A stretch of DNA of 64,000 bases from Ramlibacter ginsenosidimutans (GTDB lineage: Bacteria > Pseudomonadota > Gammaproteobacteria > Burkholderiales > Burkholderiaceae_C), in contig NZ_JAEPWM010000006.1 of assembly GCF_016654015.1 (NCBI RefSeq), forward strand, positions 124,001-188,000, given 5' to 3'. Position numbers and translations under genes: made by a program. Every line of letters begins with the position of its first letter. Position 1 is the stretch's first letter. Under the pieces are notes generated by a model. It was not told the DNA's origin. It saw nothing but the letters and a program-made list of their open reading frames with translations, and made no database searches. Below, piece by piece: positions 1 to 64,000 of the stretch.

Positions 1-1
1 G

Positions 2-541
2 GTGGGCATCGCGGTCGCCGGCACCGAACTGCAGGTCGTCGACCTGGAGCAGGGCAAGCGGGTGCTGCCGACCGGAGAGCGCGGCGAGATCCGCGCACGC
101 GGCCCGCAGCTCATGAGCGGCTACTTGAACCTGCCGGCCGAAACCAAGGAGGCGCTGCGCGATGGCTGGCTCTACACCGGCGACATCGGCGAATTCGATG
201 CGGACGGCTACCTCTACATCCGCGACCGCAAGAAGGACCTGGTGATCGTCGGGGGCTACAACGTGTACCCGCGCGAAGTGGAGGAGGTGCTGTTCACGCA
301 CCCCGATGTCGCCGAGGCCGCGGTCGTCGGCCAACCCGACGCCTACCGCGGCGAGGTCCTGCGCGCCTTCGTGGTGCTGCGGCCGGGACGCGCTTTCGAC
401 GAGGAAGCGCTCAAGGCGTTCTGCGCCGGGCAACTCGCGCGCTACAAGGTGCCCGCGCGGATCGAGCCGCTGGAGGCGCTGCCGAAGACCGGCGTGAACA
501 AGACCGACAAGAAGGTGCTGAAGGCGCGCGTGCGCGGCTGA
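2..541 (+). CDS. Acyl-CoA ligase (AMP-binding family), C-terminal part
   Basis: This is the last 179 residues of an adenylate-forming acyl-CoA synthetase; the start lies upstream of the window. It would activate a carboxylic acid with ATP and CoA in the cytoplasm. Visible motifs are the TGD loop with DADGYLYIRDRKKD (the hinge of the family) followed by GGYNVYPREVEE, and near the end PKTGVNKTDKKVLK, which contains the expected catalytic lysine. The substrate cannot be read from this part. The gene ends in TGA about 100 bases before the fic gene, with a palindromic promoter region between them, so the two are probably not co-transcribed as one unit. The family assignment is secure. Confidence 0.9.
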   Translation: MGIAVAGTELQVVDLEQGKRVLPTGERGEIRARGPQLMSGYLNLPAETKEALRDGWLYTGDIGEFDADGYLYIRDRKKDLVIVGGYNVYPREVEEVLFTHPDVAEAAVVGQPDAYRGEVLRAFVVLRPGRAFDEEALKAFCAGQLARYKVPARIEPLEALPKTGVNKTDKKVLKARVRG

Positions 542-556
542 GGTGCGAGGCGCGCT

Positions 557-606
557 GCCTATAACAGGCAGCCCAGCCTTGCGTCTTGTTATAGGCTGGC
601 TATCAT
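557..606 (+). promoter_or_regulatory. Putative fic promoter with overlapping 10-bp inverted repeat
   Basis: GCCTATAACA at 557-566 and TGTTATAGGC at 587-596 form a perfect 10-bp inverted repeat with a 20-base spacer. A sigma70-like promoter fits the same bases: TTGCGT at 579-584, a 16-base spacer, and TATCAT at 601-606. The right arm of the palindrome therefore lies between -35 and -10, as an operator would. A CAGGAG ribosome-binding site follows before the fic start at 647. The palindrome is seen directly; the operator role is inference. Confidence 0.55.
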
Positions 607-646
607 ACGGCTCCAAACTCTGCCCATACAGGAGCCAGCCTTTCAC

Positions 647-1825
647 ATGGCGCATGCCGCAGGCCCCGCCCACGCGCACCGCGCCGGTCGCTACATTGCC
701 CAGCCTACGGGCTATCGAGCTTTCCATCCCGCGGCGCTGCCGCCGGACCCGCCGGTGGAGCTGACGGGTGACTTGCAGCGCCTGCTGTCGGCAGCCGACC
801 GTGCCTTGGGGCGGTTGGACGGGTCCGTCCTGACGTTGCCGAACCCGGACCTCTTCGTGCTCATGTACGTGCGCAAGGAGGCCGTGCTTTCCAGCCAGAT
901 CGAGGGGACACAGAGCTCCTTGCAGGACCTGCTTTCCGCCGAGGCGCAGATCTTCGACGAGAACATGCCGCGCGACGTGGACGAGGTCGTCAACTACGTC
1001 CGGGCGATGAAGCATGGTCTGGCACGCCTCGCCGAACTGCCGGTCTCCGTGCGGCTCATTCGCGAGATTCATTCCGAGTTGATGCAAGGCGTGCGCGGAG
1101 GCCGCCTGACCCCGGGTGAGCTGCGTACCAGCCAGAACTGGATCGGCCCCGCCGGCTGCACGCTGGCGACCGCCACCTTCGTGCCTCCCCCGCAGCACGA
1201 GGTTCCGCAGGCACTCGGCGCCCTCGAGAACTTCCTGCACCGGGATGACGATCTTCCGCCGTTGGTGAAGATTGGGCTGGCCCATGTCCAGTTCGAGACC
1301 ATCCACCCCTTCCTGGACGGCAACGGCCGCGTGGGACGCCTGCTGATCACCTTCCTGCTCACGGAACGACAGGTTTTGCACAAGCCCGTGCTGTACCTGT
1401 CGCACTACTTCAAGCGTCATCGGCAAGAGTACTACGAGCACCTGCAAGCAGTGCGCGACCGGGGCGAATGGGAATCGTGGCTCGCCTTCTTCCTTCGCGG
1501 CGTGGTGGAGGTGGCGCACGAAGCGACCGAAACCGCGCGCCGCATCCTGCACTTGCGAGAGCAGCACCGAAGCGCGATCACCGAGCACCTCGGTCGCGCC
1601 GCCGGCAGCGGCCACCGCGTGCTGGAGTCGCTCTTCGACCGTCCCATCGTCACAGTAGCGGATGTGCAGGGCATCACCGGCACCACGTATGCGGCCGCGA
1701 ACCAGCTCGTCGGCCGGCTCGTGCAGCTCGAAGTCCTGCAGGAGATGACCGGCTACACGCGCAACCGGCGGTTCCGCTACGCCCCCTACATCGCTCTATT
1801 CAACGATACGCCCCCGGCGGGTTGA
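647..1825 (+). CDS. Fic family AMP transferase-like protein with C-terminal winged helix
   Basis: The 392-residue protein carries the Fic core motif HPFLDGNGRVGR starting at about residue 220, with the catalytic His and the GNGR phosphate loop intact. Fic proteins usually transfer AMP or another nucleotide part to a hydroxyl side chain of a target protein. Residues 82-87 (SSQIEG) match the inhibitory helix pattern S/T-x3-E-G/N, so self-inhibition is expected (class II, N-terminal helix). The last 80 or so residues look like a winged-helix DNA-binding domain, common in this Fic_N-Fic architecture, which fits autoregulation at the palindrome just upstream. The start ATG has a CAGGAG site 11 bases upstream. 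No antitoxin-like small gene is adjacent. The target is unknown. Confidence 0.9.
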   Translation: MAHAAGPAHAHRAGRYIAQPTGYRAFHPAALPPDPPVELTGDLQRLLSAADRALGRLDGSVLTLPNPDLFVLMYVRKEAVLSSQIEGTQSSLQDLLSAEAQIFDENMPRDVDEVVNYVRAMKHGLARLAELPVSVRLIREIHSELMQGVRGGRLTPGELRTSQNWIGPAGCTLATATFVPPPQHEVPQALGALENFLHRDDDLPPLVKIGLAHVQFETIHPFLDGNGRVGRLLITFLLTERQVLHKPVLYLSHYFKRHRQEYYEHLQAVRDRGEWESWLAFFLRGVVEVAHEATETARRILHLREQHRSAITEHLGRAAGSGHRVLESLFDRPIVTVADVQGITGTTYAAANQLVGRLVQLEVLQEMTGYTRNRRFRYAPYIALFNDTPPAG

Positions 1826-1934
1826 TCGCCGCCGCGAGCGCGTGGACAGCTTGCGCGCGCAGATGTCCGATTCGGCTGTCGCTGGTGAGACGCCACAGCG
1901 GTCCGGGACTTTGGTCTCGCGGTACGCTTCCGTC

Positions 1935-3641
1935 ATGCAGTGTCCCGCTTCCACGCCGCGCCCGGAGACGCGGCACCTGCCTTTCTGGCCCACGGGCCAG
2001 TCCACCCACCTCACGCTGCCGCAGACGCACCTCTTCTACAACGCCGAGGTCGCGGCGACGCGCTTTCCGGACAAGCCTTTCATCGTCTTCTACGACAGCG
2101 TGCTCACGTTCGCGCAGTTCCGCGCGCAGGCCGAGCGCATCGCCGGCTTCCTGCAGCAGGACTGCGGGGTGCAGCCCGGCGACCGCGTGCTGCTGGACAT
2201 GCAGAACAGCCCCCAATGGGTGCTGGCCTATTACGGCATCCTGCGCGCCGACGCGGTCGTGGTCCCGGTGAATCCGATGAACAAGACGGAGGAACTGCGC
2301 CACTACGTGCAGGACGCGGGCGCGAAGGTCGCCTTCGTCGCGCAGGACCTGCTGCCGCTGATGCGGCCGCTGGTGGGCGGGCCCGACGGCCTGCAGCGCG
2401 CGATCGTCGCGACCTACAGCGACCACCTGACGGCGCAGACCGACCTGCAGGTGCCGGAGTTCGTGGCGGCTCCTCGCGTGCCGCTGGAAGGCGAGGGTCT
2501 CGTCGCTTGGCATGAGATGCTCGCCGCCGCGCGCACGCCGGCAGCGATGCGCGCCGGCCCCGACGATCTCGCCGTGATGCCGTACACGTCGGGCACGACG
2601 GGCCAGCCGAAAGGCTGCATGCACACGCACCGCAGCGTGATGACGACGGCAGTGCAGGGCGTGCAGTGGTTCGGGCGCACGCAGGACTGGGTGGCGCTCT
2701 CGGTGCTGCCTTTCTTCCACGTGACGGGCATGGCCGGCGGGATGAACGGGCCGCTGTATGCCGGCGGCACGATCGTGCTGCTGCCACGGTGGGACCGCGA
2801 CGCCGCGGCGCAATGCATACAGCGCTATCGCGTGCAGACCTGGCAGGCGATCACGACGATGGTGATCGACATGGTCTCGAACCCGCGCATCGGTGACTAC
2901 GACTTGAGCAGCCTCATCGGCATCCGCGGCGGCGGCGCGGCGATGCCCGAAGCCGTCGCGGCGCGCCTGAAGTCGCTCACCGGCCTGGACTTCGTCGAGG
3001 GCTACGGCATGTCGGAGACGCTCGCCGCGACCCACCTCAATCCGCCGCAGCGTCCCAAGCCGCAGTGCCTGGGCATCCCCATGTACGACGTCGACTCGCG
3101 GCTGGTGGATCCGGCTACCCTGGGTGCGGTGCCGCCCGGAGAGACGGGCGAGATCATCGTGCACGCGCCGCAGGTGATGCAGGGCTACTGGCGCAATCCG
3201 CAGGCCACGGCCGAAGCCTTCCTCGAGATCGACGGCAAGCGGTTCCTGCGCACCGGCGACCTCGGGCGCGTGGACGAGGACGGCTACTTCTTCATGACCG
3301 ATCGCCTGAAGCGCATGGTCAACGCGAGCGGCTTCAAGGTCTGGCCGGCGGAAGTGGAAGCGCTGATGCACCACCATCCGGCGATCCAGGAGGCCTGCGT
3401 CATCGCCGCGCGCGACCCCCGCCGCGGCGAGACGGTGAAGGCGCTGGTGGTGCTGCGGCGCGGACTCGCGCAGGAACCGACGCCGCAGGAGATCACGCAG
3501 TGGTGCCACGAGCACATGGCCGCCTACAAGGCGCCGCGGATCGTGGAGTTCGTGGATTCGCTGCCGCGCAGCGGCAGCGGCAAGGTGATGTGGCGGGAAC
3601 TGCAGGAGCAGCAGGACGCGAAGGACCGCCAGGCCTCGTAG
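1935..3641 (+). CDS. Acyl-CoA synthetase (long/medium-chain fatty acid-CoA ligase-like)
   Basis: From the ATG at 1935 this is a 568-residue adenylate-forming CoA ligase. It has the P-loop YTSGTTGQPKG (about residue 217), the GYGMSET motif, the hinge TGDLGRVDEDGYFFMTDRLKR and a C-terminal SGSGKVMWREL containing the catalytic lysine. An in-frame ATG at 1842 would add 31 residues that lack family character, so the later start is preferred. It converges on the binding protein of the minus-strand liv operon. Its TAG stop lies inside the palindromic repeat that separates the two genes. The natural acid is unknown; length and motifs fit medium- to long-chain or aromatic acid CoA ligases. Confidence 0.88.
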   Translation: MQCPASTPRPETRHLPFWPTGQSTHLTLPQTHLFYNAEVAATRFPDKPFIVFYDSVLTFAQFRAQAERIAGFLQQDCGVQPGDRVLLDMQNSPQWVLAYYGILRADAVVVPVNPMNKTEELRHYVQDAGAKVAFVAQDLLPLMRPLVGGPDGLQRAIVATYSDHLTAQTDLQVPEFVAAPRVPLEGEGLVAWHEMLAAARTPAAMRAGPDDLAVMPYTSGTTGQPKGCMHTHRSVMTTAVQGVQWFGRTQDWVALSVLPFFHVTGMAGGMNGPLYAGGTIVLLPRWDRDAAAQCIQRYRVQTWQAITTMVIDMVSNPRIGDYDLSSLIGIRGGGAAMPEAVAARLKSLTGLDFVEGYGMSETLAATHLNPPQRPKPQCLGIPMYDVDSRLVDPATLGAVPPGETGEIIVHAPQVMQGYWRNPQATAEAFLEIDGKRFLRTGDLGRVDEDGYFFMTDRLKRMVNASGFKVWPAEVEALMHHHPAIQEACVIAARDPRRGETVKALVVLRRGLAQEPTPQEITQWCHEHMAAYKAPRIVEFVDSLPRSGSGKVMWRELQEQQDAKDRQAS

Positions 3642-3776
3642 GCTGGCGCGGCCGGAGGCCGCGGGAGGTGAGCGGCGCGAACCCCAGCAGCGCGCGCCGC
3701 GCAAACCGCTGGGGTTCGCGCCACGCGCTCACCGGCGGCGGCCTGCGGCCGCCCCAGCCTACGCCGCCCCAGCCTA
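3638..3776. repeat. Palindromic intergenic repeat (GTAGGCTGG / GGTGAGC-CCCCAGC family), copy 1
   Basis: The element starts with GTAGGCTGG and ends with CCAGCCTAC, and encloses GGTGAGC..GCGAACCCCAGC (3667-3688) facing GCTGGGGTTCGCG..GCTCACC (3708-3733). The same units recur at 8510-8626 and 44561-44641. Here the outer arms provide the TAG stop codons of both convergent flanking genes. The potential long hairpin could act as a bidirectional terminator; that function is inference. Confidence 0.7.
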
Positions 3777-4937
3777 CTTCCCGAGTTCGGTCAGCTTCAC
3801 TTCCTTGAGCTTGCCGCCCTCGACCACGGCCACGCGGATGTCGCCGCTGGTGCCGCCGTTCGCGTCGATCGCGTCGTAGTTGGCCAGGTTCTGCGCGGCA
3901 GGCAGCTTCTTGATCGCTTCACCCAGCTTCGCGCGGATCGCGGTGGCGTCGCTGGTCGTGCCGGCCAGTTGCATCGCGAGCGCCGTGACGCGCATCGCCG
4001 TGTAGTTCAGGCTGGCTTCGGAGCCGGGCTCGCGGCCGGGATACTTCTGCATCCAGCGCGCCACCCAGGCCTTCACGTTGGCGGAGTTGTCCTCCATCAC
4101 CGGCAGCACGCCCACCGCGCCTTCGAGGGCCGCGTAGCTGCCGACGATGGGTTTCATCTCGTTGAGCTTGGCCTGGTCCATGACGATGAAGCCGCCCTTG
4201 AAGCCCAGGTCACGTGCCTGCTTGGCCACGAGGCCCGTGGGCTCGGAAGCGCCGCCGATGAACATCACGTCGGGCTTGGCCGCGAGCGCCTTGCTCACGC
4301 CGCTGTAGAAGTCGGTGGAGCGGTTGTAGCTCATGGGATTGTCGGCCACGATCTTGCCGCCCGCCGCCTCCCACGCCGGCTTCACCAGCGCGGTCCACTC
4401 CTTGGCGTATTCGTGGTCGGCGCCCGCGATCGCGAGGTTCTTGCCGAAGCGCTTCATGGTGTACGCCACGAAGGGCTTCACGTACGCCGAGAAGTCCGGC
4501 GGGATGCGCATCGTGTGCTTGTTGCCCATCGCGGTGATCTTGGGCACGCTGGTGTACGACAGCAGCAGCGCGTTGAGGCGATCGTTGCTGGTCTGGATGG
4601 CGAAGCCGCCGCCGGAGTGCGGGCACATCACCACCGGCGTCTTCGATTCCTGCACCAGGCGCTGGAAGTTGATCGCAGTTTCGCTCGGGTTGTACTTGTC
4701 GTCGAGGGCGACCACGTCGAAGGTGACCTTCTTGCCGCCGACCTGGAAGTTCTCGGCGTTCAGTTCGTCGACCGCGAACTTCAGTCCGTCGAGCGTGTTC
4801 TTGCCGTACTGCGCGGCGCCGCCCGAGAGCGGGCCGGAAAAGCCGATCTTCACGACTTCCTGTGCCGCGGCGGGCAGGCAGGCCGCGAGGGCGCTCAGTG
4901 CCACGGCGGCGGTCGCGATGCGTCGGTTCATCGTCAT
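3774..4937 (-). CDS. ABC transporter substrate-binding protein (branched-chain amino acid type)
   Basis: This is a 387-residue periplasmic binding protein of the LivJ/LivK (Peripla_BP_6) type. An N-terminal signal peptide ends near AAAQ (about residue 26), and the mature protein starts VVKIGFSGPLSGGAAQYGKN, the typical first strand and ligand loop. It is the last gene of the minus-strand operon livH-livM-livG-livF and would deliver the ligand to that permease. The ligand is unknown; Burkholderiales systems of this type often import aromatic or other carboxylic acids, which would fit the neighbouring CoA ligases. The TAG stop lies in the palindromic repeat. Confidence 0.92.
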   Translation of the reverse strand: MTMNRRIATAAVALSALAACLPAAAQEVVKIGFSGPLSGGAAQYGKNTLDGLKFAVDELNAENFQVGGKKVTFDVVALDDKYNPSETAINFQRLVQESKTPVVMCPHSGGGFAIQTSNDRLNALLLSYTSVPKITAMGNKHTMRIPPDFSAYVKPFVAYTMKRFGKNLAIAGADHEYAKEWTALVKPAWEAAGGKIVADNPMSYNRSTDFYSGVSKALAAKPDVMFIGGASEPTGLVAKQARDLGFKGGFIVMDQAKLNEMKPIVGSYAALEGAVGVLPVMEDNSANVKAWVARWMQKYPGREPGSEASLNYTAMRVTALAMQLAGTTSDATAIRAKLGEAIKKLPAAQNLANYDAIDANGGTSGDIRVAVVEGGKLKEVKLTELGK

Positions 4938-4980
4938 GCGGGATCTCTCCTTGGTTGGAATGGACTGCGGGATTGCGGGG

Positions 4981-5688
4981 TCAGGCGCCGATGTAGGCCT
5001 TGCGGACGGCGTCGTTGTTCATCAGGGTCTCGGGCGTGCCTTCGAGCACGATGCGCCCGCGCTCGATCACGTAGGCGCGGTGCGCGATCTTCAGCGCCGC
5101 ATGCGCGTTCTGCTCGGCCAGCAGCACGGTCGTGCCCGCGGCGTTGATGCGGTGGATCACGTCGAAGACCTGCTTGACCACCAGCGGCGCCAGGCCCAGG
5201 GACGGTTCGTCGAGCAGCAGTACGCGCGGGCGTCCCATGAGCGCACGGCCGATCGCCACCATCTGCTGCTGGCCGCCCGAGAGCGAGCCGGCGGGATCGT
5301 TCTTCTTCTGCGCGAGGATGGGGAACAGCGCCAGCACTTCCTCGAGCCGCGAGCGGTTGCCTGCACCGTCGCGGCGGTGCACGTAGGCCCCCAGCATCAG
5401 GTTCTTCAGCACCGTCATCTGCGGGAAGAGCTTGCGGCCTTCCGGGCACTGCACCAGGCCCCGCGCGACGATCTGCGCCGGCCGCGTGCCTGCGATCTCT
5501 TCGCCGTCGAGCCGGATGCTGCCGCTCGCCGGCTTGTGCAGGCCGCTGGCGGTCAGGAAGATCGAGCTCTTGCCGGCGCCGTTGGCACCCAGCAGGACCA
5601 CCAGTTCGCCGGCCGCTGCATGCAGGCCGATGCCATCGAGCGCGCGGAAGCTGCCGTAGGCGAGCGAGACGCCCTCAAGCGACAGCAT
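4981..5688 (-). CDS. livF: Branched-chain amino acid-type ABC transporter ATP-binding protein LivF
   Basis: This 235-residue ATPase has Walker [10 protein letters not shown], the signature [15 protein letters not shown], and Walker [14 protein letters not shown], the latter typical of LivF. It energises import together with LivG, LivM and LivH at the inner membrane. The ATG at 5688 is chosen because GGGGAG lies about 5 bases upstream and the protein then begins [12 protein letters not shown]; an ATG at 5709 is also in frame. The chosen start overlaps the end of livG by 14 bases, so translation is probably coupled. Confidence 0.92.
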
Positions 5689-6439
5689 GTTCGCTCCCCA
5701 GGTAGGCATCGATCACGGCGGGATTCGCGCGCACTTCGGCGGGCGTGCCTTCGGCGATCTTCTCGCCATAGCTCAGGACCAGGATGCGGTCGGCCAGGCG
5801 CATGATCATGTCCATCTTGTGCTCGATCAGGCACACGGTCAGGCCGTGCGCCACCATCTTGCGGATCAGGTCCGCGAGCCCCTCGGTCTCCTCCGGGTTC
5901 ACGCCGCCCGCGGGCTCGTCCAGCAACAGCAGCTTGGGCTCGGTCGCCAGCGCCAGCGCGAACGCGACGCGCTTGCGCTCCTCCTGCGAGATGTCGCCGG
6001 CCAGCCGGTTCTCGATGTGGCCCAGGCCCACGAAGTCCAGCGCGTCGCGCGCCTTCTCGCGGCACAGGCGCTCCTCCGCCTTCAGCCGCCGGGTCCCGAG
6101 CAGGACGTCGAGCAGGCCCGAGCGCGTGCGCAGCCGGTGGCCGACGATCAGGTTGTCCAGCACCGTCGCCGTGTCGAACAGCGTCGTCGCCTGGAAGGTG
6201 CGCGCGATGCCGAGCCGCGCGACCTGGTCGGTGCGCAGGCGCGTGATGTCGCGGCCTTCGAAGACGATGCTGCCTTCGCTGGCGGGATGCACGCCGGCGA
6301 TGAGGTTGAAGAAGGTCGTCTTGCCGGCGCCGTTGGGGCCGATGATGGCGTTGACCTTGCCGCCTTCGATGACGGTGCTGACGTCGTTGACCGCGACGTT
6401 ACCGCCGAAGCGCTTGGTGAGGTGGCGGACTTCAAGCAC
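5675..6439 (-). CDS. livG: Branched-chain amino acid-type ABC transporter ATP-binding protein LivG
   Basis: This is an ATPase of about 254 residues with Walker [10 protein letters not shown], a LivG-type signature region ([15 protein letters not shown] in place of canonical LSGGQ), and Walker [17 protein letters not shown]. The start is taken as GTG at 6439, giving [13 protein letters not shown] at the N-terminus, because GGAGG is 6 bases upstream; the in-frame upstream region is arginine-rich and unlike the family. It overlaps the end of livM by 8 bases. It works with LivF as the ATPase pair of the importer. Confidence 0.9.
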
Positions 6440-7439
6440 CACGCACCTCCGTCGCCTGCGGACCCGCGATCGGATCGGATGCCGCGCTCGCATGCGCCGC
6501 GCGCCGTGCGCGCCACGCCAGCCAGGTGCCGACCACGCCGTGCGGCAGGAAGATGACCAGCGCGACCAGCAGCGGCCCGAAGATCACGAAACGGTACTCC
6601 TGCAGGAACTGCAGCGACTGCGTGAGCCAGGGCACGGCGATCGCGCCGAGCAGCGGGCCGAACACCGTGCCGAGTCCGCCGACCAGCATGTACATGGTCA
6701 TGTCGAAGGTGTTCTGCGATCCGGCGACGTCGGGACCGACGAAGCGGACGAACGCGGCGTACAGCGCGCCGGCCCAGCCCGCGTAGAGCACGGACACGAG
6801 GAAGGCGACCAGCTTGTTGCGCATCAGCGGGATGCCGAGCGCCTCGGCGAGGTCGTCGCCGTTGCGGATGGCGATGAAGGTGCGACCGAGCAGCGAGCCG
6901 GTGATGCGCTTCATGACCCACACGCCCAGCGCGAGGAAGGCCAGCACCAGGTAATAGAGCTGCACCGGCGTCTCGAAGCGCAAGGGCCCGATGGGCGCGG
7001 GGCCGGGGATGCCCATGAGGCCGACCGTGCCGTGGGTGACCGACTCCCACTTCTCCAGCACGAGGAACAGGATCACGCCCACGCACATCGTGAAGATGGA
7101 GAAGTAGTGGCCCTTGAGGCGCAGCGACAGCCAGCCGAGCGGCCATCCGAGCAGCGCCGTCACCGCGCCGGCCGCGACGAAGGCGATCCAGAACGGCACC
7201 TGGTGGTCCACGGTGAGGATGCCCAGGGTGTACGCGCCCACGGCCATGAAGCCGGCGTGCGCCATGTTGAACTGGCCCGTATAGCCCGTGATGAGGTTCA
7301 GGCCCAGCGTCGCGATCGCGAAGATGCAGGCCGTGGTCATCACGGTGAGCCGGTAGTCGTTGCCGGCGACGAAGGGGAACAGGACGCCCGCGGCGGCGAG
7401 CAGCGCCCACCCCAGCCAGCCTTCGAACCACTTGGGCAT
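6432..7439 (-). CDS. livM: Branched-chain amino acid-type ABC transporter permease LivM
   Basis: This 335-residue inner-membrane permease shows the LivM hallmark GLNLITGYTGQFNMAHAGFMAVGAY region near residue 45 and a later conserved stretch around GLGTVFGPLLGA. About nine hydrophobic segments can be counted. The start ATG at 7439 shares a base with the livH stop codon (TGATG), so the two are coupled. With LivH it forms the translocation pore. Earlier in-frame starts lie inside livH and encode no family sequence. Confidence 0.92.
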   Translation of the reverse strand: MPKWFEGWLGWALLAAAGVLFPFVAGNDYRLTVMTTACIFAIATLGLNLITGYTGQFNMAHAGFMAVGAYTLGILTVDHQVPFWIAFVAAGAVTALLGWPLGWLSLRLKGHYFSIFTMCVGVILFLVLEKWESVTHGTVGLMGIPGPAPIGPLRFETPVQLYYLVLAFLALGVWVMKRITGSLLGRTFIAIRNGDDLAEALGIPLMRNKLVAFLVSVLYAGWAGALYAAFVRFVGPDVAGSQNTFDMTMYMLVGGLGTVFGPLLGAIAVPWLTQSLQFLQEYRFVIFGPLLVALVIFLPHGVVGTWLAWRARRAAHASAASDPIAGPQATEVRGA

Positions 7440-8302
7440 CAGCGGGCTCCCTGCACGAAGATGCCTTGCGGGCGCAGCGACAGGATCACCACCAGCAGCA
7501 CGAAGGCGATGATGTCCTTGTAGTCGGTCGAGATGTAGAAGGCGCCGAAGGACTCGGCGAAGCCGATGATCAGTCCGCCCACGATCGCGCCGGGCACGCT
7601 GCCCATGCCGCCGAGGATGATGATGACGAAGGCCTTCGTGATCACCAGGTCGCCCATCGCGGGATAGACCAGGTTGATCGGCGCATAGAGCGTCGCGGCG
7701 ACAGCGGCGAGCACGCCCGAGATCGCGAAGGTCATGATCGCCACGCGGTCCGGGTCGATGCCCACCAGCGCCGCGCCTTCGCGGTTCTGGGCCATCGCGA
7801 TGATGGTGGAGCCCGTGACCGTCCGGGTGAGGAACAGGTGCAGTGCCAGCATCAGGGCGAAGGCGGCGACGATGATCAGCAGGCGCTGCTGCGGCAGCGC
7901 GAGGCTCGCAAACTCCACCATGCCGGTGTAGGGCGTCTGCATGCGCAGGAAGTCCGCGCCCCACAGCGCCTGCGCGCCGGATTCGAGGAACAGCAGCAGG
8001 CCGATCGCCGCGATCATCGGGTGCAGGCCGCTGGCCTTGCGCAGCGGATGGAACACCAGGCGCTCCGACACGGCGGCGATCAGCGCGACGACGATCGCCG
8101 CGCCCACCATGGCGAGCCAGTAGTTGACGCCCCAGCCGCCCATGAGCTTCAGCGCGATGAACGCGCCGACCATGTAGAAGGCGCCATGGGCGAAGTTCGG
8201 CACGTGCAGGATGCCGTACACCAGCGTGAGGCCGAGGGCCACCAGGCTGTAGATGCCGCCCAGGGTGAGGGCGTTGAGGGTTTGTTGCAGCAGCACGTCC
8301 AT
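7439..8302 (-). CDS. livH: Branched-chain amino acid-type ABC transporter permease LivH
   Basis: This 287-residue permease starts [24 protein letters not shown], the usual LivH N-terminus, and has the conserved [21 protein letters not shown] segment near residue 230. It is the first gene of the five-gene minus-strand import operon. The upstream 335 bases hold no gene and presumably contain the promoter. The substrate is unknown. Confidence 0.92.
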
Positions 8303-8637
8303 GGGTGAGCCTCAGGCTTCAGGACGTGCGCGCGTGCGGCAGGCCGGCACGGGCCTGTCGGGGCGACGACGACATCGGGGGAATGACTCCAGCGGGGTTC
8401 TTCTTCAGCGCCTGCACTTTATGCGGCGGCGCAGCGGACTCTCTTACGGGAAAACCCCGCGAGCGGTCTCGTGCGCGACATGGAGGACGCCGAGTAGTCC
8501 TTTCCGCTTGCTGGGGTTCGCTGCGCTCACCTTCCGCGGCCGGCGGCCGCGCCAGCCTACGATTTCGCTCGCACGCTGGCGGGACGCGCGCATCGTAGGC
8601 TGGCGGTGAGCGCAGCGAACCCCAGCTCCCGCGCCGC
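8303..8637. other. Non-coding stretch between the liv operon and the marR gene
   Basis: No credible gene is seen here. The part near 8303-8460 is the leader of the liv operon; an AT-richer CATAAAGT (minus strand, near 8415-8424) could belong to its promoter, but no clear -35 is visible. The rest, 8510-8626, is a large palindromic repeat lying just beyond the end of the MarR gene. Confidence 0.6.
8510..8626. repeat. Palindromic intergenic repeat, copy 2
   Basis: Two perfect 22-base arms, GCTGGGGTTCGCTGCGCTCACC split as 8510-8531 and its complement at 8605-8626, enclose a second perfect 12-base pair, CCAGCCTACGAT (8552-8563) and ATCGTAGGCTGG (8592-8603). The same units occur at 3638-3776 and 44561-44641. 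It lies 3' of marR and 5' of livH, so it may end marR transcription. Confidence 0.8.
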
Positions 8638-9123
8638 TCACTCCTCCTCGTCGCCGCCCGCGCTCTCCTGCACGAGGCTGGCGTGCATCTCGATCATCTG
8701 CCGCAAGGTCTTCTTCAGTTCGTTGGAACGCGCGAGGCCGAAGGGCTGCAGCACGCGGTGCTCGTGCTCCTTGGCGAGATCGATCAGGCCGGACACCAGC
8801 TTGTCGCCGGCCGGGGTGATCGCGATCAGCGTGATGCGTCTATCGGTCTCGTGCGAGATGCGCCGCACCTGGCCGCGCGCCTCGAGCCGGTCGAGCACGC
8901 GCGTGAGCGTCGGCTGCTTCATGGTGGTGAGCCGGGCGAGCGCGCCGATGCTCATCGGGTCGGCGCCATCCAGGCTGGCCAGCACGCGCCAGTCGGACAC
9001 GGTGAAGCCCTTGGCCGTGACGATGCGGTGGAACTCACCGGAGATCAGGTGGCTCGCCTGCGCGAGCAGCGCCGGCAGGTAGTCGTCCACGAAGATCGCT
9101 GGGGTCTTGCCGGCCTTGCGCAT
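8638..9123 (-). CDS. MarR family transcriptional regulator
   Basis: This 161-residue winged-helix regulator contains SIGALARLTTMKQPTLTRVLDRLE (recognition helix region, about residues 60-85) and the wing residues HETDRRI followed by LIAITPAGDKL, all typical of MarR. MarR proteins are dimers that leave DNA when a small, often aromatic, ligand binds. The gene is divergent from the operon starting at 9241. A motif in that promoter is repeated in the iorA promoter, so this protein is the best candidate for controlling both. In Variovorax, MarR regulators control indole-3-acetate degradation loci; the parallel is by context only. Confidence 0.88.
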   Translation of the reverse strand: MRKAGKTPAIFVDDYLPALLAQASHLISGEFHRIVTAKGFTVSDWRVLASLDGADPMSIGALARLTTMKQPTLTRVLDRLEARGQVRRISHETDRRITLIAITPAGDKLVSGLIDLAKEHEHRVLQPFGLARSNELKKTLRQMIEMHASLVQESAGGDEEE

Positions 9124-9157
9124 GGTGCATTGTCGTTTCTACCGAGGCGGTGAGTGC

Positions 9158-9186
9158 TTGACAGCTCAATATATGAAAAGTAATGT
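9158..9186 (+). promoter_or_regulatory. Sigma70-type promoter with putative MarR operator in the spacer
   Basis: TTGACA (9158-9163), a 17-base spacer and TAATGT (9181-9186) form a strong promoter reading toward 9241. The spacer and -10 carry CAATATATGAAAAGTAATG (9167-9185), 16 of 19 bases identical to the complement of 13159-13177 in the iorA promoter. AGCT flanks both copies on the same side. A repressor bound here would block RNA polymerase. Confidence 0.65.
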
Positions 9187-9240
9187 ACATGCGCAAGCGG
9201 ACGCACCCTGCCGCCGCCCTGACCCGGAAAGAACGCACGC

Positions 9241-10314
9241 ATGAAGATCGCCATCCTGGGCGGCGGACACGGCTGCTATGCCGCCGCCGCCGACCTCTCC
9301 GAGGCCGGCCACGAGGTGCGCCTGTGGCGCCGCGACGCTGGCGCACTGCAGCCGGTGATCGAGACCGGCTCCATCCTCCTGAAGGACGCCGACGGCGCCC
9401 GCGCGGTGAAGATCGCGCGCGCCACGGCGGACATCGCGCAGGCCCTGGAAGGCGCGCAGCTGGTCGTGATCCCTTCGCCTGCCGTCGCGCAGGAAGACAT
9501 CGCGCGTGCCATGGCGCCGCACCTGCGCGACGGGCAGGTGGTGTTCCTGCCGCCCGGCACCTTCGGCAGCTTCGTCATGGCGCGCATCGTGCGCCAGTGC
9601 GGCAACAGCGCCGACGTCGCCTGGGCCGAGACGGGCACGCTGCCCTACCTCGCGCGCAAGCACGGGGACCGCGAGGTCAACGTCACCATCCGCGCCGTGC
9701 GCCTGCCCACCGGCGTCTACCCGACGCGCAAGGCGGGTCACGCGCTGGCGGTGATCCGCGAGGCCTACCCCAGCGTGCACGGCTGCGGCGACGCGCTGTC
9801 GGGCGCGCTCATGAACGCCGGCCCGATCATCCATCCGCCGCTGATCGTGATGAACGCGGCGCCGCTGCAGCACTTCGAGCGCTGGGACATCCACAACGAG
9901 GGCACCCAGCCCGCGGTGCGCGCCGTGACCGACCGCCTGGACCTGGAGCGCATCGCCGTGCGCGAGGCGCTGGGCTACGGTGCGCCGCACTATCCGCTGG
10001 CCGACCACTACAACAACGACCAGTGGATGTACGGCGACGCGCACAAGAAGCTGGTGAAGTCCGGCGACTGGCGCGAGCACATCGACCTGCACACGCACCG
10101 CTACGTGACCGAGGACACCGAGCTGGGCCTCGCCTTCCTCGCCTCGGTCGCGCGCTGGGCCCGCGCCGATGCGCCGATCGCGCACGGCCTGCTGGCCGTC
10201 GTCGGCGGCTTCCAGGGCCGCGACCTGCGGCAGGGCCCGCGCACGCTGGAGGGACTGGGCCTCGCACAGCTCGATCGTTCGGCCCTGCAGGAAGTCCTGC
10301 AGGAGGGCGAATGA
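9241..10314 (+). CDS. NAD(P)-dependent opine/octopine dehydrogenase family protein
   Basis: This 357-residue protein begins with a Rossmann motif (MKIAILGGGHGCYAAAADLSE) and has an octopine/nopaline dehydrogenase-type C-terminal half, including NAGPIIHPP near residue 197. Family members make or oxidise opines, secondary amines joining an amino acid and a 2-oxoacid. Some bacterial members act on other carboxylic substrates, so the substrate here is not assigned. It is the first gene of a four-gene operon whose members overlap by four bases each (ATGA). Control is probably by the divergent MarR. Confidence 0.78.
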   Translation: MKIAILGGGHGCYAAAADLSEAGHEVRLWRRDAGALQPVIETGSILLKDADGARAVKIARATADIAQALEGAQLVVIPSPAVAQEDIARAMAPHLRDGQVVFLPPGTFGSFVMARIVRQCGNSADVAWAETGTLPYLARKHGDREVNVTIRAVRLPTGVYPTRKAGHALAVIREAYPSVHGCGDALSGALMNAGPIIHPPLIVMNAAPLQHFERWDIHNEGTQPAVRAVTDRLDLERIAVREALGYGAPHYPLADHYNNDQWMYGDAHKKLVKSGDWREHIDLHTHRYVTEDTELGLAFLASVARWARADAPIAHGLLAVVGGFQGRDLRQGPRTLEGLGLAQLDRSALQEVLQEGE

Positions 10315-11303
10315 GTTCGCCCAGGTTCGTCGCGGTGGGCGCGGGCCGCATGGGCCGCGGCATTGCGATCAGCTTCGCGTATGCCGGCCACCGCATCGCG
10401 CTGGTCGACCTGCGCCAGCGCACGCCCGAAGCCTGGCAGAAGCTGCGCGACGAGGCACTGGCGGAAGTGCGCGGAGCGCTGCAAGGGCTCGCGCGGCTCG
10501 GTGCGCTGGACGAGGCGCGCATCCCCGAGATCGCCGCGCGCGTGGAGATGGTGGACGCCGCCGGCGCCCCTGCCGCGCTCGCCGCGGCCGAACTGGTCTT
10601 CGAGGGCGTGCCCGAGACGATGCAGGCCAAGCGCGAGGCCTTCGCGCACATCAACCGCCACTGCAGCGCGGACGCGATCCTCACCTCGACGACCAGCAGC
10701 ATCCTGGTCACGCAACTCGCGGAGCTGGTGGAGCGGCCCGAGCGCTTCCTCAACATGCACTGGCTGAACCCCGCCTATGTCATCCCCGTCGTGGAGCTGA
10801 GCACGCACCCGGGCACGGATCCCGCCGTGGTGGCGCGCACGCGCGCGCTGATGGAAGGCATCGGCAAGCTGCCCGTCGTCTGCGGCCCGGCGCCGGGCTA
10901 CATCGTGCCGCGCCTGCAGGCGCTGGTGATGAACGAGGCCGCGCGCATGGTGGAAGAGGGCGTCGCCACGGCCGAAGAGATCGACAAGGCGACGCGCTAC
11001 GGAATGGGCCTGCGCTTCGCGGCCCTGGGCGTGGTGGAGTTCATCGACTTCGGCGGCTGCGACATCCTGCACCACGCCAGCCGCGAGATGGCCGGGAGCA
11101 TCGATGCGCAGCGCTACCGGGCACCCGCGATCGTGCACCGCATGATGGAGGAAGGTCGGCTCGGCCTGAAGACCGGCAGCGGCTTCTACGACTACGCCGG
11201 CCGCGACGTGGCCGCGTACCGCCTGGACGTGCTCTCGCGCACGCTGGGCATGTTGCGCCACGCCGGGCTGTGGAAGCCGCCGGCCGAACAGACGCTGCCA
11301 TGA
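10311..11303 (+). CDS. 3-hydroxyacyl-CoA dehydrogenase family protein
   Basis: From the ATG overlapping the previous stop, the protein has 330 residues. It has an N-terminal Rossmann fold (FVAVGAGRMGRGIAISFAYAG), the STTSSI and LNMHWLNPAY motifs of the 3-hydroxyacyl-CoA dehydrogenase family, and a helical C-terminal domain with RYGMGLRFA. The family oxidises L-3-hydroxyacyl-CoA to 3-ketoacyl-CoA with NAD+. The His of the MHWLNPAY segment corresponds to the catalytic His. It probably catalyses one oxidation in the pathway of the 9241-13059 operon; the exact substrate is unknown. Confidence 0.85.
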   Translation: MSSPRFVAVGAGRMGRGIAISFAYAGHRIALVDLRQRTPEAWQKLRDEALAEVRGALQGLARLGALDEARIPEIAARVEMVDAAGAPAALAAAELVFEGVPETMQAKREAFAHINRHCSADAILTSTTSSILVTQLAELVERPERFLNMHWLNPAYVIPVVELSTHPGTDPAVVARTRALMEGIGKLPVVCGPAPGYIVPRLQALVMNEAARMVEEGVATAEEIDKATRYGMGLRFAALGVVEFIDFGGCDILHHASREMAGSIDAQRYRAPAIVHRMMEEGRLGLKTGSGFYDYAGRDVAAYRLDVLSRTLGMLRHAGLWKPPAEQTLP

Positions 11304-12121
11304 CGCCGCGGGGCCAGCCTGCCGTGATCCGTCGCGCGTATGCGGACCTGCCGCACGGGCAGGTGCACTACGCCGAGTGCGGCGCCCGCGATGCGCAGGT
11401 GGTGCTGCTGCTGCACCAGACGCCGCGCAGCTGGGCGGAGTACCGCGAAGTCCTGCCGCTGCTGGGGCAGAGGTACCGTGCCATCGCGATGGACACCGCC
11501 GGCTTCGGCGCTTCCGACCCGCCGGCCGGGCCGGCCTCCATCGAAGCGTGGGCCGGAGTCGCCGCCCAGTTCCTCGGTCGGCTGGGCATCGCGCAGGCGG
11601 ATGTCGTCGGCCACCACACGGGCGGCGTGATCGCCATCGAGCTCGCCGCGCGCCATGGTGCGCTCGTGCGCTCCCTCGTGCTGTCGTCCACGCCGTACAC
11701 CGACCCCGAATTCCGGCGCCTGCGCGCCGAGCGGCCGCCGATCGACGCCGTGGAAGCGAGCGAGGACGGCAGCCATCTCGCCGCGCTGTGGCGCAAGCGC
11801 CAGGGCTTCTACCCGCCGGGTCGCCCCGAGCTTCTGCAGGCGTTCGTGCGCGATGCGCTGCAGGTCAGTGGTGACGTGGAGGGCGGCCACCGTGCCGTCG
11901 CCTCCTACCGCATGGAGGAGCGCATCGCCGCGGTCACGCAGCCCGTGCTGGTGATCCGCGCCGGTGCCGATCCGTTTGCCGCCCCGCATGCGGCGCACTG
12001 GCTGCAGTTGCTGCCGCAGGCGCAGCTGGCCGACCTTCCCGAAGGCATGGTGCCGCTGCCGGACCAGTTGCCCGACGCGTTTGCGCAGGCCGTGCTGCGC
12101 TTCCTGGAGGCGCAGCCATGA
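11300..12121 (+). CDS. Alpha/beta-hydrolase fold protein without a standard nucleophile
   Basis: The 273-residue protein has the alpha/beta-hydrolase pattern: an HQTPRSW oxyanion-type loop near residue 39, DTAGFGASD near 65, a nucleophile-elbow region and a C-terminal acid loop (RAGADPF). The elbow reads GHHTGG (residues 104-109), so the usual Ser/Asp/Cys position is His106. No histidine is seen at the normal C-terminal position (EGMVPLPDQ). It therefore cannot use the standard triad. The GHHTG elbow occurs in a known subset of the fold, but its chemistry is not established to my knowledge. It is embedded in the operon with four-base overlaps on both sides. Confidence 0.8.
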   Translation: MTPRGQPAVIRRAYADLPHGQVHYAECGARDAQVVLLLHQTPRSWAEYREVLPLLGQRYRAIAMDTAGFGASDPPAGPASIEAWAGVAAQFLGRLGIAQADVVGHHTGGVIAIELAARHGALVRSLVLSSTPYTDPEFRRLRAERPPIDAVEASEDGSHLAALWRKRQGFYPPGRPELLQAFVRDALQVSGDVEGGHRAVASYRMEERIAAVTQPVLVIRAGADPFAAPHAAHWLQLLPQAQLADLPEGMVPLPDQLPDAFAQAVLRFLEAQP

Positions 12122-13059
12122 AGGCCGTTCGCGTGCACGCCTGGGGCGAGCCGCCCCGCATCGAGGAGCTGCCCGAGCCGCTCGCCGCCCCGGGCCGCAC
12201 GCTGGTGCGCATGCAGGCGGCGACCGTGGGCCATATCGACCGCACCGTGTGGAGCGGCGCCTTCCTGCGCCATCCGCCGCTGCCCTACGTGCCCGGGGTG
12301 GAGGCGGCCGGTGTCGTGCTCTCCAGCGAACGGTTCGCGCCCGGCCAGCGCGTGTGGATGCGCGGCGGCGGCCTCGGCATCGCGCGTGACGGCACCTGGC
12401 GCGAGTGCGTGGACGCACCCGACGAGGCGCTCGGCGAGTTGCCCGACGGCGTGTCCTTCGCCCTCGGCTCCGCCTTCTTCTCGCCCTGCACGTCGGCGTG
12501 GATCGCCTTGCACGAGGTCGGGCAGTTGCGTCCCGGCGAGCGCGTGCTGGTGAGTGGCGCTTCCGGCGCCGTCGGCTCCATCGCGGTGCAACTCGCACGC
12601 GAAGCGGGCGCCGAAGCCCGGGCCGTGGTGTACGACGCGGCGCAGGCACGACGGCTTGCGCCCGGCATCGAGGCTGTCGAAGCGGCGGACCTGCAAGCCG
12701 AAGCGGATCTGCTGCTCGACATGGTGGGCGGATCGGCCTTGCCGCAAGCCTTGCGCGGCGTGAAGCCCGGCGGCCGTGCGGTGCTCGTCGGCTATGCGGG
12801 CGGCCCCGAGGCGCGGCTGGACCTGCCCGAGCTGCTGCAGCGCGACGTCGCCCTGCTGCCGCTCAACATCCTGCGCCGCGAGGCCTCGGCGCGCGCGGCG
12901 GCGCCCAGGCTGCTGCAGCAGATCGCGCAGGGACGACTGCAGCTCGCCGTGCGCGAATTTCCGCTGGCGCAAGCGGCCGAAGCCCTGCAGTGGATCGCGA
13001 CGCGCGGCCACGCCGGCCGCGCCGTGCTCACCGTCCCGGCTAGCGCGGTCGGCGGGTGA
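12118..13059 (+). CDS. Medium-chain dehydrogenase/reductase (quinone oxidoreductase-like)
   Basis: The 313-residue protein has a GroES-like N-terminal half (MKAVRVHAWGEPPRIEELPEP, PYVPGVEAAG) and a nucleotide-binding motif SGASGAVGSIAVQLA near residue 145, as in zinc-free quinone oxidoreductases of the MDR family. No structural-zinc cysteine cluster is visible. It would use NADPH to reduce a C=C or C=O group. It is the last gene of the operon beginning at 9241 and overlaps its neighbour by four bases. Confidence 0.82.
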   Translation: MKAVRVHAWGEPPRIEELPEPLAAPGRTLVRMQAATVGHIDRTVWSGAFLRHPPLPYVPGVEAAGVVLSSERFAPGQRVWMRGGGLGIARDGTWRECVDAPDEALGELPDGVSFALGSAFFSPCTSAWIALHEVGQLRPGERVLVSGASGAVGSIAVQLAREAGAEARAVVYDAAQARRLAPGIEAVEAADLQAEADLLLDMVGGSALPQALRGVKPGGRAVLVGYAGGPEARLDLPELLQRDVALLPLNILRREASARAAAPRLLQQIAQGRLQLAVREFPLAQAAEALQWIATRGHAGRAVLTVPASAVGG

Positions 13060-13158
13060 GGCTCACTGCGTGGATGGGTACGCCGGCTCGGGCATGCAGC
13101 GCTTCTTTCGCCACGGTTCCGCGCACCGGATCGGGGTATTCCCTAGGCATGGAAACTG

Positions 13159-13188
13159 CATGACTTTTCATATGTTCCAGCTTAAACT
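13159..13188 (+). promoter_or_regulatory. Putative iorA operon promoter with shared operator motif
   Basis: ATGACT (13160-13165), a 17-base spacer and TAAACT (13183-13188) give a weak sigma70 promoter 60 bases before iorA. The complement of 13159-13182 reads AGCT-GGAACATATGAAAAGTCATG, matching the motif in the marR/9241 promoter in inverted orientation. Both copies lie within or across the -35/-10 spacer, consistent with a shared repressor. Confidence 0.55.
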
Positions 13189-13247
13189 AATCCGCCATCC
13201 CGCCTGCGACGCGCAGCCCGGGACGGGCGACACCAGCGGGGATCTAG

Positions 13248-15392
13248 ATGGCCGAGCGATCGTTTGTCGAGGAAGTGAAGAAGCTGCGCCTCGGCGCCGG
13301 GGAGACCTTCCGTGGCGAAGGCATCCTCGCAGTCACCAAGGCGCTGCTCGAATCGGGCGTGGCCTACGTCGCAGGTTACCAGGGCGCGCCCATCTCGCAC
13401 CTGATGGACGTGCTGGCCGACGCGCAGGACATTCTCGCGGAGCAGGGCATCCGCTTCGAGAACAGCGCCAGCGAAGCGACCGCCGCCGCCACGCTCGCCG
13501 CTTCGGTGAACTACCCGCTGCGCGGCGCGGTCACCTTCAAGGCCACCGTCGGCACCAACGTCGCTTCCGACGCGCTGGCCAACCTGGCCTCCGGCGGCGT
13601 CACCGGCGGCGCGCTGGTGGTGGTCGGCGAAGACTACGGCGAGGGCTCCTCGATCATGCAGGAGCGCAGCCACGCCTTCGCGATGAAGTCGCAGATCTGG
13701 CTGCTCGATCCGCGGCCAACGCTCTCGTGCATCGTCCAGGCGGTGAAGCAGGGCTTCGAGCTGTCCGAGGCCAGCCACACGCCGGTGATGCTGCAGCTGC
13801 GCATCCGCGCCTGCCACGTGCACGGCGAATTCACCGCTTCCGACAACAAGCGCCCGTCCTTCACCATCGGCGAGGCGCTCGATGCGCCGCAGCGCGACGT
13901 GAGCCGCATCGTGCTGCCGCCGGCGAGCTTCGTGCACGAGCAGGAGAAGGTGCGCGAGCGCTGGCCCGCCGCGGTGAAGTTCATCGAGGAGCATGCACTC
14001 AACGAGTTCTTCGCGGAGGGGGCCGACGACATCGGCATCGTCGTGCAGGGCGGCAACTACAACACCACGCTGCGCGTGCTGGAGCGCCTGGGCTTCGCGG
14101 ACGTGTACGGCAACAGCCGCATCCCGCTGTACTGCATGAACGTGGCGTACCCGGTGATCGATTCCGAGGTGCTGCGCTTCTGCCGCGGCAAGCGCGCGGT
14201 GCTGATGGTGGAAGAGGGCCAGCCCAACTTCATCGAGCAGAACATCGCGGCCATCCTGCGCAATGCGCACGTCGACACCGCCCTGCACGGGAAGGACCTG
14301 CTGCCCGTCGCCGGCGAATACACGACGGCCGAGACGCTCAAGGGCGTGCGCGCCTTCCTGGAGCGCTACGGGCGGATGCAGCCCGAACCCGTGGTCGCCA
14401 AGCCGCCCAAGGTGATCCCGCTCAAGCCGCTGGCCGAGAGCGTGTCGGCGCGGCCGCCGGGCTTCTGCACGGGCTGCCCCGAGCGCCCGATCTTCACCGC
14501 GATGAAGCTGGTCGAGCGCGAGCTGGGCGAGCACCACGTCAGCGCCGACATCGGCTGCCACCTGTTCTCCATCCTGCCGCCCTTCAACCTCGGCAACACC
14601 ACGATGGGCTACGGCCTCGGCGCCGCGGGCGCGGCAGCGCTGAACACGCCCGGCGCAGGCCACAAGCGCGCGATCAGCGTCATGGGCGACGGCGGCTTCT
14701 GGCACAACGGCCTCACCAGCGGCGTCGCCAACGCGGTGTTCAACCGCAGCGACAACCTCACCATCGTCGTCGACAACAGCTACACCTCCGCCACCGGCGG
14801 GCAGGACATCCTGTCGTCCACCGCGGAGAACCGCTCGCGCAGCACCGGGCACGCGATCGAGCGCGCCGTGCGCGGCGTCGGCGTGAACTGGGTGCGCACG
14901 ATGAAGCGCACCTACGATGTCGCCGGCATGCGCGACGCGCTGCGCGAGGCGCTCACCACCAAGGAGCAGGGCCCCAAGGTGCTGATCGCGCAGTCCGAGT
15001 GCATGCTGAACAAGCAGCGCCGCGAAAAGCCGCTCGCCCGCAAGGCCGTCGCCGAGGGCAAGCGCGTGGTGCGCGAGCGCTTCGGCGTGGACTCCGACAC
15101 CTGCACCGGCGACCACTCCTGCATCCGGCTCTCGGGCTGCCCTTCGCTGTCGGTCAAGCCCAATCCGGATCCGCTGCGCAGCGACCCGGTCGCGACCGTG
15201 CTGGACTCCTGCGTCGGTTGCGGCCTGTGCGGCGAGGTGTCGCATGCGGCCGTGCTGTGTCCCTCCTTCTACAAGGCGCAGATCACGACCAACCCGACCC
15301 GCTGGGACCGCCTGCGCCAGCGCGTGAGCCGTGCCGTCATCGGGCGCCTGCAGCGCCGCGCGGCTGCGCGCCGCGAACGCTACGCCTTCTGA
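13248..15392 (+). CDS. Indolepyruvate ferredoxin oxidoreductase alpha subunit-like (IorA)
   Basis: This 714-residue thiamine-diphosphate enzyme subunit resembles IorA. The N-terminal half binds the pyrimidine end. A TPP domain contains GCPERPIF and GDGGFWHNGLTSG near residue 480. The C-terminus has ferredoxin-like cysteines: CTGDHSC...GCP near 620 and CVGCGLCGEVSHAAVLCP near 660. The enzymes oxidatively decarboxylate aryl 2-oxoacids to aryl-CoA. Here it is the first gene of the large catabolic operon, coupled to iorB. Given an isatin-hydrolase-like neighbour, isatinate (2-aminophenylglyoxylate) is an alternative to indolepyruvate; this is inference. Confidence 0.85.
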   Translation: MAERSFVEEVKKLRLGAGETFRGEGILAVTKALLESGVAYVAGYQGAPISHLMDVLADAQDILAEQGIRFENSASEATAAATLAASVNYPLRGAVTFKATVGTNVASDALANLASGGVTGGALVVVGEDYGEGSSIMQERSHAFAMKSQIWLLDPRPTLSCIVQAVKQGFELSEASHTPVMLQLRIRACHVHGEFTASDNKRPSFTIGEALDAPQRDVSRIVLPPASFVHEQEKVRERWPAAVKFIEEHALNEFFAEGADDIGIVVQGGNYNTTLRVLERLGFADVYGNSRIPLYCMNVAYPVIDSEVLRFCRGKRAVLMVEEGQPNFIEQNIAAILRNAHVDTALHGKDLLPVAGEYTTAETLKGVRAFLERYGRMQPEPVVAKPPKVIPLKPLAESVSARPPGFCTGCPERPIFTAMKLVERELGEHHVSADIGCHLFSILPPFNLGNTTMGYGLGAAGAAALNTPGAGHKRAISVMGDGGFWHNGLTSGVANAVFNRSDNLTIVVDNSYTSATGGQDILSSTAENRSRSTGHAIERAVRGVGVNWVRTMKRTYDVAGMRDALREALTTKEQGPKVLIAQSECMLNKQRREKPLARKAVAEGKRVVRERFGVDSDTCTGDHSCIRLSGCPSLSVKPNPDPLRSDPVATVLDSCVGCGLCGEVSHAAVLCPSFYKAQITTNPTRWDRLRQRVSRAVIGRLQRRAAARRERYAF

Positions 15393-15399
15393 GCCCGCG

Positions 15400-16923
15400 A
15401 TGAACAGCGTGCAGCCGATCAAGATCGCGATCCTCGCCATGGGCGGGGAGGGCGGCGGTGTCCTGGCCGACTGGATCGTGGACCTGGGCGAGTCCAACGG
15501 CTACATCGCCCAGACCACCTCGGTGCCCGGCGTCGCCCAGCGCACCGGCGCCACGATCTACTACGTGGAGATGTACCCGCGCGAGCAGGCCGAACGCGAT
15601 GGCGGCCATCCCGTGCTAGCGCTGATGCCCTTGCCCGGCGACGTCGACGTGGTGCTGGCGTCCGAGCTGATGGAAGCCGGTCGCGCCGTCCAGCGCGGGC
15701 TGGTGACGCCGGACCGCACGACCCTGGTCGCCTCCACGCACCGGGTCTATTCCATCGCCGAGAAGATCGCGCTGGGCGACGGCCGCGCGGACAGCAAGAA
15801 CCTTCTGGCCCACGCGCAATCGGCAGCGCGCCGCTTCGTGCGCTTCGACATGGCGCAGGTGGCCGAAGACAACGGCAGCGTCATCAGCGCCGTGCTGTTC
15901 GGCGCGCTGGCCGGCACGGGCGTGCTGCCCTTCAGCCGCGCGCAGTTCGAGTCCACGATCGAGCGCGGTGGCGTCGGCGTGAAGGCGAGCCTGCGCGCAT
16001 TCGAGGCCGGCTTCACCCAGGCCAATGCCCCGGCGGCGGCGGATGCCACCCCGGTGGCTGCGGCGCTGCGGCCCGCGGGCACGCCGCGCGACCCCGAAGT
16101 GCGCTCGCTGCTGGCCCGCATAGCGAAGGACTTCCCGCCTGCCGCCCAGCCCGTGCTGGTCGAAGGCGCGCGCCGCCTGGTCGACTACCAGGACCCGGAC
16201 TACGCCGGCCTCTACCTGGACCGGCTCGCGCGTATCCAGCAGCTGTCCGGCGGCGAAGTGCAGCTGCTGACGGAGACGGCCCGCCACCTCGCGCTCTGGA
16301 TGTCGTACGAGGACACCGTGCGCGTGGCCGAACTCAAGACGCGGGCCAGCCGCTTCGAGCGGGTGAGCAGCGAGGTGCACGTGCAGCAGGACCAGCTGCT
16401 GGACATCAACGAGTACATGCATCCGCGCCTGCAGGAGATCTGCGACACGCTGCCCGCGGGCCTGGGTCGCTGGCTCGCGTCCTCGGGCTGGCCGCGCCGG
16501 CTGGTGGAACGCGCCACGCGCAAGGGCCGCGTGGTCACCACCAGTTCGCTCGGCGGCTTCCTGCTGCTGTACACGCTGGCGGGCCTCAAGCGCTGGCGCC
16601 GCGGCAGCCTGCGCTTCCAGGCGGAGAACCAGCGCATCGAGACCTGGCTGGATCGCATCGCCGCCGCCGCTGCGCTCAACCCGCAGCTCGCCACCGAAGT
16701 CGCGCAGTGCCAGCGCCTGGTGAAAGGCTACGGCGACACGCACGAACGCGGCCTGCGCAACTACGAAACGCTGATGGACGCGGTGCAGCGGGCCGGCGCC
16801 CGGCTCGCGCCCGCGAGCCTGCGCGAACTGCGCGATGCGGCCCTCGCCGACGAGGGCGGCCAGCAACTGCGCGCCGCGCTGGAGCGCCTTTCCCTGCACG
16901 CGCCGCTCAAGCAGGCGGCCTGA
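15400..16923 (+). CDS. Indolepyruvate oxidoreductase beta subunit-like (IorB), long form
   Basis: Start is the ATG at 15400, seven bases after iorA. The first 200 or so residues are the pyruvate ferredoxin oxidoreductase gamma/IorB domain (KIAILAMGGEGGGVLADWIVD, VPGVAQRTGATIYY). The remaining 300 are a helical extension (DUF6537-like region) seen in long proteobacterial IorB proteins, giving 507 residues. It completes the 2-oxoacid oxidoreductase with IorA. The physiological electron acceptor is not encoded nearby. Confidence 0.84.
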   Translation: MNSVQPIKIAILAMGGEGGGVLADWIVDLGESNGYIAQTTSVPGVAQRTGATIYYVEMYPREQAERDGGHPVLALMPLPGDVDVVLASELMEAGRAVQRGLVTPDRTTLVASTHRVYSIAEKIALGDGRADSKNLLAHAQSAARRFVRFDMAQVAEDNGSVISAVLFGALAGTGVLPFSRAQFESTIERGGVGVKASLRAFEAGFTQANAPAAADATPVAAALRPAGTPRDPEVRSLLARIAKDFPPAAQPVLVEGARRLVDYQDPDYAGLYLDRLARIQQLSGGEVQLLTETARHLALWMSYEDTVRVAELKTRASRFERVSSEVHVQQDQLLDINEYMHPRLQEICDTLPAGLGRWLASSGWPRRLVERATRKGRVVTTSSLGGFLLLYTLAGLKRWRRGSLRFQAENQRIETWLDRIAAAAALNPQLATEVAQCQRLVKGYGDTHERGLRNYETLMDAVQRAGARLAPASLRELRDAALADEGGQQLRAALERLSLHAPLKQAA

Positions 16924-16948
16924 CCGGTTCAACGAGGAGCATGCGGCC

Positions 16949-18280
16949 ATGACGACATCGCGCTACCGCGGCAACCCCGAGGCCCTGAGGGCCCTCGTGC
17001 AGCCGGAACGCGTGCATCGCGACCTGTACATCAGCCAGGAAGTGTTCGAACTGGAGCAGGAGCACTTCTTCGCGAACACCTGGAACTACGTCGGCCACGA
17101 CAGCCAGGTCCAGAAGCCCGGCGACTACATCACCAACGAGATCGGCGGCCGGCCCCTCATCATCGTGCGCCACACCGATAACTCGGTGCGCGTGCTGATG
17201 AATCGCTGTGCGCACAAGGGCTCGCGGCTGGTGAGCGCGCCGGCAGGCAACACCGGCAAGTTCTTCCGCTGCCCCTACCACGCGTGGGCCTTCGACACCG
17301 ACGGCGCGCTGCGCGCGATCCCGCTGAAGAACGGCTACATCGGCACCAGCCTGAACGACTGCGAGAGCGGCCAGGGCCTCGTGCGCGTGCAGAACGTGCG
17401 CGTGTACCGCGGCTTCATCTTCGTGAAGATCAACGACGCGGGGCCGGATTTCGAGGAGTACTTCGGCGAGTCGCTCAGCTCGATCGACAACATGGCCGAC
17501 CGCTCGCCCGAAGGCGAGCTGGAGATTGCCGGCGGGTGCCTGCGCTTCGTGCACCAGTGCAACTGGAAGATGTTCATCGAGAACCTCAACGACACCATGC
17601 ACCCCATGGTGGCGCACGAGTCTTCCGCCGGCACCGCGAAGAAGATGTGGGCGGACAAGCCGGCCGACGCGCCCAAGCCCATGGCCATCGAGCAGTTCGT
17701 GCCCTTCATGTCTGACTACAAGTTCTTCGAGGACATGGGCGTGCGCGTCTACGACAACGGGCACAGCTTCTCGGGAGTGAACTTCAGCATCCACAGCAAG
17801 TACTCGGGCATCCCGGCGTACGAGGAGGCGATGATCGAGGCCTACGGCGAGGAGAAGGCGCACGCGATCCTCGGCCTCACGCGCCACAACACCGTGTACT
17901 ACCCGAACCTCACGATCAAGGGCGCCATCCAGGCGATCCGCGTGGTGAAGCCGATCGCCGCGGACAAGTGCCTCGTGGAGAGCTGGACCTTCCGCCTGAA
18001 GGGCGCGCCGCCGGAGCTGCTGCAGCGCACGACGATGTACAGCCGCCTGATCAACTCGCCGTTCTCGGTGGTCGGCCACGACGACCTGCAGGCCTACCGC
18101 GGCATCCAGGCCGGCCTGCACGCCAGCGGCAACGACTGGGTCAGCCTGCACCGCAACTTCCAGGAAAACGAGATCGGCAAGCGCGAGCTGACGGCCAACG
18201 GCACCAACGAGATCTCGATGCGCAACCAGTACCGCGCCTGGGCGAAGTACATGACGCTGACGATGGGGGGCGAGGCATGA
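16949..18280 (+). CDS. Rieske oxygenase large (alpha) subunit, first copy
   Basis: The 443-residue protein has the Rieske [2Fe-2S] ligands C87-x-H89 and C108-x2-H111, and the mononuclear iron ligands in ENLNDTMHPMVAHES (D215, H218, H223). Such subunits activate O2 for mono- or dihydroxylation of aromatic rings. The start at 16949 follows GAGGAG by 8-9 bases; an out-of-frame ATG at 16941 was not used. The small subunit overlaps by four bases. A close paralogue is at 26827. No reductase or ferredoxin gene is found in the window, so electrons must come from elsewhere. An indole-ring carboxylic acid or its CoA thioester is a plausible substrate. Confidence 0.92.
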   Translation: MTTSRYRGNPEALRALVQPERVHRDLYISQEVFELEQEHFFANTWNYVGHDSQVQKPGDYITNEIGGRPLIIVRHTDNSVRVLMNRCAHKGSRLVSAPAGNTGKFFRCPYHAWAFDTDGALRAIPLKNGYIGTSLNDCESGQGLVRVQNVRVYRGFIFVKINDAGPDFEEYFGESLSSIDNMADRSPEGELEIAGGCLRFVHQCNWKMFIENLNDTMHPMVAHESSAGTAKKMWADKPADAPKPMAIEQFVPFMSDYKFFEDMGVRVYDNGHSFSGVNFSIHSKYSGIPAYEEAMIEAYGEEKAHAILGLTRHNTVYYPNLTIKGAIQAIRVVKPIAADKCLVESWTFRLKGAPPELLQRTTMYSRLINSPFSVVGHDDLQAYRGIQAGLHASGNDWVSLHRNFQENEIGKRELTANGTNEISMRNQYRAWAKYMTLTMGGEA

Positions 18281-18783
18281 ACGCCGCACGGCCCACCGAA
18301 GGCGCGGGCCCGACCCGCCAGGACCTGATCGACTTCGTGGTGCGCGAAGCGCGCCTGCTCGATGCGAAACAGTACGAGGAGTGGAACCGCCTGTTCACCG
18401 ACGACGGCATGTACTGGGTGCCCCTGGTCCCAGACCAGGAGGATGGCGTGAACCACACCTCGCACCTGTACGAGGACAAGCTGCTGCGCGAGCTGCGCAT
18501 CGAGCGCCTGAAGAGCCCGCGCGCCTTCTCGCAGCAGCCTCCCAGTCGCAGCCATCACCTGCTGCAAACCCCTACGGTCGAAACTTTCGATCCGCCATCC
18601 AATCGCTACCTCGTGCGCACGGAATTCCACTACACCGAGTCGCAGGGCGATGAACTGCAGTTCTACGTGGGCCACTTCCTGCACCACCTTACCGTGCGCG
18701 ACGGTGTCCTGCGCATGACGCTCAAGCGCGTGAACCTGCTCAATCCCGACGCCGCGCTGCCCGCCGTGCAGTTGTTCATCTGA
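18277..18783 (+). CDS. Rieske oxygenase small (beta) subunit, first copy
   Basis: This 168-residue protein belongs to the ring-hydroxylating dioxygenase beta family (SnoaL-like cone fold): ARLLDAKQYEEWNRLFTDDGMYWVPL and the terminal LKRVNLLNPDAALPAVQLFI are typical. The subunit is structural and shapes the hexamer. Its ATG overlaps the alpha-subunit stop (ATGA). It is related to the beta subunit at 28143. Confidence 0.9.
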   Translation: MNAARPTEGAGPTRQDLIDFVVREARLLDAKQYEEWNRLFTDDGMYWVPLVPDQEDGVNHTSHLYEDKLLRELRIERLKSPRAFSQQPPSRSHHLLQTPTVETFDPPSNRYLVRTEFHYTESQGDELQFYVGHFLHHLTVRDGVLRMTLKRVNLLNPDAALPAVQLFI

Positions 18784-18788
18784 GGCCC

Positions 18789-20411
18789 ATGCACACGGTC
18801 CACCAGCGCTTCGCCACGACCGCCGCCCGCGCGTCGGCCGCGGAGTTCCTGTTCCTCGACGCCGTGACGGCGCAGGCCTACGGCATTCCCGCGCAGCCGG
18901 TGTCCTGGGGCGCGGCGGCGCAGGAGATCGAACGCCTGCGCGCGCTGTACGCGGCGGCCGGCTACGGACACGGCCATCGCGTCGGCCTGCTGCTGGAGAA
19001 CCGGCCGGCCTTCCTGTTCCACTGGTTCGCGCTGAATGCGCTGGGCGTGAGCGTGGTGCCGATGAACGCGGAGATGCGCTCGGCGGAACTGGAATACCTG
19101 ATCGGCCACAGCGAGATCGCGCTGGCGGTCACGCTGCCGCAGCGCTTGGCCGACCTGCGCAACGCCGCGCGCATTGCCGGTGTGCGCATGGCCGCGTGGG
19201 ATCCCGACGGCGATGCCGTCCTGCCGCGCGCTCCTGCACCCGCGCCGCTCGAGGGCACGGCACCAGGACTGGCGAGCGAGTGCGCGCTGCTCTACACGTC
19301 GGGCACCACCGGACGCCCGAAGGGCTGCCGTCTCTCGAACGAATACTTCCTGCGGGCCGGCGAGTGGTATGCAGGGCTGGACGGCGTCTGTTCGGTCCGC
19401 CGCGACGCGGAACGGATCATCACGCCGCTGCCGCTGAACCACGTGAATGCCATGGCGTTCTCCACCATGGTGGTCGTCACGGCGGGCGGCTGCCTCGTGC
19501 AGCTCGATCGCTTCCATCCCAGGAGCTGGTGGCAAAGCGTGCGCGACAGCCGCGCGACCATCGTGCACTACCTGGGCGTCATGCCCGCGATGCTGCTGAC
19601 CGCGCCGGCTTCGCCGCAGGACAGTGCGCACCAGGTCCGTTGGGGCTTCGGCGCCGGCGTGGACAGGAAGAACCACGCGGTGTTCGAGGAGCGCTTCGGC
19701 TTCCCGCTCGTGGAGGCGTGGGCGATGACGGAGACCGGCGCCTCCGCCTGCATCATGGCCAACCACGAGCCGCGCCACGTCGGCGCGAGCTGCTTCGGCA
19801 AGCCCGAGGCCTTCGTCGAGGTGCGGCTGGTCGACGAGCAGGGCCAGGACGTGCCGGACGACGTTCCGGGCGAGCTGCTGGTGCGCTCCAGCGGCCCGGA
19901 TCCGCGGCGCTACTTCTTCAGCGAGTACCTGAAGGACCCGGACGCCACCGCCCAAGCCTGGGCGGATGGCTGGTTCCACACCGGCGACATGGTGAAGCGC
20001 GACGCCGCCGGCCACCTGTACTTCATCGACCGCAAGAAGAACGTGATCCGCCGCAGCGGCGAGAACATCTCCGCGGTCGAAGTGGAGAGCGTGCTCAACC
20101 AGCACCCCGCGGTGAAGAGCTCCGCGGTCGCCGCCACGCCGGACCCAGTGCGTGGCGACGAGGTGCTGGCCTGCATCATCCCGCGCGACCCCGTGCCCCC
20201 GGAGCAGCGCGAGGCGCTGGCGGCGAGCATCGTGCAGCACGCGCTGGCGCAGCTCGCCTACTACAAGGCCCCCGGCTATGTCGCCTTCGTCGATGAGGTG
20301 CCGCTCACGCCCTCGCAGAAGATCCAGCGCGGGCAGTTGCGCGAGCTGGCGCGCTCCTTGCCTGGGGCTGCGTGTTGCATCGACACGCGCACCATGAAGA
20401 AACGCCAATGA
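18789..20411 (+). CDS. Acyl-CoA ligase (AMP-binding family)
   Basis: This 540-residue ligase shows YTSGTTGRPKGC near residue 168, AWAMTETGAS, TGDMVKRDAAGHLYFIDRKKN, and a C-terminal SQKIQRGQL with the catalytic lysine. It lies between the Rieske beta subunit (5-base gap) and the thiolase-fold gene (4-base overlap), so it is part of the catabolic operon. It is a candidate for making the CoA thioester of the pathway acid, for example indole-3-acetyl-CoA, or of a downstream aromatic acid. It resembles crotonobetaine/carnitine-CoA ligase types, whose annotation is often nonspecific. Confidence 0.88.
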   Translation: MHTVHQRFATTAARASAAEFLFLDAVTAQAYGIPAQPVSWGAAAQEIERLRALYAAAGYGHGHRVGLLLENRPAFLFHWFALNALGVSVVPMNAEMRSAELEYLIGHSEIALAVTLPQRLADLRNAARIAGVRMAAWDPDGDAVLPRAPAPAPLEGTAPGLASECALLYTSGTTGRPKGCRLSNEYFLRAGEWYAGLDGVCSVRRDAERIITPLPLNHVNAMAFSTMVVVTAGGCLVQLDRFHPRSWWQSVRDSRATIVHYLGVMPAMLLTAPASPQDSAHQVRWGFGAGVDRKNHAVFEERFGFPLVEAWAMTETGASACIMANHEPRHVGASCFGKPEAFVEVRLVDEQGQDVPDDVPGELLVRSSGPDPRRYFFSEYLKDPDATAQAWADGWFHTGDMVKRDAAGHLYFIDRKKNVIRRSGENISAVEVESVLNQHPAVKSSAVAATPDPVRGDEVLACIIPRDPVPPEQREALAASIVQHALAQLAYYKAPGYVAFVDEVPLTPSQKIQRGQLRELARSLPGAACCIDTRTMKKRQ

Positions 20412-21580
20412 CCAGACAGCGCATGTCGTATGAAGGCGTCGCGGTCGCCGTCCCCGTGACGGTGCCGTACGTGCGCTACTCCACGCACAACGCGCACTGG
20501 TTCATCGGCCAGGCGCTGCAGGCGCTGGTGCAGGAATCCGGGATCGCGAAAGAGCAGATCGACGGCCTCACGATCAGCAGCTTCTCGCTGTCGCCCGACA
20601 CGGCGGTCGGCGTGACGCAGCACATGGGCATGTCGCCGCGCTGGCTGGACCACATTCCCACCGGCGGCGCTTCCGGCGTGATGTCGCTGCGGCGGGCGGC
20701 CCGTGCCGTGCAGGCCGGCGACGCGGACATCGTCGCCTGCGTCGCGGCGGACACGAACCACGTCGACTCCTTCCGCCTGACGCTGGGCTCCTTCAGCAAC
20801 TTCGCGCGCGACGCCAGCTATCCCTACGGCTCCGGCGGCCCGAACTCGATCTTCGCGATGATCACCGCGAACTACATGCGCACCTACGGGGCGCAGCGCG
20901 AGGACTTCGGCCGCATCGCGGTGGCCCAGCGCACCAACGCACTGCGCAACCCGAACGCGCTGTTCAAGAAGCCGCTGACACTCGACGAGTACATGGCGGC
21001 CCGGCCGATCTCCGACCCGATCCACCTGTTCGACTGCGTCATGCCTTGCGCCGGCGCCGAGGCCTTCCTCGTCATGCGCGAGGAGAAGGCCCGTGAACTG
21101 GGCTTGCCGCACGTGCTGGTGCGCGGCGCCATCGAGCGGCACAACGCCTTCTCGGACGACCCGATCATGGTGCGCGGCGGCTGGCGCATGGACCGCGACG
21201 ACCTGTACGCGCAGGCCGGCGCGCGGCCGGACGACGTCGACTTCATCCAGACCTACGACGACTATCCGGTGATCGTGATGCTGCAGTTCGAGGACCTGGG
21301 CTTCTGCGACAAGGGCGAAGGCCCGGCCTTCGTGCGCGAGCGCAGCACCACCTTCGACGGCAGCTTTCCCAACAACACCAGTGGCGGCCAGTTGTCCGTG
21401 GGACAGGCCGGTGCGGCGGGAGGTTTCCTCGGCATGACGGAAGCGATCCGGCAACTCACGGGGCAGGCCGGCGACCGCGCCGTGAAGGACGCGCAACTGG
21501 GTCTCGTCACCGGCTTCGGCATGGTCACGTACGACCGCTGCCTGTGCACGGGCGCCGTGCTGCTCGGGAGAGCCTCATGA
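20408..21580 (+). CDS. Thiolase-fold lipid-transfer-type protein, probable retro-aldolase
   Basis: The 390-residue protein has the thiolase fold but not the thiolase active site. The nucleophile Cys position reads GGASGVMSL, and the C-terminal GHPxG motif reads VGQAGAAGG. A TYDDYP segment stands where thiolases have the HDAF-type motif. The same losses and key tyrosines mark Ltp2-type aldolases of steroid side-chain degradation, which work with a DUF35 partner; the next gene encodes a DUF35 domain. Expected reaction: cleavage of a tertiary 3-hydroxyacyl-CoA to a ketone plus acetyl- or propionyl-CoA. The family fold is secure and the reaction is inferred. Confidence 0.82.
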   Translation: MTRQRMSYEGVAVAVPVTVPYVRYSTHNAHWFIGQALQALVQESGIAKEQIDGLTISSFSLSPDTAVGVTQHMGMSPRWLDHIPTGGASGVMSLRRAARAVQAGDADIVACVAADTNHVDSFRLTLGSFSNFARDASYPYGSGGPNSIFAMITANYMRTYGAQREDFGRIAVAQRTNALRNPNALFKKPLTLDEYMAARPISDPIHLFDCVMPCAGAEAFLVMREEKARELGLPHVLVRGAIERHNAFSDDPIMVRGGWRMDRDDLYAQAGARPDDVDFIQTYDDYPVIVMLQFEDLGFCDKGEGPAFVRERSTTFDGSFPNNTSGGQLSVGQAGAAGGFLGMTEAIRQLTGQAGDRAVKDAQLGLVTGFGMVTYDRCLCTGAVLLGRAS

Positions 21581-22830
21581 CGATGCCGCTGATGAAGCCG
21601 AAGCGCAAGAACCCGGTCCTGCGCACCCGGCAGATGAACCTGCCGCCGTGGGCACGCGGGCGCGTGGCGCTGGGCATGACGGCCGCGGCGGCCGAGGGCC
21701 GCTTCGAGCTGCAGGTCTGCAAGGACTGCAGCACCGTGCAATACCCGCCCCGCGAGGCCTGCCACAAGTGCCTGTCGCCGCGGCTGCAGTGGAAGCCGCA
21801 GTCGGGGCAGGGCACCTTGCTGGCCACCACGACGCTGCACCACAGCAACGACCTCTTCTTCCGCGAGCGCCTGCCCTGGCGCATGGGGCTGGTGCACCTC
21901 GATGCGGGCCCCTCCGTGATCGTGCACCTGCACGGCGAAGTGGGCGAGGCGCCGAGCCGGGTGCACGTCGGTGCGCGGCTCGATCGGGCGGGGCAGGCAG
22001 TGCTGATCGGTTTCCCGGAACAGGGGAGTGAACACATGGCAGACGACAGGATGTTGCGAGAGATGACGAGCGACCCGAAATTCCGCAAGGTGCTGGTCAC
22101 CGATGGCAAGACGGCGGTCGGCCAGGCCATGGTGCAGGCGCTGGTCAAGGCAGGCGCCGAGATCGTGTGGGTGGGGCACGCCGAGCCGTGGAAGAAGCTG
22201 CCCGGTTTCGACGACATCAGCGCGCTGAAGGAAGTCACGCTGGTGCCGCTGGACCTCACCAACGGGCGCTCGGTGAGCGAGCTCGCGGGCGAGATCGGCG
22301 GCAAGGTGGATATCGTGATCAACACCGCCGAAGTGCATCGCACCTACGGCATTGGCGCCCGCCGCGGCACCGACGTCGCGAAGTCGGAGATGGAGATCAA
22401 CTACTTCGGCTACCTGCGCCTGGCCCAGGAGTTCGGCCCCGCGCTGCGGGCGCGCTCGGCCGACGGCGTCACGCATGCGGCGGCATGGGTCAACCTGCTC
22501 TCGATCTACGCGCTGTCCAACTTCCCGCCGCACGGGACCTTCTCCGCCTCGAAGGCGGCGGCCTTGTCGCTTGCGCAGTGCCAGCGCGCGGAGATGCGGC
22601 CAGCGGGCATCCGCGTGATCAACGTGTTCCCCGGTCCTATCGACGACGAATGGAACCAGAACCTGCCGCCGCCCAAGCTGGCGCCCGCCGCGCTGGCCAG
22701 CGCGGTCGTGAGGGCGCTGAAGGAAGGCGTCGAGGACGTGTACCCGGGCGACGTGGCGCAGGAATGGCTGGAGCGCTGGCGCGAGAACCCGAAGGTGCTC
22801 GAACGCGAACTCGCGGCAGGAGGGAATTGA
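21577..22830 (+). CDS. DUF35 zinc-ribbon/OB-fold domain fused to a degenerate SDR domain
   Basis: The 417-residue protein joins two domains. Residues 1-150 form a DUF35 protein with rubredoxin-like ribbon C-x2-C-x10-C-x2-C (CKDC...CHKC, near 48-65) and an OB-fold; such proteins are obligate partners of Ltp-type thiolase-fold enzymes. Residues from about 154 form a short-chain dehydrogenase-like domain (VLVTDGKTAVGQAM). Its active-site Tyr is replaced (TFSASKAA for YxxxK) and the NNAG motif reads NTAE, so it may not be a normal oxidoreductase. It overlaps both neighbours by a few bases. The fusion is an uninterrupted reading frame. Confidence 0.84.
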   Translation: MTMPLMKPKRKNPVLRTRQMNLPPWARGRVALGMTAAAAEGRFELQVCKDCSTVQYPPREACHKCLSPRLQWKPQSGQGTLLATTTLHHSNDLFFRERLPWRMGLVHLDAGPSVIVHLHGEVGEAPSRVHVGARLDRAGQAVLIGFPEQGSEHMADDRMLREMTSDPKFRKVLVTDGKTAVGQAMVQALVKAGAEIVWVGHAEPWKKLPGFDDISALKEVTLVPLDLTNGRSVSELAGEIGGKVDIVINTAEVHRTYGIGARRGTDVAKSEMEINYFGYLRLAQEFGPALRARSADGVTHAAAWVNLLSIYALSNFPPHGTFSASKAAALSLAQCQRAEMRPAGIRVINVFPGPIDDEWNQNLPPPKLAPAALASAVVRALKEGVEDVYPGDVAQEWLERWRENPKVLERELAAGGN

Positions 22831-23627
22831 TGGCGCAGGCAACGAACAGCGTGCTGGCCGGCGTCGCGATGGCGCTCGCCACCGGCCGCATCCGCGTGGT
22901 GGACCTCACGCAGACGCTCACGCCCGAATTCCCGCAGATCGCGCTGCCGCCGGAGATGGGGCAGTGCTGGCCATTCCGCATCGAGGAGGTCTCGCACTAC
23001 GACGAGCGCGGCCCCGGCTGGTACTGGAACAACTTCTCCTGCGGCGAACACACGGGCACGCACTTCGACGCGCCCATCCACTGGATTTCCGGCAAGGACC
23101 TGCCGAACAATTCGGTCGACACGATCCCGGTGCAGGACTTCGTCGCGCCGGCCTTCGTGATCGACTGCTCGGAGCAGGTGAAGAAGGATCCCGACTACCT
23201 GCTCACGGTGCAGGACATCGAGCGCTTCGAGCAGGCGCATGGCCGCATCGCGGCCGGAGCGTGGGTGCTGATGCGCACCGACTGGTCCAAGCGCCTGGAC
23301 CCCGAGGCCTACCAGAACTTCGATGAGACCGGCCAGCACACGCCCGGCCCGAGCTCCGAGGCCGTGCAGTTCCTCGTCGAACAGCGCCAGGTGCTGGGCT
23401 TCGGCTCCGAGGCGATCGGCACGGACGCCGGGCAGGGCTACCACCTGCGGCCGCCTTATCCCTGCCACTACTACATGCACGGCGCCGGCAAGTACGGCCT
23501 GCAATGCCTGGCCAACCTCGACCTGCTGCCGCCCACCGGCGCCATCCTGATCTGCCCGCCGCTGAAGATCCAGAAGGGCAGCGGCAGCCCCTTGCGCGTG
23601 CTGGCGCTGGTGGAGGACAAGCCATGA
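22830..23627 (+). CDS. Cyclase-family metal-dependent hydrolase (isatin hydrolase/kynurenine formamidase-like)
   Basis: This 265-residue protein has the family metal-site motif HTGTHFDAPIHW near residue 72. The family includes kynurenine formamidase and isatin hydrolase, which opens the lactam ring of isatin to isatinate using Mn or Zn. The length fits isatin hydrolase. The start ATG shares a base with the upstream stop. Directly after a probable retro-aldolase, hydrolysis of a released cyclic ketolactam such as isatin is an attractive role, but the substrate is not proven by sequence. Confidence 0.85.
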   Translation: MAQATNSVLAGVAMALATGRIRVVDLTQTLTPEFPQIALPPEMGQCWPFRIEEVSHYDERGPGWYWNNFSCGEHTGTHFDAPIHWISGKDLPNNSVDTIPVQDFVAPAFVIDCSEQVKKDPDYLLTVQDIERFEQAHGRIAAGAWVLMRTDWSKRLDPEAYQNFDETGQHTPGPSSEAVQFLVEQRQVLGFGSEAIGTDAGQGYHLRPPYPCHYYMHGAGKYGLQCLANLDLLPPTGAILICPPLKIQKGSGSPLRVLALVEDKP

Positions 23628-24352
23628 GCGCAGCGAAAGTGGCGGCCGTCACCGGCGGCAGCGCGGGCATCGGCAAGGCGATCTGCGAATCGCTGCTGGC
23701 CGATGGCTACGAGGTGATCTCGCTCGCGCGCCGCAAGAGCGACATCGCGCATCCGAAGATGCACGACATCGAGGTGGACCTGATGGACCGCGCCGCCACC
23801 GGCGAGGCCGCGCGGGAACTCGCGCGGCGCTTCGAGGTGAGCACGCTGATCCACAACGCCGGCGTGATCCGGCCGGCGCTGCTGCCCGAGGTGGATCTCA
23901 CCGACCTCGATGCGCTGGTGAACCTGCACCTCGGCGCCGCCGTGCAACTGGTGCAGGCCACGCTGCCTGCCATGCGCGCGCAGCGCTTCGGCCGCATCGT
24001 GCTCATGTCCTCGCGCGCCGCGCTCGGAGCGCAGACGCGCACCAGCTACTCCGCCACCAAGGCGGGCATGCTGGGCATGGCCCGCACCTGGGCGCTGGAA
24101 CTGGCGCCGCATGGCATCACGGTCAACCTGGTCGCGCCCGGTCCGGTGCACACCGAGATGTTCTACGACGTGATTCCCGCCGGCAGCGAACGCGAGCAGA
24201 AGCTCGCTGCGTCGATTCCGGTGGGCCGCATCGGGGAAGCGGCGGACGTCGCCCGCGCGGTGTCCTTCTTCATCCATCCCGACGCCGGCTTCGTCACCGG
24301 CCAGATGCTCTACGTCTGCGGGGGCGCGAGCCTCGGCAGCCTGTCCCTTTGA
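23624..24352 (+). CDS. Short-chain dehydrogenase/reductase (SDR)
   Basis: This 242-residue classical SDR has TGGSAGIG (cofactor loop, residues 10-17), HNAG, MSSRAAL with the catalytic Ser, and SYSATKAG with the Tyr and Lys. All four classical elements are intact, unlike the SDR-like domain two genes upstream. It overlaps the cyclase gene by four bases. It would oxidise a hydroxyl or reduce a ketone of a pathway intermediate. Confidence 0.88.
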   Translation: MSAAKVAAVTGGSAGIGKAICESLLADGYEVISLARRKSDIAHPKMHDIEVDLMDRAATGEAARELARRFEVSTLIHNAGVIRPALLPEVDLTDLDALVNLHLGAAVQLVQATLPAMRAQRFGRIVLMSSRAALGAQTRTSYSATKAGMLGMARTWALELAPHGITVNLVAPGPVHTEMFYDVIPAGSEREQKLAASIPVGRIGEAADVARAVSFFIHPDAGFVTGQMLYVCGGASLGSLSL

Positions 24353-24366
24353 AACGGAGAAACTGC

Positions 24367-25518
24367 ATGCCTGTCATCCGAAGCATCGCCGCCACCGCGC
24401 TGGGCGCCGCCCTCGCGCTCAACGCGATGGCCGCCGACCTGAAGGTCGGCTTCATCACCTCGCTGTCGGGGCCGGTGTCCTCGCTGGGGATTCCCTACGC
24501 CAAGGGCATCCAGGCGGGCGTCGCCTACAAGGCCACGGTGAACGGCCACAAGGTGCAGCTGCTGCAGCTGGACGACGGCTCCGATCCGGCGACCGCCGCG
24601 CGCAACGCGCGCAAGCTGATCGAGGAGGACAAGGTGGACGTGGTGATCGGCACCGCCGGCTCTCCGGGCGCGCTGGCCATCGCCGCCGTCGCGCGCGAGA
24701 CGAAGACGCCGCTGATTTCCATCGCGAACGCCAACCTGCCCGGCGAGGACGGCGCCTGGATGGTGACGCTGCCGCAGCCTGCGCCGCTGATGATCAACGC
24801 CGTCGTCGACCGCATGAAGAAGAGCGGCGTGAAGACGGTGGGCTACATCGGCTTCTCCGATGCCTGGGGCGACCTGGTGTACGACTCGCTCCTGCCGGCC
24901 GCGAAGGCCGCCGGCATCCAGGTGGTGACGAACGAGCGCTTCGCCCGCGCCGACACGTCGGTGACGGGCCAGGTGCTCAAGATCGTGGCGGCGCATCCCG
25001 ACGCCGTGCTCACCGGCACGTCCGGCACGCCCGGCGCGCTGCCCTACCGCGCCCTGATGGAGCGCGGCTGGAAGGGCCAGATCTACGGCACGCACGCACT
25101 GATCAATCCCGACTTCGTGCGCGTCGGCGGCCCCGCCGTGGAAGGCTTGCTGGCCCCGACCGGGCCGGTGATCGTGGCGGAGCAGCTGCCCGAGTCCAAC
25201 CCGATCCGCAAGGTGTCCATGGACTATCGCGCGGCCTACCAGAAGGCGAATGGCGCGATGCCGACCGATGCCTTCTCCGCCTACTCGTTCGACGCCTGGC
25301 TGCTGTTCACCGATGCCGCCCAACGCGCACTGGCGACCAAGGCGGAGCCCGGCACGCCGGCCTTCCGCCTCGCACTGCGCGACGCCATCGTGAACACGAA
25401 GGAGCTGGTGGGCACCCACGGTGTCTACAACTTCAAGCCCGACAACCGCTACGGCTCCGACGAACGTTCGCGGGTCATGGTGAAGCTCGAAAAGGGCCAA
25501 TGGAAGCTGATTAATTGA
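24367..25518 (+). CDS. ABC transporter substrate-binding protein, paralogue 1 of 3
   Basis: This is a 383-residue LivJ/LivK-type binding protein. A TTG 18 bases upstream is in frame, but the ATG at 24367 with GGAGA six bases upstream gives a clean signal peptide (MPVIRSIAATALGAALALNAMAA^DLKVGF). It is closely related to the proteins at 25643 and 28635; the mature starts (ADLKxGxxxSLSGPxSxLGxPY) are nearly identical. It supplies ligand to the permease encoded from 29937. The 3' end runs into a 92-bp repeat. Confidence 0.92.
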   Translation: MPVIRSIAATALGAALALNAMAADLKVGFITSLSGPVSSLGIPYAKGIQAGVAYKATVNGHKVQLLQLDDGSDPATAARNARKLIEEDKVDVVIGTAGSPGALAIAAVARETKTPLISIANANLPGEDGAWMVTLPQPAPLMINAVVDRMKKSGVKTVGYIGFSDAWGDLVYDSLLPAAKAAGIQVVTNERFARADTSVTGQVLKIVAAHPDAVLTGTSGTPGALPYRALMERGWKGQIYGTHALINPDFVRVGGPAVEGLLAPTGPVIVAEQLPESNPIRKVSMDYRAAYQKANGAMPTDAFSAYSFDAWLLFTDAAQRALATKAEPGTPAFRLALRDAIVNTKELVGTHGVYNFKPDNRYGSDERSRVMVKLEKGQWKLIN

Positions 25519-25605
25519 CCCACCCCCGAAGCGCCTGCGGCGCCTCCCCCTCAAGGGGGCGCCACCAGCGGCCCGGCAAAGCCGGTTCCGCGGTGGCACT
25601 GGGCT
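25514..25605 (+). repeat. 92-bp hairpin-rich repeat, copy 1
   Basis: This 92-base element begins with the stop region of paralogue 1 and is 89 of 92 bases identical to 29791-29882 after paralogue 3. It contains the hairpins CCCCCT-CA-AGGGGG and GCCACC(A)GCGG...CCGCGGTGGC with an inner CCGGCAAAGCCGG stem. It could act as a transcription terminator or mRNA-stabilising hairpin. Elements of this type are widespread in Comamonadaceae as far as I recall. Confidence 0.8.
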
Positions 25606-25642
25606 AGTCAATGCGCTTTCAGGGTGCGGTCGCCACTACAGC

Positions 25643-26815
25643 ATGATGCAGAACACCATGAAGAAACCCAAGACAATCGCTCTTCGCCTCACGGCCCTCG
25701 CGGCAGGCGCCGCGCTGAGCGGGTCGGTGCTCGCCGCCGACCTCAAGATCGGCTTCATCACCTCGCTTTCCGGGCCGATCTCCGCGCTGGGCATTCCCTA
25801 CAACAAGGGCATGCAGGTCGCCGACTCGCTGAAGGACTCCATTGCCGGCCACAAGGTGCAGGTGATCGTGCTGGACGACGCCTCCGATCCCGCGACCGCT
25901 GCCCGCAATGCGCGCAAGCTGGTGAACGAGGACAAGGTGGACGTGCTGATCGGCACCTCCGGTGTGCCGGGCGCCATGGCGATCGCCGCCGTCGCCCGCG
26001 AGACGCACACGCCGCTGATCTCGCCCACGCCGGTGACCGTGCCGGCCGACGACGGCGGCTGGACGGTGACGGTGTCGCAGTCCTTCCCGCTGATGATCTC
26101 CGCCGTGGTCGACAAGATGAAGGCCAATGGCGTGAAGACGGTCGCCTTCATCGGCTTCTCGGACGCGCTGGGCGACCAGACCCTGCACGCGCTCGAGCAA
26201 TCGGCCGCTCCGGCCGGCATCAAGATCGTCGCCAACGAGCGCTACGGGCGCGCCGATTCGTCGGTCACCGGCCAGGTGCTGAAGATCGTGGCGACGCGTC
26301 CCGACGCGGTGTTCTTCGGAACGTCCGGAACGCCGGGCGCACTGCCGATCCTTGCACTCGCGGAGCGCGGCTACAAGGGCGGGCTGTATGCGACCCACGG
26401 CCTGGTGAACTCCGAGTTCGTGCGCATCGCGGGCAAGGCCGCCGACGGACTGCTCGTGCCGAGCGGCCCGGTGACCGTCGCCGACCAGCTGCCCGCCAGC
26501 AACCCGAACCGCAAGGTGGGCCTGCAGTTCCGGGAGGCGTACCAGAAGAAGTTCGGGGAGCAGCCGGACCCGTTCGCGGCCTACCCGTTCGACGCCTGGC
26601 TGGTGTTCGCGGATGCGGCGAGCCGCGTCGGCACCAAGGCGGAACCCGGCACGCCGGCCTATCGCCAGGCGCTGCACGACGCCATCGGCCAGACGCACGA
26701 ACTCGTGGGTGCGCACGGCGTCTTCAACTTCAAGCCCGGCTCGCCCGATGGCCTGGACCGCCGCGCCGCCGTGATGATCCGGCTGGACAACGGCCACTGG
26801 AAGCTGGCGCAGTAA
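25643..26815 (+). CDS. ABC transporter substrate-binding protein, paralogue 2 of 3
   Basis: This 390-residue binding protein has a signal peptide ending at SVLAA^DLKIGF. Starts at 25643, 25646 and 25658 are all possible; no strong ribosome-binding site decides among them, and the last gives the most compact signal peptide (MKKPKTIALRL...). It shares sequence with paralogues 1 and 3 along its length. It is followed by the second Rieske alpha gene after 11 bases, so the two are co-transcribed. Confidence 0.9.
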   Translation: MMQNTMKKPKTIALRLTALAAGAALSGSVLAADLKIGFITSLSGPISALGIPYNKGMQVADSLKDSIAGHKVQVIVLDDASDPATAARNARKLVNEDKVDVLIGTSGVPGAMAIAAVARETHTPLISPTPVTVPADDGGWTVTVSQSFPLMISAVVDKMKANGVKTVAFIGFSDALGDQTLHALEQSAAPAGIKIVANERYGRADSSVTGQVLKIVATRPDAVFFGTSGTPGALPILALAERGYKGGLYATHGLVNSEFVRIAGKAADGLLVPSGPVTVADQLPASNPNRKVGLQFREAYQKKFGEQPDPFAAYPFDAWLVFADAASRVGTKAEPGTPAYRQALHDAIGQTHELVGAHGVFNFKPGSPDGLDRRAAVMIRLDNGHWKLAQ

Positions 26816-26826
26816 GGAGCATGGCG

Positions 26827-28146
26827 ATGGCGCTGACCCGCAAGGACATTCTCGCGCTGGTGCAGGAGGACCGCGTGCATCGCGACCTGTACCTGAGCGA
26901 GGAGCTGTTCGCGCTGGAGCAACGCCATTTCTTCGCCAACACCTGGAACTTCGTCGGGCATGCGAGCCAGGTGCCCGAGGCGGGGGACTTCATCACGGTG
27001 GAGATCGCCGGCCAGCCGCTGCTGATGGTGCGGCAGGCCGACGGCAGCATCCGCGTGCTGAACAACCGCTGCGCCCACAAGGGCATGCCGCTCGCCACCG
27101 ATGCGTCGGGCAGCGTCAAGCGCTTCTTCCGCTGCCCTTACCACGCGTGGACGTATCACCTCGACGGCACGCCGCTCTCCCTTCCCCTGAAGGAGGGCTA
27201 TGCCAACGGCCGCATGCACGCCTGCGAATCGGGCAGCGGCATGGGCGCGCTGCGGCACGTCGCCGTGTACCGCGACTTCGTGTTCGCGAAGCTGAATGAC
27301 GGCGGCCCCGACTTCCACGCCTATTTCGGCGACGTGCTCGCGGCCATCGACAACCTCGCCGACCGCTCGCCAACGGGCAAGCTGAAGGTCGAAGGCGGGA
27401 TCCTGCGCAACATCGTCCACTGCAACTGGAAGATGTACCTGGAGAACATCAACGACACGGTGCATCCGCAGTCGGCGCACGAGTCAGCGACCGCCGCTGC
27501 CCACCGCCTGTGGCAAGGCCAGCCCGCCGATGCGCCCAAGCCGATGGCGATGGAGCAGATCCTGCCCTTCGGCGCCGGCTACGACTTCTTCGACAAGATG
27601 GGTGGCCGCGTCTACCCGAACGGCCACAGCATGCTGGGCACGCAATTCAGCATCCACTCCGGTTATGCGCACGTGCCCGAGTACGAGCAGGCGTTGCAGG
27701 CCGCGCACGGCGCCGAGCGCACGGCGGAGATCCTGCAGCGCTCGCCGCAGAACTCGGTGTGCTTCCCGAGCCTGGCGGTCAAGAGTTCGCCGCAGGCGAT
27801 CCGCGTGATCCGCCCGCTGGCCGCCGACCGCACGCTGGTGGAGGCCTGGAGCCTGCGCGCCGAGGGCGCGCCGGACCTGCTGTTCGAACGTTCGCTGATG
27901 TACAACCGGCTCGTGTTCTCGCCCATGTCCATCGTCGCCCACGACGACGTGCACCTGTTCGAGAGCATCCAGCACGGCCTGAAGGCCGGCCGCAACGAAT
28001 GGGTGAGCCTGCACCGCGACTACGAGGCGACCGAGCGCGAGCGCGGCACCCAGGACGTCAACGGCACCAACGAACTGCTGATGCGCAACCAGTTCCGCGC
28101 CTGGGCGCAGTTCATGGTGGCGGACATGGAGGAGGGCGCGCCATGA
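26827..28146 (+). CDS. Rieske oxygenase large (alpha) subunit, second copy
   Basis: This 439-residue oxygenase subunit has Rieske ligands C82-x-H84 and C103-x2-H106 and the catalytic iron motif LENINDTVHPQSAHES. It is clearly a paralogue of the protein at 16949: N-terminal segments such as RVHRDLY and HFFANTWN and the overall length match. ATG 26827 is preferred because GGAG lies 7 bases upstream; ATG 26821 is also in frame but almost touches that site. It is coupled by a four-base overlap to its beta subunit. Its substrate may be a related compound or a later intermediate. Confidence 0.9.
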   Translation: MALTRKDILALVQEDRVHRDLYLSEELFALEQRHFFANTWNFVGHASQVPEAGDFITVEIAGQPLLMVRQADGSIRVLNNRCAHKGMPLATDASGSVKRFFRCPYHAWTYHLDGTPLSLPLKEGYANGRMHACESGSGMGALRHVAVYRDFVFAKLNDGGPDFHAYFGDVLAAIDNLADRSPTGKLKVEGGILRNIVHCNWKMYLENINDTVHPQSAHESATAAAHRLWQGQPADAPKPMAMEQILPFGAGYDFFDKMGGRVYPNGHSMLGTQFSIHSGYAHVPEYEQALQAAHGAERTAEILQRSPQNSVCFPSLAVKSSPQAIRVIRPLAADRTLVEAWSLRAEGAPDLLFERSLMYNRLVFSPMSIVAHDDVHLFESIQHGLKAGRNEWVSLHRDYEATERERGTQDVNGTNELLMRNQFRAWAQFMVADMEEGAP

Positions 28147-28604
28147 CTCCGCAGGAATTCGTGCTGCACGAGGCGCGCCTCGTCGACGAGCAGCGCTTCG
28201 ACGAGTGGCTGGAGCTCTTTGCCGAGGACGGCCGCTACTGGGTGCCGCTGGCCGGCGCCGCGCAGCAGGAGGGCGCCGCGTACAACTCGCTCGCCGACGA
28301 GGACCGCCTGCTGCTGTCGTTGCGCGTGCAGCGCCTGAAGAATCCGCGTGCGCATTCGCAGCACCCGAAGAGCCGCTGCCAGCACGTGCTGCAGCCGCCC
28401 CAGGTGCTGCACTCCGACGATGCGGGCTGCGAATTGCGCACGCCCTTCCTCTACATCGAATCCCGCGGCGCGCACAGCGTGCAGCTCGCGGGTTCGGCCA
28501 CGCACCGCCTCGTGCGGGCGGGCGACGCATGGCGCATCCGCATGAAGCGGGTCGACCTGCTGGACGCGGGCGAGCCCTTGCCCGCGATCCAGCTCTTTCC
28601 CTGA
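28143..28604 (+). CDS. Rieske oxygenase small (beta) subunit, second copy
   Basis: The 153-residue protein matches the ring-hydroxylating dioxygenase beta family: VLHEARLVDEQRFDEWLELF, FAEDGRYWVPL and the terminal MKRVDLLDAGEPLPAIQLF. It is shorter at the N-terminus than the first copy. It overlaps the alpha gene (ATGA) and would form a hetero-oligomer with it. Confidence 0.9.
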   Translation: MTPQEFVLHEARLVDEQRFDEWLELFAEDGRYWVPLAGAAQQEGAAYNSLADEDRLLLSLRVQRLKNPRAHSQHPKSRCQHVLQPPQVLHSDDAGCELRTPFLYIESRGAHSVQLAGSATHRLVRAGDAWRIRMKRVDLLDAGEPLPAIQLFP

Positions 28605-28634
28605 GCAGCCGATCCACTCCAGGAGACCTCCAAG

Positions 28635-29795
28635 ATGAACGCTCTCTCCCGCCGCGTACTGCTGGCCGCCTCGCTCGCGCTGGGCCTCGCAGGCGCCGCC
28701 ACGGCCGCCGACCTGAAGGTCGGCCTCAGCGTGTCGCTGTCCGGCCCCAACTCCTCGCTGGGCGTGCCTTATGCCAACGGAATGAAGGCGGCCGTCGCCT
28801 ACAAGCCGGAGATCGCCGGCCACAAGGTGCAGCTGATCGTGCTGGACGACAACTCCGACCCGACCACCGCCGGCCGCAACGCGCGCAAGCTGATCGAGGA
28901 AGACAAGGTAGACGTGATCATGGGCACCTCCGGCGTGCCGGCGGCGATCGCCATGGCGCAGGTGGCGGCCGACACGGGCACGCCCTTCATCGGCCTGACG
29001 CCGATCGCGCTGAAGGGCAAGGAGCTGGACTGGACCGTCACCGTGGCCCAGCCCACGCAGCTGATGGTCGACGCCGTCGTGGAGCGCATGAAGAAGGCCA
29101 ACGTGAAGACGGTGGCCTACATCGGTTTCTCCGACGCCTGGGGCGACCTGGTCTACAACGCGCTGATGGAGGCGACCGCGAAGGCCGGCATCAAGGTCGT
29201 GACCAATGAGCGTTACGCACGGGCCGACCAGTCGGTGACCGGGCAGGTGCTCAAGATCATCGCAACGCATCCGGATGCGGTGATGACCGGAGGCGCCGGC
29301 ACGCCGGGCGCGCTGCCCTACATCGCGCTGTCCGAGCGCGGCTACAAGGGTCCGGTCTACGGCCAGCACGGGCTGATCAACGAGGCCTTCGTGCGCGTCG
29401 GCGGCACCGCCGCGAACGGCACGGAGGTGCCGACCGGCCCGATCATCGTGGCGGAGCAGCTGCCGGACAGCTATCCCACCAAGAAGGTCAGCATGGAGTT
29501 CCGCAACGTCTTCCAGAAGGTGAACGGCGCGCCGACCACCGACGCGTTCTCCGCGTACTCCTTCGACGGCTACCTGGTGTTCGCCGATGCGGCCGCGCGC
29601 GCACTCGCCGGCGGCAAGGCGGAACCCGGCACGCCGGCGTTCCGGACGGCGCTGCGCGACGCGATCATGTCGACCAAGGAAGTGGTGGGCGTGCATGGCG
29701 TCTACAACTTCAAGAAGGGCGACCTGTATGGCGTGGACCAACGGGCTCGCGTGATCGTGAAGCTCGAGAACGGGCACTGGAAACTGGTGAATTGA
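28635..29795 (+). CDS. ABC transporter substrate-binding protein, paralogue 3 of 3
   Basis: This 386-residue periplasmic binding protein has a signal peptide ending ATAA^DLKVGL and an AGGAGA ribosome-binding site 8 bases before the ATG. It is the closest binding-protein gene to the permease genes. Three paralogues for one importer suggest several related ligands, or different affinity ranges. Its 3' end enters the second copy of the 92-bp repeat. Confidence 0.92.
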   Translation: MNALSRRVLLAASLALGLAGAATAADLKVGLSVSLSGPNSSLGVPYANGMKAAVAYKPEIAGHKVQLIVLDDNSDPTTAGRNARKLIEEDKVDVIMGTSGVPAAIAMAQVAADTGTPFIGLTPIALKGKELDWTVTVAQPTQLMVDAVVERMKKANVKTVAYIGFSDAWGDLVYNALMEATAKAGIKVVTNERYARADQSVTGQVLKIIATHPDAVMTGGAGTPGALPYIALSERGYKGPVYGQHGLINEAFVRVGGTAANGTEVPTGPIIVAEQLPDSYPTKKVSMEFRNVFQKVNGAPTTDAFSAYSFDGYLVFADAAARALAGGKAEPGTPAFRTALRDAIMSTKEVVGVHGVYNFKKGDLYGVDQRARVIVKLENGHWKLVN

Positions 29796-29882
29796 CCCAC
29801 CCCCGAAGCGCCTTCGGCGCCTCCCCCTCAAGGGGGCGCCACCAGCGGCCCGGCAAAGCCGGCTCCGCGGTGGCACTGAGCT
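29791..29882 (+). repeat. 92-bp hairpin-rich repeat, copy 2
   Basis: It differs from 25514-25605 at three positions. It lies between binding-protein paralogue 3 and the permease gene, so it may attenuate transcription and lower permease expression relative to the binding protein, a common need in ABC importers. The sequence identity is seen; the role is inferred. Confidence 0.8.
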
Positions 29883-29936
29883 CGCCCAAGTGCGACCGGG
29901 CGCTCTGGCCTGCACTGACCTCTGGGATCTTCTGAT

Positions 29937-30992
29937 ATGACCTGGGACGTAGCTCTCATCCTCGGCATCGACGGCCTGGCCAACGGGGCGGTGTACCTGT
30001 TGGCGGGGCTGGGCCTGGTGCTCATCTTCTCGGTGACGCGGGTGGTGTTCGTCCCGTTCGGCGACGTCGCGGCCTTCTCGGCGCTGAGCCTCGCGGCCTT
30101 CGAGCAGGGCCGCCGTCCCGCCACCATCTCGCTGGTCCTCACGCTCGCAGCGCTCGCGGTGATTGCCGAAGTCGTCTCGCTCGTGCGGCGCGGCGAGGCT
30201 GCGCGCATCCCGCGGGCCATCCTGGGCTGGGGCTTGCTGCCGGCCTTGCCCTGCGCGCTCGCGTGGGCCGTGGCCGGCCATGAGGTGCCGCACGCGCTGT
30301 TCATCGTCACGGCGATCCTGCTGGTGGTGCCGATCACGCCGCTGGTGGCGCGGCTCGCGCTGCAACCGATCGCGGACGCATCGGTCCTGGTGCTGCTGAT
30401 CGCCTCGCTGGCCTTGCACTTCCTGCTCTCGGGCCTCGGGCTGCTGTTCTTCGGGCCCGAAGGTTCGCGCACCGCGCCGCTCGCCGAGGGCGGGCTCACG
30501 CTGCCCGGCGGCTTCAACGTCAGCGGGCAGGTGCTGCTGATGCTGGCGGCGGCCGTCGTGCTGAGCGGCCTGTTCTTCCTGGCGTTCGAGCGCACCGCGA
30601 TCGGCAAGGCCTTGCGCGCCACGGCCGTGAACCGCGTCGGTGCGCGCCTGGTCGGCATCCGGCCGGCGCGCACGGCGCTGCTCGCGTACACCTTCTCGTC
30701 GCTGCTCGCCGGCCTGATCGGCGTGCTGGTCGCGCCCGTGACGACCATGTATTACGACTCGGGCTTCCTGATCGGCCTCAAGGCCTTCGTCGCGGCCATC
30801 ATCGGCGGCCTGGTGAGCTATCCGCTGACCGCGCTGGGTGCGATCGCCGTGGGCATCGTCGAGAGCTTCGGCTCCTTCTGGAGCGGCGCCCTCAAGGACG
30901 TGATCGTGTTCAGCCTGCTGATTCCCGTGCTGATGCTGCGCTCCGCGATGACCCGCCATCCGGAGGAAGAGGTGGAGGAGATCGACCAATGA
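29937..30992 (+). CDS. Branched-chain amino acid-type ABC transporter permease (LivH-like)
   Basis: This 351-residue inner-membrane permease of the LivH family is longer than the usual 290. It has a LivH-type start (ILGIDGLANGAVYLLAGLGLVLIFSVTRVVF), about nine hydrophobic segments and the conserved AAIIGGLVSYPLTALGAIAVGIVES segment near residue 290. The C-terminus is acidic ([11 protein letters not shown]). It overlaps the next gene by four bases. It forms the pore with the LivM half of the fused protein. Confidence 0.9.
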   Translation: MTWDVALILGIDGLANGAVYLLAGLGLVLIFSVTRVVFVPFGDVAAFSALSLAAFEQGRRPATISLVLTLAALAVIAEVVSLVRRGEAARIPRAILGWGLLPALPCALAWAVAGHEVPHALFIVTAILLVVPITPLVARLALQPIADASVLVLLIASLALHFLLSGLGLLFFGPEGSRTAPLAEGGLTLPGGFNVSGQVLLMLAAAVVLSGLFFLAFERTAIGKALRATAVNRVGARLVGIRPARTALLAYTFSSLLAGLIGVLVAPVTTMYYDSGFLIGLKAFVAAIIGGLVSYPLTALGAIAVGIVESFGSFWSGALKDVIVFSLLIPVLMLRSAMTRHPEEEVEEIDQ

Positions 30993-32818
30993 AAGGTCCC
31001 CGCGCCCTCCTGCTCGCCGCGGTCGTCGCCGTCGTGGCGCTCGCACCCGCGGTACTGGGCAATTTCGGTGTGAGCCTGCTGAACGACATCGGCATCGCCG
31101 CGCTCGTCGTCCTGGGGTTGGTGCTGCTGACCGGCGTCGGCGGCGCCACCTCCTTCGGGCAGGCCGCCTTCGTCGGCATCGCCGCGTATGCCACGGCGTG
31201 GCTCACGACCACGCAACACTATTCGCCCTGGGTGGGCCTGCTGTTCGCGCTGCTGCTCACGGTCGTCGCGGCGCTCGCGATCGGCCTGCTCACGCTGCGC
31301 CTGGGCGGCCACTTCCTGCCGCTGTCCACCATCGCGTGGGGCCTGTCCATCGCCATGCTGTTCGGCAACGTGGAAGCGCTGGGAAGCCACACCGGGATCT
31401 CCAAGATCCCGCCGGTGAGCATCGCGGGGATCTCGCTGGAGGATCCGCGCGCGATGTACTACCTGATCTGGGTCGTGGTGGGCCTCGGGGTCGTGTTCGC
31501 CTACAACGTCCTCGAGTCGCGGCCGGGCCGCGCCATCCGCAGCCTGCGCGGTGGCGGCATCCTGCTGGCGAGCGTCGGTGCCGATGCCTTCCGCGTGCGG
31601 CTCACGCTGTTCATCGTGGCGGCGTTCCTGGCGGGCGTGGCCGGCTGGCTGTACGCGCACACCAACCGCTTCGTGAGCCCGTCGCCCTTCGACGTGCGCG
31701 CGAGCATCGAGTACCTGCTGATGGCGGTCGCGGGCGGGCTCGGGCAGTTGAGCGGCGCGGTCGTCGGTGCGGCCGTGGTGCTGGTGATGAAGAACTCGCT
31801 GCAGGACGTGCTGCCGCTGGTGACGCAACGCGGTGGCGAGCTGGAAGCGGTCGGTTTCGCGCTGCTGTTCATCCTGCTGCTGCACTACGCGCGCGGCGGG
31901 CTCATGGGTTTCGTCACGCGCTGGACGCGTGGCCGCTTCGCGCCGGCCAAGGCGAGTGCGCCGCCGGCGGGCGCGCCGCTGCCGCGCCGGCCCTTGCCCG
32001 CACGCGGCACCCGCCTGCTGGCCGTGCGCAATGCGGTGAAGCGCTTCGGCGGCCTGGTCGCGGTGAACGACGTGAGCTTCGAGGTCGCGGCCGGCGAGAT
32101 CGTCGGCCTGATCGGGCCGAACGGGGCGGGCAAGTCCACGATGTTCAACCTGCTCACGGGCACCGCGCCCATGACCAGCGGCAGCGTGGAGTTCCTCGGC
32201 GAGAACGTGTCGGGCCTGCAGCAGCGCGTGATCGCCAACCGCGGCATGGCGCGCACATTCCAGCACGTGAAGCTGCGCCCGCACATGACCCTGCTGGACA
32301 ACGTCGCGCTGGGCGCCCATGGCCGCACGCACGCCGGCCTGCTGGCCGCCGGGCTGCGCCTGGACCGGCGCGAGGAAGCGCAGATCCTCGCCGAAGCCTG
32401 GCACCAGCTGGAACGCATCGGCCTGGCCGATCGCGCCAACGAGCTGGCCGGCAGCCTGCCCCTGGGCACGCAGCGCATCCTGGAGATCGCCCGCGCGCTC
32501 GCCGCCGACCCGGTGCTGCTGGTGCTGGACGAACCAGCCGCGGGCCTGCGCCGCAAGGAGAAGCAGGAGCTCGGCGAGCTGCTGCGCAAGCTGCGCGCCG
32601 AAGGCGTGACCATCCTGATCGTCGAACACGACATGGACTTCGTGATGAAACTGGTGGACCGGCTGGTGGTGATGAACTTCGGCTCCAAGCTCACCGAAGG
32701 TGCGCCCGCCGCCGTGCGTGCGAACCCCGATGTGCAGGCGGCCTACCTGGGTGGCGCGGTGGCTGCGCCCGTGCCGCCCTCCGGGGAGCCGCGCAAGGTG
32801 GCGGGAGCCGCAGCATGA
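30989..32818 (+). CDS. Fused ABC permease-ATPase (LivM-LivG)
   Basis: One 609-residue reading frame holds both parts. Residues 1 to about 320 form a LivM permease ([39 protein letters not shown]). A proline/alanine-rich linker follows. From about residue 342 there is a LivG ATPase with Walker [10 protein letters not shown] near 376, a LivG-style signature ([15 protein letters not shown]) and Walker [11 protein letters not shown] near 510. The fusion fixes 1:1 stoichiometry of permease and ATPase. Such fusions are known in this family in proteobacteria. It ends at an ATGA junction with the first 63-nt mini-cistron. Confidence 0.92.
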
Positions 32819-32877
32819 GCCGCCGCGCCGCCCCGAACCCGATGGCGCTGCGCGTTGCGCGGAGGAGCGTGTCGTGA
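32815..32877 (+). repeat. 63-nt coupling mini-cistron, copy 1
   Basis: A 20-codon reading frame ([20 protein letters not shown]) starts at the ATGA overlapping the livM-livG stop and ends in the TGA inside GTGA, which starts livF. It contains CGGAGG placed 8 bases before that GTG. Copies of the same length and layout lie at 35193-35255 and, on the minus strand, 46638-46700. Its likely job is translational coupling; a functional peptide cannot be excluded. Confidence 0.65.
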
Positions 32878-33605
32878 GCACCCCCATGCTGGAAGTGCAG
32901 GACCTGCACGTTTCCTACGGCCAGGTCGATGCGGTGCGCGGCGTCACCCTGACGCTCGAGCCGGGACAGATCGTGTCGGTCATCGGCCCCAACGGCGCGG
33001 GCAAGACGACGCTGCTGGCCGCGGCCATGGGCCTGCTGCCGTCCAAGGGCGGCCTGCGCTTCGAAGGCCAGGACCTGCACGGACTCGACGTGGAAGCGCG
33101 CGTCGAACGCGGCCTGTGCCTGGTGCCGGAGAAGCGCGAGCTGTTCGGTGAACTCACGGTGCAGGACAACCTGATGCTGGGCGGCTTTCCCCGCAAGCTG
33201 CGGGGCGCCGCACTGAAGCGCCAGATGGATTTCGTGTGCGACCGCTTCCCGCGCCTGGGTGAGCGGCGTTCGCAACGCGCCGACACGCTCTCCGGCGGCG
33301 AGCGCCAGATGCTGGCGCTGGGCCGCGCCCTGATGTCCTCGCCGCGCCTGCTGATGCTCGACGAGCCCAGCCTCGGACTCGCGCCGCTGATCGTGCAGGA
33401 GATCCTGGCCTTCGTGCGCGGCTTGCGGGACGAAGGCGTCTCGATCCTGCTGGTGGAGCAGAACGCGCGCGCCGCCCTGGACAGCTCCGACCACGGCTAC
33501 GTGCTGGAGACCGGCGAGATCGCGCTGAGCGGCGCCTCGGCGGAGCTCGCGGTGGACCCGCGCGTGCAGGCGACCTACCTGGGCGGTGCCACCGATGAAG
33601 ACTGA
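32874..33605 (+). CDS. livF: Branched-chain amino acid-type ABC transporter ATP-binding protein LivF
   Basis: Start is the GTG at 32874 ([16 protein letters not shown]), preceded by GGAGG in the mini-cistron. The 243-residue ATPase has Walker [10 protein letters not shown], signature [15 protein letters not shown] and Walker [14 protein letters not shown]. With the LivG half of the fused protein it powers the importer of the catabolic locus. Its stop overlaps the next ligase gene by 11 bases. Confidence 0.92.
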
Positions 33606-35196
33606 GTGGCTGCTGGCGCCGGCGCAGCGCACCTTGCCCGCGCTGCTGCAGCGGCAGGCCCGCCTGTTCGGTGCGCGGCCCTTCCTCGCCGTGCCTGGCG
33701 CCGAGTGGACGCACAGCGACGCCGCAGACGTTGCGGCGCGGCGCGCCGGCGCGCTCAGTGCCGCCGGCGTTACGCAGGGCGACCGGGTGGCCGTCATGTG
33801 CTCCAACCGCGCCGAGTTCCTGGAAACGGTGCTCGCTTGCGGCTGGATGGGCGCGGCCTCGGTGCCCGTGAACAGCGCTTGCATGGGACCGCAGATCCAG
33901 TACCTGCTGGCCGACAGCGGTGCGCGCCTGCTGGTGATCGAGGCCGCGTTCCTCGAACGCCTGCAGACGGCCGACCTCGCTGCGAGCGCGCTGGAGTCGA
34001 TCTGGGTGGTCGGCGGCGATGCGTCCGCGTGGCCTGCGACCATCGGGCCCGCGCGCGTCCACGCATGGCCTGCGGCCGGCGCCGCGCTGCCGCCCGCGGC
34101 CGTGCAGCCTTCCGATACCTTCGCGATCCTCTACACCTCGGGCACGACGGGTCCGTCCAAGGGCGTGCTGTGTCCGCATGCGCAGTACTACTGGTGGGGC
34201 GTGAACTCGGCCGACGTGCTGGGTGTCCGTGAAGACGACGTGCTGTGCACGACGCTGCCGCTGTTCCACATCAACGCCCTGAATACGTTCGCGCAGGCGG
34301 CCATTGCCGGTTGCCGCGTGCACTTCCTGGAGCGCTTCTCCGCATCGGGCTTCTGGCCCGCGATGGGCCGCACTGGTGCGACGGTGGTGTACCTGCTGGG
34401 TGCGATGGTGCCGATCCTGCTCGCGCAGCCCGCCGGTCCCGGCGAGCGCGACCACCATGTCCGCATCGGACTGGGCCCCGGCGTGCCCGAAGCGGCGGGG
34501 GCGGCGTTCCGCGAACGCACGGGCGTGCTGCTGCTGGAAGGCTACGGCTCGACCGAGACCAACTTCGTGATCGCCACCGCGCCGGACTCGCCGCGCCGCG
34601 GCGTCATGGGTTGGCTGCGGCCCGGCTTCGAGGCCCGGGTGGTGGACGATGCGGACAACCCGCTGCCGGCCGGCGAGGCCGGCGAACTGGTGCTGCGCGC
34701 GAGCGAAGCCTTCGCTTTCGCCAGCGGCTACTTCGGCCAGCCCGAAAAGACGGTGGAGGCCTGGCGCAATCTCTGGTTCCACACCGGGGATCGCGTCGTG
34801 CGCGATGCCGATGGCGCGTTCCGCTTCGTCGATCGCATCAAGGACGCGATCCGCCGGCGCGGCGAGAACATTTCCTCGTGGGAAGTGGAGCAGGTGCTGA
34901 TGGCGCACCCGGCGGTCGCGTCGGTGGCCGTCGTCCCGGTCCGCTCGGAACTGGCCGAGGACGAGGTGTTGGCGGCCGTGGTGCTGCGGGAGGGCGAGCG
35001 CGTCACGCCCGCGGAGCTCGCCACCTTCTGCACGGCGCGCCTGCCTCGCTTCGCCGTGCCGCGCTTCATAGCCCTGCTGCCCGAACTGCCCCGCACCGAG
35101 AACGGCAAGGTGCAGAAATACAAGCTGCGCGAACGCGGCGTCCCGGCCGGCTGCTGGGACCGCAGCGCCGGCGGAACGGAGAGGAGAGCGCCATGA
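33595..35196 (+). CDS. Acyl-CoA ligase (AMP-binding family)
   Basis: This 533-residue ligase shows [12 protein letters not shown] near residue 178, [31 protein letters not shown] and a C-terminal [10 protein letters not shown] with the catalytic lysine. An in-frame GTG at 33586 is possible but the ATG at 33595 is kept. It is the second CoA ligase of the locus, coupled to livF by overlap and to the SDR by a mini-cistron. It may activate the imported acid at the membrane exit of the transporter; substrate not assigned. Confidence 0.87.
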
Positions 35197-35255
35197 GCCG
35201 ACGGGCCGCCCCAAGGCGAATCCCGCAGTCCGCAGGACGGAGGGTCGTCAAGTGA
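35193..35255 (+). repeat. 63-nt coupling mini-cistron, copy 2
   Basis: The reading frame [20 protein letters not shown] begins at the ATGA overlapping the ligase stop. It ends at the TGA within GTGA, where the SDR gene starts. CGGAGG sits 8 bases before that GTG. It is very similar to the minus-strand copy at 46638-46700 and shares length, ends and layout with the copy at 32815. Confidence 0.65.
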
Positions 35256-36022
35256 CCCAGGACCTGCAGGGCCGCCATGCCCTCGTGACCGGCGCCGCCC
35301 GCGGCATCGGCGCGGCGATCGCCCGCATGCTGGTGCAGCAGGGCGCGCGCGTCACCCTGCTGGGGCGGCGGCGCGAGACGCTGGCGGCGCTGGCCGCGGA
35401 ACTGCCGGGCGAGCACGGCTTCGTGGTCGCCGATGTCGCCGTGGAGGCGCAGGTGCAAGAGGCCTTCGCGCAAGCGCGTGCGGCACGCGGGCCGGTCACC
35501 ATCCTGGTGAACAACGCGGGGCAGGCGCACAGCGCGCCCTTCGTGAAGACTTCGCTGGCGCTGTGGCAGCAGATGCTGGACGTTAACCTCACCGGCACCT
35601 TCGTGTGCACGCAGGCGGCGCTGCCCGACATGCTGGGCGCCGGCGGCGGTCGCATCGTGAACATCGCCAGCACGGCGGCGCAAAAGGGCTATGCCTACGT
35701 CAGCGCCTATGTCGCGGCCAAGCATGGCGTGCTGGGACTCACGCGTTCGCTGGCGCTGGAACTGGCGCGCAAGGGCATCACGGTCAATGCCGTGTGCCCC
35801 GGCTACACCGAGACGGACATCCTGCGCGAGAGCATCGCCAACGTGGTCGCGAAAACCGGCCGCACCGAGGCGCAGGCCCGCGCGGAGTTCGCCGCCGGCA
35901 ATCCGCAGCAGCGCATCGTGCAGCCGGAGGAAGTGGCGGACGCGGTGCGCTGGTTGTGCGGCGAGGGCGCATCGTCGATCACCGGGCAGGCGATCTCGGT
36001 GTCGGGCGGAGAGGTGATGTGA
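35252..36022 (+). CDS. Short-chain dehydrogenase/reductase (SDR)
   Basis: From GTG 35252 the protein has 256 residues and a complete classical SDR active site: TGAARGIG near residue 13, [13 protein letters not shown] with the Ser, and YVAAKHG with Tyr and Lys, then VCPGYTETD. It resembles 3-hydroxyacyl dehydrogenases used in aromatic acid degradation. Its start depends on the ribosome-binding site in the mini-cistron just upstream. Confidence 0.88.
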
Positions 36023-36044
36023 GCGCCGCGCGGGAGGCCCTCCG

Positions 36045-36458
36045 GTGAGCGCGTTCCGCGTGCCGCGGCGCATCCGCTTTTCCGACTGCGATCCGGCGGG
36101 CATCGTCTTCTACCCGCAGTACTTCGTCATGTTCAACGGCGTGCTGGAGGACTGGGTCGACGGTCCGCTGGGCATCGGCTTCGCCGACCTGGTGAGCCGC
36201 CGCCGGATCGGGCTGCCCACCGTCAGGCTCGAGGCGGACTTCCGCGCCATCAGCCGCTTCGGCGACGACGTCGTCATGTCGCTCGAGGTCGAGCGCCTCG
36301 GGGGCCGCTCCCTCACGCTGGCGCTGCGCTGCGAATCCGGCGCCGGCGAACTGCGCATGGCGATGCGGCAGGTGGTGGTCACGACCTCGCTGGAGACGCA
36401 CCAGGCCGTCGACGTGCCGGCCGATCTGCGCGCCGCGGTCCAGAGCTTGGCCGGCTGA
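36045..36458 (+). CDS. Acyl-CoA thioesterase (4-hydroxybenzoyl-CoA thioesterase family)
   Basis: This 137-residue hot-dog-fold protein contains RIRFSDCDPAGIVFYPQYF, the 4HBT signature with the catalytic Asp near residue 17. The start is GTG 36045 with GGGAGG about 7 bases upstream. It is the last gene of the catabolic operon. It would hydrolyse an aryl-CoA to the free acid; anthraniloyl-CoA is a candidate if the IorAB step makes it. Confidence 0.88.
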   Translation: MSAFRVPRRIRFSDCDPAGIVFYPQYFVMFNGVLEDWVDGPLGIGFADLVSRRRIGLPTVRLEADFRAISRFGDDVVMSLEVERLGGRSLTLALRCESGAGELRMAMRQVVVTTSLETHQAVDVPADLRAAVQSLAG

Positions 36459-36559
36459 AGCGCCTGCCCGGTCCGCGCCGGGCCTGGCGCCCGATGCATT
36501 CCGTTCCAATTCCGAACACGGCCGGCTTATGATGCGGGCAGGTGAGGAGGAAAGGATTA

Positions 36560-38602
36560 GTGTTGGAATTGCTGCGCGCCCACGCCAGGCCCACAAAAGA
36601 ATTCGCCGAAGGCTTCGTGGAGGCGCACCGCCACCGCATCTTCCTCGGCCTGTCCGTCGCCGGCACGCTGCTGCTGGGCCCGTTCGCCATCAACAACTTC
36701 TTCCAGGACCGCGCGGTCCTGGGGGTGATCACCTGCGCGTTCGTGGCCTGCCTGCTGCTGAACGCCTACACCATTGCGCGCGGTCGCCCTATGGTGGTGC
36801 CACCCATGGCCATCTTCGTGGGCTCCCTGTTCGGGCTCGCGACGGCCATGTACCAGAACGGGCTGATCGGGGTGCTGTGGGTCTACCCCGGCATCCTGCT
36901 GTTCCACTTCATGCTGCCGCGCCGCCAGGCGAACCTGCTCAACGTGACGCTGATCCTGGTGACGGTGCCGCTGGCGTGGATGCACCTGGGCCCGCAGGTC
37001 ACGGCCCGCGTGGCGGTGACGCTGGCGCTGCTGGTCGTCTTCACGAACATCTTCTCGTACATCGCCAACACGCAGCACGCGAAGGAGGCGGAGCAGCGCG
37101 AGCGGCTGGACGCGCTGGTGCACCAGCTGGAGGAACAGAACAAGTCCCTGCGCGAGGCGTTCCGCCTGCGCGAGGAGGTGGAGCGGATCGCCCGCCACGA
37201 CCTGAAGACGCCGCTCGCCAGCATCGCCACGGTCCCGCGCCTGCTGCGGCAGCGGCAGGCGCTCTCGCCGCAGGACGACGAGTTGCTGGGCACGGTGGAA
37301 CGCGCGGCGCTGCGCGTCCTGAGCATGGTCAACCTCTCGCTCGACCTGTTCCGCATGGAAGAGGGCACGTACCGGCTGCGCGCGCAGGCGGTGGACCTGG
37401 CCGCGCTGGTGCAGACGGTCGCGCGCGAGCTGCAGGCCCATGCGCGCTCCAAGCAGCTGCGCATGAACCTCGACCTGCCCGGCGAACCGGTGTACGCGCA
37501 AGGCGAGGAACTGCTTTGCTATTCCACCGTGGCCAACCTCCTGAAGAACGCGCTGGAGGCGTCGCCCGACGGCGCCGAGGTCCGCGTGCGGCTGCGGCGT
37601 GTCAGCGACGGCAACGGCGACGCGGTGGCGCTGGACATCCACAACGAAGGCGAGGTGCCGGCGGAGATCCGCGACCGCTTCTTCGACAAGTACGCGACCC
37701 ACGGCAAGGTCGGCGGCACGGGCCTGGGGGCCTATTCGGCGCGGCTGATGGCCCGGGTGCAGCGCGGCTCGCTGCGGATGAATTCCGGGCCGGAGGAGGG
37801 GACCACCTTGTCGCTGCGCCTGCCACTGTGGCATGCGGCGCCGCCGCGCAAGCTGGCGTCCGTGTCGCAGGCGGCCGTCGTGGCAGATGCGCTGCCGCCG
37901 CTCGACGTGCTGGTGGTGGACGACGACGAATACAACATCGTGGTGCTGAAAAGCATGCTGCCCAGCCCGCCACTGGCCGTGCGCACGGCCGTCAACGGCC
38001 GCGCCGCGCTGGCGATGGTGCGCGAGAGCCGGCCGGACGTGATCTTCATGGACGTGGAAATGCCGGTGATGGGCGGGCTGGAGTCGGTGCGCAGCATCCG
38101 CGACCTGCAGCGTGACGCCGGCCAGCAGCCGAGCGTGATCGCGGCCTTCTCCGCGCACGACGACGAGGCGACCCGCGCGAAGTGCCTGGAAGCCGGCTTC
38201 GATCTGTACCTGGCGAAGCCTTCCTCGCGCGAGGAGGTGTTCGCCGTGCTGTGCGGCCACGATCCCGCGGGGGCCACGCGGCCCGGCGGCCTCGCTCCCC
38301 GGGAGGAGATCTGGGTGGAGCCGGGCCTCATGCCGCTGATGCCGGAATTCCTCGCGTCGCGGCGCCAGCTCGCCGAGCAACTGGCGCTCGCCGTCGCCGG
38401 CGGCGAGCGCGAGGCGATCCGCACCACCGCGCACAAGCTGGCGGGCAGCCTCGCGATGTACGGATTCCGGGCTGCGAGCAGCGCCAGCCGCGAGCTCGAG
38501 GAGGCGGCACGCACCGGCGAGCTCGCCGAACTGCAGTCGCGCTGCGCGGCGCTCGGCGAGCTGCTCGCGCGCGCGCGGCCGGTCGCACGGCCGGCTGATT
38601 GA
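36560..38602 (+). CDS. Hybrid sensor histidine kinase with receiver and Hpt domains
   Basis: Start is taken as GTG 36560, 9 bases after GGAGG; a GTG at 36542 is also in frame. The 680-residue protein has about six membrane segments (residues 25-175), a short coiled coil, a HisKA box (RIARHDLKTPLASI, H213), a HATPase domain (GGTGLGAYSARLM), a receiver domain (VVDDDEYN, phospho-Asp in FMDVEMP near D498), and a C-terminal Hpt domain (TAHKLAGS, H625). No response regulator gene is adjacent, so its output partner is encoded elsewhere. A membrane-embedded sensor part with no large periplasmic loop suggests sensing of a membrane or intracellular signal. Confidence 0.92.
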   Translation: MLELLRAHARPTKEFAEGFVEAHRHRIFLGLSVAGTLLLGPFAINNFFQDRAVLGVITCAFVACLLLNAYTIARGRPMVVPPMAIFVGSLFGLATAMYQNGLIGVLWVYPGILLFHFMLPRRQANLLNVTLILVTVPLAWMHLGPQVTARVAVTLALLVVFTNIFSYIANTQHAKEAEQRERLDALVHQLEEQNKSLREAFRLREEVERIARHDLKTPLASIATVPRLLRQRQALSPQDDELLGTVERAALRVLSMVNLSLDLFRMEEGTYRLRAQAVDLAALVQTVARELQAHARSKQLRMNLDLPGEPVYAQGEELLCYSTVANLLKNALEASPDGAEVRVRLRRVSDGNGDAVALDIHNEGEVPAEIRDRFFDKYATHGKVGGTGLGAYSARLMARVQRGSLRMNSGPEEGTTLSLRLPLWHAAPPRKLASVSQAAVVADALPPLDVLVVDDDEYNIVVLKSMLPSPPLAVRTAVNGRAALAMVRESRPDVIFMDVEMPVMGGLESVRSIRDLQRDAGQQPSVIAAFSAHDDEATRAKCLEAGFDLYLAKPSSREEVFAVLCGHDPAGATRPGGLAPREEIWVEPGLMPLMPEFLASRRQLAEQLALAVAGGEREAIRTTAHKLAGSLAMYGFRAASSASRELEEAARTGELAELQSRCAALGELLARARPVARPAD

Positions 38603-38650
38603 GGCGCTGGCGCGCTGCGCCCGCGCGTCCTTTTTTGCATGGAACAAAGA

Positions 38651-38775
38651 CCAACATCCGGACGCAGAGGACGCAAAGGTAGCGCAGAGGACGCAGAAAA
38701 AACCTTTGAAAGTTTTCTTCTGAATTCTTTTGCGCCTTCTGCGTAATCTCTGCGTCTTCTGCGTCCGGTTGTTGG
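38651..38775. repeat. Imperfect inverted repeat built of GACGCAGA units
   Basis: The left arm (38651-38700, CCAACATCCGGACGCAGAGG...) is the imperfect complement of the right arm (about 38727-38775, ending TCTGCGTCCGGTTGTTGG). Each arm holds short GACGCA/GCGCAG repeats. The AT-rich centre lies between convergent genes (kinase and TauD dioxygenase), so a bidirectional terminator is likely. It may also be a MITE-like dispersed element. Confidence 0.7.
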
Positions 38776-38787
38776 GTTTTCCTCGCC

Positions 38788-39666
38788 TTACGCGGCCAGC
38801 AGCATGGCCTCCGGCGTGTCGTTGATCGTGGTGCGGCGCAGCTCCCGGCGCTCGGCGACGTCGTAGCGCCGGCCGCGGTGCAGGGTGCTGCGGTTGTCCC
38901 AGATCACCAGGTCGCCGACCTGCCACTCGTGCACGTAGACGTTCTCGCGCCGGGTGGCGTGCTCCAGCAGGTCCTGCAGGTACATGCGCGACTCCGCCGT
39001 CGGCCAGCCCAGGATCTGGCGTGCGTGCACCCCGACGAACAGCACCTTGCGCCCCGACCCCGGATGCGTGTCGGCCAGCGGCCACACGGCCGGCGGGATC
39101 TCCTTCTTCTGCTCGTCGGTGTAGGCGTCGTCGCCCAGCAGGATGCGCGTGTGCAGCGCGAAGTGCTCCGCCTTCAGGTCCTGGATCTCGGCCTTCGTGC
39201 GCGCGTCCAGCGTGTCGTACGCGTGGCGCAGGTCGGCGAACTCGGTGTTGCCGCCCCAGCTGGGCTTGATCACGCAATGGAGCATGGAGTAGGCGGCGCG
39301 CGGGTTCATGAACGAGCTGTCAGAGTGCCACAGCTGGTTGGCGAAGTTGGACAGGTTCTTCGGCGAGTCGCGCTTCGCGACGTTGCCCTGCGCGTCGACG
39401 TTGGAGATGTCGATCAGGCGTTCGTCTGCCAGGCGCTCGGGGCGCTTGAAGACGCGCTTCAGGCCGATGTCCAGCGGGCCGAAGGACTGGGCGAAGTCGA
39501 TCTGCTGCTGCGCGGTCAGCGGCTGGCCGCGGAATACCAGCACGGCGTGCTCGTTCATGGCCTTGTTGATCGCGCGCACGTCCGCCGGCGCCAGCGGCCG
39601 GGTGAGGTCGATGCCGCTCGCTTCGGCGCCGAACACGGGATGGAGGGATTTCAGTTGCAGCGTCAT
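38788..39666 (-). CDS. TauD/TfdA family Fe(II)/2-oxoglutarate dioxygenase
   Basis: This 292-residue protein has the iron facial triad: H114-S-D116 in LWHSDSSF and the distal His in STLHRGRRYD near residue 262, followed by an Arg for 2-oxoglutarate. Family members hydroxylate and cleave sulfonates (TauD) or phenoxyacetates (TfdA). The gene follows the Bug binding protein by 8 bases in an operon divergent from an IclR regulator. That context suggests use of an imported organic acid; substrate unknown. Confidence 0.92.
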   Translation of the reverse strand: MTLQLKSLHPVFGAEASGIDLTRPLAPADVRAINKAMNEHAVLVFRGQPLTAQQQIDFAQSFGPLDIGLKRVFKRPERLADERLIDISNVDAQGNVAKRDSPKNLSNFANQLWHSDSSFMNPRAAYSMLHCVIKPSWGGNTEFADLRHAYDTLDARTKAEIQDLKAEHFALHTRILLGDDAYTDEQKKEIPPAVWPLADTHPGSGRKVLFVGVHARQILGWPTAESRMYLQDLLEHATRRENVYVHEWQVGDLVIWDNRSTLHRGRRYDVAERRELRRTTINDTPEAMLLAA

Positions 39667-39674
39667 GGCGTTCC

Positions 39675-40643
39675 TCAGTCGGCCTGGATGTTGGATTCGG
39701 TGACCACGCGGCCCCACTTCTTCATCTCGCCCCCCAGGAAGGCGTTGAACTGCACGGGGGTGGAGCCGACGATCTCCATGCCGAATTCCTCGGCGCGCTT
39801 CTTCACTTCCGGCGTGGCGAGCACCTTCGCCGTGTCGGCCTGGATCTTCTGCACCACGGCCTTCGGCGTGCCGGCCGGCGCGACGAATCCGAGCAGGGCG
39901 CCGACGTTGAATCCGGGGATCACTTCGGACACGGTCGGCGCGTTCACGCCGGGCACGCGCTTGTCGCCCATCGTGGCGATCAGCTTCATCTTGCCGGCCT
40001 GCACATAGGGCAGCACGGAGAGCAGCGGATCGACCACCAGGTCGAGGCGGCCGCCGAGGAGTTCGGTGTGCGCGGGCGCGCTGCCCTTCATGGGCACGTG
40101 CTGCATGTCGAAGCCAGCCTCGCGCTTCAGCAGCTCGGCGCCGAGGTGCGTCGTGCTGCCTGTGCCGGGCGTGCCGTAGTTCAGCTTGCCGGGATGCGCC
40201 TTGGCGTAAGCGATCAGTTCCCGCACGTTGTTGAAGGGCGCATCGGGCCGCGCGACGATCGCGAGCTGCATGTTGAACAGCTGCGTGACGCCGGTGAGGT
40301 CCTTCAGCGTGTCGTAGGGCAGCTTCTTGTGCAGCGAAGGATTGACCGCGAACGAGGAGTTCACCATCCCGATGGTCAACCCGTCGGGCGAGGACTTGGC
40401 GACGTAGTCGACGCCGATGATGGTGCCGGCACCCGGCTTGTAGTCCACCAGCACGGGCTGGCCCCACATCTCCTGCAGCTTGGCGCTGACCAGGCGCGCA
40501 ACGGTGTCGGTCGGCCCGCCCGGCGGGAAGGGCACGATGAGCTTCACCGGGCCCTTGGGGAAGTCCTGGGCGAACGCGGGCGCGAGCGGCGCCACAGCGA
40601 GGGCAGCGGCGAGCAGGCCGGTGCCGAGTTTGATCCAGCGCAA
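39675..40643 (-). CDS. Tripartite tricarboxylate transporter substrate-binding protein (Bug family)
   Basis: The likely start is TTG 40643 (read as M, then RWIKLGTGLLAAALA), with AGGAG 7 bases upstream, giving 322 residues, the family norm. Longer upstream starts would overlap the regulatory region and the divergent IclR gene. After the signal peptide (ends near PAFAQ) the mature protein has KLIVPFPPGGPTDTVAR and GKLNYGTPGTGSTTHLGAELL, the two Bug ligand loops. No TctA/TctB membrane genes are nearby, as is usual for the many orphan Bug genes of Burkholderiales. Confidence 0.88.
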   Translation of the reverse strand: MRWIKLGTGLLAAALAVAPLAPAFAQDFPKGPVKLIVPFPPGGPTDTVARLVSAKLQEMWGQPVLVDYKPGAGTIIGVDYVAKSSPDGLTIGMVNSSFAVNPSLHKKLPYDTLKDLTGVTQLFNMQLAIVARPDAPFNNVRELIAYAKAHPGKLNYGTPGTGSTTHLGAELLKREAGFDMQHVPMKGSAPAHTELLGGRLDLVVDPLLSVLPYVQAGKMKLIATMGDKRVPGVNAPTVSEVIPGFNVGALLGFVAPAGTPKAVVQKIQADTAKVLATPEVKKRAEEFGMEIVGSTPVQFNAFLGGEMKKWGRVVTESNIQAD

Positions 40644-40712
40644 GGAGTGTCTCCTGATGGGGTAGGAAAATGAAACGATGTCCCGAAATATACGCGATCT
40701 AATCGAATAAGA

Positions 40713-40727
40713 TGGAACACAGTTCCA
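40713..40727. promoter_or_regulatory. Putative IclR-type operator palindrome
   Basis: TGGAACACAGTTCCA is a perfect 6-3-6 palindrome located 16 bases before the iclR-type start and about 70 bases before the divergent Bug gene. It matches the outer bases of the E. coli IclR consensus TGGAAATNATTTCCA. It may mediate autoregulation and control of both directions. Confidence 0.6.
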
Positions 40728-40743
40728 CGAGAAGGGGATTTCC

Positions 40744-41520
40744 TTGGCCCACACCGAAGTCGCTGCCCGCGAGGAGGTCAGTGCGCTCGCCCGCGGGCTG
40801 GCGGTGCTGCGCACCCTTGCCGACGCGGCCGGCCCGCTGTCCAACCGGGAGCTCGCCGAGCGGACCGGCATCCCCAAGGCCACCGTCTCGCGGCTCGCGG
40901 CCACGCTGCAGTCGGCCGGCTTCCTGCGCCAGGCGAGCGACGACCGCTACGCGCTCGGTGCGGCGGCGCTGCACCTGGGCAACGCGTACCTGCGCAGCTT
41001 CGATTTCCGCCAGCAGGCCCGGCTGCACCTCGCCGAACTGGCCGAAGCCGCGGGCGCCAATGTGCACCTCGGCGTGCGCGACGGCCTGGACATCGTCCTC
41101 ATCGACACGTTGCGGCCACGCACTGCACTGATCCTGTCGCGCATGGACGTCGGCTCGCGCATGGCGATCGCCACGTCGGCGGTGGGCCGCGCGTGGCTCG
41201 CGGCGCTCGCCCCCGACCAGCGCGCGCAGTTGCTCCAGGAGTTGCGTGCCGCGAGCGGCGCGCAGTGGGCGCAGGTGCAGGAGCGGCTCGATGCCGCGCT
41301 CGCCGAACATGCGCGCGTGGGCTACTGCACGTCCTTCGGCGAATGGCACCAGGACATCAACGCGCTCGGCTTCAGCCTGCGCGGGCCGCGCGGCGAGCTC
41401 TATGGCGTGAGCGTGGGCGGCCCAGCCTACCTGTTGCCGCGCGAGCTGATGCTGGAGAAGATCGCCCCGCGCGTGCTGCAGGTGCAGAAGGCGATCGAGC
41501 GCGAAGCCGGCCTCGCCTGA
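40744..41520 (+). CDS. IclR family transcriptional regulator
   Basis: From TTG 40744 (AAGGGG 8-9 bases upstream) the protein has 258 residues. It has an N-terminal winged helix (LARGLAVLRTLADAAGPLSNRELAERTGIPKATVSRL region) and a C-terminal effector domain with GRAWLAALAPDQR and YGVSVGGPAYLLP. IclR proteins bind small organic acids. Its divergent position and the palindrome in the gap indicate control of the Bug-TauD operon. Confidence 0.9.
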   Translation: MAHTEVAAREEVSALARGLAVLRTLADAAGPLSNRELAERTGIPKATVSRLAATLQSAGFLRQASDDRYALGAAALHLGNAYLRSFDFRQQARLHLAELAEAAGANVHLGVRDGLDIVLIDTLRPRTALILSRMDVGSRMAIATSAVGRAWLAALAPDQRAQLLQELRAASGAQWAQVQERLDAALAEHARVGYCTSFGEWHQDINALGFSLRGPRGELYGVSVGGPAYLLPRELMLEKIAPRVLQVQKAIEREAGLA

Positions 41521-41647
41521 TCCCCGCTTCGCGCGCACGCAACGCGGGCGCCGCGAAGCGGCGCTTTTGCGTGCCATCCTGCCGGCGCGCGGGTTGGCCC
41601 CCACGGGCCCGCCACTAGAATGGTGCGCAGTGAATCGAGAAGTCCGG

Positions 41648-42988
41648 ATGCACCTCCCCCCTGCCGCGACCCCCAACGCCCGCAAGGCCGATTTCTCCTG
41701 CGATGTCCTGGTGGTCGGCGGCGGCCCGGCCGGATCCACGCTCGCCACGCTGCTGGCCCGCCGCGGCTGCGACGTGCACGTGCTGGAGAAGGAACACCAT
41801 CCACGCTTCCACATCGGCGAGTCGCTCCTGCCGGCCAACGTGCGCCTGTTCGAGGAACTCGGCGTGCGCGAGGAGGTGGAACGCATCGGCATGCCCAAGT
41901 GGGGCGTCGAGTTCGTCTCGCCCCGCCACGAGCACTGCAGCATGCTGGAATTCGCGGACGCGCTCGACAAGTCGCAGCCCTATGCCTGGCAGGTGCGCCG
42001 CTCCGATCTCGACGCCTTGCTGTTCCGGACCGCGGCCGAGGCCGGCGCCCGCACGCTGGAAGGCCACCGCGCCCGCGAGGTGCAGTTCGACGCCGACGGT
42101 GCGCTGGTGGAGGTCGAGCGCGAGGACGGCAGCCGCGCGACCTGGCGCTGCCGCTATTTCGTCGACGCGAGCGGGCGCGACACGCTGCTCGCGAACCGCT
42201 TGCGCAGCAAGGAGAAACACCCGGACCACAACAGCTCGGCACTGTTCGGCCATTTCCGCAACGCGCAGCGGCTCGAAGGCAGGCTGGAAGGCAACATCAG
42301 CATCTTCTGGTTCGACCACGGCTGGTTCTGGTTCATCCCCCTCGCCGACGGGACGACCAGCGTCGGCGCCGTCGTGTGGCCGCAGTACCTGAAGTCGCGC
42401 GACAAGCCGCTGCCCGACTTCTTCCGCGACACGATCGCGCTCTGCCCGCCGCTGGCGCAGCGCCTGCGCGATGCGGAACTGGTGGACGGCCACGTCCATG
42501 CCACCGGCAATTATTCTTACCTGGGGACGCATTGCGTCGGCGAACGCTATGCGATGCTGGGCGATGCGTTCGCCTTCGTCGATCCGGTGTTTTCGTCGGG
42601 CGTGTACCTGGCCATGAGCAGCGCCTTCGCCGCGCTGCCGCTGGTGGAGGCGACGTTGCAGCGCGGTCCCGCAGGCGCCGTGCAGGAGCGCACGGCCTTC
42701 GACCGCTTCACGCGCCAGGGGCCGAAGGAATTCAGCTGGTTCATCTTCCGCATGACGAACCCCACGATGCGCGGCTTCTTCATGGATCCGCGCAATCCGC
42801 TGCGGATGCAGGAGGCGGTGCTCACGGTGCTGGCCGGTGACGTGCACGGCCGCACGCCGTTCCGCCTGCCGCTCAACTGCTTCAAGGGCCTGTACTACCT
42901 GGTGTCGGCCGCGCATCCGGTGCGCACGTGGAAGTCCTGGCGCGCCCGACGCCGCAACCTCCGCGCAGTGGACGCGGCCGCATCGTGA
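41648..42988 (+). CDS. FAD-dependent oxidoreductase, tryptophan-halogenase-like
   Basis: From ATG 41648 the protein has 446 residues. It has the FAD motif VLVVGGGPAGSTLA, the PRFHIGESLLPANV segment typical of flavin-dependent halogenases and related monooxygenases, a W-x-W-x-I-P motif (HGWFWFIPL) and GDAFAFVDPVFSSG. The candidate catalytic Lys is in GMPKWGVEF. A GTG at 41630 is an alternative start. Xanthomonadin and aryl-polyene clusters often carry such a gene. It overlaps the acyltransferase gene (GTGA). Confidence 0.86.
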   Translation: MHLPPAATPNARKADFSCDVLVVGGGPAGSTLATLLARRGCDVHVLEKEHHPRFHIGESLLPANVRLFEELGVREEVERIGMPKWGVEFVSPRHEHCSMLEFADALDKSQPYAWQVRRSDLDALLFRTAAEAGARTLEGHRAREVQFDADGALVEVEREDGSRATWRCRYFVDASGRDTLLANRLRSKEKHPDHNSSALFGHFRNAQRLEGRLEGNISIFWFDHGWFWFIPLADGTTSVGAVVWPQYLKSRDKPLPDFFRDTIALCPPLAQRLRDAELVDGHVHATGNYSYLGTHCVGERYAMLGDAFAFVDPVFSSGVYLAMSSAFAALPLVEATLQRGPAGAVQERTAFDRFTRQGPKEFSWFIFRMTNPTMRGFFMDPRNPLRMQEAVLTVLAGDVHGRTPFRLPLNCFKGLYYLVSAAHPVRTWKSWRARRRNLRAVDAAAS

Positions 42989-43773
42989 AGCCCCTGTCCG
43001 TCGACGTGCAGCGGACCCTGGAGGCGCAGGAGCGGTCGTCCTGGCTGGCCAGCGTGCTGCTGCGGGCGTGGCTGTTCGTCCTGCTGTTCTGGCTGGGCGT
43101 GCTGTCGCTGGGATGGAACCTGATTGCCGCCGTGCTGCGCCTGTTCCTGCGCGGGGCGACGGCGCGCCGCGTGGGCTGCGCCGGCATCTCCTACGGCTAT
43201 CGCTGGTACTGGGCCTGCGCGCGTGCCAGCGGGCTGCTGCGCATCGACGCGCATTCGCTCGACGTGCTGCGCGATGTGCCAGGCGGCCTGGTGATCGCCG
43301 CCAACCATCCGAGCCTGCTGGATGCGCTGATGATCGTCGCGCGCCTTCCGCGCGGCACTTGCTTGATGAAGGGCGCGCTGGTGCGCAATCCCTTCCTGGG
43401 CGCCGGCGCGAGCCTCGCCGGCTACGTGTCGAACGACTCCACGCGGACGATGGTGCGCATGGCGGTGGAGCGCCTGCACGAAGGCGGGCAACTGGTCGTG
43501 TTCCCGGAAGGCACGCGCAGTCCGGCACCCGGCCGGATCCACCCCTTCAGCCGCAGCATCGCGCTGATCGCGCAGCGGGCGCAGGTCCCCATCCAGACTG
43601 TGGTGATCGAAACCGACTCGCCCTACCTGGGCAAGGGCTGGCCCCTGTGGAAACTGCCGCCGGTGCCGATCGTGTTCCGCGCGCGCCTGGGCCAGCGCTT
43701 CGAGCCCGCCGCGGATGCGGAGCAGGTGTGCGCCGAGATGGAGGCGTACTTCCGCAAGGAACTCGCCCGGTGA
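42985..43773 (+). CDS. 1-acylglycerol-3-phosphate acyltransferase-like (PlsC family)
   Basis: This 262-residue membrane-associated acyltransferase has two N-terminal hydrophobic segments, the NHPSLLD (NHx4D) catalytic motif near residue 108, and FPEGTRS near 173. The GTG start overlaps the previous stop. In aryl-polyene clusters such enzymes attach acyl or polyene groups to lipids. It is translationally coupled to the glycosyltransferase gene downstream. Confidence 0.88.
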   Translation: MKPLSVDVQRTLEAQERSSWLASVLLRAWLFVLLFWLGVLSLGWNLIAAVLRLFLRGATARRVGCAGISYGYRWYWACARASGLLRIDAHSLDVLRDVPGGLVIAANHPSLLDALMIVARLPRGTCLMKGALVRNPFLGAGASLAGYVSNDSTRTMVRMAVERLHEGGQLVVFPEGTRSPAPGRIHPFSRSIALIAQRAQVPIQTVVIETDSPYLGKGWPLWKLPPVPIVFRARLGQRFEPAADAEQVCAEMEAYFRKELAR

Positions 43774-44549
43774 ACGCGCCGTCGGCAACCCACGTCGTGC
43801 TCATCCCGAGCTACAACACGGGCGCCAAGGTCTACGAGACGGTGCGCGACGCGCGCCGCCAGTGGGCGCCCGTGTGGGTCGTGGTGGACGGCAGCGACGA
43901 CGGCACGGCCGAAGGCCTGCAATCCATGGCGGCGGAGGATCCCCAGCTGAAAGTGATCGTGCTGCCGGTCAACCGGGGCAAGGGAAGCGCCGTGCTCGCC
44001 GGCTTGCAGGCCGCGGCCGAAGCCGGCTTCACGCATGCGCTCGCGATGGACTCGGACGGCCAGCATCCCGCGGACCTCATCCCCGCCTTCATGCGCGCGT
44101 CGCAGCAACGGCCCGACGCCATGATCCTGGGCCGGCCCGTGTTCGATGCCTCGGCGCCGCTGCTGCGCGTGCGCGGCCGCCGCATCTCCAATGGGTGGAC
44201 GCAGTTGGAGACGCTGGGCGCGGGAATCGGCGATTCGCTGTTCGGCTTCCGCGTGTATCCCGTGGCGGACCTGGTCGCGGTGATGCGCCGGCAACCCTGG
44301 ATGCGCCGGTTCGACTTCGACACCGAGGCCGTGGTGCGGCTCGCCTGGCGCGGCGTGGCGCCCGTGAATGTCGACGCGCCGGTGAAGTACCTCAGTGCGG
44401 AAGAGGGCGGGGTCTCGCACTTCAACTACCTGCGCGACAACGCGCTGCTCACGTGGATGCACACGCGGCTCGTGCTGGAATTCCTCCTGCGGCTGCCGCT
44501 GCTGGTGCTGCGGCGGGTGCGGGGCTTGCCGCCGTTCCAGTATCGGTAG
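43770..44549 (+). CDS. Family 2 glycosyltransferase
   Basis: This 259-residue GT-A glycosyltransferase has VVLIPSYNTG at the start, VVVDGSDDGT, NRGKGSAVLAGL and MDSDGQHP (DxD-type metal site near residue 93). A C-terminal hydrophobic stretch (LVLEFLLRLPLLVL) suggests membrane attachment. The GTG start overlaps the acyltransferase stop. It likely modifies the lipid anchor of the polyene product. The gene ends just before a palindromic repeat that separates it from the convergent ketoreductase. Confidence 0.88.
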   Translation: MNAPSATHVVLIPSYNTGAKVYETVRDARRQWAPVWVVVDGSDDGTAEGLQSMAAEDPQLKVIVLPVNRGKGSAVLAGLQAAAEAGFTHALAMDSDGQHPADLIPAFMRASQQRPDAMILGRPVFDASAPLLRVRGRRISNGWTQLETLGAGIGDSLFGFRVYPVADLVAVMRRQPWMRRFDFDTEAVVRLAWRGVAPVNVDAPVKYLSAEEGGVSHFNYLRDNALLTWMHTRLVLEFLLRLPLLVLRRVRGLPPFQYR

Positions 44550-44560
44550 GCGGCAGTGCT

Positions 44561-44641
44561 GCTGGGGTTCGCTTCGCTCACCACCAGCCTACGGAAGCCG
44601 GCCCGACGCGTAGGCTGGCGGTGAGCGCAGCGAACCCCAGC
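44561..44641. repeat. Palindromic intergenic repeat, copy 3
   Basis: GCTGGGGTTCGC(T)TCGCTCACC at 44561-44582 faces GGTGAGCGCAGCGAACCCCAGC at 44620-44641, with inner arms CCAGCCTACG (44584-44593) and CGTAGGCTGG (44609-44618). It is the compact form of the elements at 3638 and 8510. It lies between convergent genes and is a likely bidirectional terminator. Confidence 0.8.
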
Positions 44642-44648
44642 AACCCTC

Positions 44649-45368
44649 TCAGGCCATCCCGCCATTGATCGAGATCACCTGCCCGCTGATGTAGCCCGCG
44701 TCCTCGCCCGCCAGGAACGCCACCAGCGCCGCGACCTCCTCCGCCTTGCCCGCGCGCCGGGCCGGCACCATGCTCTTGATCATGTCGGCGTCGAACACCT
44801 GGTCCGCCATCGCCGACGCGATGATGCCCGGCGCCACCACGTTCACGGTGATGCCACGGCTGGCGAGTTCCAGTGAGAGCGACTTGCTGGCCCCGTGCAG
44901 CGCCGCTTTCGCTGCCGCGTAATTCGCCTGGCCGCGGTTGCCCATCACGGCCGCCACCGAGCTGATGCTGATGATGCGGCCCCAGCGGGTGCGCGCCATC
45001 GGCAGCGTGAGCGGCTGCGTGACGTGGAAGAAGCCGTGCAGCGACACGTCGATGACGCGGTGCCACTGCTCGGCCCGCATGCCGGGGAACACGGCGTCGT
45101 CGTGGATGCCGGCGTTGTTCACGAGCACCTGGATGGCGCCGGCGGCCAGCAAGGCGTCGATGGCCGCGGCGCTGGCCTGCGCATCGGTGACGTCGAAGGC
45201 GACCGCTTCGGCGGAACCGCCTTCGGCGCGGATCGCGGCCGCGACCTCTTCGGCCGCCGGCAGCCGCGCGTTCGCGTGCACGATCACGTGCAGGCCGTCG
45301 CGCGCGAGCCGCCGCGCGATGGCGCCGCCGAGGTCGCCGCTGCCGCCGGTGACGAGCGCACGTTTCAT
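44649..45368 (-). CDS. fabG: 3-ketoacyl-ACP reductase (FabG-like)
   Basis: This 239-residue SDR has TGGSGDLGGAIA near residue 7, VLVNNAGIHDDAVF, ISISSVAAVMGN and NYAAAKAAL with the Ser-Tyr-Lys set, and NVVAPGIIASAM. It is typical of the ketoreductase of aryl-polyene clusters (ApeQ-like). It is the last gene of the minus-strand operon and overlaps the dehydratase by four bases. It reduces the 3-keto group after each chain extension. Confidence 0.9.
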   Translation of the reverse strand: MKRALVTGGSGDLGGAIARRLARDGLHVIVHANARLPAAEEVAAAIRAEGGSAEAVAFDVTDAQASAAAIDALLAAGAIQVLVNNAGIHDDAVFPGMRAEQWHRVIDVSLHGFFHVTQPLTLPMARTRWGRIISISSVAAVMGNRGQANYAAAKAALHGASKSLSLELASRGITVNVVAPGIIASAMADQVFDADMIKSMVPARRAGKAEEVAALVAFLAGEDAGYISGQVISINGGMA

Positions 45369-45820
45369 GCGGGCAGGGCCGTGTCGAGCACCACGGCGAG
45401 GCGGCCTTCGGCGACCGTCGCTCCCCCGTGGCTGAGCGTGAAGGCGTAGAGCAGCTGGCGGCCGTCGCCGGCCAGGTGCTCCGTCTCCACCGAGAGCTCG
45501 CCGGGCAGGTCGTCCAGGCGCAGCCGGTGCAGCGTCACGCCGCGGGCGCTCGCGAGGAAGCCGGGGGCTGCCATGCCGCCCGCCGCCCTCGCGTTCAGGC
45601 CGCCGTGCACCGCGGCAGCCTGCGCCGCATACTCGATGGCAGTGCTCGCCAGCAGCCCGCTCGCGCTGCGCAACGGATGCGCGGGGTCGCGCTGGTTGCC
45701 GGCGATGCAGCGGATCCGCCGCGCATCCCAAGCCTCCACGCGATCGAGCAGGCACATCGTGCCGGCATGGGGGATCAGCGCGGCGATGCCGGCGTGGTCC
45801 AGCGTGGCGGGTGCGTTCAC
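45365..45820 (-). CDS. 3-hydroxyacyl-ACP dehydratase-like protein (hot-dog fold)
   Basis: This 151-residue protein starts at GTG 45820, overlapping the chain-length-factor stop. ALIPHAGTMCLLDRVEAW is the N-terminal motif of the ApeP-type dehydratase family, related to FabZ, with the His in IPHAGTM. It would remove water from 3-hydroxyacyl-ACP to form the conjugated double bonds. Its place between chain-length factor and ketoreductase supports the assignment. Confidence 0.85.
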   Translation of the reverse strand: MNAPATLDHAGIAALIPHAGTMCLLDRVEAWDARRIRCIAGNQRDPAHPLRSASGLLASTAIEYAAQAAAVHGGLNARAAGGMAAPGFLASARGVTLHRLRLDDLPGELSVETEHLAGDGRQLLYAFTLSHGGATVAEGRLAVVLDTALPA

Positions 45821-46641
45821 GGCGCGAAATCCAGTTCGATCTCCAGCGCGAGCTGCGCCGACACCGGCAGCACGACGCGGGCCGGCTGGCGCCGCGCGAT
45901 CGCTTCCAGCAGCGGCAAGGCGCGCGCGGCCGGAATGCGCTCGCGCAGCCGTTCGAGACCGGCGTCGCCGCAGCGTGTCGCGGCGCCGGCTTGCGCCATC
46001 GGCAGCAAGCGGGTGCGCAGCTGCGCCGCGGCGCCCGGCGTCCCGGACGCGCCCAGCACGAGGGCGACGCCCATGGTGTCCGGCAGCGGGCGCGTCGCGT
46101 TCAGCGGCTCGGGGTAAGGCGTGTCGCTCGCGACCAGCAGGACCGGCGCAGGCAGCGCAGGCACCTGGGCCAGCGCCGCCATCAGCCCGGCGCCGAAGCT
46201 GTCGTCGTGCGCGCAAATGCTGCTGGACGTGTGCCGGCTGCCCACGGCGATGTGCCAGTAGCCGGCCGCCGCGTTGTGGACGGAGTTGGTGAAGCGCGTG
46301 GGCGACACCAGCCGGTCGGGCCCGGGCGGGTGGGCGAGCGTCTCGCACAGCGCGCTGCAGTTCGCGCCGTCGCCGCTGGACGAGGTGAACACCGTCGCCA
46401 TCGTGCCCGGATCGCGCGCCGCGTCGCTGCAGGCCGCATCGGCCACGCTCAATGCGATCTTCACGGCCGCGCCGGCGCGCCGCCGTTCCGCGGCCGGCAG
46501 CCGCTGCGGCGGCGGCACCACCGAGGCGGCGGACACCCAGGGCGCTTCGCCGCGCAGGACGGCGATGGCTTCGCTCCACGACGGCAGGCCCGGGCCGATG
46601 AGGCCGACGCCCAGCAAGGTGGCTTGCATGCCGCCGCTCAC
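45817..46641 (-). CDS. Beta-ketoacyl synthase-like chain length factor
   Basis: This 274-residue protein resembles the N-terminal part of ketosynthases but is short and has no nucleophilic Cys at the active site (FTNSVHNAAAGYW and SSSICAHDDSFGAGL instead). This is the chain-length-factor type of family found in aryl-polyene clusters. It would pair with the full ketosynthase upstream. GTG 46641 is the start, dictated by the GTGA junction with the mini-cistron. Confidence 0.84.
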   Translation of the reverse strand: MSGGMQATLLGVGLIGPGLPSWSEAIAVLRGEAPWVSAASVVPPPQRLPAAERRRAGAAVKIALSVADAACSDAARDPGTMATVFTSSSGDGANCSALCETLAHPPGPDRLVSPTRFTNSVHNAAAGYWHIAVGSRHTSSSICAHDDSFGAGLMAALAQVPALPAPVLLVASDTPYPEPLNATRPLPDTMGVALVLGASGTPGAAAQLRTRLLPMAQAGAATRCGDAGLERLRERIPAARALPLLEAIARRQPARVVLPVSAQLALEIELDFAP

Positions 46642-46700
46642 TGGACCACCCTCCGCGCTGCGCGTTGCGAGATTCGCCTGGGGACGGGCCTGCGGCTCAT
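46638..46700 (-). repeat. 63-nt coupling mini-cistron, copy 3
   Basis: On the minus strand, MSRRPVPRRISQRAARRVVQ is read from the ATGA overlapping the ketosynthase stop to the TGA inside GTGA, the start of the chain-length factor. CGGAGG precedes that GTG by 8 bases. Its nucleotide sequence closely follows the copy at 35193-35255 although the flanking operons are unrelated, so it behaves as a mobile or dispersed element. Confidence 0.7.
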
Positions 46701-47884
46701 GCGCGCCCCAGCACCAGGCTGGCGTTGGAGCCGCCGAAGCCGAAGGAATTGGTGAGCACGTGGCGCAAGCTCGCCGACCGATTGGCCAGCAGATAGTTCA
46801 CGCCCAGCGCGGGATCGCGTTCGCGCACGTTGAGGCCACCGGGCGCGAGTCCGTGCCGCAGCGCGATCAGGCTGATCACGGCCTCGACGCCGCCAGCGGC
46901 GCCGAGCGTGTGGCCGGTGGCGCCCTTGGTGGAGCTGCAGGGCACGCCGGTGCCGAACACGGCCTGCACCGCGCGGTCCTCGGCGGCATCGTTGCTGGGC
47001 GTTCCGGTGCCGTGCAGGTTGACGTAGTCGATGTCGCCCGGCGCGAGGTCCGCGGTCGCCAGGGCCTGGCGCATGGCGGCCGCGGCGAGCGCGCCTTCCG
47101 GATGCGGCGAGCTCATGTGATGGGCATCGCTGCTCTCGCCCGTCCCCAGCAGGGCCGCGACGGGCGCACGGCCGGCGGCCGGCTCGCGTTGCAGCAGCGC
47201 GAAGGCCGCGCCTTCGCCCAGCGACACACCGGCGCGCTGCGCATCCCAGGGACGGCAGATGTCGGCCTGGAACAGTTGCAGCGAGTGGAAGCCGTAGAGG
47301 GTGGTGAGGCACAGGGAGTCGACCCCGCCGACCACCGCGGCGTCGATCCAGCCGGCTTCGATCATGCGCGCGGCATCGGCGAACACCTTGGCGCTCGACG
47401 AACACGCGGTGGACACCACCCAGGCCGGACCGGTCACGCCGAGCGCCTCGCTCACGAAGCGCGCCAGCGACGCCGTGCTGTGCGTCTGCGCGTAGTGGAA
47501 GTGCGCGGGCAGGGCGCCATCGGCGCCGCGCTGCGCGAACGCGCGTTCGGTCTCCAGGATGCCGGAGGTGCTGGTGCCCAGGAGCACGGCCACCCGGTGC
47601 GCGCCCCAGCGGGAGCGCGCATCCTGCACCGCTTCGGCAAAGCCGTCGCGCTGCAGCGCCGACCAGGCGAGGCGGTTGTTGCGGCAGTCGTACTCGCGCA
47701 GCGCCGCGGGCAGCGCCACCTGGTCGAGCCCGCCCACGCGGCCGATCCACCCGGGCAGGTCCACGTCCTCGAAGGGCTCCTGCGTGAGTCCGCAGCGCCC
47801 GGCCTGGAGCGCCGCGAGGTGCTCCTGCAGGCCGGCGCCCAGCGCGGTGGTGAGCGTCGCATCGGTCATCGGCAGGGGATGCAT
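46697..47884 (-). CDS. Beta-ketoacyl-ACP synthase (aryl-polyene type)
   Basis: Start ATG 47884 gives MHPLPMTDATLTTALGAGL, matching the usual beginning of this family; GTG 47899 overlapping the methyltransferase stop is an alternative. The 395-residue ketosynthase has the full triad: Cys in VVSTACSSSAK, His in NLHGTGTPSND and His in STKGATGHTLGAAGG. It condenses malonyl-ACP with the growing chain, together with the chain-length factor that follows. Confidence 0.9.
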   Translation of the reverse strand: MHPLPMTDATLTTALGAGLQEHLAALQAGRCGLTQEPFEDVDLPGWIGRVGGLDQVALPAALREYDCRNNRLAWSALQRDGFAEAVQDARSRWGAHRVAVLLGTSTSGILETERAFAQRGADGALPAHFHYAQTHSTASLARFVSEALGVTGPAWVVSTACSSSAKVFADAARMIEAGWIDAAVVGGVDSLCLTTLYGFHSLQLFQADICRPWDAQRAGVSLGEGAAFALLQREPAAGRAPVAALLGTGESSDAHHMSSPHPEGALAAAAMRQALATADLAPGDIDYVNLHGTGTPSNDAAEDRAVQAVFGTGVPCSSTKGATGHTLGAAGGVEAVISLIALRHGLAPGGLNVRERDPALGVNYLLANRSASLRHVLTNSFGFGGSNASLVLGRA

Positions 47885-47895
47885 GGAGTCCTTGC

Positions 47896-48630
47896 TCACG
47901 TCCGTTGCGCCACGAGCAGCACGTTGGCGAAGGGGGTCCCCGCGCTCATGGGTCGCGATTCCACCTGGAGCCCGAGCTGGCGCAGCTGGGCGATCCATTC
48001 CGCGAGCGTTCGCCCGTACACCGGCGGCACCGTGTGGCCGCGCAGCCGCGTCACGGCGCGGTCCACCCACTGGCTGATGGCGAAGCCGCGACGGCTGCCC
48101 GCATCGCCGACGCGCAGCAGCAGGTGCCCGCCGGGAACGAGCGCGTCGCGCACGCGCGCCAGCACGGCCTCCTGCTCCGCGTGCGTGACGTAGTGCAGCA
48201 CGTCGAGGATCACGACCGTGTCCGACTCGGGAAACGCTTCGGTACGCATGTCGCCGCAGACGAAGCGCATGCCGCCGTCTTCGGCCAGTGCGGCGCGCGC
48301 CCGTTGCACGTCGCGCGGCATCCGCTCGATGCCGGTGATGCGGGCGCCCGCCGGCGCTGCCGGCCAGCCGGCGGGCCAGTCGCCGGCGGCGCGCAGCGCA
48401 GCACAAGCGCGCAGCAGGCTCGCGAGCAGGCCCTGGCCGCACCCAATGTCGAGCACGCGCGCCTGCGGCGCAACGAGCCCGGTGGCGAGCAGATGGCGAA
48501 ACACCGGGTCGTAGCCGAGCTTGCCGCGTGCGAAGTGCCAGGCGAAGCGACCGGCGCTGCGGTAGGGCGCGCTCGCGCCATCCAGCAGGCGGCGCCAGGC
48601 CGCGGCTTCGGTGGCGAGGGCGGCGCTCAT
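47896..48630 (-). CDS. SAM-dependent methyltransferase (class I)
   Basis: The 244-residue protein contains VLDIGCGQGLLASLL (SAM motif I, near residue 59), VVILDVLHYV and an ALVPGGHLLLRVGD motif typical of class I methyltransferases. It lies in the middle of the polyene operon and overlaps the deacetylase gene by four bases. It may O-methylate the aryl head group, as proposed for other aryl polyenes; the target is inferred. Confidence 0.86.
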   Translation of the reverse strand: MSAALATEAAAWRRLLDGASAPYRSAGRFAWHFARGKLGYDPVFRHLLATGLVAPQARVLDIGCGQGLLASLLRACAALRAAGDWPAGWPAAPAGARITGIERMPRDVQRARAALAEDGGMRFVCGDMRTEAFPESDTVVILDVLHYVTHAEQEAVLARVRDALVPGGHLLLRVGDAGSRRGFAISQWVDRAVTRLRGHTVPPVYGRTLAEWIAQLRQLGLQVESRPMSAGTPFANVLLVAQRT

Positions 48631-49532
48631 GCCTTCGTGCCCGGGTCGAGGGCCATGGCTTGCGGCAGCGTGACGGGCGTAAGACCGTGGCGCTGCAGGT
48701 GCGCCAGCAGCAGCGGCAACACGGCGAGGATCACGGGACGGCCTTGCGCATCGCAGGCGCAGTGGCCGTCGTGCAGCAGCAGCACGTCGCCGGCCGACAG
48801 CCCGCGCGTGAGCCTTTGCAGCACGCGCTGCGGGTCGCGCTCGCGCGTGTCGAAGCCGCGCCGCGTCCAGCTCGCCAGGGTCAGGCCGGCGCGGTGCAGC
48901 ACCGGCCCGAGGAAGGGATTGCGCAGACCGGCCGGGGCGCGGAAGAAGCGCGGCGCCTCGCCGGCCAGCCGCGCCAGCGTGTCCTGCGCGGTGCGGATCT
49001 CGCGCGCGAATCCGCTCGGCCCGAGCAGCGAGAAGTGGTGCCTGTGCACGTGGCTGTGGTTCTGCACGCTGTGGCCGCGCCGCACGATCTCGCGCACCAG
49101 CGCGGGATGGCGCTCCGCGCGCTCGCCGATGCAGAAGAAGGTGGCGCGCGCACTGTGCGCAGCGAGCAGGTCCAGCACGGCGGGCGTCACCTCCGGGTCC
49201 GGTCCGTCGTCGATCGTGATCGCCACTTCACCCCGCGCCGCCGCGGCAGCCGGCAGCCGCACGAGGTTTTCGCCCAGCGCGGTGGAGCGGGGCCAGAGCC
49301 CCGCGCCGGTCAGCAAGGCGTGGTTGGCCACGAGCGCGGCGATGGCCCACGGCCACTGCGCCGGCGCGGCGAGCAGCGCCACGCCGGCGGCCGCATGCAC
49401 CGCGGCGCTCGCCCGCAGCAGCGGGGGCACGGGCCAGGGCGGGTTGCTCGAGGGGGAAAGGGCTGCGTTCAAGGGCGACTCGGAAGGCCGGGGCGTGCGG
49501 CCGGCCGGCTCTGCGTGAGCACGGATTCTCAC
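48627..49532 (-). CDS. Polysaccharide deacetylase family protein (NodB domain)
   Basis: The catalytic domain carries ITIDDGPDPEVTP (metal-binding Asp pair), HSVQNHSHVHRHHF (His ligands) and FRAPAGLRNP, all typical of NodB-fold deacetylases. Hydrophobic segments precede it. The start is set at GTG 49532, overlapping the exporter stop as elsewhere in the operon (301 residues); TTG 49472 is an alternative. It may remove an acetyl group from a sugar or lipid carrier; it is an uncommon member of such clusters. Confidence 0.82.
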   Translation of the reverse strand: MRIRAHAEPAGRTPRPSESPLNAALSPSSNPPWPVPPLLRASAAVHAAAGVALLAAPAQWPWAIAALVANHALLTGAGLWPRSTALGENLVRLPAAAAARGEVAITIDDGPDPEVTPAVLDLLAAHSARATFFCIGERAERHPALVREIVRRGHSVQNHSHVHRHHFSLLGPSGFAREIRTAQDTLARLAGEAPRFFRAPAGLRNPFLGPVLHRAGLTLASWTRRGFDTRERDPQRVLQRLTRGLSAGDVLLLHDGHCACDAQGRPVILAVLPLLLAHLQRHGLTPVTLPQAMALDPGTKA

Positions 49533-51889
49533 ACAGCACCTGCGGCGCGCTGCCGCGCGCGCCCGGAAAAGGCCGCGGCCAGCAGCAGCGACAACAAGGC
49601 GCCCGGCGCCACGGTCATGCCGACGTCGGCGAGCGCGGGAACCCTCGCGGTCGCGAGCAGGCCGAAGGAGACGACGGTGGTCAGGTTCGCCATGAGCAGC
49701 GAGGCCAGCGTATCGGCGTCGGCCTCGCCGCGCAATGCGAGGTGGTCGAAGAACAACGCGTAGTTGGATCCGATGGCAACGACCAGCAACAGGCCCACCA
49801 GGTGCAGCACGCCCAGCGCCGCGCCGGACAGCGACAGCCCGGCGAGCACGAGCACGACGCTGGCCGCCAGCGGCAGCAGCACGCGCGCCAGCCGGCGCGC
49901 CGAGCGCAGGTGCCACGCGAGCAGCAGGACCACCGCCAGCGCGCCCGCCGCAGCCTGCCAGCGGGCCTGGCGCAGGTAGCCGGCGTAGATGCCATCGAGT
50001 TCGGGCTGCACCTGCAGCACGCGCGCCGTGGGCAGGCCGGCGAGCGACTGGCGCAGCGTCGCGACGGGCAGCGTGCCGCCGGCGGGCGGCTGCAGCATCA
50101 GCACCGCCGTCCACGGGGTGCCGGGACGGCCCGGGAGCAGCAAGGCGTCGAGGGCGGCGGCCAGCGGCGTGCCCTCGAAGTCGGCGCGATGCAGCACCGG
50201 GACATCGCGCTGCGCCTGCACGTCGCCCACGAAGGGCAGGAGCTTCCCGGCTGGCAGCGGGCCGTCGAGCGTGGCCTCCGCCAGCCGTTGCTGCAGGACA
50301 CTGCCGTCCGGCAGCGCCGCGCGGCGTGCGAGTTGCGTCGCCGGGCTCGGCAGGATGCGCGCGGGCGACTGGTAGGACGCGAGCTGGCCCGCGCGCACCA
50401 GCGCATCGAGTCGCTGGCCGATGCGCTCCGCCGCCGCGAGCGCACCGGCTTCGTCGCGCGCCTCCGCAGCCACGATCACGCCGGCGTCCGGCGCGCCGAG
50501 ATCGGCGCGCAGCGAGGCATCGAGGTCCAGCGCCGCCTGCGGCACGGGACTGAGCGAGGAGAGCGAGCCGCGCCAGGGGGACGGCAGCCAGACGAGCGCC
50601 AGGACGGCCGCGATGCTGAGGGCGAGCAGCGGCACGCGCCAGCGGGGCAGCGCCGCGGCGCATGCGGCCGTGGCGCGCGCGAGCCGGGCACGCAGTCCCG
50701 CGCCCGCGGCGCCTTCGGGGGCCAGCACCGGCAGCAGGTAGCGGGTCGTGAGCCCGGCGGCGAGCAATCCGCTCACCGCGAAGATGCCCAGTTGCGCGAG
50801 GCCCTCCCAGCCCGAGACGACCAGCGCGGCGAAGCCGGCGACCGAGGTCGCGAGCCCCAGGCGCACCGTGGGCCACTGCGCGCGCAGCCAGCCGGCGCGT
50901 CCGAGCGCGTGCGCTTGCACGAGGTAGTAGATGCCGTAGTCCACGGCCTCGCCGATCAGGGTCGTACCGAAGCCCAGCGTCAATCCGTGCACGTGGCCGG
51001 TGGCAAGGCTCACGGTGACGATGCCTGCGACCACGCCGCTTGCGACCGGCAGCACGGCGATGACCAGCGGCCGCAGGGAGCCGAAGGCGACCAGCAGCAC
51101 GGCCAGCATGGCGATGCTGCCGGCGATCGCGAGGCGCTTCACCTCCGATTCGATCGTGGCGCGCGACTGCACCGCGAACACGCCGGGGCCGCTCAGTTCC
51201 AGCTGCAGGCCCGCGGCGTGCAGCCCGGCGAAGCGGCTGCGCACCAGTTGCTGCGCGGCCTGCTGCGCGTCGAGGTCGGCCCCGTCCGCGCGTGTGGTGG
51301 CCAGCAGCAGGGCGCGCGGCTGCGTGCGCGAGACCCACACGCCCTCTTCGACGCGCGGCGCCGCCGCCGGCATCATCGCCTCGGCCATGCGCGCCGTCTC
51401 GCCGGTCGGGTCGCGCCACAGCAGCGGCCCCAGGCGCGTGCCGGCGGGCGTGCCCAGCAGGCTGACCGTCTCGTCGATGGCGTCGCGCAATCCCTCTACC
51501 GTGAAGCGTTGCGCGTCGACCCCGGGGCTCAGCAGGTAGCGGTGCTCGAACAGCAGCCGGCCCACCGCTTCGTCCTCGGACTCCTCGCCGTTGTGGACCG
51601 CCTCGAAGGCGTTGCTCTGGCGCAGGGCGACAGCGAGCCGCCGCGACGCATCCGTCCGCTCGGCCGCGGTGCCGCCCCGCAGCCCGATCATCAGCACCCG
51701 CCCGGTCGCCCCGTTCTTCAGCTGCGCCATCAGCACGCGCTGTTCCGGGGTGGGCGAGGAAGGCAGGAAGGCGGAGAGGTCCGCGACGTAGACGGCCCGC
51801 GTGCACCACCAGAGGCCGATCGCCATCGCGGCGAGCCAGATCCAGGGCGCGGGGTGCCGCCAGCGGCGCGGCGGGGAGATGGCGCTCAA
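49529..51889 (-). CDS. MMPL/RND family lipid exporter
   Basis: This 786-residue inner-membrane protein has two halves, each with a hydrophobic helix, a periplasmic loop and five clustered helices, as in MMPL exporters. A first-half segment VSLATGHVHGLTLGFGTTLIGEAVDYGIYY contains the Asp-Tyr pair of the proton relay. A second copy, IGSNYALFFDHLAL, is near residue 710. Start is TTG 51889, overlapping the LolA-like gene stop. It would move the polyene lipid out of the inner membrane. Confidence 0.9.
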   Translation of the reverse strand: MSAISPPRRWRHPAPWIWLAAMAIGLWWCTRAVYVADLSAFLPSSPTPEQRVLMAQLKNGATGRVLMIGLRGGTAAERTDASRRLAVALRQSNAFEAVHNGEESEDEAVGRLLFEHRYLLSPGVDAQRFTVEGLRDAIDETVSLLGTPAGTRLGPLLWRDPTGETARMAEAMMPAAAPRVEEGVWVSRTQPRALLLATTRADGADLDAQQAAQQLVRSRFAGLHAAGLQLELSGPGVFAVQSRATIESEVKRLAIAGSIAMLAVLLVAFGSLRPLVIAVLPVASGVVAGIVTVSLATGHVHGLTLGFGTTLIGEAVDYGIYYLVQAHALGRAGWLRAQWPTVRLGLATSVAGFAALVVSGWEGLAQLGIFAVSGLLAAGLTTRYLLPVLAPEGAAGAGLRARLARATAACAAALPRWRVPLLALSIAAVLALVWLPSPWRGSLSSLSPVPQAALDLDASLRADLGAPDAGVIVAAEARDEAGALAAAERIGQRLDALVRAGQLASYQSPARILPSPATQLARRAALPDGSVLQQRLAEATLDGPLPAGKLLPFVGDVQAQRDVPVLHRADFEGTPLAAALDALLLPGRPGTPWTAVLMLQPPAGGTLPVATLRQSLAGLPTARVLQVQPELDGIYAGYLRQARWQAAAGALAVVLLLAWHLRSARRLARVLLPLAASVVLVLAGLSLSGAALGVLHLVGLLLVVAIGSNYALFFDHLALRGEADADTLASLLMANLTTVVSFGLLATARVPALADVGMTVAPGALLSLLLAAAFSGRARQRAAGAV

Positions 51890-52503
51890 GGGCGGCCCGG
51901 CGCGTCGACCGGGAGCGGCTCGATGCGCATCACGGAGCTGTCGCCACCGGCGAGCGTCATGCGGACTTCACGCACCTGCGCGCGCCGCCCGGTGAGGTGC
52001 AGGCTTGCCACCTGGCCGCGCAGCCGCGGCTCGCGCGGCACGAGGTCGAGTTCCCATTGCTCGGCGCTGCCTTGCACGTTGGTGTCGAAGTAGCGCTCCA
52101 GGGTTTCGCGGTTGCCGGTGAGCGTGCCCCGGATCGCCTCGACGATCACCGCGGCCTCGGGCACGGAGTCCAGCAGCGCGGTCTGCGTGCGGTCACCGCG
52201 CGTGAGCGTCAGCTGGTTGCCGACCACCGCCATGCGCTCATGGCGCGGCTTGAGCGTTTCGCGCACGAAGGTGTCGGGCGCGCTGAAGGAAAGCAGCCCG
52301 CTGGAGCGGATCGTGCGATCGAGCTGCTCGATGCGCCGGTCCTCGACGAACTGCGCCTGCCCCGAATGAACCTGGGCCAGCTGCTGCGTGAGCGCCTGCA
52401 GGTCGAAGCCCGCGGCGTGCGCTGCGCCGCACGCCACCAGGGCCAGCGCGAGCAGCACCGGGCTCAGGAAGGTGGCGGGATCAAGGAGTTTCGCTGCGCG
52501 CAT
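51886..52503 (-). CDS. Outer-membrane lipoprotein carrier LolA-like protein
   Basis: This 205-residue protein has a signal peptide (LSPVLLALALVACGAAHAA) followed by FDLQALTQQLAQVHSGQAQFVEDRRI, the LolA-like start. It should be a periplasmic carrier for a hydrophobic molecule, acting between the MMPL exporter and the outer membrane. It overlaps the upstream acyltransferase by 23 bases (ATG 52503). Confidence 0.82.
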   Translation of the reverse strand: MRAAKLLDPATFLSPVLLALALVACGAAHAAGFDLQALTQQLAQVHSGQAQFVEDRRIEQLDRTIRSSGLLSFSAPDTFVRETLKPRHERMAVVGNQLTLTRGDRTQTALLDSVPEAAVIVEAIRGTLTGNRETLERYFDTNVQGSAEQWELDLVPREPRLRGQVASLHLTGRRAQVREVRMTLAGGDSSVMRIEPLPVDAPGRP

Positions 52504-53476
52504 CGTCGGGGTCCTGCGGGCCGGGGCTGCCGGCCCAGAAGTCGAAGAAGTTGAACCAGTTGCGCGGCGTCTCGCGGCAATGCTGCTCCAGCACGCGCGC
52601 GTAACGGCGCACCGCTTCGCCCACGGCGGCATCGCGGCCGTTCGCGGCCACGCTGCTGAAGTCGGCGAGCGGCGCGAACCGCAGCTGGTAGCGGCCGCCA
52701 CCCAGGTACAGGCCGGCCATGAACACCACCGGCCGCCGCAGGAGCGCAGCAAGGCGGAACGCTCCATCCGAGAAGGCGGCGGGCTGGCCGAGGAAAGGGA
52801 TCCAGTGCGTGCGCGACCGGCCCGATGCGCTGTCCGCGGTGCCCGGGCCTTGCAGCGTGCGATCGGCCAGCAGGCCGGCGACGCCGCCGTCATCCAGCCA
52901 GTCGCGCAGTTCCAGCATGGATTCCATGCGGCCCAGCCCGATCACCTTCTGCACAGCGTCGGGCGCGATCGCGCGCAACGTCGTGGTGAGCAGGCGCGCA
53001 TTGTGCTCGTACATCAGCATGGCGACGCGCAGGCCGCGCCGCTGTTGCCCGAGCGCCCGCAGCGCCTCGAAGCTGCCCAGGTGGCCGCCGACGAGGAACG
53101 CACCCCGGCCGCCCGCGAGCACGGCGTCCAGGTGTTCGGCGCCGACCACCTCCACCTCGAACAGGTGCAGGTTGCCGCGCAGCAGGTACACGCGGTCCAG
53201 GACCGTCGCCGCGAAGTGGTGGATGTGGCGGTAGCGCTCGCTCCAGCGGGCAGGGCGCCCGAGCACGCGCGTGAGATAGCCGGTGGACGCGCGCGCCGCG
53301 GCGCCGCCGAACACCATGAAGTACAAGGTGATCGGATGCAGCACCAGGCGCGACACGCGCCGGCCCAGCGTCACGGCGATCCAGCGCATCACGCGCAGCA
53401 TCGCCGCGTTGCTGCGCTCCGCCTGCGTCGCCCACGCGGCGTCCGCGCTCACCGCCGCTTCGGGGGCCGCGCTCAT
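52481..53476 (-). CDS. Lipid A biosynthesis-type acyltransferase (LpxL/HtrB family)
   Basis: The 331-residue protein has a membrane anchor-like segment near residue 45 and the H-x4-E catalytic motif GGHLGSFEAL near residue 131, followed by SDGAFRLAALLRRPVVF. Such enzymes acylate a lipid on the inner membrane; in aryl-polyene clusters they may attach the polyene chain to an anchor. The start overlaps the dehydratase stop (ATGA). Confidence 0.86.
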   Translation of the reverse strand: MSAAPEAAVSADAAWATQAERSNAAMLRVMRWIAVTLGRRVSRLVLHPITLYFMVFGGAAARASTGYLTRVLGRPARWSERYRHIHHFAATVLDRVYLLRGNLHLFEVEVVGAEHLDAVLAGGRGAFLVGGHLGSFEALRALGQQRRGLRVAMLMYEHNARLLTTTLRAIAPDAVQKVIGLGRMESMLELRDWLDDGGVAGLLADRTLQGPGTADSASGRSRTHWIPFLGQPAAFSDGAFRLAALLRRPVVFMAGLYLGGGRYQLRFAPLADFSSVAANGRDAAVGEAVRRYARVLEQHCRETPRNWFNFFDFWAGSPGPQDPDDARSETP

Positions 53477-53814
53477 GCCGCACTCCCGCCGGTTTCGACC
53501 TGGCCTGTCGCCGCGAGCACGCCGTCGGCCGGATCCTCCGGCGCATGGCGCCACACTTCGAAGCGCGCGCGTCCCTGCGCCGGCGTCATCCATCGCACAT
53601 CGAGATCGGCACCTGGCCGCACGGGCGCGAGGAACTTCACCGCGCTGACGCGGGGCGCGCCGCCCAGCGCCCCGGGTGCGTCGCGCAGGAGCACCTCCAG
53701 CGCTTCGCCCAGCAGCACGACGCCGGGCAGCAATGGCTGGCCGGGGAAGTGGCCGGCGAAAGCAGGATGCTCGGGCGCGATGGCGACCCGCCGGCGCAGC
53801 GGCAGTTCAGCCAT
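53473..53814 (-). CDS. Hot-dog-fold dehydratase (ApeI-like)
   Basis: This 113-residue protein has the motif HPAFAGHFPGQPLLPGV, the FabA/FabZ-type active-site strand with the catalytic His. Start ATG 53814 gives MAELPLRRRVAIAPEH. It is the second dehydratase of the operon; two are normal in aryl-polyene clusters. It overlaps the ligase gene by 8 bases. Confidence 0.85.
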   Translation of the reverse strand: MAELPLRRRVAIAPEHPAFAGHFPGQPLLPGVVLLGEALEVLLRDAPGALGGAPRVSAVKFLAPVRPGADLDVRWMTPAQGRARFEVWRHAPEDPADGVLAATGQVETGGSAA

Positions 53815-55186
53815 GCCCGGACTCCGCCAGCAGCCGCGTCGCGAGTTCGGCCAGCCGGCCGGCGGGCAGCTTGCCGGTGCCGTCCCGGGGCAGCGCATCG
53901 ACCCGGAGGATGCGTCGCGGCAGGAAGGCCGCATCGACGCGTTTGCGCAGTGCGGCGAGCAGCGCCTCGCGGCTCAGGCCCGGCGCGGCGACCAGTGCCA
54001 CGAGGCGCACGACGGCGGCGTCGCCGGTATCGGGCGGCAACCAGAACGCGCCGTCGCGCACGCCTTCGATGCTGTTCAGGTGGTGGTTCAGGTGCGCGAG
54101 CGAGCTGCGCTTGCCGGCCACGTTGATCAGGTCGTTGCTGCGTCCAAGCAGCCGGAAGCGCGTGGGCTCCAGCACCTCGAGCACGTCGGCGAGCCGCGTC
54201 GGCTCGGGCACGTGGCCGCCGCTGACCCAGCACTGCTCGCCGTCCCCGCGCATGACGACGTCGGGAAAGGTGCGCCACTCGGGGCCGTCGGTCGTGCGGC
54301 GCGTCGCGACCTGTCCGGCCTCGGTGCAGCCGTAGATCTCCATCAGCGGCCCCCGCAGCGCGGCCTCGGCGCGCGCGGCGAGCTGCGGCGACAGCGGCGC
54401 GGTGGCGCTGACGGTGAGGTCCACCGCAGGCAGTTCGACGCTGTCGTCGAGCAAGGTCTTCAGATGCAGCGGCGTCGTCACGAGGATGCGCGGACGCGGC
54501 ACCGACGCGAGCACGCGCGCGATGTCCTGCGCGTAGAACGGACGCTCGGCAGCGAAGGCAGCGCCCCCCAGCATCGCGAGCAGCACGGTGGATTCGAAAC
54601 CGTACATGTGGTGCGCCGGCACGGTGCCCACGATCGCGACGCCGCGCAGGTCGGCGCGGCCCAGGGTCGCTGCCATGCGCTGCGCTTCGCCCGCGATGTT
54701 GGCCACGAGCGCACCCCAGCGCTTGCCGTGCGGCATGGGCTGGCCGGTGGATCCGGAGGTCAGCACCTGCGCGACCTCGTGCTGGGCCGGGATCAGGGGC
54801 ATGGCGGGATCGTCGCCCTGCGCCTGCGCCGCCGGGAACGGCAGCGTCGGCAGCTCCAGCGCCGGCTGGTCCGGGTCGGCCAGCACGTACGCCGACGGGA
54901 ACAGCGCGTGCAGGCGCCGCACCATGTCCGGCGTGTGGTTCGGCGGCATGAGACTGGAGCTGCCGCGCAGCGCCGCCGCGCCCAGCGCCAGCGCGAACCG
55001 GTAGCGGTCCGCGGTCATCGCGAGCACCGGCCCGCCATCGGGCAGCGTCGCCGCCAGCTGACGCACCTCGTGCAGGTAGCGGCGTCGCGTCAGGGCTTCG
55101 CCGGCGCGCCAGGCGATCGGCTCGTCCAGCGACGCGTGCCCGGCGAGCAAGGGGAGGCCAGGAGGCTGCGGCAGTGCTGCGTTCAT
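53807..55186 (-). CDS. Aryl/acyl-AMP ligase (ApeH-like)
   Basis: This 459-residue adenylating enzyme is shorter than CoA ligases. It shows LTSGSTGQPMPHGKRWG, MEIYGCTEAGQVA, and LPRDGTGKLPAGR with the C-terminal Lys. It lacks the long N-terminal region of CoA ligases and probably loads the aryl starter acid onto the acyl carrier protein. The ATG shares a base with the membrane-protein stop (TGATG). No enzyme for making a hydroxybenzoate or hydroxycinnamate starter is present in the window. Confidence 0.86.
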   Translation of the reverse strand: MNAALPQPPGLPLLAGHASLDEPIAWRAGEALTRRRYLHEVRQLAATLPDGGPVLAMTADRYRFALALGAAALRGSSSLMPPNHTPDMVRRLHALFPSAYVLADPDQPALELPTLPFPAAQAQGDDPAMPLIPAQHEVAQVLTSGSTGQPMPHGKRWGALVANIAGEAQRMAATLGRADLRGVAIVGTVPAHHMYGFESTVLLAMLGGAAFAAERPFYAQDIARVLASVPRPRILVTTPLHLKTLLDDSVELPAVDLTVSATAPLSPQLAARAEAALRGPLMEIYGCTEAGQVATRRTTDGPEWRTFPDVVMRGDGEQCWVSGGHVPEPTRLADVLEVLEPTRFRLLGRSNDLINVAGKRSSLAHLNHHLNSIEGVRDGAFWLPPDTGDAAVVRLVALVAAPGLSREALLAALRKRVDAAFLPRRILRVDALPRDGTGKLPAGRLAELATRLLAESGHG

Positions 55187-55854
55187 CAGAAGCGGGTGTC
55201 GGTGCGCGTGCCGCCGACGCCGTGGGCGCGCCACGCCACGATGGCCTGCTGCAGGCTGACGCGTTCGAATTCGGGATGCAGGCGGTAGCGCACCAGGTAT
55301 TCGCCGACGAAGAACGCGCCGGTCAGCACCGGCGTGAGCACGTCCGCGAGCAGCGACCAGTGCGCGAAGTCGCCGGCAGCGAACAGCGCCAGCGAAGCCG
55401 CGACCATGGCGAGGAAGTAGAGCGTCCAGGCGAGCGTCACCTGCCGCGTGTAGCGCGCCATCGCCTTCGTGAGGCTGCCGTGCACCCGCTTTGCGAGTGC
55501 GCTGACCAGCGGCTCGGCGCCCTTGCGCAGGGTGGACCCGAACCACGCTGCGAGCGCGAGGTGCGCGCCGGCATGCTGCGCGAGGTACAGCCAGCGCGCG
55601 GGCAGGCCGCGTCCGCTGGCCGCAAACACCGCGAGCAGCACGGCGGCGAGCAGGCCCATGGCGGCGAGCAGCCGCTGCCCGTTGCCCCAGGCCGCCGTCG
55701 TTGCCAGCAGCACGAGCGGCCCGAGCACCACCAGCAGCGCCCAGGCGGAATCCTGGGCGCGGGTCATGAGGGTGTACGAGATGGCGGCGTAGGCGATCGC
55801 CGCGACCGCAGCGGCCAGCCAGCGCGCGCGCGTGGTCGGGGTGCCGCCGGCCAT
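55186..55854 (-). CDS. Integral membrane protein of aryl-polyene clusters (COG4648-like)
   Basis: The 222-residue protein has about five to six hydrophobic segments (for example YAAISYTLM, LLVVLGPLVLLATTAAW, LLAAVLLAVFAA, LAWTLYFLAMVAASLALF). It resembles the conserved small membrane protein that follows the ACP gene in these clusters. The exact function is unknown. It starts one base after the ACP stop. Confidence 0.78.
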   Translation of the reverse strand: MAGGTPTTRARWLAAAVAAIAYAAISYTLMTRAQDSAWALLVVLGPLVLLATTAAWGNGQRLLAAMGLLAAVLLAVFAASGRGLPARWLYLAQHAGAHLALAAWFGSTLRKGAEPLVSALAKRVHGSLTKAMARYTRQVTLAWTLYFLAMVAASLALFAAGDFAHWSLLADVLTPVLTGAFFVGEYLVRYRLHPEFERVSLQQAIVAWRAHGVGGTRTDTRF

Positions 55855-55855
55855 G

Positions 55856-56122
55856 TCAGGTCGTCCGGTGCGCAGCGATGTGCTCGGTCAGGGCGGCGAG
55901 CGAGGCGAAGATCTTGTCGTTGTTCTCGTCGTCGGAGCGCAGTTGCACGCCGTAACGCTTGGATACGACGAGCGAGACCTCCAGCATGTCGATGGAATCG
56001 AGACCCAGTCCGTCGCCATAGAGCGGCGCCTGCGGGTCGATGTCCTCGGGCGCGGTCTCGAGGTTCAGAGCTTCGACCAGCAGGCTGGCCACTTCGTGAA
56101 GCAGTTCTTTGTCGGCAGTCAT
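55856..56122 (-). CDS. Acyl carrier protein
   Basis: This 88-residue ACP has the phosphopantetheine site GLDSIDMLE near residue 45 and the acidic, helical composition of the family. ATG 56122 (MTADKELLHEVASLL) is used; ATG 56140, with AGAGGA just upstream, would add six residues and is possible. A TAAAAT box on the minus strand (56161-56166) could be part of the promoter. It is the first gene of the operon. No second ACP, usual in aryl-polyene clusters, is present. Confidence 0.88.
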   Translation of the reverse strand: MTADKELLHEVASLLVEALNLETAPEDIDPQAPLYGDGLGLDSIDMLEVSLVVSKRYGVQLRSDDENNDKIFASLAALTEHIAAHRTT

Positions 56123-56269
56123 TGTTGCGCCCACACCCATGGGTCCTCTGTTCGGTGTGGATTTTATGCGACCGTGCGGTGCAGCCACGGTTTCGAGGCC
56201 AACGAAGCGGAGACAATCACGACGGCGCCCGCCGGTTGCCGCGCGCGCACAACAAAGAGCAGTTTCCGC

Positions 56270-57037
56270 ATGCCCGATCCGAACGAATTGCAGCCCCCGG
56301 TCCACCTGCCGCACGCACCCCTTCCCTCGTACTACCGCAGCGGCGACGCGGCGGCGCGCGAGACCTTCATCCGGACCACGTTCGACGACACCGCCGTGGA
56401 TTACGACCGTCTGGAGAAGATCCTGGGTCTCGGCACCGGGTCCTGGTACCGCGGCCAGGCGCTGCTGCGCGCCGGGCTGAAGCCGGGGATGCAGGTGGTG
56501 GACGTCGGCATGGGGACGGGCCTGGTCACGCGGCAGATCCTGAAGATCACGGGCGAGCCGCAGCGGCTGATCGGCGTCGACCCGAGCCCCGGAATGATGA
56601 AGCAGGCCCATTTCGACCAGCCGGTCGAATGCCGGCTCGGACGCGCCGAGGAGATCCCGGTGGCGACCGGCAGCGCCGATTTCCTGGTGATGGGCTATGC
56701 GCTGCGCCATATCGCGGACTTCGCGGCGGCCGCGGCGGAATTCCGGCGCGTGCTCAAGCCCGGCGGCCGCCTGCTCCTGCTGGAGATCACGCGCCCCCAG
56801 GGACGCTTCTCCGAATTCCTGCTGAAGACCTACATGCGGGGCATGGTGCCTACGATCGCGCGGCTGGTGTCGCGCTCGCCCAGCACGCCGATGCTGTGGC
56901 GCTACTACTGGGACACGATCGAGGCCTGCGTGCCGCCGGCGCAGGTGATCCACACCCTGCGCGAGGCCGGCCTCGCGCAGGTCGAGCGGCACGTCGAACT
57001 GGGCATCTTTTCCGAGTACACCGCGCGGGTCGCCTGA
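56270..57037 (+). CDS. SAM-dependent methyltransferase (UbiE/MenG-like)
   Basis: The 255-residue protein has VVDVGMGTGLVTRQIL (SAM motif I near residue 79), GVDPSPGMM, ADFLVMGYALRHI and VLKPGGRLLLLEITRP, closely resembling UbiE-type C-methyltransferases. It is divergent from the ACP operon across 147 bases. It may methylate a polyene or quinone; assignment to the cluster is by position. Confidence 0.86.
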   Translation: MPDPNELQPPVHLPHAPLPSYYRSGDAAARETFIRTTFDDTAVDYDRLEKILGLGTGSWYRGQALLRAGLKPGMQVVDVGMGTGLVTRQILKITGEPQRLIGVDPSPGMMKQAHFDQPVECRLGRAEEIPVATGSADFLVMGYALRHIADFAAAAAEFRRVLKPGGRLLLLEITRPQGRFSEFLLKTYMRGMVPTIARLVSRSPSTPMLWRYYWDTIEACVPPAQVIHTLREAGLAQVERHVELGIFSEYTARVA

Positions 57038-57059
57038 GCCGCGGCAAGGAACGACGAGG

Positions 57060-57665
57060 ATGACCACGAGGGCCAGCCGCTGGCTCGCCTCAGTTGCCTG
57101 CGCGCTGGCGCTGCCGGCCGGCAGCAGCGCGTGGGCGCAAGCCGTGCACCCGGCCGACCGCTGGGAATATGCGCTCGAGGCGGGCTACACGGCGAAGGTG
57201 CGCGACAACTCGCCCTTCGACTACCGCATCGCGCCCTTCCACCTGGCTTTCCGCAGTCCCGCCTTCGCGGACCTGTGGACCTCGGCCGAGGGTGCGCGGC
57301 TCACGGTGCGCCACCGCATCTCGCTGGTCGCCGAAGCCATCGCGCAAGGCCCGGAGACGCATTACGTGGCCATCCAGGGCGCGCCGGTGTTCGAACTGTG
57401 GGCGCCCGACCGCCGGACTGCCGGGTTCTTCGAGATCGGCGGCGGCTTCGGCTTCCTCGACTCGCGCGGCGTGCCGGGCGGGCAGGGGCAGGACTTCGCC
57501 TTCAACTGGTACACGCAGGGCGGGCTGCGGCGCCAGCTCACGCAGGACATGGCGATCACCGGTGCGCTGTACTTCACGCATCACTCCAACCTGGGCATGA
57601 CCGATCCCAACCCGGGCATCGACGTGCTGGGCCTCAACGTCGGCCTGGTGTTCGCGTTCCGCTAG
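57060..57665 (+). CDS. pagL: Acyloxyacyl hydrolase, lipid A 3-O-deacylase (PagL family)
   Basis: This 201-residue outer-membrane beta-barrel protein has a signal peptide ending SAWAQ and a C-terminal Phe-Arg strand end (LVFAFR). The PagL motif HHSNLGMTDPNPGID carries His and Ser of the catalytic set. An Asp stands 12 residues after the Ser, where Pseudomonas PagL has a Glu. It would release the 3-O acyl chain of lipid A. It follows the methyltransferase by 22 bases. Confidence 0.85.
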   Translation: MTTRASRWLASVACALALPAGSSAWAQAVHPADRWEYALEAGYTAKVRDNSPFDYRIAPFHLAFRSPAFADLWTSAEGARLTVRHRISLVAEAIAQGPETHYVAIQGAPVFELWAPDRRTAGFFEIGGGFGFLDSRGVPGGQGQDFAFNWYTQGGLRRQLTQDMAITGALYFTHHSNLGMTDPNPGIDVLGLNVGLVFAFR

Positions 57666-57684
57666 TTGCGGTAGGCTGGCGCGC

Positions 57685-58227
57685 ATGAAAACCGCTCCCG
57701 ACCTCCGCCGCAACTTTTCCAACCCGCAGGGCATCCGGCCCGCCGCCAACCCGGTGCCCGCCGGCGCGCGGCCCGAGATCTTCGTGCAGGACGTGAGCGC
57801 CGTGCCCGAGGAGCGCTGGGTGCGGCAGGCGGAGAACGTCTCCTTCCTGCCGCTGTGCTTCGGCGTGACGCAGGGCTACTACGTGAACCTGCTGCGCGTG
57901 CGCAAGTCCGGCGTGCTCTCGTGCCATCGCCACTTCGGCGCGGTGCATGCGCACGTGATCAAGGGCCGCTGGTTCTATCTCGAACACGACTGGGTCGCGA
58001 CCGAGGGCTCCTTCGTGATGGAAGCGCCCGGCGAGACGCACACGCTGGTGGTGCCCGACGACGTGCCCGAGATGATCACGTGGTTCCACGTGACGGCGGG
58101 CTACAACTACTACGAGAACGGACAGCTCACGTCGCACGAGGACGTGTTCACGAAGCTGCAGCGCGCCCGCGAGCACTACGAGGAGTTCCGCCTGCCGCAG
58201 GCGGAACTCGATGGCCTCGTGCGCTGA
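57685..58227 (+). CDS. Cupin-domain protein (2,4'-dihydroxyacetophenone dioxygenase-like)
   Basis: This 180-residue cupin has the metal-binding segment SCHRHFGAVHAHVIKG and a second HTLVVP motif, as in 2,4'-dihydroxyacetophenone dioxygenase and related cupins. That enzyme cleaves a hydroxyketone side chain with O2 and Fe. The substrate here is unknown. A GTAGGCTGG fragment of the palindromic repeat lies just upstream of its start. Its stop abuts the convergent HMG-CoA lyase stop (TGATCA) with no bases between. Confidence 0.8.
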   Translation: MKTAPDLRRNFSNPQGIRPAANPVPAGARPEIFVQDVSAVPEERWVRQAENVSFLPLCFGVTQGYYVNLLRVRKSGVLSCHRHFGAVHAHVIKGRWFYLEHDWVATEGSFVMEAPGETHTLVVPDDVPEMITWFHVTAGYNYYENGQLTSHEDVFTKLQRAREHYEEFRLPQAELDGLVR

Positions 58228-59166
58228 TCAGGCCAGCGCTGCGGACGCGCGGAAGGTGCGCGGGATGCCGGCGGCGGCGACGCCGCTGCGCATCGTTTCC
58301 CCGGGCAAGGCCTCGTGCAGCAGAGCGCGAGCCGCAAGCAGCCGCGGCAGGTCCACGCCCGTGGCGTGGCCCATGCTCTCCAGCATGAACACCAGGTCCT
58401 CGGTCACGATGTTGCCGGACGCACCGGGTGCGAACGGGCAGCCGCCGAGTCCGGCGAGACACGCATCGAATTCACGGATGCCTTGCTCGAGGCCCGCAAG
58501 CGCGTTCGCCAGGCCCAGGCCCATGGTGTCGTGCAGGTGCAGCTTGGTCAGGCGTGCCCCGATCGCATCCTGCACTTCGCGCACCGTGTCGCGCACGAGG
58601 GCCGGATCCGCATAGCCGACGGTGTCGGCCAGCGCCACGCGGTCCGCGCCGGCGGCGGCCAGCGCTGCGGCGACTTGCGCCACGCGCTTGCGCGACACCT
58701 GGCCTTCCATGGAGCAGCCGAAAGCGGTGGCGGCGGCGACGTCGATGCGCATGGGCCGCGACTGCGCGCGCACCCAGTCGACGATGGCGCGCACCGCCTC
58801 GACCTGGTCGTCCGTGCCCTTGTTCACGTTGGCGCGGCTGTGGGTGTCGCTCACCGAGATCGGGATCGCCACGACATGCGCGCCGGCTTCGTGCGCGGCG
58901 ATCACGCCCTTGAGGTTGCAGGCCAGAGCGCACACCGTCAGCCCGTCGATGGCGAGCGCACCGCGCACCACGTCGCCGGTGTCCGCCATCTGCGGCACGG
59001 CGCGCGGCGACACGAAGCTGCCGACCTCGATCTCGCGCAGGCCCGCATCGGCGAGCTGGCGGAGCCAGCGCAGCTTGACGTCGGTGGCCATGCGGCCCTG
59101 CGCCATCTGCAGCCCGTCGCGCGGGCCGACCTCGCAGATGACGACGCTGTCGCGCTTCGTGCTCAT
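58228..59166 (-). CDS. Hydroxymethylglutaryl-CoA lyase family protein
   Basis: This 312-residue TIM-barrel lyase has the N-terminal CEVGPRDGLQ, the HLHDTMGLGLAN metal site and the catalytic GLGGCPFAPGASGNI loop with the essential Cys. The enzyme cleaves 3-hydroxy-3-methylglutaryl-CoA or related citramalyl-type CoA esters. With a CoA transferase and Bug binding protein upstream it fits a route that imports, activates and cleaves a methyl-hydroxy dicarboxylate. It overlaps the Bug gene by four bases. Confidence 0.9.
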   Translation of the reverse strand: MSTKRDSVVICEVGPRDGLQMAQGRMATDVKLRWLRQLADAGLREIEVGSFVSPRAVPQMADTGDVVRGALAIDGLTVCALACNLKGVIAAHEAGAHVVAIPISVSDTHSRANVNKGTDDQVEAVRAIVDWVRAQSRPMRIDVAAATAFGCSMEGQVSRKRVAQVAAALAAAGADRVALADTVGYADPALVRDTVREVQDAIGARLTKLHLHDTMGLGLANALAGLEQGIREFDACLAGLGGCPFAPGASGNIVTEDLVFMLESMGHATGVDLPRLLAARALLHEALPGETMRSGVAAAGIPRTFRASAALA

Positions 59167-60131
59167 TCGACCTTGATCCCGGCCTTGGTGATGATTTCGC
59201 GCGCGTTGTGGATGTCGGCGCGGATCAGCTTCGCGAACTCCTCCGGCGTCGTGCCGCCCGCGTCGAAGCCCTGCTGCTGGAAGGCAGCCTTGACGTCCGG
59301 ACGCTCGAGGATCTTGTTGATGTCGGCGTTGAGGCGCGCGACGATCGGCGCCGGGATGCCCGCGGGACCCATCACGCCATAGAAGCTGACCGCGTTGAAG
59401 TCCTTGTAGCCGGCCTCGGCCACCGTGGGCACGTCGGGCAGGCTGGCATTGCGCTTGGCCGAAGTCACGGCCAGTGCACGCACCTTGCCGGAGTGGATCA
59501 TGCCGGCGGCCGACGAGATCGACGACCCGGCGAAATCCAGGTGGCCACCCATGAGGTCGGCCAGCGCCGGCGACGAACCCTTGTACGGCACGTGCTGCAT
59601 CTTCACGCCCGCGATCATCTGCAGCTGCTCCATCACGACGTGCACGCTGCCGCCGGTGCCCGAGGTGCCGAAGGTGAGCTTGCCGGGCTGCGCCTTCGCG
59701 GCCTTGATCAGCTCCTGCAGCGTCTTGTACGGCGACTTCTCGTTGACCAGGATCACCAGCGGCGTGGTGGCAGCCAGCGCGATGGGAGTGAGGTCCTTCA
59801 GCGGGTCGTAGGAAACCTTCATCAGCAGCGGGATCAGCGAGACGTTGTCGGTCTGCGCGATCACCAGCTCGTAGCCATCCGGCTTGCCGCGCGCCGCTTC
59901 GGCCAGGCCCAGCGCCGTGCCCGCGCCCGGGCGGTTCTCCGGCACCACGTTCCAGCCGTTCATCTCGCTGAGCTTGGAGCTCAAGGTGCGGCCGGTGAAG
60001 TCGGTACCGCCGCCCGGCGTGGACGGGATGATCATGCGGATGGCGCGCGTGGGGTAGTCCTGCGCGAAAGCCGACAGGCCCGGGAGGGTGCCGGCGGCAA
60101 GGGCGAGAAGGTTGAAATCGCGACGGTTCAT
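59163..60131 (-). CDS. Tripartite tricarboxylate transporter substrate-binding protein (Bug family)
   Basis: This 322-residue periplasmic protein has a twin-arginine-like start (MNRRDFNLLALAAG) and signal end SAFAQ. The Bug loops are visible: IRMIIPSTPGGGTDFTGR and GKLTFGTSGTGGSVHVVMEQL. It lies between the CoA-transferase and HMG-CoA lyase genes, so its ligand is probably the dicarboxylic or hydroxy acid degraded by them. No TctA/TctB genes are adjacent. Confidence 0.92.
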   Translation of the reverse strand: MNRRDFNLLALAAGTLPGLSAFAQDYPTRAIRMIIPSTPGGGTDFTGRTLSSKLSEMNGWNVVPENRPGAGTALGLAEAARGKPDGYELVIAQTDNVSLIPLLMKVSYDPLKDLTPIALAATTPLVILVNEKSPYKTLQELIKAAKAQPGKLTFGTSGTGGSVHVVMEQLQMIAGVKMQHVPYKGSSPALADLMGGHLDFAGSSISSAAGMIHSGKVRALAVTSAKRNASLPDVPTVAEAGYKDFNAVSFYGVMGPAGIPAPIVARLNADINKILERPDVKAAFQQQGFDAGGTTPEEFAKLIRADIHNAREIITKAGIKVE

Positions 60132-60154
60132 GGTGTGTCTCCGGTTTGTGGGAT

Positions 60155-61360
60155 TCAGGCAGCGACCACGCCCTGGCGGACCAGGGCGTCTATGCGTTGT
60201 TCGTCCAGGCCCATGCCGCGCAGGATCTCGCGCGTCTGCGCGCCCACGGGCTGCGGGTCCAGGCGCTTGCCGGCCTTGCGGCCGTCGAATTCGATCGGCA
60301 GGGCGGCGGTGGCCACCTGCGTGCCGTCGGGCATGGTAGCGGGCACGAGGGCGCCGCCCGCCTGCAGGTGCGGATCGTCCAGCAGGTCATGCGGCTGGCG
60401 GATCGGCCCGTAGGAGAGCCCCGATGCTTCGAGCGCCGCGCACAGGTCGGCGGTCTTCCACTCCTTGAGGACCTCGGCCACGGCGGGCACGAGCCACGGG
60501 CGCGCCGCCTCGCGCTGGACCGCGGTGCGCAGGCGCTCGTCCTCGGCGAAGGACGGCGGCAGGAAATCGCGGCAGAAGGCCTGCCAGTTCGCATCGCTCA
60601 CCACCGCGACGAACACGCGGCCGTCCTGCGTGTCGAAGATGTCGTACACGCCCCAGGGCGGCGTGCGCTTCGCACCCATGGGAATCGGCGGCGTGCCGGT
60701 CAGCTGGTATTGCGCGATGAACTGCGCCACCAGCAGCAGGTTGTTCTCGAAGAGGCCGGCGCGCACGTGGCAGCCGCGGCCGGTGCGATGCCGCTCGTTG
60801 AGCGCGGCGAGCGCGCCAACGACGCCGAAGGTGCCGCCCAGGATGTCATTCACCGAAGGCGCCACGCGCTGCGGCGTGCCCGTGCCGCCGTTGATGTAGG
60901 CCATGCCGCCCATCATCTGCACGACTTCGTCGAGCGCGGTGCGCTGCTTGTACGGTCCGGACAGGAAGCCCTTGAGCGAGACGTAGATGAGGCGCGGGTT
61001 CGCGGCGCTCAGCGTGGCGTAGTCCAGCCCGTACTGCGCGAGGCTGTCGTCGCGAAAGTTCTCCAGCAGCATGTCGCAGCCTTGCGCCAGTTCCCGCACC
61101 AGCGCCTGGCCATCGGGCGACTTGAGGTCGACGGCGAGGCTCTTCTTGTTGCGGCTGAACACGGGGAAGTAGCCGATGCCGGAACCCTTGAGGCGGCGCG
61201 TCCGGTCGCCATCGAGCGGCTCCACCTTGATCACTTCGGCGCCGAGGTCGGCGAGCACCAGGCCGCCGGCCGGGCCCATGATCATGTGGGACAGCTCGAG
61301 GACCTTGATGCCGCGCAGGGGCAGGTTGTCGTCGGGGAGGTAGGCGGAGGTGTCGGTCAT
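60155..61360 (-). CDS. CoA transferase, family III (CaiB/BaiF type)
   Basis: This 401-residue protein shows the family III start LPLRGIKVLELSHMIMGPAGGLVLADLGAEVIKVE, ENFRDDSLAQYGLDY, and ALAALNERHRTGRGCHV. Such enzymes move CoA between acids through an aspartyl intermediate. In this operon it likely makes the CoA ester that the HMG-CoA lyase family protein cleaves, as in itaconate or citramalate use. Regulated probably by the upstream LysR protein. Confidence 0.9.
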   Translation of the reverse strand: MTDTSAYLPDDNLPLRGIKVLELSHMIMGPAGGLVLADLGAEVIKVEPLDGDRTRRLKGSGIGYFPVFSRNKKSLAVDLKSPDGQALVRELAQGCDMLLENFRDDSLAQYGLDYATLSAANPRLIYVSLKGFLSGPYKQRTALDEVVQMMGGMAYINGGTGTPQRVAPSVNDILGGTFGVVGALAALNERHRTGRGCHVRAGLFENNLLLVAQFIAQYQLTGTPPIPMGAKRTPPWGVYDIFDTQDGRVFVAVVSDANWQAFCRDFLPPSFAEDERLRTAVQREAARPWLVPAVAEVLKEWKTADLCAALEASGLSYGPIRQPHDLLDDPHLQAGGALVPATMPDGTQVATAALPIEFDGRKAGKRLDPQPVGAQTREILRGMGLDEQRIDALVRQGVVAA

Positions 61361-61415
61361 TCAGGGATTCGTCTGGGCGCGGTCGCGCGCATGATGGCGC
61401 GGTCGCCGCGGCGAG

Positions 61416-61430
61416 CCAAGCGATGCTTGG
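61416..61430. promoter_or_regulatory. Inverted repeat upstream of the CoA-transferase gene
   Basis: CCAAGC-GAT-GCTTGG is a perfect 6-3-6 palindrome about 55 bases before the CoA-transferase start and downstream of the LysR gene. It is a candidate operator for the LysR protein controlling the CoA transferase-Bug-lyase operon. Confidence 0.5.
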
Positions 61431-61476
61431 GAACCGCAGCTTTCTCGTTTGGAGAGCCCCCGGGAAATTGCCGGCT

Positions 61477-62379
61477 TCAATCGGCGGCGTCCGCGCTGGC
61501 GCGCAGGTGGCTGACCAAGGCCTGCGCCGCGACCGGCAGGGCGTCGAAGTCGCGCACGGCGACGAAGCTCCGCGGTTGCGCCCAGTCGTCCGACAGCGGC
61601 ACGAAGCGCACGCCCAGCGTGCGTTCCTTGCTCTCCTTGAGGTACAGCGGCGCCACGCCCGCGCCCATGCCGCGCGCCACCAGCATGCAGATGGTCTCGA
61701 AGGAGCTCACCCGCGCGCGCACGGTCCGCGAAGTGCGGGCCTCGCGCGCCGCCTCGTCGAACACCTGCGCCAGGCCGCTGTCGCGCCCGAGTTCCACGAG
61801 GTCGTTGTCCAGCAGTTCGGCATAGGCCAGGCGCTTGGCACGTGCGAGCGTGTGGCCTTCGGGCAGCACGGCCGCCAGCACGTAGCGGCGATAGGGGAAG
61901 ACCTGCAGCCCTTCGTGGCTGGCGAACTCGGAGGCCACGCCGACGTCGGCAAGCCCTTCGCGCACGCCACGGTAGATCGCCGGCGTGACGCGCTCCTCCA
62001 GGTCCACCTCGATCTGCGGCCGGTCGGCGCGAAAGCGCAGGATGTCGGCCGGCAGTTCACCGGAGAGCGAGGTCACGCTCGCGAACACCTTGATCACGCC
62101 GCGCACGCCCTCGACGTAGCCGGCCATCTCGCGCTGCATGCGGTCCATCGACTGCAGCAGCTGGCGCGCATGGTGGGCGAGCGCCTGGCCGGCGGCCGTG
62201 GCCTGCGCGCCCTTGGCGCCGCGCTCGAGCAGCGGCACCTTCAGGTGTGCCTCCATCTCGGAGATGCGTTTGCTCACCGCCGACGGCACGATGTTCTCGC
62301 GCGCAGCGGCGCGGGCGATGCTGCCTTCCTCCAGCGTCGCGAGGAAGAGGCGAATGGAAACGGGGTCGATATCGCGCAC
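61477..62379 (-). CDS. LysR family transcriptional regulator
   Basis: This 300-residue regulator has the N-terminal helix-turn-helix (FLATLEEGSIARAAARENIVPSAVSKRISEMEAHLKVPLLERG region, residues 10-55) and a periplasmic-binding-like effector domain. It lies directly upstream and in the same direction as the CoA transferase-Bug-lyase operon, separated by 116 bases, and is its likely regulator. Confidence 0.9.
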   Translation of the reverse strand: MRDIDPVSIRLFLATLEEGSIARAAARENIVPSAVSKRISEMEAHLKVPLLERGAKGAQATAAGQALAHHARQLLQSMDRMQREMAGYVEGVRGVIKVFASVTSLSGELPADILRFRADRPQIEVDLEERVTPAIYRGVREGLADVGVASEFASHEGLQVFPYRRYVLAAVLPEGHTLARAKRLAYAELLDNDLVELGRDSGLAQVFDEAAREARTSRTVRARVSSFETICMLVARGMGAGVAPLYLKESKERTLGVRFVPLSDDWAQPRSFVAVRDFDALPVAAQALVSHLRASADAAD

Positions 62380-62388
62380 GCGGAGCCT

Positions 62389-63828
62389 TCAGATGCCGGA
62401 AGCATAGGGCGCGAAGCCGCGCTGGTTCTCGTCGATCTGCAAGGTGCGGCCCAGCGGCGGGAAGGCGCGCTGCGCGCAGTCCGCGCGGTCGCACACCTTG
62501 CAGCCCGCCCCAATCGGCGTGGCCGCGTCCGGATCCACGAGGTTCAGGCCCTTCGCGTACACGAGGCGGTCGGCATAGCGTGCGTCGCAGCCCAGCGCCA
62601 CCGCGAAGATGCGCCGGGGCGCGCCATAGCCGCCGCGGCGGTGCTCCACCGTCCGCGCGATCCACAGGTAGGTCCGGCCGTCCGGCATGCGCGAGAGCTG
62701 CGTGAGGATGCTGCCCGGATGCGAGAAAGCCTCGTACACGTTCCACAGCGGGCAGGTGCCGCCGTGGCGCGAGAAGTGGAAGTCCGCCGTGGACTGCCGC
62801 TTGGAGACGTTGCCCGCCCGGTCGACGCGCACGAAGAAGAAGGGGATGCCGCGGCCGGGCGCATGGTGCATCGTCGACAGGCGATGGCCTATGGTCTCGA
62901 AGCTCACGCCGAAGCGGTCGCTGAGCAGCTCGATGTCGTAGCGCAGCGCCTCGGCTGCTTCCTGGAAGCGCCGGTTCGGCAGCACCAGCGCGCCGGCGAA
63001 GTGGTTGGCGAAACCCAGGCGCGCCAGGCTGCGCGCCTGCGAGGTCTTGAAGGCGTCGGCCGTGGTGAAGGAGTCGATCAGCGGGCCGGTTTCCAGGAAG
63101 GCGAGTTGCACGCCGAGCTGGAAGGCCTGCTGGCCCGGGTCCATGTCGGTCGCCAGCGAGATCGTGCGCGTCGCCGCGTCGTAGCTGCGCAGCGCGTGGT
63201 CGGAGGTGCGGTTGGCGGCCGTCTCGCGCACCGCGATGCCGTGCTGGCTGTGCAGGCGGTCGCGCAGGCGGGCCAGCAGTTCCGCGCCCCCGACCGTCGC
63301 GCCTTCCGTGACGGCTTCGTACAGCTCTTCGGCGCGCTCGTCCAGCATCGCCATGTGGTGGTGCCGCGCGTAGAAGAACTCGCGCACTTCCTCGTAAGGC
63401 TGCAAGGGCGGTCCGAGCTCGCCCGCCATGCGGTCGCCGTCGCTGCCGGCGGCGATGGACGAGAGCCGATCCTCGGCCGTGCGGGCGCGCTTGTGCAGGT
63501 GCAGCAGCACGCGGGACACCGACGGCAACTGCGACGCCACCATGCGCGCTTCGGTCTGCGGCACCGCCTCGGCCTCGCGCGCGTCCGAGAACACGGTCTG
63601 CAGCTCGCTCAGCCGCCGCGCGCCTTCGTCCTCGGAGAACAGTTGCAGGTCGATGCCGTGCGCGGCCTGCAGCCGCAGCAGCACGGGCACGGTCAAGGGG
63701 CGCTGGTCGTTCTCGATCTGGTTGAGGTAGCTCGGCGAGATCTTGAGCGACGCCGCCAGCGCGGCCTGCGTCAGTCCCTGCTGCTCGCGCAGCGTCTTGA
63801 GCCGGACCCCCATGAAAGCCTTGGTCAT
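62389..63828 (-). CDS. Short-chain fatty acyl transcriptional regulator (ScfR/RamB type)
   Basis: The 479-residue protein joins an N-terminal XRE helix-turn-helix (VRLKTLREQQGLTQAALAASLKISPSYLNQIENDQRP region) to a long C-terminal domain of the ScfR/RamB/PrpR kind that ends in a zinc/iron-type cysteine cluster (GCKVCDRADCAQRAFPPLGR). Family members sense acyl-CoA and control propionate or acetate metabolism. It is divergent from a methylmalonyl-CoA mutase gene. The start at 63828 gives the conserved KAFMGVRLK N-terminus. Confidence 0.9.
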   Translation of the reverse strand: MTKAFMGVRLKTLREQQGLTQAALAASLKISPSYLNQIENDQRPLTVPVLLRLQAAHGIDLQLFSEDEGARRLSELQTVFSDAREAEAVPQTEARMVASQLPSVSRVLLHLHKRARTAEDRLSSIAAGSDGDRMAGELGPPLQPYEEVREFFYARHHHMAMLDERAEELYEAVTEGATVGGAELLARLRDRLHSQHGIAVRETAANRTSDHALRSYDAATRTISLATDMDPGQQAFQLGVQLAFLETGPLIDSFTTADAFKTSQARSLARLGFANHFAGALVLPNRRFQEAAEALRYDIELLSDRFGVSFETIGHRLSTMHHAPGRGIPFFFVRVDRAGNVSKRQSTADFHFSRHGGTCPLWNVYEAFSHPGSILTQLSRMPDGRTYLWIARTVEHRRGGYGAPRRIFAVALGCDARYADRLVYAKGLNLVDPDAATPIGAGCKVCDRADCAQRAFPPLGRTLQIDENQRGFAPYASGI

Positions 63829-63920
63829 CTTCGCAAGCTTCGCAAATTCACAGCGCCGAAATGGCTCCGACTTCCAGTTTAGCCGTTGTCTTGGCGGCCT
63901 GCTTTTGCGAAGATTGCGAG
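63829..63920. promoter_or_regulatory. Divergent regulatory region with mirrored TTGCGAAG repeats
   Basis: CTTCGCAAGCTTCGCAAA at 63829-63846 is an inverted copy of TTTGCGAAGATTGCGAG at 63904-63920. Each holds two copies of a TTCGCAA-type half-site, similar to RamB sites (TTTGCAAA). They flank the divergent promoters of the regulator and of the mutase gene, overlapping each leader, so the regulator can probably control both. Confidence 0.65.
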
Positions 63921-63923
63921 GTT

Positions 63924-64000
63924 ATGAGTACACCGACCCAAGACACGCGCAGCGCGCCGGACCTGGACCCCTGGAAGAAGGCCGCGGCCAAGTCCGCGCC
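63924..64000 (+). CDS. Methylmalonyl-CoA mutase, N-terminal fragment
   Basis: The first 25 residues (MSTPTQDTRSAPDL, then DPWKKAAAKSA) end at the window edge. The WxKAAAKSAP stretch is typical of the N-terminus of the large methylmalonyl-CoA mutase subunit. That enzyme interconverts methylmalonyl-CoA and succinyl-CoA using B12. The divergent ScfR/RamB-type regulator supports the assignment, but the fragment is short. Confidence 0.7.
   Translation, partial: MSTPTQDTRSAPDLDPWKKAAAKSA

Follow-up and report, generated by a model that had tools for sequence, protein, structure and literature searches.

The window, as we call the whole 64,000-nt stretch of DNA analyzed here, contains a block of closely spaced genes on the forward (+) strand between positions 13248 and 36458, in which 16 of the 19 gene junctions are overlaps or gaps of less than 60 nt. 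All the parts that the first-pass annotation had named (Rieske oxygenases, CoA ligases, a thiolase-fold protein beside a DUF35 domain, an isatin hydrolase–type cyclase, an IorAB pair, a 4HBT thioesterase and an ABC importer) were found in this block (Table 1).

Table 1 Genes of the iad block and its putative regulator. IAA, indole-3-acetate; DOAA, dioxindole-3-acetate; ACMR, 2-aminobenzoyl-CoA monooxygenase/reductase.
Feature	Position	Strand	Basis
MarR regulator, IadR/MarR73-like	8638..9123	-	Pfam MarR; PDB 7kki 198 bits, 7kfo 197 bits
iadA, IorA-type TPP + ferredoxin-domain subunit	13248..15392	+	Pfam TPP_enzyme_C; proposed isatinate:ferredoxin oxidoreductase alpha
iadB, IorB-type POR + DUF6537 subunit	15400..16923	+	NF006179 above cut-off
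iadD, Rieske oxygenase alpha, acts on IAA	16949..18280	+	832 bits to 9o71 and to 7yls
iadE, Rieske oxygenase beta	18277..18783	+	Pfam Ring_hydroxyl_B
iadF, AMP-forming CoA ligase; proposed DOAA-CoA ligase	18789..20411	+	published deletion phenotype (PMC12633357)
iadG, thiolase-fold protein; proposed retro-aldolase	20408..21580	+	Gly87, Tyr283-Asp284-Asp285-Tyr286; Foldseek
iadH, DUF35 zinc ribbon/OB + degenerate SDR domain; proposed aldolase partner	21577..22830	+	Pfam zf-ChsH2 + OB_ChsH2_C + adh_short; motif tallies
iadI, cyclase-family isatin hydrolase	22830..23627	+	377 bits to 5nmp isatin hydrolase
iadJ, intact SDR; published dehydrogenase forming DOAA	23624..24352	+	motifs; role from PMC12633357
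iadK2-like solute-binding protein	24367..25518	+	683 bits to 7ylt
Second solute-binding protein	25643..26815	+	Pfam Peripla_BP_6
iadD2, second Rieske alpha	26821..28146	+	574 bits to 9o71
iadE2, second Rieske beta	28143..28604	+	
Third solute-binding protein	28635..29795	+	
ABC importer permease	29937..30992	+	
ABC importer permease-ATPase fusion	30989..32818	+	
ABC importer ATPase	32886..33605	+	
Second CoA ligase	33595..35196	+	relative immediately before ACMR in L149
SDR of ACMR module	35252..36022	+	copies beside ACMR in L148, L138, L161, L129
4HBT thioesterase of IadAB/ACMR module	36045..36458	+	copies between iadB and ACMR, L162-L164

This block represents an iad operon for auxin catabolism; as a locus it belongs to an already described family and is not new. 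The auxin locus anticipated by the first-pass annotation was borne out by the match of IadD to 9o71, a published IadDE structure, by the match of a solute-binding protein to 7ylt (presumably the IadK2 of PMC10374108), by a regulator nearest MarR73, whose match 7KFO is named as coming from V. paradoxus CL14 (PMC11630574), and by gene order. Comparison with iad loci, the check proposed beforehand, revealed the same gene order in many named genomes of Variovorax and its relatives, so the arrangement is not due to chance; IadD and IadE are 78–83% and 79–86% identical, respectively, to those of most Variovorax loci. The marker genes iadA/iadB (iotA/iorB), which PMC9613470 describes as restricted to iad-like loci, are present in the window, and the IadA clade was also found outside iad loci. 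No match to the reductase gene iadC was found within the window, where only 25 nt separate iadB and iadD, an absence that the first-pass annotation had not pointed out; these two genes adjoin without iadC in 11 of the 60 loci having both, and according to published work CL014 can do without iadC in degrading IAA.

The order of the first steps differs from that proposed in the first-pass annotation: IAA-CoA as oxygenase substrate is contradicted by the published activity of IadD/IadE, which with IadC transform IAA itself (PMC10374108). Deletion of the ligase gene iadF in V. paradoxus leads to a build-up of C10H9NO4, which places CoA ligation after oxygenation (PMC12633357). IadJ retains the catalytic Tyr/Lys and the Gly motif in all 74 aligned rows. 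IadDE would oxygenate free IAA and, with IadJ, yield DOAA, as published for V. paradoxus, and IadF would convert DOAA to DOAA-CoA, a tertiary beta-hydroxyacyl-CoA.

Isatin hydrolases carry the metal motif HxxxHxD. IadI is homologous to isatin hydrolase over its full length and has the motif HTGTHFDAP in 78/78 rows, in agreement with the activity predicted for it in the first pass; it would open isatin to isatinate. Analysis of 250 genomes of the family revealed IadA (E 1e-100, identity 60% or higher) in 25 of 25 genomes with isatin hydrolase (E 1e-60) versus 5 of the 225 others, that is, five genomes with IadA and no isatin hydrolase; these genomes are related to one another, which the Fisher values do not take into account. 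Of the 12 cases in which IadA lies outside any iad locus, 9 have isatin hydrolase no more than 5 kb away, a count that leaves out G375, whose IadA and IadG are on different contigs. One genome with iadG and two IadA copies (G120) had no isatin hydrolase match at E 1e-40. IadA forms a single clade apart from its paralogues (support 100/99). Gene linkage with isatin hydrolase and ACMR supports the earlier proposal that the IorAB-type pair converts isatinate to anthraniloyl-CoA: IadAB most likely acts on isatinate, and would decarboxylate it oxidatively onto CoA, yielding anthraniloyl-CoA, CO2 and reduced ferredoxin. Alternatively, isatinate might be decarboxylated without CoA to 2-aminobenzaldehyde, from which a host enzyme would form anthranilate, IadAB being dispensable. 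In V. paradoxus, the nine-gene set iadC-K2, which lacks iadAB, restores anthranilate, so anthranilate formation in this species does not require IadAB, and C7H7NO and C8H7NO3 are strong only in strains over-expressing this set, from which anthranilate is still obtained (PMC12633357). However, the two compounds may accumulate just because that strain lacks iadAB, and IadA at 60% identity or more is kept in 16/16 iadG genomes of the family draw; we consider this CoA-free route unlikely.

The aerobic 2-aminobenzoyl-CoA (ACMR) pathway is known from Aromatoleum/Azoarcus evansii. Upstream of the window, at a distance of 6 kb, its genome carries ACMR together with a beta-oxidation set. Three genomes lacking iadG (L162, L163 and L164) have iadB, the thioesterase gene (copies 60–70% identical) and ACMR in a row on one strand after iadA, with iadA and iadB not adjoining in two of the three; this arrangement points to anthraniloyl-CoA as the probable product of IadAB and to ACMR as its sink. 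Copies of the distal SDR beside ACMR (Table 1) are 58–70% identical. ACMR is common in the family (139/250 genomes) and occurs in 16 of 16 iadG genomes versus 123 of the 234 others. Among the named loci, 49 of the 80 were used, and ACMR was present in 46 of these 49 genomes, a count that overlaps with the 250-genome count in at least five genomes sharing ACMR coordinates (G278, G552, G567, G543 and G558 correspond to G429, G475, G460, G331 and G406, respectively). ACMR lies within 5 kb of IadA in 5/30, and within 20 kb in 7/30 versus 0.27 expected, although the 20 kb limit was chosen after the coordinates were seen. The first-pass annotation had ended the pathway with hydrolysis of anthraniloyl-CoA by the 4HBT protein as the normal exit, after which free anthranilate would be released or degraded. 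The 4HBT gene does close the block and follows iadB elsewhere, and anthranilic acid has been detected in V. paradoxus cultures (PMC9613470); however, the same gene is directly followed by ACMR in L162–L164, where hydrolyzing the ACMR substrate would be futile, and ACMR is near the window as well. Since thioesterase and SDR recur with ACMR, this exit is weakened and appears doubtful as the normal one; this hydrolysis would probably serve as a side exit. Anthraniloyl-CoA would be dearomatized by ACMR, to whose module the distal SDR and thioesterase, and perhaps the second CoA ligase, would belong; free anthranilate would be a side or overflow product.

The alignment of IadG confirmed that the thiolase-fold protein beside the DUF35 domain lacks the Cys nucleophile of thiolases as well as the His of their HD motif (85/85 rows), so that IadG does not match an SCP2-type thiolase or ketothiolase in its catalytic residues. 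Gly87 occupies the nucleophile position, and Tyr283, Asp285, Gln328 and Gln333 are likewise present in every row. An invariant Tyr-Asp-Asp-Tyr contrasts with Tyr-Asp-Cys-Tyr in the steroid aldolase Sal; YDDY was found in none of 25 paralogues, which have YD[C/S/A/H]. Because 80 of the 84 IadG loci (L033–L116) were fetched by peptide patterns including YDDYPV or DCVMPC, the conservation of those letters in the 80 rows is partly due to selection, whereas the four loci found without a pattern (L033–L036) also have YDDY. The first two Foldseek entries for the IadG model (pTM 0.84) were the aldolases 9myr (Sal-DUF35) and 6ok1 (Ltp2-DUF35), but fold scores fail to separate aldolases from SCP2-type thiolases. 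iadG overlaps the downstream DUF35 gene, iadH, by 4 nt, and formula balance shows DOAA to equal isatin plus acetic acid with no redox change. Motif residues, paralogue contrast and Foldseek entries thus make the CoA-dependent retro-aldol role predicted for the thiolase-fold/DUF35 pair in the first pass well supported; this step was not found in the searchable iad literature. Bound to the DUF35 part of IadH, IadG would cleave DOAA-CoA to isatin and acetyl-CoA, with Tyr283 as the base on the 3-OH of DOAA-CoA and Asp285, judging from the alignment, probably protonating the acetyl-CoA enolate.

IadH carries the four Cys of the zinc ribbon in 83/83 rows. In its SDR half, the first Gly is replaced by Asp in 81 of 82 rows, and the catalytic Tyr is missing in 71 and kept in 11, so some SDR activity may survive; a DUF35 gene without the SDR half was found in L035 and L036, the former being left out of the SDR tally, as its aligned piece consists of the DUF35-only gene and the next gene. 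We propose that the SDR half is a relic in most relatives, not a working dehydrogenase. In the published scheme, IadG as ketothiolase and IadH as alcohol dehydrogenase, with IadF, reductively remove the acetyl side chain to give C8H7NO2 (dioxindole), an assignment drawn from metabolomics of V. paradoxus CL014 strains with deleted or over-expressed genes, in which C8H7NO2, having two hydrogens more than isatin, builds up without iadI (PMC12633357). The missing Cys and His of IadG argue against a ketothiolase; moreover, no beta-ketone can form from DOAA, whose beta-carbon bears a tertiary alcohol, the SDR Tyr of IadH is missing in 24/24 Variovorax rows, and C8H7NO2 could equally arise from isatin through any carbonyl reductase. 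We therefore regard the reductive route as quite improbable.

These sequence comparisons suggest that the chemistry assigned to two iad enzymes is wrong and that the end product of the route is CoA-bound, not free anthranilate. We put the probability of the whole scheme, from IAA through DOAA, DOAA-CoA, isatin plus acetyl-CoA, isatinate and anthraniloyl-CoA to ACMR, with the SDR half of IadH mostly a relic, at roughly three in four. The first-pass reading stands as to the auxin locus, the retro-aldol step, isatin hydrolase and IorAB acting on isatinate, but not as to IAA-CoA, and its anthranilate exit is weakened. The least probable alternative is that IadAB is an indolepyruvate:ferredoxin oxidoreductase feeding indole-acetyl-CoA or IAA into the pathway: IadA matches NCBIfam IOR_alpha, but far below the cut-off (288 of 651 bits), and IadB exceeds that of NF006179, a family named after indolepyruvate oxidoreductase, whereas IadA-type subunits accompany isatin hydrolase, not auxin genes, in 9 genomes without iadG, and the indolepyruvate enzyme may be represented by a separate clade of IorA-like paralogues. 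With less confidence than in the scheme itself, we lean towards a broader reading in which the second half of iad auxin breakdown is a CoA pathway throughout, with IadG as a new Tyr-Asp DUF35 aldolase and IadAB as a new isatinate:ferredoxin oxidoreductase that would supply ACMR with anthraniloyl-CoA free of ATP cost, joining aerobic auxin/indole catabolism to the 2-aminobenzoyl-CoA pathway; isatin hydrolase, IadAB and ACMR would form a portable isatin module that also occurs without auxin genes. Root growth is restored when iad bacteria degrade auxin, and work is under way to build this capacity into inoculants (PMC12633357). A wrong assignment of IadG/IadH, together with IadAB without an assigned role, leaves acetyl-CoA, isatin and anthraniloyl-CoA missing from the balance; if our scheme is true, a complete cassette should contain both iadAB and ACMR to prevent the escape of anthranilate or isatin, and DUF35 aldolases would reach beyond steroids.

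The window shares gene content and order, the MarR73-like regulator, the second Rieske pair and the importer with the iad locus of V. paradoxus CL14/CL014 (PMC9613470, PMC10374108, PMC12633357), and differs from it in lacking iadC between iadB and iadD, in its distal ligase-SDR-thioesterase genes, common to ACMR groups, and in the ACMR set upstream. IadI and the isatin hydrolases 5nmp and 5nna belong to one family over nearly full length and share the metal-ligand motif (PMC6117287), with no function-bearing difference seen. IadG has in common with Sal-Shy(DUF35) and Ltp2-ChsH2(DUF35) the thiolase fold without nucleophilic Cys, the base Tyr of the YDxx motif and a DUF35 partner, encoded next door in the case of IadG (9myr, 6ok1; PMC12329534). 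The known catalytic acids are absent: IadG has Asp285 where Sal has its acid Cys, and Gln333 where Ltp2 has its second Tyr, so it would be a variant that works like these enzymes. Its DUF35 partner is fused to a degenerate SDR instead of a hydratase domain, and its expected substrate is an oxindole rather than a steroid. The ACMR gene sets share the FAD monooxygenase and OYE-type fusion and the hydratase, acyl-CoA dehydrogenase and thiolase genes with the Aromatoleum/Azoarcus evansii ACMR pathway (named in PMC6221969), whose described entry is the ligation of anthranilate to CoA, whereas here the thioester would come via IadAB without ATP. The anaerobic iaa pathway of Aromatoleum (PMC9613470), a different gene set likened here by its end product alone, has the same proposed CoA end product, 2-aminobenzoyl-CoA.

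Published accounts of auxin degradation, in the parts consulted, give free IAA as the substrate of IadDE and the IadJ product as C10H9NO4 (dioxindole-3-acetate, DOAA), and report accumulation of this compound on loss of iadF, iadG, iadH or iadI (PMC9613470, PMC10374108, PMC12633357); these data contradict the first-pass annotation in taking IAA-CoA as the oxygenase substrate. Its retro-aldol step, in which IadG and the DUF35 part of IadH would split DOAA-CoA into isatin and acetyl-CoA, has good support from the sequences, from gene linkage and from the chemistry, and is not in print as far as could be searched. In the sections consulted, the preprint of October 2025 describes IadG as a ketothiolase and IadH as an alcohol dehydrogenase (PMC12633357). 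The terms "aldol", "iadA" and "iadB" are all absent from its main text, as is "aldol" from PMC10374108, and the open-licence literature, in the parts covered, yielded no paper linking IadG to an aldolase or assigning isatin or auxin steps to IorAB or 2-aminobenzoyl-CoA.

Alignment of IadH indicated that in most relatives this protein is a partner of IadG, not a working dehydrogenase. The four zinc cysteines of its DUF35 part were kept in 83/83 rows, whereas the catalytic Tyr position of the SDR part was occupied by Phe in 65 of 82 rows (24/24 in Variovorax), Tyr in 11, Trp in 4, and Ala and Glu in one each, and Asp stood in place of the leading Gly of the cofactor motif in 81/82. In the control, IadJ, the Tyr, the Lys and all three Gly were kept in 74/74 rows. 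At one locus (L035, genome G120) iadG shares a 4-nt overlap with a gene for a 150-aa DUF35 protein that lacks any SDR part; at another (L034) Pfam detected DUF35 and no SDR; at a third (L036) a lone DUF35 gene adjoins a 48% relative of IadG. This last relative carries a YDDYP motif, has a CoA-transferase III gene on its other side, and is perhaps a related aldolase of another pathway. The loss of anthranilate on iadH deletion, reported in the consulted part of the preprint (PMC12633357), would be explained if the aldolase had thereby lost its partner. The same source reports C8H7NO2, which equals isatin plus two hydrogens and could be produced from isatin by any carbonyl reductase.

Sequence supports the isatin hydrolase assignment: IadI scored 377 bits to 5nmp, and its motif was kept in 78/78 rows. 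A draw of 250 genomes from the family of the window's host included 25 with an isatin hydrolase, and IadA at ≥60% identity was found in 25/25 of these versus 5/225 others (Fisher 9e-30, ignoring relatedness); iadG was absent from 9 of the 25. Where IadA lay outside an iad locus in isatin-hydrolase genomes, the two genes were within 5 kb in 9/12 cases and on different contigs in the other three. Six genomes (G202, G274-G278; two Comamonas and an Ottowia among them) lack iadAB beside iadD, and their IadA adjoins an isatin hydrolase gene elsewhere. In a tree of 40 sequences, iad and non-iad IadA formed a single 30-member clade that was separate from the common paralogue (support 100/99). Two Comamonas loci carry an isatin hydrolase-IadA-IadB set followed by further genes; in one (L125) the set neighbours an amine oxidase and, by Pfam, a styrene-monooxygenase-type protein, a family that includes indole oxygenases, and could be an indole-to-isatin route. 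Counting against the IadAB-isatin link, in G120 (L131, L132, L035) iadG has a DUF35-only partner and IadA is present twice, and no match to isatin hydrolase was obtained.

The product of IadAB is probably anthraniloyl-CoA, as the first reading had it, given gene linkage with the thioesterase and with 2-aminobenzoyl-CoA monooxygenase/reductase (ACMR). The latter was scored in genome searches as NCBIfam NF006101 above cut-off, named bifunctional salicylyl-CoA 5-hydroxylase/oxidoreductase by NCBI; it is a FAD monooxygenase fused to an OYE-type domain, which we take to be the ACMR architecture. In three genomes without iadG (L162, L163, L164), iadA is followed by iadB, thioesterase and ACMR consecutively on one strand, with a transporter-like frame (L163) or 1.4 kb (L164) between iadA and iadB. 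ACMR also lies beside iad or isatin genes in Aromatoleum evansii KB740 (L161), G456 (L148), G330 (L151), G482 (L149), G429 (L147), Allofranklinella (L138) and G202 (L129). It was present in 16/16 iadG genomes versus 123/234 others (p 6e-5), and in 46/49 genomes carrying named loci, a set that shares at least five genomes with the 250-genome draw; the misses were two MAGs and V. gossypii. ACMR and IadA were ≤20 kb apart in 7/30 genomes (0.27 expected; limit chosen after coordinates were seen) and ≤5 kb apart in five. In the window's genome ACMR is followed by genes of hydratase, acyl-CoA dehydrogenase (two), thiolase and ligase-like type, and members of ACMR groups share 58-70% identity with a window SDR and 35-70% with the window thioesterase. 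The evidence for a CoA-thioester outcome and the ACMR link extend beyond the first reading; anthraniloyl-CoA remains the probable product, and its hydrolysis to anthranilate as a routine step is weakened.

Features of the locus and of related loci
Feature	Coordinates	Strand	Remark
MarR gene	8638-9123	opposite to block
Octopine-dehydrogenase-like, 3-hydroxyacyl-CoA dehydrogenase, alpha/beta hydrolase, zinc alcohol dehydrogenase genes	9241-13059		ahead of iadA
Block	13248-36458	+	IorA-type gene start to 4HBT thioesterase gene end
iadB-iadD gap	16923-16949		25 nt, iadC absent
D2/E2 Rieske pair	26821-28604		among binding proteins
Second CoA ligase	33595-35196
SDR of ACMR comparison	35252
Hybrid histidine kinase	36560-38602	as operon	after operon; receiver and Hpt domains
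ACMR, window's genome	C23:115727-118033		~6 kb before window
IadG relative	L036:714-2296
Comamonas isatin set	L125:7476-18280
A. evansii KB740 iad locus	L161:3461-18571		divergent from one of two ACMR copies

The genome comprises 5.33 Mb in 26 contigs, and the window is 70% G+C. The block ends coincide exactly with those first proposed, all parts named were detected by Pfam, and the genes run head to tail with 16/19 junctions being an overlap or a gap <60 nt. Alpha/beta hydrolase and zinc alcohol dehydrogenase genes also precede iadA in many Variovorax loci, and the second CoA ligase groups beside ligases that, in Comamonas, Ottowia and other loci, occupy the iadF position in place of IadF. 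Most named loci have iadC between iadB and iadD; among 60 loci with both genes, 11 lack it there, IadC being identified from gene position only, and three proteins on other contigs of the window's genome share 43-44% identity with IadC.

The locus is a member of the known iad family. Its first Rieske alpha scored 832 bits to 9o71 and to 7yls (next entry, 145 bits), and 9o71 is the IadDE structure according to the part of PMC12633357 consulted. A window solute-binding protein scored 683 bits to 7ylt, presumably the IAA-binding protein IadK2 described in PMC10374108. The MarR product best matched 7kki and 7kfo, the latter being the V. paradoxus CL14 regulator in the consulted part of PMC11630574. 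The closest named relatives of IadG include several from Ramlibacter (87-89%), which makes the host probably a Ramlibacter-like member of the Burkholderiales. A scan of named genomes retained at least 80 loci, many from Variovorax and others from Xenophilus, Pseudacidovorax, Comamonas, Ottowia, Castellaniella and Aromatoleum. The A. evansii KB740 locus has iadD/E/F/G relatives; this strain is a known anaerobic IAA degrader. The D2 alpha scored 574 bits to IadD, and the pair occurs in most fetched Variovorax loci. Comparison of gene order with iad loci showed that the usual Variovorax arrangement, A-B-D-E-F-G-H-I-J-K-K-D2-E2-K3-L-MN, is that of the window, so neither the second Rieske pair nor the additional binding proteins are out of the ordinary.
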